This document shows positions 1 through 25,673 of a DNA stretch of 25,673 nucleotides, piece after piece. Made by a program: the position numbers and the translations under genes. Position 1 is the first letter of the stretch. Every line of letters starts with the position of its first letter. This DNA comes from Mageeibacillus sp. UBA1243 (GTDB lineage: Bacteria > Bacillota > Clostridia > UBA1212). The notes beneath the pieces are model-generated. The model saw nothing but the letters and a program-made list of their open reading frames with translations. It had not been told where the DNA came from and made no database searches. The stretch is taken from assembly GCA_002308595.1 (NCBI GenBank), contig DBWH01000055.1:20493-46165 (forward strand). The letters run 5' to 3'.

Positions 1-1064
1 TTGACGGCGTTCTCGCACAGGGTGCTTATCAGTCTGCGCACAGCCTGCTCGTCGCCGCAGAGAGTGAGGTTTTCCTCCGCGTTTACAATCAGGTTTTTGC
101 CGTTGAACTCCGCCATACCCGCAAACGGAGCGGCGACGTCCTCAACCACGTTCGAGAGATTGAACTCGCTGCGCTCAAGGTGGGAATCAGCCTCATCCAT
201 ACGCGAAAGATAAATCAGCTCATTGACGAGCTTGCGCATATTTGATACCTGCTTCTGCGTGCCGTAAATCCACTCGTTTTGACCTATATCCATCGAAAGG
301 ATATCCATATTTGCCGAAATGACCGTGAGAGGAGTTTTGAGCTCGTGCGAGGCATCGGCAATGAATCGCTTCTGGCTGTCCCACGCTTCCTGCACAGGCT
401 TCATGCTGAGAGAGGCGAGCCTGATGCTGATGAGGGCAATGAAAACCATGATGACAACGTCCGCGCATATAGTGGCGGTGACGGTGTTCTTAATCGTTTT
501 GACGGTTTCGGCGCGGCTTGTGAAGGCAATCGCGGTGCCCCTGAAAGTCGATTTTTTCGAGAAGGCGAGGTCGTCGTTGCCTATCTTGATGACGCCGCTG
601 CTCATGCCGGATGATTCGATTTTGTCGAGGGCGGTTTCGAGCATGTCGTCGTCCATTGAGGCGAAGAATTCCCTCTTCTGGATGATGCTGCCTTCACTGT
701 CAAGAAGAACAGCAAAGGCGGCTCCGTCGATGGTGTTCGGGAGTGCATTGCCGTCAAACCCGCGCGGATTATCCTCTCGCTGCGTTATTTCGCCGTCGGG
801 GAGGGGTGGGACGGTGCCGTCGGGTGTGGATTCGGGGTCGGTGTAGAACTCGCCCCAGCGCTTCTGGTTGTTTCCGAAGACCCATTTGATCTCCATGTTC
901 GGCGCCTCGGAGACGTATCTGATGGCGACATTGAGCCTCGACTGAAGCTTCGAATTTGCGCTGTTTGACGCAAGAACACATATTCCGATGCTCACGGCTG
1001 CAAGAAGCACGCCGACGAATATTAAGTTTGTCAGAACGATTTTATTCCGTAGCTTTCTTAGCAT
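1..1064 (-). CDS. Sensor histidine kinase (3' end beyond window)
   Basis: This is the membrane sensor kinase of a two-component system, expected to autophosphorylate and pass phosphate to the adjacent regulator. Reading the minus strand from ATG at 1064 gives about 354 codons without a stop. There is a first membrane segment near residues 9-28 and an extracytoplasmic sensor region to about residue 185. A second membrane segment lies around 189-212, followed by an H-box with SHELKTPLT, where H240 is the predicted phospho-acceptor. The frame leaves the window at the start of the N-box (CENAV), so the ATP-binding half (N, G1, F, G2) is missing only because of the window edge. The start lies inside the last 23 bases of the response regulator, which implies translational coupling. 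The sensor domain has no recognisable family, so the stimulus is unknown. Confidence 0.9.
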   Translation of the reverse strand, partial: MLRKLRNKIVLTNLIFVGVLLAAVSIGICVLASNSANSKLQSRLNVAIRYVSEAPNMEIKWVFGNNQKRWGEFYTDPESTPDGTVPPLPDGEITQREDNPRGFDGNALPNTIDGAAFAVLLDSEGSIIQKREFFASMDDDMLETALDKIESSGMSSGVIKIGNDDLAFSKKSTFRGTAIAFTSRAETVKTIKNTVTATICADVVIMVFIALISIRLASLSMKPVQEAWDSQKRFIADASHELKTPLTVISANMDILSMDIGQNEWIYGTQKQVSNMRKLVNELIYLSRMDEADSHLERSEFNLSNVVEDVAAPFAGMAEFNGKNLIVNAEENLTLCGDEQAVRRLISTLCENAV

Positions 1065-1734
1065 TGGCGGTCTCCAGCATGTATCCCTTTTTCTTGTAAG
1101 ATGCGATCGTGTATTCGGACTGAATGAAGCTGAGTTTTTTGCGGACGAAGCTCATGTATGCCTCGACGTTTGAGTCGCCCGCGTCGGAGTTGAAGCCCCA
1201 GACCTTGGTGATGAGCTCCTCCTTGGAGACGGGGACGTTTTTCCTGAGGAGCAGAAGCTTCAGAATCTCGGCCTCCTTGTAGTTTAGGTTGATGCTCTTG
1301 CCGTTTTTCGAAATCTCGTTTACGGACGAGTTGAACGTGAAATCGCCGAACTCTGTGACCTCGGCAAGCACTTCCGTATAACGCCTCGTAAGAGCCCTGA
1401 TTCTTGCGAGCAGCTCGTTGGGGGAGAACGGTTTTGTCATGTAGTCGTCCGCGCCGCTGTCAAGGCCGGTGATCTTGTCCTTGATGGTGTCCTTGGCGGT
1501 GAGCATGATGATGGGAGTGCTGACGGAGCTTTCGCGCAGCTTTTTCGCGACGGTCATACCGTCCATTTTCGGAAGCATGACGTCAAGAATGATCACGTCG
1601 TAAATGCCGCTGAGCGCGTAGTCAAGGCCGTCCTGACCGTCGGCGACCGTGTCAACCATGTATTTCTTTTCCTCGAGTATCTGCTTGAGGGCTTTTGCCA
1701 GCCTGAGCTCGTCCTCAACTATAAGAATCTGCAT
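1042..1734 (-). CDS. OmpR/PhoB-family response regulator
   Basis: This 230-aa DNA-binding regulator is the partner of the overlapping kinase. The receiver domain (residues 1-118) has the acidic pair E7/D8, phospho-acceptor D51 in IILDVMLP, T79 in MLTAKD and K101 in YMTKPF, all standard. A winged-helix output domain occupies about residues 125-222, ending with the typical YKKKGYML wing. The start is supported by AGGAG seven bases upstream. It is transcribed away from the alpha-galactosidase, with a good promoter on the same strand at 1844-1873. Targets cannot be read from the sequence. Candidates are the divergent sugar hydrolase and the O-acetylation or transport genes downstream, but no paired operator repeats were found to prove that. 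Confidence 0.95.
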   Translation of the reverse strand: MQILIVEDELRLAKALKQILEEKKYMVDTVADGQDGLDYALSGIYDVIILDVMLPKMDGMTVAKKLRESSVSTPIIMLTAKDTIKDKITGLDSGADDYMTKPFSPNELLARIRALTRRYTEVLAEVTEFGDFTFNSSVNEISKNGKSINLNYKEAEILKLLLLRKNVPVSKEELITKVWGFNSDAGDSNVEAYMSFVRKKLSFIQSEYTIASYKKKGYMLETANAKKATE

Positions 1735-1843
1735 AAGAAAACTCCTTCCGAAATCCTGGACCGGCGATGCTTCAACGGGCCCCGTGCCCGCATATCATTT
1801 ATGCGAAAGGCGCTTTTATACGCTGAAGATTACCGGTGTCTAC

Positions 1844-1873
1844 ATTATAGCGCATTTGCTGAAAAAATGCCAA
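1844..1873 (-). promoter_or_regulatory. Sigma-A promoter of the two-component genes
   Basis: On the minus strand there is TTGGCA (1873-1868), an 18-bp spacer and TATAAT (1849-1844). This matches the consensus at 5/6 and 6/6. It would give a leader of about 100 nt before the regulator start at 1734. That leader includes a small inverted repeat, GCATA/TATGC, around 1790-1805. Confidence 0.65.
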
Positions 1874-1938
1874 AATAAAACTTCCGTAACGGCGCCTGAA
1901 ACCGTCATGTCCGCAGGTCCTTTGACGAACACGCCAAT

Positions 1939-2010
1939 GTGCCCCGGGGCGCCGCGCATCCTGCACCCCGGGGCGCCGTGCCTCCCGCGCCCCGGAGCGC
2001 CCCTTGCGGC
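1939..2010. repeat. Three tandem 24-bp GC-rich repeats
   Basis: Three back-to-back 24-bp units (1939-1962, 1963-1986, 1987-2010) share a core of CCCCGGGGCGCC, or CCCCGGAGCGCC in the third. They lie in the divergent intergenic region between the regulator and the alpha-galactosidase. The third copy overlaps the putative -35 of the alpha-galactosidase promoter. Each core is itself nearly palindromic (CCCCGGGG). They could be regulator binding sites or simple slippage repeats. No convincing gene was found in this 425-bp gap (1735-2159). Confidence 0.7.
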
Positions 2011-2032
2011 AAACTCTTTTTTGTGGTATAAC
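2004..2032 (+). promoter_or_regulatory. Candidate promoter of the alpha-galactosidase gene
   Basis: TTGCGG (2004-2009), a 17-bp spacer and TATAAC (2027-2032). The -10 is good and the -35 is weak, so an activator may be needed. The third 24-bp repeat covers the -35 hexamer. Confidence 0.45.
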
Positions 2033-2159
2033 CCCTTGTAAAAGCAAACGCGCGGCTTTGCGGCGGCAAAAGCGCCTGCGGCAGTTCAACCCAAGGAAAG
2101 CCGCGCCGTTTAACGCAAACCGCGCAAAACCACAGAAAGATCATTTTTCCGGAGGCCCC

Positions 2160-4220
2160 ATGGACAATATCGCTGCGACAAAAGACGATTTCAGCCTGAA
2201 TGAAAACGTGTTCCGCTTTGACGGCAGGGACTTTTCATCCGTTCCGATCTCGTTTACCTACAACGGAACAGACTTCAGAGGAATACCGGAGTTGTTCTCG
2301 CCCGCCGTGACGGAAATCAGGGCAGACCTCGGCGCGGGCAAAAAGACAACCGTTATATCGGGGCGCAGCGAGGACGGCCTTGAAGTCGTGGCGCATTTTA
2401 ACGAATACGATAACTTCCCCGTCTGCGAGTGGCTGTTCTTCTTCAGCAACGCGGGACAGGTCAAGCACAAACCGTTCGGCGGCGAGGAGATACAGCTCTC
2501 CGCAATCGACGCCGACGCGGCCGAAAACACCGGAATACTTGAGAATATCAAAGTCGGCGACAGGGTCATCAAGGGCTCAAACCCCGTTCTGTACCACGGC
2601 AACGGCGACACCTGCACCGATGAAGGCTATGAAATGACGAAAGACCCCGTTGACAGGGAGCTTGTGTATGCGCCGCTTTTCGGCGTGTCATGCTGCGGCG
2701 CGTCCCCTTACTTCAGGCTCATTTTTGACGAGTGGTGCGTTAACGTTGCCGTCGGCTGGCCGGGAGGCTGGGAGGCGGGCTTCACACCCGAAGAGGGCGG
2801 CGTGAGGGTCTACGCAAAGCAGAAGAACTTTAGGGCATACCTGAAGCCGGGCGAGACCGTGAGGACTCCGAGACTCACGCTGATGTGTTCCGTTGGCGGT
2901 GAGGACAGAAGCAGAAACATGTGGAGGCGATGGATGTTCGCGCACATCGTGCCGAAGTTTGAGGAGAGGCCAATCAGGCCGCTTCACTGCCTGCACACGT
3001 GGATGATTGACGGCAAGGAGGAGTTCACCGGTGTCACCGAGAAAAACCAGCTTTTTGCCATTGACGAGTACCTGAGAAAGGGTCTGAGACCTGACGTGTG
3101 GTGGATTGACGCGGGATGGTACCCCTGCGACGGACACTGGGTGGTCACCGGAAACTGGTGGCCGAACCCCGAAAACTTCCCCGACGGACTCGCCAAGGTA
3201 GGCGAAAAGTGCAACGAAAACGGCATAGCGCTCCTGCTCTGGTTTGAACTTGAGAGGGTGCACGTCGACACCTGGCTTGACAAAAACCACCCCGAGTGGA
3301 TAATCCGCGAGCCCGACGAGGGCAGAATGAACGTCCCGTCGTTCAACCTTCTTAACCTTGGCGATCCCGAGTGCCTGAACTGGGCGATTGAGACGATCGA
3401 CGGCATTATAAAAGAGGCGGGGGTTAAGATTTACCGCCAGGACTTCAATTTTGCACCCGCCAATGCATGGAGGAGCAAAGACGAAAAGGACCGCGACGGA
3501 ATGACGGAGAACGCGCACATCGTCGGCTACCTGAAGCTCTGGGACAGCCTGCTGGAGAGAAATCCGGGCCTTTTGATCGACTCGTGCTCGTCGGGCGGAA
3601 GGCGGAACGACCTTGAAACGATGAGGCGTGCGGTGCCTTTCCACTATACAGACGTCGGCTACGGTGTACACCCCGTAAAGCAGAAGCAGCACAGGATGAT
3701 GTTCGAGTGGATACCGTATTTCAGAGCCCACGCGCAGAACTGGGACGACGAAAACGGAGACTATACGCCGGGTGCTCACAGGCCGATTGACGAGTTCGCG
3801 TACCACTGTGCGATGGCACCGGCTCTGACGTCAATGATCGAATACTACGACAGCGAGGAGCTATTCTCGCTCGGAATCAAAATGACAAAGCTCTGGAGGC
3901 GCGCGGCAGCGTACATGATCGCGGGCGACTACTACCCGCTCACCGAGTGCAGAAAGTCAAACGAAGATTACTACGCAATGCAGTTTGCAAGGCCCGAAGA
4001 GGGCGACGGCTTCGTACAGGTGGTCAGAAACACCAAGGCGGAGGCGGAGGAGTTCACACTTAAGCTCAACGTCGACGCCGACGCCGTCTACACGCTTGAG
4101 GACGGCGAGACCGGCGAGCGATTCAACGTAAACGGCGAAGACCTGAAGAACGGCTTCAGCGTAGATATACCTAAAAGAAGCGGAATTCTGCTGTTCTATA
4201 AAAAGGCCGGCGAGCAGTGA
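2160..4220 (+). CDS. Alpha-galactosidase-like glycoside hydrolase (GH36/GH27 clan)
   Basis: This is a predicted retaining glycosidase that removes terminal alpha-galactose (for example from raffinose- or galactomannan-type oligosaccharides), 686 aa. The start is ATG at 2160 with CGGAGG just upstream; the reading frame is open further 5', but that stretch has no ribosome site and crosses the promoter. It has an N-terminal beta-sandwich (about residues 1-270) and a TIM barrel beginning near WWIDAGWYPCDG (D317). The probable nucleophile is D428 in YRQDFNFAP. The DSCSSGGRR motif follows, and D498 in YTDVGYG is the probable acid/base. A C-terminal beta domain closes the protein. There is no signal peptide, so it should act in the cytoplasm on imported sugars. 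The RQDFN nucleophile motif differs from the KWDMN of classic GH36 enzymes, so substrate specificity is uncertain. Confidence 0.85.
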   Translation: MDNIAATKDDFSLNENVFRFDGRDFSSVPISFTYNGTDFRGIPELFSPAVTEIRADLGAGKKTTVISGRSEDGLEVVAHFNEYDNFPVCEWLFFFSNAGQVKHKPFGGEEIQLSAIDADAAENTGILENIKVGDRVIKGSNPVLYHGNGDTCTDEGYEMTKDPVDRELVYAPLFGVSCCGASPYFRLIFDEWCVNVAVGWPGGWEAGFTPEEGGVRVYAKQKNFRAYLKPGETVRTPRLTLMCSVGGEDRSRNMWRRWMFAHIVPKFEERPIRPLHCLHTWMIDGKEEFTGVTEKNQLFAIDEYLRKGLRPDVWWIDAGWYPCDGHWVVTGNWWPNPENFPDGLAKVGEKCNENGIALLLWFELERVHVDTWLDKNHPEWIIREPDEGRMNVPSFNLLNLGDPECLNWAIETIDGIIKEAGVKIYRQDFNFAPANAWRSKDEKDRDGMTENAHIVGYLKLWDSLLERNPGLLIDSCSSGGRRNDLETMRRAVPFHYTDVGYGVHPVKQKQHRMMFEWIPYFRAHAQNWDDENGDYTPGAHRPIDEFAYHCAMAPALTSMIEYYDSEELFSLGIKMTKLWRRAAAYMIAGDYYPLTECRKSNEDYYAMQFARPEEGDGFVQVVRNTKAEAEEFTLKLNVDADAVYTLEDGETGERFNVNGEDLKNGFSVDIPKRSGILLFYKKAGEQ

Positions 4221-4243
4221 GTGAACCGTCCGAAAGCAGATAA

Positions 4244-4273
4244 TTGAAGCAGCTTCAGCACATCTTTTATACA
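4244..4273 (+). promoter_or_regulatory. Weak candidate promoter before hslO
   Basis: TTGAAG (4244-4249), an 18-bp spacer and TATACA (4268-4273), only 15 bases before the start codon. The -35 lies within the odd palindrome TGAAGCAGCTTCA. If transcription started here the leader would be very short, so readthrough from upstream is equally possible. Confidence 0.25.
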
Positions 4274-4287
4274 ACGGAGAAAACCAA

Positions 4288-5199
4288 ATGAACAACGTAA
4301 CGTCTGACAATGACATAATGATCACCGCGACCGCCGCAAACGGCTTCGTGAGGATGATCGCATGCAGTTCAACAAGAACCTGCGAGGAGGCGAGGCGCAT
4401 CCACGGCACCTCGGCAGTCGCAACTGCGGCACTCGGAAGGTCTTTGACGGCCGCCGCGCTCATGTCAAGTCAGCTCAAAAACGAGACGGATTCGATAACA
4501 CTTAACATATGCGGCAGGGGCCCCCTCGGAAGCATTCTGTGCGTCTCTGACGTACACGCCAACGTCCGCGGCTACGTCGCAAACCCGGCCGCGGACCTTC
4601 CGCTCAGGGAGAGCGACGGAAAGCTTGACGTCGGCGGCGCTGTCGGCAAGGGCTTCCTTCGCGTCATCAAGGACCTTTCGCTGAAGGAGCCCTACGTCGG
4701 CACGAGCGCTCTTGTGAGCGGCGAGATTGCCGACGACCTGTCGTACTACTTCGTGACGTCCGAACAGGTGCCGTCAAGCGTCGCCCTCGGCGTCAGGATC
4801 ATCGGCGATGAGAGCGGCAAAGAGCCCTTTATCGTTGAACACGCGGGCGGCTTCATCCTGCAGCTCATGCCGGGCGCGGAGGACGAGCTTATCGATCAGC
4901 TGGAGGCAAGGGTTAAGTTCATGCCGAGCGTCACGACGCTCCTCTCTGCCGGCGCGACCGTGACCGATATCGTCGAGGACGTGCTGAAGGGCTTTTCTCC
5001 GGAAATAAAGGAGAAAAAAACGTTTGCGTACAAGTGCGGCTGCACGCGCGGCAGGATGCTTGAGGCGCTTTCCGCTATAGGCCGCGCGGACCTGACCGAA
5101 ATCTACAACGACGGCAAGGGCGCCGAGCTCTGCTGCCACTTCTGCAACAAAAAGTACAGCTTCAGCACGGAAGAGATCGGAGAGCTGCTCGGCGTATGA
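4288..5199 (+). CDS. hslO: Hsp33 redox-regulated chaperone
   Basis: This cytosolic holdase is activated by oxidation. The length (303 aa) is normal for the family. The C-terminal zinc-binding redox switch is intact: C250-x-C252 (KCGCTRG) and C283-x2-C286 (CHFC), with an extra cysteine at 282. The N-terminal domain carries the family pattern around ATAANGFVRMIACSS, then the GxGPLGSILCVSD and LPLRESDGKLDVGGAVG stretches. GGAG precedes the start at a normal distance. It sits between an alpha-galactosidase and an acetylation module with no evident functional tie. Its promoter is unclear. Confidence 0.96.
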   Translation: MNNVTSDNDIMITATAANGFVRMIACSSTRTCEEARRIHGTSAVATAALGRSLTAAALMSSQLKNETDSITLNICGRGPLGSILCVSDVHANVRGYVANPAADLPLRESDGKLDVGGAVGKGFLRVIKDLSLKEPYVGTSALVSGEIADDLSYYFVTSEQVPSSVALGVRIIGDESGKEPFIVEHAGGFILQLMPGAEDELIDQLEARVKFMPSVTTLLSAGATVTDIVEDVLKGFSPEIKEKKTFAYKCGCTRGRMLEALSAIGRADLTEIYNDGKGAELCCHFCNKKYSFSTEEIGELLGV

Positions 5200-5263
5200 C
5201 ATTGGCGGCAGGCTGAGCCTGTAACACGGACGTGACAAACCAATCTGATAACGATAATCTTCC

Positions 5264-5293
5264 TTGACAGGGGCGCGGGCCTTAGGGTAAAAT
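5264..5293 (+). promoter_or_regulatory. Promoter of the O-acetylation pair
   Basis: TTGACA (5264-5269), an 18-bp spacer and TAAAAT (5288-5293), giving a leader of about 45 nt before the MBOAT start at 5343. The -35 is perfect and the -10 is 5/6. The segment after the -35 (GGGGCGCGGGCC) is unusually GC-rich. Confidence 0.65.
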
Positions 5294-5342
5294 CAAGGTC
5301 CAGGCAAAACTAACCAGACAACTCTGACTCGGAAGGTATATT

Positions 5343-6875
5343 ATGGAATTCGCATCGGTACTTTTCATAGAACTGTTCCTGCCGGTTGTTCTTATCGTGT
5401 ATTACCTGCTCGGCTTCGTAAAGGCTGAGCGGATAAGGATGACCCTCAGAAACAGTTTTCTGCTGTTTGCAAGCCTGCTGTTCTACGCGTTCGGCGGCAT
5501 CAGAGAGCTTTTCATCTTCACCGCGATCATCGCAATAAACTTCATTGCCGGTTTCGTGATGGGAAAGATCAGACCGGAGAAGAAGGGCGCGAGGAGGGCA
5601 GTCTTCCTGACTTCTCTGCTCCTCGACATTGTGACGCTGATCGTTTTCAAGTACACCGCGACCGTTGTCAACTTTGTTGACGTTGTCAGGAAGGGGAGCG
5701 GCGTAAAGGACGCCCTGGAGGGACTTCTGCGGTTTGACGGCAGCGGATTCTTCAGCCTTGCCGTGCCGCTTGCGATTTCGTTCTTCATTTTCCAGGCGAT
5801 TTCCTACATTTCCGACGTTTACTATAACAAAATCAAGCCGACCAAGAACTTCCTTACGTTCTCGCTCTACATGACGCTGCTCTGCCAGCTCACGCAGGGC
5901 CCGATCATGCGCTTCGGCAACCTTGGCGGTCAGATTGAGAACAGAGACCACTCGCTCGATCAGTTCGTGTACGGCATGAAGCGCTTTGTGTACGGTCTTG
6001 CCAAAAAGGTGCTTATCGCCAATGTGGCCGCCGAGCAGGTCAAGATCATTTTCGCGACAAGCGTAGACCGGGTGAAGGACACACCGACTCTCTTCGTCAA
6101 CGTCAGCGAGATGGGCGCTCCTATAGCATGGCTCGGTCTCATACTTTTCACAATCCAGATTTACTACGATTTTTCGGGCTACACCGACATGGCAATAGGC
6201 GTCGGCAGCATGCTCGGCTTCAAGATCGACGAAAACTTCAACTACCCTTACACATCGCTCTCCGTGCAGGAATTCTGGCGCAGGTGGCACATCTCACTGT
6301 CGTCGTGGTTCAAGGATTACGTGTATATTCCCCTTGGCGGCAGCAGGTGCAGCAAGGCGAGGGCATGCCTTAACGTGGGCATCGTTTTCCTCCTGACGGG
6401 CGTATGGCACGCGAGTGCGGGTCTTTTCACGTTTGTCATCTGGGGCCTGATTTTCGTCGTCGCAAGCATTGTCGAGAGGCTTTTCCTCGGAAATCTCCTT
6501 AAAAAGAACCCCGTAAAGCCCCTCAACTGGATCTACACGATGCTCGTCGTCATGATCGGCTGGGTATTCTTCAGGGCGGAGAACCTTGATTATGCCGGCA
6601 AGTTCATCGGCCAGCTCTTCTGCTTCCACGGCTCTGTCGCGGAAAGGCCGCACTACGTTCTTGACTATCTGTCGGTCAAGGTGGTTCTCGCGCTCGTGCT
6701 CGGCATCCTTCTCTCGGGCTTCCTCCAGAGGCTCCTGACGCGTCCGCACGAAAAAATCGCCAATAAGCTTCCCTTCAGAATCGTCGAGCTCGTCTTTATC
6801 ATTTTCGTATTCGCGGTCTGCATGATCGAGGTTGTCGGAGGCTCCTTCGCCTCGTCAATCTATCTCAAGTTCTGA
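5343..6875 (+). CDS. MBOAT-family O-acyltransferase (AlgI/PatA/DltB-like)
   Basis: This is a polytopic membrane protein of 510 aa, the usual AlgI-like length. It is predicted to move acetyl groups across the membrane for O-acetylation of a surface or secreted polysaccharide. Visible family marks are YYDFSGYTDMAIG, NFNYPY, the FWRRWHISLSSWFKDYVYIPLGG block with its conserved histidine, and FLLTGVWHAS with the second, catalytic-type histidine. About ten hydrophobic segments are spread over the chain. Start: ATG at 5343 after GGAAGG. It is followed 15 nt later by the AlgJ/X-like gene, the standard partner. Which polymer is acetylated cannot be read here; no glycosyltransferases are in the window. 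Confidence 0.93.
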   Translation: MEFASVLFIELFLPVVLIVYYLLGFVKAERIRMTLRNSFLLFASLLFYAFGGIRELFIFTAIIAINFIAGFVMGKIRPEKKGARRAVFLTSLLLDIVTLIVFKYTATVVNFVDVVRKGSGVKDALEGLLRFDGSGFFSLAVPLAISFFIFQAISYISDVYYNKIKPTKNFLTFSLYMTLLCQLTQGPIMRFGNLGGQIENRDHSLDQFVYGMKRFVYGLAKKVLIANVAAEQVKIIFATSVDRVKDTPTLFVNVSEMGAPIAWLGLILFTIQIYYDFSGYTDMAIGVGSMLGFKIDENFNYPYTSLSVQEFWRRWHISLSSWFKDYVYIPLGGSRCSKARACLNVGIVFLLTGVWHASAGLFTFVIWGLIFVVASIVERLFLGNLLKKNPVKPLNWIYTMLVVMIGWVFFRAENLDYAGKFIGQLFCFHGSVAERPHYVLDYLSVKVVLALVLGILLSGFLQRLLTRPHEKIANKLPFRIVELVFIIFVFAVCMIEVVGGSFASSIYLKF

Positions 6876-6890
6876 TCGGAGGTGTCATCG

Positions 6891-8783
6891 ATGAACAAAA
6901 AAGTTGCAAATACAGTCTTTTCAATCGTTGCCGTATGCATCTTTGCGGTCATTCTGGCGCTGCCGTGGATACTGTCGCTCGCGGGACTCGACAAGGGCAA
7001 ACCAAACGAAAACAGAGAGCTTGCGACGTTCCCGACAGAGTTTTCGAACGATTACCTCGCCAAGCTCAACACTTACATGAACGACCACTCGCCGATGCGT
7101 AAAACGCTTCTTGCTTTTAAGCAGAGCGTTGACGAGAAGGCGCAGACATATTATACGAACCTCGTTGAACCTATATACGCGATGCTCGAGGAAAAAGCCA
7201 ATCCTTCAACTCCGGCACCGGCGACACCGGGTCCCGGCGAGACTCTGAATCCGGGTGAGACAGGCGAGATTCCTCCCGAAAACACGCCCGACTTCGGCGG
7301 CCTTTTCGGCGACGAGACCGAGGAACCGACCGAAGAGCAGCCGACGCCCGTTCCGGAGACCGATACACCTGCCCCGACGGACACACCGACTCCTACTCCC
7401 ACAACGACTCCGACTGCAACTCCAACGCCTACACTGACGCCCGGCGGAACGGTTTCTCCCGGCGGCGATGAGACCCCGACACCCGCGGACACGCCTACAC
7501 CGACTCCGACCGCAACACCTACACCCACACCGACTCCGACTCCCACACCGACTCCGGAGCCCTGTCAGCACACTTTCGGCAAGACAAAGGTGACGAAACA
7601 GGCCGACTGCATCCATAAAGGAACCGGCGAGCAGGTCTGCACGAAGTGCGGCGAGAAACAGACGGTGGAAATCGCGGCGCTCGGCCACAGCTACAGCGTA
7701 ATCAGAACGCAGCAGGCGTCCTTTGCGCACGACGGCTATTCGCTTGAAAAGTGCTCAAGATGCGGCACCGCCAATGTCAAAGACGTTGTCTACAGGACAA
7801 GCGTTCCCGATTTCTTCAAAAACCAGAAGAGAATAACCTACAGCGGCTCAGGCTTTAAGGGTATGCACGACTGGTACTTCTATGCAGGGGACAACAGCGT
7901 TGACTATTTCGAAGGAAACAATGTGCTCACGGACGAAGAATACGACTACTGGATGAAGACGTACGAGGCTCTGCACGAGGAGTGCGAGAAGAGAGGCATT
8001 GCCGTCGTCTACCTGATTCCGCCGAACAAGGAACAGGTCTATGCGGAGTACATGCCGTCAGGGCTTAAGATCACGTCCAACTCCGCAAAACGCCAACCCG
8101 TTTTCGTGCAGTATTTAAAGGACCACAACAGTCCCATCAGGTATCTGTATCCGATCCAGGAACTCAAAACCGCCAAGATCCTCTATGAGACATACTACCA
8201 GCAGGATACACACTGGAACGAAGTCGGCGGCTTTGTCGCGGCCATGCAGATATGCAAACTGATCGGCGTGCCGACGACACCCATCCAGAACGTCGGCGTT
8301 TCGACCTTTGACAGTAGCGGAGGCGACCTTGTCAGCCTCGGCGTCGGCAGCGCAACGACTTACACCTGCTATTCGATAAGCTACAAGCCCGACGTTTCGT
8401 ACACCACGACGTACTACACAAACACAGTCACCTCCGCAGGTTACGACAATCCCACGTCCGAACTGAGAGTTCATGAGTCGACTGTAAACAACAACAGAAA
8501 GTGCGTCATCATCGGCGACTCTTTCAGGCACTCTCTCGCGCCTTTCCTCGCCAAGGATTTCAGGAAAGTCACCGTCGCGCACAGGGGAGACTTCAACACG
8601 ATCTCAAAGAGCAAGAAAACCGACAACGGCGCCGTCGTCAACTGCGGCAGACCTATAATACAGGACGCGCTCTCCGAGCTTAAAACAGGAGACGTTCTCA
8701 TTGTCATGGCCGTCGAAAGATACGACTCCGCCAATGTCTCAATGGCGGAGACCATCACCGACTTCATGAGGAATCTGCCCTGA
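6891..8783 (+). CDS. AlgJ/AlgX-like (DHHW/SGNH) O-acetylation protein with PT linker
   Basis: This is the extracellular partner of the upstream MBOAT protein, 630 aa. I chose ATG at 6891 (GGAGG eight bases upstream) over GTG at 6882, which lies on the ribosome site. Parts in order: an N-terminal membrane anchor (about residues 8-31); the family entry motif NRELATFP and a D-H-S-P-M-R stretch; a Pro/Thr-rich linker (about 104-224); a Cys/His segment starting at C225 (CQH, CTKC, LGHSY, CSRC), like repeats in gut Firmicutes surface proteins; then an SGNH-like domain with DTHW (D439, H441) and GDSF (D543, S544). These last residues fit the AlgX/AlgJ catalytic set. The linker and Cys insertion between the entry motif and the catalytic domain are unusual compared with AlgJ. 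Confidence 0.85.
7341..7559 (+). repeat. Low-complexity Pro/Thr-coding repeat
   Basis: Short degenerate repeats of the CCNACN type encode runs of Pro-Thr within the AlgJ/X-like gene, in two blocks (about 7366-7440 and 7471-7559) split by a Gly/Pro-rich spacer. It reads as an extended wall-spanning or O-glycosylatable linker. Such tracts often change length between strains. Confidence 0.85.
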
Positions 8784-8804
8784 CAAAACAGCTAAACAGT
8801 TTAA

Positions 8805-8842
8805 GACCGGCGCGGCTCAACCATCAAAGGGCCGCGCCGGTC
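8805..8842 (+). terminator. Terminator hairpin after the O-acetylation pair
   Basis: A perfect 12-bp inverted repeat: GACCGGCGCGGC at 8805-8816 and its exact complement at 8831-8842, with a 14-nt loop. It begins 21 bases after the stop codon. The U-tract is poor (TCCGCTATAT), so it may be a non-canonical intrinsic terminator or an RNA 3'-end stabiliser. Confidence 0.65.
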
Positions 8843-9129
8843 CGCTATATAACGGGGCGGTTAAACCGCCGCTCCCGCCGGAAAGCTTGAAACCGGCAAG
8901 GCCGGCCTTAGGGTCAGGGAAGAGGGCGGGAGGCATCGGCGTGTCCGAAATGCCCAAACCGCGGTGCCGGGCCTCAAGGCCGGTATTTCTGCTAATTTAG
9001 CGGAAAACGGGTGTTATGCCGTGAAATGCGCCTTGGCGGTGTCTCTGCCGGGGCTGTTATTTATGCTAACAGTAACCAAAAATCGAGCCGAAAAAGCTTG
9101 AATTTTCGGACATATTTGCCAAAAAAGCG
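8843..9129. other. Structured intergenic region without a recognised gene
   Basis: No open reading frame with a ribosome site was found. The region is rich in inverted repeats: GGCGGT/ACCGCC around 8856-8870; CTCCCGCC at 8872-8879 pairing with GGCGGGAG at 8925-8932; CCGGC/GCCGG around 8893-8905; and CTGTTA (9054-9059) with TAACAG (9067-9072). It does not match tmRNA, SRP RNA, RNase P RNA or a riboswitch that I recognise. It could hold a small RNA, or operator sites for the promoter just downstream. Confidence 0.4.
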
Positions 9130-9158
9130 TTGACACCTAAGGGTAAAACTCTTATAAT
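9130..9158 (+). promoter_or_regulatory. Perfect consensus sigma-A promoter of the transport operon
   Basis: TTGACA (9130-9135), an exact 17-bp spacer and TATAAT (9153-9158): 12 of 12 consensus bases at ideal spacing. Transcription should start near 9165, leaving a leader of about 110 nt. A promoter this strong in front of an eight-gene operon suggests either constitutive high output or tight repression. The CTGTTA/TAACAG repeat lies about 60 bp upstream. Confidence 0.85.
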
Positions 9159-9201
9159 AAATTTGTTTATTTTGCATAAATGGTTCCTTTTGCGGGAATG
9201 G

Positions 9202-9254
9202 GCTTCCGAAAGCGGTTCGGAACGGAATAACTCGGAAGCTGAATTTTCCGGAAA
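9202..9254 (+). promoter_or_regulatory. Operon leader with mutually exclusive hairpins
   Basis: TTCCGAA (9204-9210) is complementary to TTCGGAA (9216-9222), with a 5-nt loop. The overlapping GCTTCCGA (9202-9209) is equally complementary to TCGGAAGC (9232-9239). The same left arm therefore has two exclusive partners. A perfect 10-bp palindrome, TTTCCGGAAA (9245-9254), follows, 21 bases before the start codon and overlapping the region where the ribosome would bind. It could be an RNA switch, or a cluster of protein sites of the TTCCGGAA type. Confidence 0.45.
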
Positions 9255-9275
9255 TGGTGCTGAAAGGTTGAGTGT

Positions 9276-12200
9276 ATGGACAAGAAACAAAAACGTAGAA
9301 TCATCGTTTTGTCAGTTTTGGCCGTGCTTGTTGTTGCCGTCATTGTGGCTCTCTTTGTATACGGAAGCCGCAAGGCGAGCATCAGGCAGTTTGCGGTCGA
9401 AAATGACGACAGGCTTGCCTTCAACCCCTTTGTCGAAAACGAGGAGAGATCCGATAACAGTCTCCTCGAGTACGGTAAGGTACTGACAAAGTACGGCGAC
9501 AAGTATTCTATGTACACGGGTAACGACATTGTCTTAAACGCTGCCGACTTTTACGGAATCAGTTTTAAGATCGACAACGGCGAGACGCTTTACCTGTACC
9601 GCAGCGAGGACGGAGCTTACGAAAAGGTCTCCTACCGCGGAAAGTACTACGATTACGAGAAGGTTCTGGCAGGCGAGTTCACATTCGCAACGGAGAGCGT
9701 TATCGAGAAGATTCAGCGCATCGTAAACCACATCAGCTTTGACGAGGATTACGGATTTACCTACTGCGTTGACATCGACGATAACAGGGACAAAAACGGC
9801 TACACGAAAGAATCCGACGCTTCGAAGAGATATGAGCAGAAGAACGGATCAATCGAAGCTGACGCCAATGCAATCTACTTCGGCAGAAGCGACGCAGGCG
9901 ACTCCTCCAACGCGATTGAAGAACTCACTTTCATTTACAAGCCTGACATCCCGGAGACGGCTCTTTACTCGATGAACATTGAGTATTTCCTCCCCGCAAA
10001 CAGGTCGAACAACACACTCGTGCGCCTCAGCGTAGATAACAAGTACCCCTTCAAAGAGGCATCCGGTATCGAACTGAAGCGTCTTTACGGTTTCTTCGAC
10101 AACAAGAGTCTTGACATTGGCGGCAATGAGATCCGCAACCAGCAGCAGGAACTCTTCCGCTGGCAGACAACGACTCTTTCCAACCCCGAAGGTCTTTATA
10201 GAAATCCCTACAGGTTCCTCATAAATGCAAGCAGCCTCGCATCAGCTGAAAAGCCGAGAACGATTTCGCTTACATTCGGCAGAGAACCTGTTGTTGTGAG
10301 AAAAATAGTCCTCACGGCTCCGCTTTCATCCGTCTCCTACGACGAATACAAGTCCCTGAACGGTTTCTCCGAAGACAAGATCGTTAAAGACAGCGCATCG
10401 CAGGTTGAGTTCGAAGTTCCTTACACAAAGAACACGATCAGCATCAGAAGCGAGTGGGACAGTGACTACTGCACATACCCCGCTTCCTACAAGGTCACAA
10501 GATACAACTACTTCGGCGGCGACAGATGGACAAACGGCGGCGACGGAGCTACCTGGAGATTCACGGTCGCAAAAGACGGCTGGTATCAGATCGGTTTCAG
10601 ATATCAGAACACGCTGACTGACATTGCCGTATACGGCGAAATCAAGATCGACGACGTGGTTCCCTTCGCGGAGATGGAAGAGTACTGCTTCCCTTACACC
10701 GACGGATGGGCAGGCTGCTCGCTTATCGATGCAAACCAGAAGCCTTACTACTTCTACCTCACAGCCGGCGAACACACGATTTCAATCACTTCCAAGGTCG
10801 GCCCGCTGAGAGCCGCTATCCAGAGCCTCCAGGAGTCGATGGACTCCATCTCGAAACTCATCAGCACTGTTGTAAACATCACCGGTGCGACCAGAGTATC
10901 GACGGGCGGCTACGCGGTTGACAAGAACAGAGACTGGGACCTCGATAAGTACATTGTCGGCATCGAAGAAGAGATCAAAAACTACCGCGACACATTCGAG
11001 CGAATCTACAAGGAAATCAAAGCTGCAAACGGCGGTGTGCTTCCTTACTACGGATCTTCGGTATCTGTCGCCAAGGCGCTCTTCTCAAGACTTGCGAACG
11101 GCACCGAGGGACTCGAGAGTATCCCGTCTGCACTCAACGAAATATCCAACGCACTTACAAGCCTTTCAACTACACTTCAGAATATAACAGAACAGCCTAT
11201 CTCCATTGATTACATGGTCGTTCACGGCGGCGAATTTGACTACGGCAAGTGCCGCAGCAACGCATTCCAGTCCTTCTACGTTGGCGCCATCAGATTCGGC
11301 GACTCTTTCTCCAAGGACTACTCGCTGGTAGGCGCAAGAAACGACACGGACCTCTCCAAGGCTAAAGAGATTCAGGTCTACGTCGCAAGAGGACGTGAAT
11401 ACGTCGAAATGCTCAGAGCTCTCATCGCAGAGGACTTCACACCGAAGACGGGCATCAAGGTCAACGTCAACATGGTTTCGACCGGCGTCGAGGGCCTGGT
11501 AATGCTCAGATACGTAACAGGAACGGCTCCTGACGTGGCAATCTCGGTTGGGGCGGGCTCGCCTGTCGAATACGCGGCAAGAGGCGCTCTCGTGGCTTAC
11601 AACGACCTTGACGGCGACGGCATAAGCGAGAATCAGGAAGCGTTCGACAAATTCTTCGCGGAGAACTTCCTTGACGGCGCCAAGACGCTCTCGAGATACC
11701 GCGGCAACTACTACTCGGTACCTGAGACGCAGACGTGGTCGGCTCTCTTCTACAGAACGGACATCCTTGCCGAGCTCGGCATTGACAAGATACCCTCGAC
11801 CTGGGACGAGGTCTACGAGATACTCCCGAGACTCCAGGAGAAGAACCTTGACTTCTGCTACAACTACGCCACCGGAAACCTCTACCCGTTCCTCTATCAG
11901 AACGGCGCGACCGTTTATGATTACGACGGCGTCGTTTCGGCTCTCGACTCGGTTGAAGCCTACAACGCTTTCTACGAGTATTCGAACCTCTATAATAAGT
12001 ACAACATTCCGTACGCCGCCAACTTCTACATGAAGTTTAAACTCGGCGACATGCCGATCGGAATTGCCGATATGGGCACGTACTGCCAGCTCAAGTATTC
12101 GGCTCCTGAGATCAACGGTAAATGGACAATGGCTCCTGTCCCCGGCCATCTCAAAGAGGACGGCACAATCGACAGAAGCATGGGCGGCAGCGCAACAACA

Positions 12201-12656
12201 TGCGTCATGATTAAGAACAAGGGCGACAGACTGAAAGCTCAGGAATCCTGGGAATTCGTCAAGTGGTGGATGAGCGAAGAAACTCAGGTCGCCTACGCTC
12301 AGGAAGTTGAAGCAACATTCGGCGTCGCTTCAAGATGGCAGACGGCAAACAAGCGCGCTATCAACTCGATGGCATACAGCGACGAAGAGCTCGAAGTCAT
12401 CAATGAGCAGTGGTCATACTTCACCGAGACGCCAATCGTTCTCGGCGGCTACTACACGGCACGTTATCTGACAACGGCACTCAACCAGGCAGTTCTTCAG
12501 GGCAACAACATCAGGATCGCACTTGAAGACGCAGTCAGAGAAATCAACAAAGAAATGCACCGTAAGCAGAAAGAGTTCTTCCCCGAAGCATTCGCTGCTG
12601 ACGGAACGATCGATCCTGAATTTTCAATAATCTGGTCAAAGAAGGGAGAGGGCTGA
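9276..12656 (+). CDS. Giant membrane-anchored carbohydrate-type ABC solute-binding protein
   Basis: At 1126 aa this is about 2.5 times the usual length. An N-terminal membrane helix (residues 9-29) has no lipobox cysteine, so the protein is probably helix-anchored rather than a lipoprotein. Residues about 30-690 form a large extracellular region with beta-sandwich-like stretches (around WRFTVAKDGWYQIGFRYQ) and a likely helical stretch near 510-620. Residues about 695-1126 are a standard family 1 sugar-binding domain (APDVAISVGAG, ETQTWSALFYRTDILAELG, WEFVKWWMSEETQ). An EF-hand-like loop, DLDGDGISENQE, begins at D777. The two downstream permeases should be its channel. Ligand unknown. The N-terminal part may bind polysaccharide so that capture and delivery are in one chain. 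Confidence 0.87.
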   Translation: MDKKQKRRIIVLSVLAVLVVAVIVALFVYGSRKASIRQFAVENDDRLAFNPFVENEERSDNSLLEYGKVLTKYGDKYSMYTGNDIVLNAADFYGISFKIDNGETLYLYRSEDGAYEKVSYRGKYYDYEKVLAGEFTFATESVIEKIQRIVNHISFDEDYGFTYCVDIDDNRDKNGYTKESDASKRYEQKNGSIEADANAIYFGRSDAGDSSNAIEELTFIYKPDIPETALYSMNIEYFLPANRSNNTLVRLSVDNKYPFKEASGIELKRLYGFFDNKSLDIGGNEIRNQQQELFRWQTTTLSNPEGLYRNPYRFLINASSLASAEKPRTISLTFGREPVVVRKIVLTAPLSSVSYDEYKSLNGFSEDKIVKDSASQVEFEVPYTKNTISIRSEWDSDYCTYPASYKVTRYNYFGGDRWTNGGDGATWRFTVAKDGWYQIGFRYQNTLTDIAVYGEIKIDDVVPFAEMEEYCFPYTDGWAGCSLIDANQKPYYFYLTAGEHTISITSKVGPLRAAIQSLQESMDSISKLISTVVNITGATRVSTGGYAVDKNRDWDLDKYIVGIEEEIKNYRDTFERIYKEIKAANGGVLPYYGSSVSVAKALFSRLANGTEGLESIPSALNEISNALTSLSTTLQNITEQPISIDYMVVHGGEFDYGKCRSNAFQSFYVGAIRFGDSFSKDYSLVGARNDTDLSKAKEIQVYVARGREYVEMLRALIAEDFTPKTGIKVNVNMVSTGVEGLVMLRYVTGTAPDVAISVGAGSPVEYAARGALVAYNDLDGDGISENQEAFDKFFAENFLDGAKTLSRYRGNYYSVPETQTWSALFYRTDILAELGIDKIPSTWDEVYEILPRLQEKNLDFCYNYATGNLYPFLYQNGATVYDYDGVVSALDSVEAYNAFYEYSNLYNKYNIPYAANFYMKFKLGDMPIGIADMGTYCQLKYSAPEINGKWTMAPVPGHLKEDGTIDRSMGGSATTCVMIKNKGDRLKAQESWEFVKWWMSEETQVAYAQEVEATFGVASRWQTANKRAINSMAYSDEELEVINEQWSYFTETPIVLGGYYTARYLTTALNQAVLQGNNIRIALEDAVREINKEMHRKQKEFFPEAFAADGTIDPEFSIIWSKKGEG

Positions 12657-12657
12657 A

Positions 12658-13659
12658 ATGGCAAAAAAGCAAAAACAACTTGAAAACGAGCCTTCTGTCG
12701 TAAATACCGAGATTCAGGGAGGGAAGCCTCCGAAGAAGAAAAAGGATTATACGAAATCTTATTTCAGGTACACTCTTCACGAGATCGGCCATCATAAGAT
12801 GTCGTATGCGCTCATCGCTCCCTTCTTCATCTGCTTCATAACTTTTACATTACTTCCGCTGATCGCTTCAGCCGCACTCAGTTTCTTCTACTTTGACTCA
12901 CTGAGCTGGCCGCAGTTCGTCTTCTGGAAGAACTATGTATACCTCTTCGTTGAAGACTCGCTGTTCCTGAAGGCATTCAGCAACACCCTCTACTATGCAA
13001 TCATAGTCGGACCTGTTTCCTACATCATGTCCTACTTCTTCGCATGGTTCATCAACCAGGTGCCGAGGAGACTGAAGCCAATCTACACACTGGCTTTCTA
13101 CGCACCTTCTCTCTGCAGCGGAATCGCTATGAGCGTTGTCTGGCTCGTTGTATTCGCCAACGACAGCCAGGGCTACATCAACTCGGCTCTGCTTAACGCA
13201 GGCCTGATAACGGAGCCTATCCAGTTCCTGCAGGACGTCAAATGGATCATGCCCGTAATCATTATTGTCGCGCTGTGGTCGTCACTCGGCGCAGGATTCC
13301 TTTCGTTCGTTGCCGGTTTCGCCAACGTCGACAAGGAGCTCTACGACGCGGCAATGGTTGACGGTATCACCTCAAGATTCCAGAGACTTATTTACATCGA
13401 CATACCGCAGACGATGCCTCAGCTGCTCTTCTCAGCGGTTTTGACAATTACAGGATCATTCACGGTCGGAGCCTTGAGCCAGACGCTTGTCGGCCACCCG
13501 AGCCCGGAGGACGCAGGTCTTACGATCATGCTCCACCTTGGGGACTACGCGGGACAGCGTTTCGAGGTTGGTTATGCGTCGGCAATTGCCGTTGTTCTCT
13601 CCGTGCTGGTTCTCGGAATAGGCAGACTTGCATTCAGGCTGCTCAGTGATAAGGGGTGA
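12658..13659 (+). CDS. Sugar ABC transporter permease (MalF/LplB-like)
   Basis: This is one half of a heterodimeric membrane channel, 333 aa, with about six membrane segments after a charged 45-residue cytoplasmic start. The ATPase-docking EAA loop is clear: ELYDAAMVDGITSRFQRLIYIDIP, with A231/A232 and D235-G236. The gene starts one base after the stop of the giant binding protein (TGA-A-ATG), so the two are surely co-translated. AGGGAGAGGG serves as ribosome site. It pairs with the next gene. Confidence 0.95.
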   Translation: MAKKQKQLENEPSVVNTEIQGGKPPKKKKDYTKSYFRYTLHEIGHHKMSYALIAPFFICFITFTLLPLIASAALSFFYFDSLSWPQFVFWKNYVYLFVEDSLFLKAFSNTLYYAIIVGPVSYIMSYFFAWFINQVPRRLKPIYTLAFYAPSLCSGIAMSVVWLVVFANDSQGYINSALLNAGLITEPIQFLQDVKWIMPVIIIVALWSSLGAGFLSFVAGFANVDKELYDAAMVDGITSRFQRLIYIDIPQTMPQLLFSAVLTITGSFTVGALSQTLVGHPSPEDAGLTIMLHLGDYAGQRFEVGYASAIAVVLSVLVLGIGRLAFRLLSDKG

Positions 13660-13665
13660 TGAGCG

Positions 13666-14535
13666 GTGTTTCAAGTAGATGTTGATTATTTAAAGAAAGC
13701 GAAAAAACGCAGAGAATACGCACCGACCGTCATTACTATCGTATTGGCGTTTGCCGGAATCGTATCCGCTCTGCCTATCGTCTACCTCTTCGTTACGGCC
13801 CTCAAGCCGGCAGAAGAGCTGTTCCTCTATCCGCCGAGATTCTACGTTTCGAATCCGACGCTTAAGAACTTCAGCGACCTTGTAAGTATTACGTCGAACA
13901 CGATGGTTCCTTTCACGAGGTACCTGTTCAATACGGTACTTGTTACGGTATTATTCCTTTTTGCATTGATAGTTGTCGGCACCATGGCGTGCTACCCGCT
14001 CTCAAAGCACAAATTCCCCGGAAGCAAAGGTCTCTTCAAACTTGTCACCAATGCGCTTCTCATCATTTCGGGTGCAGCCACAATCCCGTCATACATCATT
14101 ATCACGGGACTTCACCTTGACAATACCTACCTGGTATACATCATCCCGGGCCTCGCGAACTGTACGTGTATGTTCCTCTTGAAACAGTTCCTCGATCAGG
14201 TTCCGGATACCATATTCGAGGCAGGTAAGATTGACGGCGCGTCCGAGTGGCAGCTTTACACAAAGATTGCTCTCCCGCTTCTCAGAAACGCTCAGGCAAC
14301 TTGCGTCATTCTGACATTCCCGGGAATCTGGGGCGATGCTTCAACTTCAACAACTTACATATATGACGAGCAGCTCCGTACGTTCGCTTTCTTCATGAGC
14401 ACCCTTCAGGGCGGTTTTGCAAGAACAGGCGCAAACGCAGCGGCTTCGCTCATCATGACATTGCCGAGTATTATCGTGTTCGTCGTCTCGCAGTCGAGCG
14501 TTATGGATACGATGGCGCACTCGGGTATTAAATAA
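13666..14535 (+). CDS. Carbohydrate ABC transporter permease (MalG-like)
   Basis: This is the second channel subunit, 289 aa, with six predicted membrane segments. The EAA loop reads FEAGKIDGASEWQLYTKIALP (E185, A186, D190, G191). The start is GTG at 13666, preceded by AAGGGG; no ATG is suitably placed nearby. It begins six bases after the previous stop. As in MalG-type subunits, the C-terminus is short and ends in the cytoplasm. Confidence 0.94.
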   Translation: MFQVDVDYLKKAKKRREYAPTVITIVLAFAGIVSALPIVYLFVTALKPAEELFLYPPRFYVSNPTLKNFSDLVSITSNTMVPFTRYLFNTVLVTVLFLFALIVVGTMACYPLSKHKFPGSKGLFKLVTNALLIISGAATIPSYIIITGLHLDNTYLVYIIPGLANCTCMFLLKQFLDQVPDTIFEAGKIDGASEWQLYTKIALPLLRNAQATCVILTFPGIWGDASTSTTYIYDEQLRTFAFFMSTLQGGFARTGANAAASLIMTLPSIIVFVVSQSSVMDTMAHSGIK

Positions 14536-14551
14536 GGGAAGGGGGATGCAG

Positions 14552-16684
14552 ATGAAAAGTAAATTCAGAAAAATTCTGTGCATCGCTCTGACATTGGCGT
14601 GTTTGGTTTCGGTTTGCACGGTAATTCCGAGCTCCGCGGCAACACCGTATTCGAACTACTTCATGTCTCTGGTTGACCCTTACAGCTGGAGCCTTCCTAC
14701 ACCGGAAGCTTACCAGGTCAGCCGGGTTGTCGATTTCCCCGACAAAGAACACGGAAAACTCCTCAATCCTGAGGATATGTTTATCGGCCCTGACGGCAGG
14801 ATTTACATTGCCGACAGCGGAAACAACCGAATCGTAATCCTGAAGAGCGACCTCACGTTTGACTTCGCCATCACGGGTTATGAGGAGGACGGAAGTAAAC
14901 TCAACAATCCTACCTGCGTATTCGTTGACGACGACGGAACGATTCTTGTTGCCGACTACGGTAACAAGCGTCTCATCGAGTTCACGAAATACGGCAACTT
15001 CAGGTTCGCCTACCCGACTCCTTCGAGCGACATCCTTTCCGAGGACTTCAACTACCAGCCTCAGCGCGTTGTTAAAGACCAGAAGGGCTACATCTACGTC
15101 TGCTCCGTCGGTGACTCGAACGGTATTCTGATGCTCTCGTCAGACGGTGAGTTCAGAAACTACTTCGGTACAAACAAGGTTGCCCTGACTTTCTGGGAGA
15201 GTATCGCAAGGATGCTCTGGTCAAGAGAGTCCCGTAAAGGTACGGTCGTAACGCTTCCTTATACTTTTAACAACATATTCATCCACGACGGATTCATCTA
15301 CGCTACGACAACCGGTTATTCGGCGGCCCAGATGCGTAAGATCAATCCTGCAGGTTCTGACGTTCTCTACGGCGGAAGGGACTTCTCGGACTTCGGTCTT
15401 CTCAGAAACTCCGCAGACCTCCAGAACTTCATCGACGTAACTGTCGACAATGATTCCAACACGTACGTTATCGACGCAACTTACGGACGTATCTACGAGT
15501 ACGACGAGTGGGGCAGAAACCTGTTCGCTTTCGGTACCGTAGGAACGGGCTACGGCCAGTTCTCACTTCCGAAGTCGCTCGAAGCTGACGACCAGGGAAG
15601 AATCTACGTTCTTAACGGCGGAAACAACACCATCTACGTTTTCGAGCAGACCGAGTTTGCAAAGCTTGTTCACCGGGCCAATAAGAACTACAGTAACGGT
15701 ATCTACGAAGCTGTCGACAATCCGAATGACGGCTCCAAGGAGGACAACGCTTTCTTCCAGTGGACAAAGGTTAAAGAAGAGGACAACTTCTACAGCCTTG
15801 CTCTCCAGTCCATAGGACAGATCCTCTGGAGAAAGGAGAGATACTCGGAAGCGCTCCGCTACTTTGAAATCGCCGGAGACACCGTAGGTGCTTCGAGCGC
15901 ATTCAAAGAACTTCGCGCGAACTTCCTTGGCGATTACTTCTCAATCATCGCATCCGTGACCGTCGGTCTTCTCGTAGCGCTGCTCGTTTTCAAGAAACTC
16001 AGAAAACGCTACAGGATGAAGCATCCGAGAACGGTTGAGAAGAAGCCGAACTTCATGCAGAAGATCGGTGCATTCATAAAGAATATGGTTCACACGGCGA
16101 CTCACCCGATTGACGGATTTGAGGATATCAGATACGAAAACAAGGGTACGTACCGTGATGCCATCATCGTGATTCTTGTATATGTTGTTACGCACTGCCT
16201 GTCATTGGCGTGCACAAGCTTCATATACAGGGGAGGACAGTCCATCGAGTTTATTAACTGGGGGACAGAGATACTTTGGTGTCTGCTCCCGTGGGTTGTA
16301 GTCTGCGTCGTAAACTACGGCGTCACGACGATCCTCTACGGCGAAGGCAGATTCAGGGATGTTGTCATCGGCGGCGCATACTGCCACGTACCGTTCATCC
16401 TCATCGAGCTCCCGCTCGCGATCATCACCCAGGGTCTTACGCTTCAGGAAGCACCGCTTGTCAGCATCGTAGGATCCATCACCACGGCGTGGGTAGTGGT
16501 TCTCGTATTCATGTGCATGAAGGGCGTCCACGGCTTCAACCCGCTTAAGGCAGTGCTTGTATTCGTGCTGACTCTTGCCGGAGTTGCCGCTGTTGCAGTC
16601 CTGTTCATGATCGTGAGAGGACTCTTCGAACAGATGGTCGATTTCATCGTTCAGTTTGCAAAGGAGTTGAGCTATCTTGTTTAA
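14552..16684 (+). CDS. NHL-repeat propeller protein with Yip1-like membrane domain
   Basis: This 710-aa protein is not a transporter component by sequence. I prefer ATG at 14552 over 14546, because GGGAAGGGGG ends 6 nt before the former and directly abuts the latter. A signal peptide runs to about residue 30 (SSAA). NHL-type beta-propeller repeats follow (about 65-370), with signatures such as DGRIYIADSGNNRIVI, VADYGNKRLIEF and GQFSLPKSLEADDQGRIYVLN. A short TPR-like helix pair follows (WRKERYSEALRYFEIAGD), then a membrane helix near 460-482, and a multi-pass Yip1-like domain (about 515-710) opened by HPIDGFEDIRYENKGTYRDA. Propeller outside and Yip1 domain in the membrane is the likely topology. 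It may organise the transporter or contact glycan; its role is not known to me. Confidence 0.82.
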   Translation: MKSKFRKILCIALTLACLVSVCTVIPSSAATPYSNYFMSLVDPYSWSLPTPEAYQVSRVVDFPDKEHGKLLNPEDMFIGPDGRIYIADSGNNRIVILKSDLTFDFAITGYEEDGSKLNNPTCVFVDDDGTILVADYGNKRLIEFTKYGNFRFAYPTPSSDILSEDFNYQPQRVVKDQKGYIYVCSVGDSNGILMLSSDGEFRNYFGTNKVALTFWESIARMLWSRESRKGTVVTLPYTFNNIFIHDGFIYATTTGYSAAQMRKINPAGSDVLYGGRDFSDFGLLRNSADLQNFIDVTVDNDSNTYVIDATYGRIYEYDEWGRNLFAFGTVGTGYGQFSLPKSLEADDQGRIYVLNGGNNTIYVFEQTEFAKLVHRANKNYSNGIYEAVDNPNDGSKEDNAFFQWTKVKEEDNFYSLALQSIGQILWRKERYSEALRYFEIAGDTVGASSAFKELRANFLGDYFSIIASVTVGLLVALLVFKKLRKRYRMKHPRTVEKKPNFMQKIGAFIKNMVHTATHPIDGFEDIRYENKGTYRDAIIVILVYVVTHCLSLACTSFIYRGGQSIEFINWGTEILWCLLPWVVVCVVNYGVTTILYGEGRFRDVVIGGAYCHVPFILIELPLAIITQGLTLQEAPLVSIVGSITTAWVVVLVFMCMKGVHGFNPLKAVLVFVLTLAGVAAVAVLFMIVRGLFEQMVDFIVQFAKELSYLV

Positions 16685-19427
16685 TAAGAAATCGAAAAAA
16701 GAGAATAATAAAGACGCTGCTCAAATCGAACAAGTTCTGAACGAAAACGAGATCGGAGCAGAGAATGCCGCAGAGAATGCGGAAGCAGTTGAAAACACCG
16801 AAACTGTCAAGAAGACAGAAGAGGTGAAGACAAGCGTTTTCAGAGCTTCAATGGACGATGACGAGAACAGAAAGAATCTCCACATCGACAAGGAAGAAGC
16901 TGAAAAATTCCTCGAAAAACAGAGGAAAAAGAAACTCAGAAACAGGATCATCATCACGACCGTTTCGGTCATCGTGGTTCTCATTGCCATCTTCGTTGTC
17001 TACAAGGTGGTGTTCGGCGGAAACGTCGGCGTCATCAGATTCAGCGACAAGTGGATTGTTGAGAAAGACCCGAAACCCGTCGGAGCTGCCATCAAGACAA
17101 ACGCAGGCATGACCGAGATCGCATCCGTCAGCAACGCGATGGGCGGAACGACGACCATTAAGTTCTCGCCCGCTGATTCGCTCCTCATCCTTGAGCTTAC
17201 AAACGCCAAGGGAGACAAGGAGACCATCAGAAGCTGGCCTGCTCCTCTTGAGAAGGAAGTTGATCAGAAAACCATTGGCGATGAGTATCCGAAATACGCC
17301 AAGAACCACGACATCGTTTCCTCGCTCGTAAGGCTCGGCTACACGGCTTCCAACCTCGACGGCGGTAAGGATTTCGGTATCAACCAGGTTCCGGGCGTCA
17401 AGATTGAGTACTACTACATCGAGAACGGTTTCAAAGCCAAATACACTGTTCCGATCGAGGTCACCAAGACCAACAGCGACGGCGACACTTATAAAGTAAC
17501 TTATGAGTTCAGCCTCGGCGTTGAGTTCTACCTCGACAAAAACGGCGATCTTATCGTAAACGTTCCGAAGAAGGACGTTATCGAGACAGAGACCGAGGAC
17601 CAGTACGACAAGAATACTGACGAGATGCCGAGAGTTGCGTCCATCGCCGTTCTTCCGTTCATCAACGCAAGAAGGCAGGGCGACAACGGCTACTACGTAA
17701 CTCCTGACGGATCGGGCGGACTTACATACTTCAACGTTCCCCGTATCTCCCAGTACGACGAGTACCAGAAGCGCATCTACGGCTACGACGACATATTCGA
17801 CGTCTTCAACTACCCGAACATGACCAACGAGACAATCTGCCTCCCTGCGTTCGGCGCTGTTGACGGCGGCAAGAGACTCACCTGCTTTGCTGTTGAGAGT
17901 GAAGCCAACGCTTCAATCCTCATGGGCCAGCCGGGCATGAAGAACCTCGACTTCTACTACATTACGTATCTGTTCAAGTGGAGAGAGTTCTACCAGGCCA
18001 AGATCTCGAACAGCGGTCAGTCGTACACATTCCTTGAGATCCCGTCGGGCATTGGCGATTTCACAATGAAATACTCCTATACCATCGACAACGACACAAC
18101 CTACTCATACGTTGACGTCGCCAAGGACATCAGGGAGTTCATCGTAAACAAGTGGTATGAGGATAAGAATTCGGACAACCCGGACTACGACTACCTCGAC
18201 AAGGTGGACGTAAACTCGCCCGAAAACAAGGATCAGAATCCGGACCTCATCAACCTCAAGATTTTCATTGCCGATATCAACAGAGCTTCGGTTTCGTGGT
18301 GGCCGACTTATAAGGTCATGACCACTTTCGGACAGGCCAAGAGCATAGTCACGAAGACTGCACAGGAGGGTCTCGGAAGGATTCGCTACTCGCTCCTCGG
18401 ATGGCAGCAGGAAGGCTACTACGGCAACCCGATGAAGAAGTTCTCCATCAGCAACTCGGTCGGAGGAAAGGGCGGTCTCAAAGACCTCAACTCATACGCC
18501 AAGAAGAACGAGGCCACATTGGCGGCAGACGTCAATATGCTCCTCATCTACGGCTCGCCGAAGGGCGCCAGCCTCAGACAGGCTGTTGTAAAGAACCCGG
18601 GTACGTTCTACGTGAACTACAAGGTTGTCAACACTGCAGGTGTTTTCGACAGGTACACGGATTACTACTACATGAGCCCGCTTTACTACAACTACAACAT
18701 GCTCAGCAAGGATATCAACGGCCTCAAAGACCTCGGTTTCAAGAACGTTGACCTCCAGCAGATGGGCAACCTGCTCTACACCGACTACAACAAAGAGAAC
18801 GCGCTTCTCCGCCAGCAGGCACTTGAGTACTACCGCAAGTGGATGACTCAGTACAAGGCGAAGTTCGACACGGTTTCGGTATATTACGGTTACGAGTATG
18901 CGGCTTCCGTTGCCGACAACATCCTCGACATTCCTACCGAGTCGTCCAAGCTCTTCATCGTTGACGAGTCAGTGCCGGTTCTCGAGATCGTTTACCACGG
19001 TCTGGTCGACTATTACTCCAACGCGGTGAACAGGTCCTCCGACTACACGAAGAGCATTCTGAGATCAATCGAGTACGGCGCGTTCCTGACCTTCGAAGTT
19101 ACCAACAACACAACCGAAGGACTCAGATACACCCGTTACAACTCTCTGTTCAAAGCTAAATTCGACGACCTCTACGCATCGATCGTCAAAGGCTACAATA
19201 TCGCCAATAAGGCTCTCGCGCCTGTTGCAAACTGCGATATTACCGGCCACTTCTGCGTAGACGGCGAGAGGGAAGGCGACGTTTACTGCACAGAGTACAG
19301 CAACGGCACAAAGATTTATGTTAACTACGGCGACACCAGCAAGGAAACTCCTGACGGAAAAGTTCCTGCTTTCGGAATCGGCATTTGCACGTCTGACGGC
19401 AAATTCGAAACCCTTAACGTGAAATGA
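16677..19427 (+). CDS. DUF5696-like type II membrane protein, possible glycosidase fold
   Basis: This is a 916-aa protein. The start is TTG at 16677, with AAGGAG ten bases upstream, overlapping the previous gene by 8 bases. An acidic, Ala/Glu/Lys-rich cytoplasmic segment (1-90) precedes one membrane helix (91-113); the remaining 800 residues should be outside. Layout and late motifs (DESVPVLEIVYHG, LRSIEYGAFLTFEVTNN) recall the DUF5696 family that accompanies carbohydrate ABC genes in Firmicutes; this is from memory, not a search. An N-terminal beta-rich part and a C-terminal part compatible with a TIM barrel suggest a surface glycoside-processing role, but no catalytic acid pair can be assigned with confidence. 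Position between two importer sets supports a function in feeding substrate to them. Confidence 0.6.
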   Translation: MFNKKSKKENNKDAAQIEQVLNENEIGAENAAENAEAVENTETVKKTEEVKTSVFRASMDDDENRKNLHIDKEEAEKFLEKQRKKKLRNRIIITTVSVIVVLIAIFVVYKVVFGGNVGVIRFSDKWIVEKDPKPVGAAIKTNAGMTEIASVSNAMGGTTTIKFSPADSLLILELTNAKGDKETIRSWPAPLEKEVDQKTIGDEYPKYAKNHDIVSSLVRLGYTASNLDGGKDFGINQVPGVKIEYYYIENGFKAKYTVPIEVTKTNSDGDTYKVTYEFSLGVEFYLDKNGDLIVNVPKKDVIETETEDQYDKNTDEMPRVASIAVLPFINARRQGDNGYYVTPDGSGGLTYFNVPRISQYDEYQKRIYGYDDIFDVFNYPNMTNETICLPAFGAVDGGKRLTCFAVESEANASILMGQPGMKNLDFYYITYLFKWREFYQAKISNSGQSYTFLEIPSGIGDFTMKYSYTIDNDTTYSYVDVAKDIREFIVNKWYEDKNSDNPDYDYLDKVDVNSPENKDQNPDLINLKIFIADINRASVSWWPTYKVMTTFGQAKSIVTKTAQEGLGRIRYSLLGWQQEGYYGNPMKKFSISNSVGGKGGLKDLNSYAKKNEATLAADVNMLLIYGSPKGASLRQAVVKNPGTFYVNYKVVNTAGVFDRYTDYYYMSPLYYNYNMLSKDINGLKDLGFKNVDLQQMGNLLYTDYNKENALLRQQALEYYRKWMTQYKAKFDTVSVYYGYEYAASVADNILDIPTESSKLFIVDESVPVLEIVYHGLVDYYSNAVNRSSDYTKSILRSIEYGAFLTFEVTNNTTEGLRYTRYNSLFKAKFDDLYASIVKGYNIANKALAPVANCDITGHFCVDGEREGDVYCTEYSNGTKIYVNYGDTSKETPDGKVPAFGIGICTSDGKFETLNVK

Positions 19428-19446
19428 TGAAGGGAGGCCGGTTGTT

Positions 19447-20328
19447 TTGAAAAAAACAGTAAAACTTAAGAAAAAGCTTGCCCATTCCAAGAGATACTCA
19501 TTGTTATCTTTTGAAAAGAGGCGCTCGCTCGAGGGATTAGTCTTCTCAATCCCGTGGCTTCTGGGATTCATCGGATTCGTCTTGATTCCGCTGGTTCTCT
19601 CCGTAAGAATCAGTTTCTTCCAGACGGTTCTCACCGACCTCTACGGATTCCAGGGCACGAGTAAATTTGTCGGCATCAACAACTACGTCAAGGTCATTCA
19701 GGACCCTGCGGTTGGTCAGACCGTTTTTGAATCATTCGGTCTCTCGCTGGCAAAGGTGCCTGTAATCGTTGCATTCTCGCTCTTCGTTGCGGTATTGCTG
19801 AAGCAGAAGTTCCCGGGACGCACACTGTTCCGCGTAATCTTCTTCATTCCGGTAATCCTCGCAGGAACGATCATGACCTACCTCTTCAGAGACGGTGTCG
19901 GTCAGATGAGCGTCTTCTCATCGATTACAACGGGTGTACAGGGCGTCAACACGTTCTTCGGAACGGTAATGAGCAACATCGGATCCATAATGTGGGCGAG
20001 CAGTGTTGAAATACTGATCTTCCTGGCGGCTCTCCAGAGCGTCCCCGCAACCCTCTACGAGGTTGTCGAGATCGACGGTGCGAGCGCATGGGAGAGCTTC
20101 TGGCACGTAACACTTCCTTACATCTCGCCTTTCGTAATCCTCAACTGCATCTACGCGCTGGTTGACTCGTTCGTAGCTTCCGACAACCCTGTTATGAGCA
20201 TCATGAACTCCATGACTCAGACGGGTACGAAATACGGACAGGCATCGGCTCTCAGCTGGCTCTACATGCTGGCCACACTCGCAGTAATTCTCATATTCAT
20301 TCTCTTTACGAGGAGGTGGCTGAAGTGA
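19447..20328 (+). CDS. Sugar ABC transporter permease (second importer, MalF-like)
   Basis: This is a 293-aa channel subunit of a second importer. The start is TTG at 19447, with GGGAGG upstream; the N-terminal KKTVKLKKKLAHSKRYS gives a positively charged cytoplasmic tail. Six membrane segments follow, and the EAA loop LYEVVEIDGASAWESFWHVTLP has D210-G211. It lacks the longer N-terminal extension of the first permease of the operon, so it is not a simple recent duplicate. The frame ends inside the next gene (GTGA overlap). Confidence 0.94.
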   Translation: MKKTVKLKKKLAHSKRYSLLSFEKRRSLEGLVFSIPWLLGFIGFVLIPLVLSVRISFFQTVLTDLYGFQGTSKFVGINNYVKVIQDPAVGQTVFESFGLSLAKVPVIVAFSLFVAVLLKQKFPGRTLFRVIFFIPVILAGTIMTYLFRDGVGQMSVFSSITTGVQGVNTFFGTVMSNIGSIMWASSVEILIFLAALQSVPATLYEVVEIDGASAWESFWHVTLPYISPFVILNCIYALVDSFVASDNPVMSIMNSMTQTGTKYGQASALSWLYMLATLAVILIFILFTRRWLK

Positions 20329-21344
20329 AACTTAAACCGGCTAAAGCAGCAGCTGAAGGATCCGCTTCCGCTGTTGAAACAAAGCAGAAAAAGAAGTTTT
20401 TCGAAGGCGGCGTTAAGGGTCTTATTAAAAAGTATGAGAACCTTGGCTATAAGGCTAAAAAGAAGGTATACCACTTCATTTCGAGGCTGTTCATCTACTT
20501 CGTGCTCATCGAGATGGCATATCTCTTCATCCTGCCTTTCATTTACATCTTCTCAACTTCGCTGATGTCTTCGCAGGACTACATGGATCCTACGGTCCAG
20601 TACATACCTACGAGCGTCAACTGGACGAACTTTGTAAAAGCATATCAGGCTCTGGATTATATTAAATCGTTCTTCAACTCAATGGGAACGTCACTGCTCT
20701 CGGCTCTGTTCCAGACAGTGTCCTGCGCTCTGATTGGATATTCTCTCGGACGCTACAAGTTCAGAGGCAGAAACCTTCTGTTCCTCCTCGTCGTGCTCGT
20801 GCTCCTCATACCTCCTCAGGTTATGATTCTTGCATCGTACGGTATGTGGGCGGAACTGCACATGGTCAATACGTGGGGACCTGTGGTTCTCCCGACAGTC
20901 TTCGGACTCGGACTCCGCGGCGCTCTCTTCGTCATGATCTACATGTACTTCTTCCAGAGAATTCCTTCGGTTATGGATGACGCCGCAAGAATCGACGGTG
21001 CAGGCCCGCTCAGAGTTTTCGGAATCATCATGCTCCCGCTCGTAAAATCGGCTATTGCCATCGTCTTCATCTTCTCGTTCGTATGGCACTGGAACGACAA
21101 CTACGAAGCGCCGACATACATGTATCTCGAAGGAAAGCAGACCCTCCAGCCGAGACTCGCCAACATCCAGAACTACTTCAACAAGTATGCATCGTCTCAG
21201 ATGATGTCCGAACTCGACAAGGCTCTTTCCGAACCGATGCTCTTCGCAGGATGTCTCATGGTTATGATTCCGGTCCTGATCGTTTACATCGTCGGCCAGA
21301 AACAGCTCGCTGCCGGTATCGAACGTATCGGTGTCATTGAGTAA
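20325..21344 (+). CDS. Carbohydrate ABC transporter permease (second importer, MalG-like)
   Basis: This is the partner channel subunit, 339 aa. I chose GTG at 20325: AGGAGG (20311-20316) lies eight bases upstream, and the start overlaps the preceding stop as GTGA. The earlier GTG at 20316 sits on the ribosome site itself. An unusually long basic N-terminus (about 50 residues, Ala/Lys-rich) precedes six membrane segments. The EAA loop is DDAARIDGAGPLRVFGIIMLP (A220, A221, D224, G225). Confidence 0.94.
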   Translation: MKLKPAKAAAEGSASAVETKQKKKFFEGGVKGLIKKYENLGYKAKKKVYHFISRLFIYFVLIEMAYLFILPFIYIFSTSLMSSQDYMDPTVQYIPTSVNWTNFVKAYQALDYIKSFFNSMGTSLLSALFQTVSCALIGYSLGRYKFRGRNLLFLLVVLVLLIPPQVMILASYGMWAELHMVNTWGPVVLPTVFGLGLRGALFVMIYMYFFQRIPSVMDDAARIDGAGPLRVFGIIMLPLVKSAIAIVFIFSFVWHWNDNYEAPTYMYLEGKQTLQPRLANIQNYFNKYASSQMMSELDKALSEPMLFAGCLMVMIPVLIVYIVGQKQLAAGIERIGVIE

Positions 21345-21356
21345 GGGGGAGTGCAC

Positions 21357-22799
21357 ATGAGAAAAACATTAAAAGTTATAATCGTAGTTGCGCTTGCAGT
21401 CATTCTTGCCCTGAGTGCATTCGGATGCTCCAAAAAGAAGAAGGGCGACACGGCTAAGGCGACGCCGAGGCCGAACCCTGAGAATCTCATTGGCGAGATC
21501 AAGCTCTCGGGATACCTCTATTCCGACATGGCCAAGAACCTTGACAACTACAAAGCCGCGTTCGTGGCTGACTACCCGGGCGTTGAAATCATGATTGACC
21601 TCGACCGCGTATCCGCAAAACAGTATTTTGAAGCTCTCGACAATATTGCCGAGACAGGCGACCTCTCATCCGCAGGCGACGTTATCCTGGTGGATGCGGC
21701 GAGAATGGAAAAATATGCCCAGGAAGGATTGATCATAGACCTTTCGTCTTACATCGGTACCGTCCTCAATTTTGAGACGTACAAGTACATCAACCCCGCC
21801 AAGGACCTTCTCCCCGCAGCATACGATGCATGCTTCTACAACGGAAACATCTACATGTGTGCAATCGAGTACAACCACAAGTTCGTGCTCCTCAACTACT
21901 CGCTCCTCGAAGCCGCAGGTTATTCGTTCCCGACAGACGACTGGACATGGAACGACATGATCGAGATGGCTGAGACGCTCAAGAGCAACGGTGTTGAAAC
22001 TCCTATCGCGATGGACTACACCGATTACGCAATCTGGGGCGCGTTCGCAAGAAGCTACGGCCAGGACGTCTATGACTACGTCGGCAACTCGGAAGACACC
22101 AAGGAGCTCAATCTCACTCATCCGGACGTTGTGAAAGGCCTTGAAGATCTCTGCGATCTGATAAATCCCGAAAGAGGACTTGTCGACTGCATCAACTCCA
22201 AGGACATCGACCCCGCGGACATCTCTAAGTACGCTTTTATCATTGCCGATCACGAGGACATAGCTGTCTGGAGCGAGACGCTTCTTGCAGCCGAGAACAA
22301 TGAAGCAGAAGGCAAAAAGTGGACCTGGGACTACATTCACTTCCCGCGCTGGGAGGACGAAAATTACGAGGAAAACCACGTATACCATCAGGCAATTGCC
22401 GCCAATGTGTACGGCTTCGCAGTCGTGAACCACGGTGAAGACGAGGAGCACAACGAGGACTTCTACCGCACCTGCGCATACCTTGCCCTCTACGGAACGG
22501 TTTCAAAGGCATCGCTCGGATATGCGAACGAAGGACAGTCGGTTCCCGCCAACGCCGAAACGAACAAAATGAAGTTCTGGCGCGAATATCCGAAAGCCGG
22601 CAAGAACTCATCGGTTTTCTCGAACTTCGCCGACACAGCTGACTTTGCAGGCTCGCTCGGATGCTTCATGCCCACGATGTCCGCAGAGGAAATCGACATC
22701 ACCTACGCGATTGAAGGTTATCTCACAGGCACAAGAACCATGAGAGAAAGCCTCCAGACACTCCAGGAGAACGCTCAGGCAAGTTGGAAAACAAGATAA
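21357..22799 (+). CDS. Extracellular solute-binding lipoprotein (second importer)
   Basis: This is a 480-aa sugar-type binding protein. ATG at 21357 is preferred over GTG at 21351 because AAGGGGGAG (21343-21351) lies five bases before it. The signal peptide ends in a lipobox, AFGC, with C24 as the lipid anchor, followed by a charged spacer. The mature part shows a typical family 1 binding-protein pattern (AGDVILVDAARMEKYAQEG, YNHKFVLLNYSLLEAAG, DDWTWNDMIEMAETL). It is the last gene of the operon, directly followed by a strong hairpin. It differs from the operon's first binding protein in anchoring and size, so the two importers probably take different ligands or act at different steps. Confidence 0.92.
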   Translation: MRKTLKVIIVVALAVILALSAFGCSKKKKGDTAKATPRPNPENLIGEIKLSGYLYSDMAKNLDNYKAAFVADYPGVEIMIDLDRVSAKQYFEALDNIAETGDLSSAGDVILVDAARMEKYAQEGLIIDLSSYIGTVLNFETYKYINPAKDLLPAAYDACFYNGNIYMCAIEYNHKFVLLNYSLLEAAGYSFPTDDWTWNDMIEMAETLKSNGVETPIAMDYTDYAIWGAFARSYGQDVYDYVGNSEDTKELNLTHPDVVKGLEDLCDLINPERGLVDCINSKDIDPADISKYAFIIADHEDIAVWSETLLAAENNEAEGKKWTWDYIHFPRWEDENYEENHVYHQAIAANVYGFAVVNHGEDEEHNEDFYRTCAYLALYGTVSKASLGYANEGQSVPANAETNKMKFWREYPKAGKNSSVFSNFADTADFAGSLGCFMPTMSAEEIDITYAIEGYLTGTRTMRESLQTLQENAQASWKTR

Positions 22800-22829
22800 G
22801 GCTTAACCAAACAGCTTATTAAAGAAGTC

Positions 22830-22864
22830 ACACCTTCGGGCCGCCAAAAGGCGCCCGAAGGTGT
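22830..22864 (+). terminator. Terminator hairpin at the end of the transport operon
   Basis: The 11-bp perfect arms ACACCTTCGGG (22830-22840) and CCCGAAGGTGT (22854-22864) continue inward through a one-base bulge into CGCC/GGCG closed by an AAAA loop. Only a short T-run (TTT) follows. The hairpin overlaps a GTG at 22861 that would otherwise look like a start for the next gene. Confidence 0.75.
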
Positions 22865-22896
22865 TTGGCGATAAAAAAAGGAAAGACAGGGATGAA

Positions 22897-23475
22897 ATGA
22901 CCGACGAAGTAATTGAATCTTTCATTAAAGCCAGGAAAAACAAAGGCAGAACTTTGCTCTACGTACTGATTTTTGCGGTGACGATGCTCATTGACGTTGT
23001 CATCTTCATGTTTTTCTGGCTCATCGGATTATACCTTTCGATCATAATAACAGGCCTCGCCGCCGTCTTGGTTATTATTCTGATGAGGCGCGGCAGACTT
23101 GAGTACGAATTATCCATCGTAAAGGGCGAGATGACCGTTTCGGAAATCAGAAACCAGGCGATGCGCAAAAGGCTTTTGTCATTTGACATAAGGGATATCG
23201 AAAACTTCAGGGAGACAAACCTTGATGAAATCGCTGCCTTAGATTCCAAATACAACAGGGAGAACCCTCACAGGCTTCTTTATTGCATAAGCGATGATCC
23301 GGAGGCAATCTATTTCTTCACCGCGAGGGCAAAAGAAGAGGGCGTGACCTATGATATTTATATGTCGCCGGACGACAGAATACTGAAAGAAATTGCCTCT
23401 AAAAATTTCGGGGCAAAAAGGGTGCTCTCGGGGCGGCTTGCGGCCGCGGCAGGGCAGAATCAGAAAGAAAGTTAA
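22897..23475 (+). CDS. DUF6106-like two-pass membrane protein
   Basis: This is 192 aa from ATG at 22897. The in-frame GTG at 22861 is rejected because it lies in the terminator stem; the purine-rich AAAAAAAGGAAAGACAGGG supports 22897. Two adjacent membrane helices (about residues 20-62) are followed by a soluble cytoplasmic domain. The stretch LEYELSIVKGEMTVSEIR, followed by KRLLSFDIRDIENF, resembles a pattern I associate with DUF6106 proteins of Clostridia. This is from memory and unverified. Function unknown. It lies 5 nt before the transglutaminase-like lipoprotein gene and is probably co-transcribed with it. Confidence 0.7.
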   Translation: MTDEVIESFIKARKNKGRTLLYVLIFAVTMLIDVVIFMFFWLIGLYLSIIITGLAAVLVIILMRRGRLEYELSIVKGEMTVSEIRNQAMRKRLLSFDIRDIENFRETNLDEIAALDSKYNRENPHRLLYCISDDPEAIYFFTARAKEEGVTYDIYMSPDDRILKEIASKNFGAKRVLSGRLAAAAGQNQKES

Positions 23476-23480
23476 AGACT

Positions 23481-24527
23481 ATGAAAAAGGTAAAGTTTGC
23501 GGCGGCCGCATTGGCGGTTTCGATGCTTTTCGCAGCGACAGGCTGCTCGCTCATAACGATAACGGACACAAAGAGCCCGTCAGCGACGAAGGCTCCCACA
23601 GAGGCTCCGACCCCGTATCAGACACCTGCGCCGAAATACGAGGTCAGCTTTGATGCGGACGAGGTTTTTGAGACCGAGATTGAGAGAACGGCTGCGGATA
23701 GGATTGACGGCTTCATTAAAGGCGCTGTGGCCCTCATGAACACCATGAACAAGCGGCTGTGCGGTGAACTTGACCCTTATGCATACGATTCGCCTGTGCT
23801 TGCCAAAGACAAGCTTAAGAACGACGAGGAAGTAAAAATTTACGAGGACATCGAAAGATGCGCAGAAGGGTTCCTTGACTACCGCGTCGACCATCACGAA
23901 TACGGCAAGGACATGTTCCTGCCTGTGACCAACGCCGTCGACGCGCTCAGAATTGACCGCCCCGAACTGTTCCTCTACTGCGACATGAAGGGCTACACGG
24001 ATGCCTACGGCACGTCTTACACGCTTTCCTACTACATGCCCAACGAGTGGCTGGCACACGTTACGGACGACAAAGAGGCCGTCAAGGAGGCCGTGGCGCT
24101 TTACTACAAGGTTGTCGACAGGATTATCGCCAAGATGCCTGACGGCCTTGACAACTACGAGAAGTGCTGCTACTTCATGCTCGTTATAACGCTCTGCACC
24201 GAATACGACGTTGAGCAGACGACCCTGCTTGAAATGTACCAGGCCTACAACGTTCTTGTTAAGGGCAGCGCGGTTTGTAAGGGCTATGCGGACGCGCTGC
24301 TGGAGCTTATGCGGCGTGCCGGCATAAGGTGCGAGGTTGTGACGGGCACGGCTCCGAGCGAGGGCCGGCACGCCTGGAACAAGGTCTACTCGGACGGCAA
24401 GGTGTATTACGTTGACGTGACCTGGTACGACACCGACAGGGACATTGGCGATTTCGAAGACGGCAAAATCGACTATATTTTCATGACGGAAGAGGACCTT
24501 TTTGTGAGCGGTTACGTGCCGGATTGA
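23481..24527 (+). CDS. Transglutaminase-like lipoprotein
   Basis: This is a 348-aa secreted protein, lipid-anchored through C22 (lipobox AATGC), followed by a Pro/Thr/Ala-rich linker. The C-terminal domain has the transglutaminase/protease-like triad in order: C266 in GSAVCKGYADAL, H297 in GRHAWNKV and D312 in YYVDVTWYD. All three are intact, so catalysis (peptide cleavage, cross-linking or wall remodelling) is plausible. In many gut Firmicutes such proteins are cell-surface associated. The middle region (about 60-240) is alpha-helical and unassigned. The ribosome site (GAAAGAAAG) is weak, suggesting coupling to the gene just upstream. Confidence 0.85.
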   Translation: MKKVKFAAAALAVSMLFAATGCSLITITDTKSPSATKAPTEAPTPYQTPAPKYEVSFDADEVFETEIERTAADRIDGFIKGAVALMNTMNKRLCGELDPYAYDSPVLAKDKLKNDEEVKIYEDIERCAEGFLDYRVDHHEYGKDMFLPVTNAVDALRIDRPELFLYCDMKGYTDAYGTSYTLSYYMPNEWLAHVTDDKEAVKEAVALYYKVVDRIIAKMPDGLDNYEKCCYFMLVITLCTEYDVEQTTLLEMYQAYNVLVKGSAVCKGYADALLELMRRAGIRCEVVTGTAPSEGRHAWNKVYSDGKVYYVDVTWYDTDRDIGDFEDGKIDYIFMTEEDLFVSGYVPD

Positions 24528-24561
24528 AAAGGGTTTAAAAAATTCCGCAATTTAAGGCGGC

Positions 24562-24590
24562 TTGACGCATTGGCAATTTTAGTGTAGAAT
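24562..24590 (+). promoter_or_regulatory. Promoter of guaB
   Basis: TTGACG (24562-24567), a 17-bp spacer and TAGAAT (24585-24590), each 5/6 to consensus at ideal spacing. The spacer contains CATTGGCA, a one-base variant of the dispersed CATTGGCG word. The leader to the start codon at 24703 would be about 105 nt. Confidence 0.65.
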
Positions 24591-24605
24591 ACGCAGGAAG
24601 TGTTA

Positions 24606-24642
24606 GGCACGGAGCAGAACTGCACCGTGTCGATGCTTTTTT
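24606..24642 (+). promoter_or_regulatory. Leader hairpin with T-run before guaB (possible attenuator)
   Basis: GGCACGG (24606-24612) pairs with CCGTGTC (24625-24631). Inside, after an A-A mismatch, GCA/TGC closes a GAAC loop. Six T residues (24637-24642) follow after five bases. It lies between the promoter and the coding start, so it could end transcription early. No purine-riboswitch core was recognised upstream, and there is little room for one. Confidence 0.45.
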
Positions 24643-24702
24643 GTTATATATGGAAGTTTTCCCGGGAGATGTTTTCGGGGAAGAACTATAGCAGGAGGAC
24701 AT

Positions 24703-25673
24703 ATGGCTTTTATTTATTCGGAACCTTCACGTACCTTTAACGAGTATCTGCTGCTGCCGGGATATACGACCAAAAAACATATCCCCTCAGAAGTTTCGCT
24801 GAAAACACCTTTGGTTAAATTCAAAAAAGGTGAGCAGCCGTCGATCACTCTCAACATCCCGCTCGTGTCTGCTATCATGCAGGCCGTTTCGGACGACAAC
24901 CTCGCGGTTGCGCTTGCAAGGTGCGGCGGACTCTCGTTCATCTACGGATCTCAGAGCATCGAATCCGAGGCCGAGATGGTGAGAAAGGTTAAAAACTTCA
25001 AGTCCGGTTTTGTTGTGAGCAAATCCAATTTAAGGCCTGACGCGACACTCCGCGACGTGCTCGCACTCAAGGAACAGAACGGCTTTTCGACCGTGGCTGT
25101 AACTGCAGACGGAACAAGCACGGGAAAGCTCCTCGGTATCGTCACAAGCCGTGACTACAGACCGAGCAGAATGACGGGCGACGAAAAAGTTGAAAGCTTC
25201 ATGACTCCCTTCTCAAGACTGGTTTACGCAAGAGAGGGCGTTACGCTCAAAGAAGCCAATGACATTATCTGGGACCACAAGGTCAACTCGCTTCCAATCA
25301 TTGACGATAACGACAATCTGAAGTATTTCGTCTTCAGAAAGGACTACGACTCGCATAAGGACAACCCGGACGAGATGCTTGACAATAACAAGCGCATCAT
25401 GGTGGGCGCGGGCATCAACAGCCGCGACTACAAGGAGAGAGTTCCCGCACTCGTAGAGGCAGGCGCAGACGTTCTCTGCATAGACTCGTCTGAAGGCTAC
25501 TCGGAGTGGCAGAAGGATACGATTGAGTGGATAAGAAGCGTTTACGGCGACTCGGTAAAGGTCGGCGCAGGAAACGTTGTTGACGGTGAGTCGTTCAGGT
25601 TCCTTGCCGATGCGGGCGCCGACTTCATCAAGATCGGTATCGGCGGAGGCTCCATCTGCATCACACGTGAGCA
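24703..25673 (+). CDS. guaB: IMP dehydrogenase (3' end beyond window)
   Basis: It oxidises IMP to XMP with NAD+, the committed step of GMP synthesis, in the cytoplasm. The visible part is 323 codons from ATG at 24703, with AGGAGG four bases before ATATG. The N-terminus ([25 protein letters not shown]) is followed by a CBS pair (about residues 100-225, with [14 protein letters not shown] and [11 protein letters not shown]). The barrel resumes with [11 protein letters not shown], then [12 protein letters not shown] and [12 protein letters not shown]. The active-site loop [11 protein letters not shown] has the catalytic C319 just before the window edge. The form matches the IMPDH type common in Clostridia. 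Monocistronic start with its own promoter. Confidence 0.96.

Follow-up and report, generated by a model that had tools for sequence, protein, structure and literature searches.

The window, by which we mean the whole stretch of 25,673 nucleotides that was analysed, comes from a genome of 1.82 Mb that is 77% complete (G000), and its genes were called by our own gene prediction. An initial annotation had pointed to an eight-base word, CATTGGCG, and all of its 18 exact copies were recovered on both strands (11 on the plus and 7 on the minus strand; Table 1). None of 100 dinucleotide shuffles of the window reached this number (mean 0.76, largest 3), in agreement with the supposed expectation of less than one copy. 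Sixteen copies lie in genes and two are intergenic, and the coding copies are indeed read in different frames, as ATT-GGC (5), TTG-GCG (4) and GCC-AAT (7). The four variants with ATTGGCG were located at most two bases from where they had been annotated. A second form of the word, CCTTGGCG, is present 12 times in the window where 0.83 copies are expected, and the two form a pair, CATTGGCG/CCTTGGCG.

Table 1. Copies of the word, its second form and its variants in the window.
Feature	Position	Strand	Context
CATTGGCG	1062..1069	+	in response-regulator gene 1042-1734 (-), GCC AAT
CATTGGCG	1932..1939	-	intergenic
CATTGGCG	3458..3465	-	coding, GCC AAT
CATTGGCG	5200..5207	+	intergenic, immediately 3' of hslO stop codon
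CATTGGCG	6017..6024	-	coding, GCC AAT
CATTGGCG	7769..7776	-	coding, GCC AAT
CATTGGCG	8729..8736	-	coding, GCC AAT
CATTGGCG	9863..9870	-	coding, GCC AAT
CATTGGCG	10115..10122	+	coding, ATT GGC
CATTGGCG	14592..14599	+	coding, TTG GCG
CATTGGCG	16203..16210	+	coding, TTG GCG
CATTGGCG	17273..17280	+	coding, ATT GGC
CATTGGCG	18050..18057	+	coding, ATT GGC
CATTGGCG	18517..18524	+	coding, TTG GCG
CATTGGCG	21488..21495	+	coding, ATT GGC
CATTGGCG	22400..22407	-	coding, GCC AAT
CATTGGCG	23509..23516	+	coding, TTG GCG
CATTGGCG	24443..24450	+	coding, ATT GGC
TATTGGCG, enriched one-base variant	6758..6765	-	
TATTGGCG, enriched one-base variant	13742..13749	+	
TATTGGCG, enriched one-base variant	19202..19209	-	
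GATTGGCG, at most weak variant	12430..12437	-	4 intergenic copies in sample
CCTTGGCG	1491..1498	+	
CCTTGGCG	3191..3198	-	
CCTTGGCG	3356..3363	+	
CCTTGGCG	5921..5928	+	
CCTTGGCG	6332..6339	+	
CCTTGGCG	8549..8556	-	
CCTTGGCG	9031..9038	+	
CCTTGGCG	11069..11076	-	
CCTTGGCG	15925..15932	+	
CCTTGGCG	17204..17211	-	
CCTTGGCG	18119..18126	-	
CCTTGGCG	21797..21804	-	

Throughout the source genome CATTGGCG occurs 1549 times (reversed-word control 56), at about 850 copies per Mb, which supports the proposed genome-wide signature word of the uptake-sequence or HIP1 class. The motif can be written as (C/T)(A/C)TTGGCG with soft flanks: variation falls mostly on the first two bases of the word, TTGGCG varies least, and graded base preferences extend 5 to 6 positions past the core, those downstream being common to both core forms. 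Of the extended form suggested at first, A-CATTGGCG-D, the exclusion of C after the word holds (1% C among 353 copies) but the preceding A does not, as the 5' neighbour is rarely C and is A in 26% of 506 sampled copies (10 of the 18 in the window). Copies with one mismatch outnumber exact ones (1219 vs 507), the 1219 including CCTTGGCG and TATTGGCG. CATTGGCG is non-palindromic, differing from its own reverse complement. The spacing of the word fits random (KS p 0.12). No gene-end bias was found, nor inverted pairs at terminators (14 pairs below 60 bp among 355 copies, in mixed orientation), nor word-free mobile islands (largest gap at most 4.6 kb across 567 kb of G000).

Codon shuffling, named beforehand as the refuting test, leaves the excess unexplained: sampled coding DNA holds 271 copies of CATTGGCG, compared with 32 after codon shuffling and 49 after junction-preserving shuffling. 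Between genes the sample contains 83 copies where 1.4 are expected, near 59-fold. The word copies use rare codons; outside words AAT makes up 23% of Asn, TTG 3.5% of Leu and CCA 2.7% of Pro codons in the sampled genome, and the scarcity of the first two had been noted correctly.

The placement in the Clostridia agrees with those relatives that carry a name, which are MAGs from the rumen deposited as 'uncultured Ruminococcus sp.' and 'Clostridia bacterium'. Strong enrichment of CATTGGCG was seen in 4 of the 31 genomes of the order examined, all of one genus (G000, G001, G003, G004), and the source species and three sister species carry about 1000 or more copies each. Two words co-exist in G003, with CATTGGTT as the second form, and a further congener, G002, is without CATTGGCG and has CRTTCCCG 1937 times (control 155), an excess weaker than that of the word in G000. 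The initial interpretation is partly right: the word is real, but it is paired with CCTTGGCG and is a species-level dialect, with CRTTCCCG instead in one congener. Outside the family, too, CRTTCCCG stands 3- to 5-fold over its control in some genomes (463 vs 86 in G024). A weak, mixed excess of the CATTnnCG type in G005 and G006 is not claimed as dialects.

Positional conservation among relatives, put forward as a check, was followed in the congeners. Of three congeners sampled, two keep word copies in place more often than the 8-mers nearby, G004 (21 of 36 words vs 85 of 312 control 8-mers) and G003 (12 of 27 vs 43 of 249), while conservation in G001 did not exceed the control (4 of 18 vs 28 of 151); in G002 none of 18 words was conserved. 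A class-wide count gave raised CATTGGCG numbers in G112, G058, G086, G091 and G092. Two of these look ordinary and were rejected as word carriers: in 100 kb of G112 the only words to emerge were GC-rich, and in four readable stretches of G058 the coding copies number 8, where codon shuffling gives 5.3.

The word resembles the labels by which Neisseria and Haemophilus mark their 'own DNA', and we infer that it may act as a DUS/USS-like self-DNA label with dialects, kept by sequence-biased uptake and recombination, a reading to which we give somewhat less than even credence. As DUS and USS do, it occurs on both strands, inside genes and between them, and its copies run into the hundreds or thousands, far more than either codon or composition nulls give. 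Some DNA-binding component of the uptake machine would prefer fragments with (C/T)(A/C)TTGGCG and weakly preferred flanks, and therefore conspecific DNA would enter and recombine more often. Copies would then spread and persist through molecular drive, as the exchange is biased, or because such exchange is selected for; we would suppose drive rather than another benefit to maintain it. A shift in receptor preference could move a genome to a new dialect, as may have happened with CRTTCCCG in G002 and, in part, with CATTGGTT in G003. That this rumen Clostridia genus takes up its own DNA by sequence, in dialects that differ between species (CATTGGCG/CCTTGGCG, CATTGGTT in G003, CRTTCCCG in G002) is put forward only tentatively.

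A USS consists of a core with softer flanks, as seen in this word. In copy number the word is like the DUS of Neisseriaceae, for which the available text of PMC3630211 gives about 1900 copies in 2.2-2.3 Mb; according to the same text dialects differ between species, a single genome can have two of them, copies with one mismatch outnumber exact ones, and copies lie within genes as well as between them, all with counterparts here. It is unlike DUS in sequence, in its Clostridia host and in the absence of terminator inverted pairs, and, by comparison with the DUS dialects, the word of G002 departs from CATTGGCG mid-word (GG to CC). Its density is at or just above that of the Hin-USS, given as 500-800 per Mb in the portion of PMC12616744 at hand, and one reading orientation is commoner in genes, as reported for the USS of Pasteurellaceae (PMC12616744, PMC2346458, in part). 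It differs from these USS in having no gene-end bias (PMC2346458, in part), and uptake, demonstrated there, is a proposal for the word here.

The initial annotation had advised a search for methylase or competence genes, and of these competence-type genes were found and no convincing methylase (PF01555, PF07669, motif scan). Among the DNA-uptake genes, ComEC and a ComEA-type HHH_3 protein are present in six of six genus members and DprA in all five searched. A PilB/GspE-type ATPase (above 450 bits) occurs in all four strongly enriched genomes and in none of five other family genomes, and its neighbours in G000, G003 and G004 are pilin-like genes, a prepilin peptidase and a PilC/GspF-type protein. 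The label 'pilus' is our own reading, because the ATPase fits the PilB and GspE models equally and stays under both curated cut-offs. A part of this pilus or pseudopilus is a candidate for the sequence-specific receptor, which in Neisseria is ComP. An operon pilin was judged a poor candidate for this role, as a DNA receptor would be electropositive and the ectodomains of the three pilin-like proteins are acidic in each of the three species (pI 4.4-5.0). For the one pilin of three that was modelled (3-sequence alignment, mean pLDDT 75), the best fold match had an E of 0.035 and none reached 0.001. G002, with its own word, has only a Tad-like ATPase and no PilB/GspE-type one. The idea that the ATPase generally predicts a word was discarded too: it is present in G012, which belongs to another family, and about 39 kb there (four pieces, two overlapping) gave no comparable word. 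The association of ATPase and word may reflect one event in one clade.

In favour of the uptake reading we count the density, the excess over the nulls, the graded flanks, the random spacing, the copies kept in place in G003 and G004, the other word of G002, the two words of G003, the surplus of one-mismatch copies and the competence-type genes. Against it we count these acidic pilins, the equal fit of the ATPase to PilB and GspE, the chance that its association with the word is one event, G002 without the ATPase and G012 with it but without a comparable word in about 39 kb, the control-level conservation in G001, the weaker excess in G002, the raised CRTTCCCG in other families, the mild strand bias of CATTGGCG in G000 (228:153), and the lack of terminator inverted pairs and gene-end bias, both of which are described for known uptake sequences in parts of PMC3630211 and PMC2346458. 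To these we add the view that uptake is sequence-independent in nearly all competent species apart from Neisseria and Haemophilus (PMC12040237).

If true, an uptake label would be a novelty on this side of the bacterial tree, and Clostridia with dialects of an unrelated word would stand as a separate, independent case. It would mean self-recognition in a lineage where DNA uptake is regarded as sequence-independent, as held for almost every competent species except Neisseria and Haemophilus in the accessible part of PMC12040237. No report of CATTGGCG or of any Clostridia uptake sequence was found in the open-licence literature, where matches to its letters were unrelated, apparently primers. 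In Veillonella, a screen for an uptake sequence found no word of at least 10 bp present at least 100 times, according to the section available from PMC5397411. The use of different words within one genus amounts to a natural experiment, which could help to reveal what receptor or enzyme reads the word and whether drive or benefit maintains it. Under a methylation-linked reading, the word would instead be a counterpart of HIP1 that is non-palindromic and lies outside cyanobacteria. In both cases it may be of use as a species mark in rumen metagenomes.

The main rival to the uptake reading is such a HIP1-like word, all or part of which would be recognised by a methyltransferase and recreated by methylation-linked repair, with changes of specificity giving dialects. 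We consider this rather unlikely. It needs no uptake receptor, and the likeness to HIP1 and alternate HIPs covers density, spread over the whole genome, another word in a relative (G002) and variation at an end, here the first two bases. For HIPs, the text of PMC4390886 (Elhai), as far as available, gives 1000-2000 per million bases, deviations that fall mainly on the first and the last base, and alternate HIPs that replace HIP1 in some genomes together with a matching methylase. HIPs are palindromes, however, and CATTGGCG is not; its preferred bases reach well beyond the core, yet HIP1 flanks vary too (PMC4390886, in part). Family searches covered two methylase families, PF01555 and PF07669. 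PF01555 methylases were not found in G000 (77% complete), G001, G003 and G004, and for PF07669 the genus gives marginal matches of 19-23 bits (best in G000, 25.9 with neighbours, cut-off 25.3) and none in G003. A motif scan of the predicted genes in 567 kb (31%) of G000 gave no clear DNA methylase.

Some other genome-wide role, for instance as the site of a nucleoid or segregation protein, agrees with a dense word at random spacing, on both strands and inside and outside genes, but a different word in a congener would be unusual for a structural site, and we regard this as improbable.

A Chi-like site, read at broken ends by an AddAB/RecBCD-type enzyme, would also be a dense, over-represented, non-palindromic octamer that differs between species (PMC8022716, in part), and strand bias, measured here by a gene-direction proxy, is the point at which it can be told apart. 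In each of the four enriched genomes CATTGGCG lies with the majority gene strand more often than against it (228:153 in G000, 72:42 in G003, 64:46 in G004, 17:8 in G001), and intergenic copies in G000 follow (48:24). The bias of CATTGGCG is mild at about 60%, short of a strong leading-strand polarity as in Chi (PMC8022716, in part); codons alone predict such a bias in genes (null 35:12, observed 219:175). It is absent for CCTTGGCG in G000 (132:150), CRTTCCCG in G002 (97:95) and intergenic CATTGGCG in G004 (8:8), and we hold a Chi-like site for quite improbable. We know of no Chi site with so high an intergenic enrichment or such extended flanks.

A by-product of codon or codon-pair usage has next to no credibility, being refuted by both coding nulls, the intergenic excess and the rare codons within the words. 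Some codon context does exist, because CATTGCCG, CATTGACG and CATTGTCG are mildly enriched in the coding DNA of G000 and only there; CATTGmCG words, enriched in coding DNA only, were excluded from the motif.

The word CATTGGCG is a real and dense genome word, and some members of the genus carry different words. It is the top-scoring 8-mer of the whole window, and the initial annotation, which had noted 18 copies on both strands with under one expected, is borne out: 11 plus-strand and 7 minus-strand copies were counted in 25,673 bases, against 0.76 in dinucleotide shuffles. By our own gene prediction 16 of them fall within genes, where three of the six readings open to the word are used, and two are intergenic, so that the earlier remarks on different frames and on copies between genes also hold. 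The window also has 12 copies of a sister form, CCTTGGCG, with 0.83 expected, and three of a one-base variant, TATTGGCG.

In the window's own genome (G000; 1.82 Mb in 68 contigs, 77% complete) the word is present 764 + 785 = 1549 times, compared with 56 copies of the reversed word used as control. A 390-kb sample of this genome, with expectations from an order-2 model, contained 355 copies of CATTGGCG (10.4 expected), 288 of CCTTGGCG (16.5) and 79 of TATTGGCG (8.2). Codon usage as the cause is ruled out: 333 kb of coding DNA, predicted by a simple script of our own and not by a standard annotator, held 271 copies of CATTGGCG against 32 ± 5 after shuffling of synonymous codons within genes and 49 ± 5 (48 on repeat) with codon-junction bases also kept, and the intergenic pieces, 61 kb in all and taken with 7-base margins, held 83 against 1.4 expected. 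Copies in these pieces were entirely intergenic in 78 cases and crossed a gene edge in 6. Of the 24 one-base variants, CCTTGGCG (23) and TATTGGCG (14) were the most frequent in intergenic DNA; the other 22 reached 0 to 7 copies each.

Flanking preferences extend the word. Among 77 intergenic copies in G000, G is favoured at -6, R at -4 and T at -3, C is nearly absent at -1, and the core is followed by G, T or A, never C, and then by Y, W, T and weakly C; the downstream preference is common to CCTTGGCG (31 intergenic copies). The spacing of CATTGGCG is compatible with random placement (CV 0.95, KS p 0.12), close inverted pairs are rare, and word copies are spread evenly along genes (347 copies, KS p 0.98). 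Of 485 sampled genes, 72% contain one or more of the three forms, and the longest stretch without a copy, in the 567 kb covered, measures 4.6 kb. At loci with clear gene direction, our proxy for strand bias, counts with and against the majority gene strand revealed a preference for CATTGGCG in G000 (228:153 overall, 48:24 intergenic) and in the congeners G003 (72:42), G004 (64:46) and G001 (17:8). No such preference was found for CCTTGGCG in G000 (132:150), and its counts were 45:30 in G003, 39:34 in G004 and 9:8 in G001; the words of the congener G002 gave 97:95. Some genic bias of CATTGGCG is expected because of codons (null 35:12, observed 219:175). At about 60:40 in G000, the bias falls well short of the strong leading-strand polarity of a Chi site.

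Positional conservation was compared with nearby 8-mers offset by whole codons in the aligned DNA. It was evident for G000 copies of CATTGGCG in G004 (80.6% identity; 21/36 exact, controls 85/312) and G003 (74.2%; 12/27, controls 43/249) and not in G001 (74.3%; 4/18, controls 28/151). From G003 to G004, 9/14 were kept (controls 19/136). None was exact in G002 (70.9%; 0/18, controls 12/173), G005 (0/3) or G006 (0/10). For CCTTGGCG the values were 14/31 in G004 (controls 71/272), 9/47 in G003 (48/433) and 4/18 in G001 (13/166). The closest named relatives by HslO are two MAGs from the rumen, RUG12790 ('uncultured Ruminococcus sp.', 90%) and RGIG10266 (Clostridia bacterium, 80%), whose contigs (6.2 and 8.6 kb) carry four copies each; G000 copies were kept in 2/5 cases (controls 4/40) and 0/2, respectively. 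In 89 orthologue pairs from G002, G005, G006 and G007, 74 of 156 residues inside words were identical against 91.8 expected for their type (flanks 616/1093); words therefore arose at protein cost or in tolerant positions.

Strong enrichment was restricted to four of 31 genomes of the order, all of one genus: G004 (1653 copies), G003 (1203), G001 (908) and G000, each at 27 to 29 times its own control. Counts were 152 in G005 (control 55), 109 in G006 (control 48) and 61 in G002 (control 84), and the other 24 genomes range from 0.25 to 2.6 times their controls. G002 has its own word, CRTTCCCG, with 1937 copies (control 155) against 38 to 511 in the other 28 genomes searched, some of them also well above control (G024 463 vs 86, G011 259 vs 64, G021 458 vs 144). 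In its coding DNA CGTTCCCG was found 135 times (29 by codon shuffle, 54.5 with junctions kept) and CATTCCCG 69 times (14 and 25.6), and in its intergenic DNA 15 and 14 times (3.4 and 3.5 expected). This excess is real, though less marked than the one seen for CATTGGCG in G000. G003 has an additional word, CATTGGTT, with 40 coding copies (2.8 expected), present in 13/17 sampled loci. In G006 samples a degenerate CATTnnCG set (middle AT, GC, AC, AA, GA) is weakly raised, to roughly three to four times the junction-preserving null, and is possibly a decayed or loose dialect.

Among 86 further genomes of the class, CATTGGCG reached 4 to 11 times the controls in G112 (402), G058 (323), G091 (299), G086 (253) and G092 (167). 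The word search in 100 kb of G112 returned GC-rich words only, and in four readable stretches of G058 the coding copies number 8, where codon shuffling gives 5.3. A similar word may exist among G086, G091 and G092, the last of which (family f50, genus g67; control 15) lies outside the order.

In density, flanks, positional conservation and dialects, CATTGGCG resembles the uptake sequences of Neisseria and Haemophilus type. On this likeness, DNA uptake can tentatively be proposed as its role. Competence-type genes, which the initial annotation suggested looking for, are present: ComEC with an open frame and a ComEA-type HHH_3 protein in 6/6 genus members, and DprA in the 5/5 searched (all but G005). 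A PilB/GspE-type ATPase (>450 bits to PF00437) occurs in G000, G001, G003 and G004; G002, G005, G006, G007 and G008 have only a weaker type of about 200 bits, at 69-79% completeness for G005, G006 and G008, and G002 has a Tad-like ATPase that scores under the cut-off of the Tad model. Since the ATPase scores 567 bits to both the PilB and GspE NCBIfam models, under both cut-offs, 'pilus' is our reading.

Gene order of the pilus-type operon in G000, G003 and G004; coordinates refer to the sampled stretch of G000
Order	Feature	Locus	Position	Strand	Remark
1-3	Pilin-like genes (3)				
4	PilM-position protein	L011	10864-12072	-	402 residues
5	Prepilin peptidase				
6	PilC/GspF-type protein				
7	ATPase				

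The pilin-like genes, which we take to be such from an N-terminal prepilin-type motif, had no Pfam match and one weak NCBIfam match (ComGE, E 0.0033). The PilM-position protein matched no Pfam or NCBIfam family and was found in three of 14 genomes searched (G000, G003, G004), and not in the fragmented assembly of G001. A simple link of ATPase or pilin to the word is disfavoured, because the pilin-like ectodomains are acidic and because the ATPase also occurs in G012, a genome from a different family in which about 39 kb showed no strong word.

That CATTGGCG would instead be a methylation or repair word is less probable. The methylase sought as a possible partner did not emerge: PF01555 was not found in the four enriched genomes (one match in G002), PF07669 matches across the genus were marginal, and scanning the genes predicted in the G000 sample for motifs yielded five hits, none of them clearly a DNA methylase and two apparently methylases of RsmD and PrmC kind. 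These searches, which covered two methylase families and the motif scan in an incomplete genome, make a HIP-like origin somewhat less likely. In the literature, mostly non-subscription papers, we found neither CATTGGCG nor any uptake sequence of Clostridia reported before.

Other repeated words were met. Intergenic DNA of G003 (L089-L098) contained TTACTTATTA(C) 27 times in 17 kb, alongside 14 copies of a GC-rich repeat, GCGGCACCCC, and that of G004 (L069-L078) repeats around TGCGTAAAGA (13) and GCAAGTCGCG (8). The 20.9-kb locus L216 of a Deinococcales MAG (JANXTZ010000077.1) carries CTCGAGAA 29 and AACTCGAG 30 times (about 1 expected), HIP1-like words built around the palindrome CTCGAG, and a 20.9-kb locus of Butyrivibrio hungatei XBD2006 (L153) holds 10 copies of GAGCGTGA against 0.4 expected.
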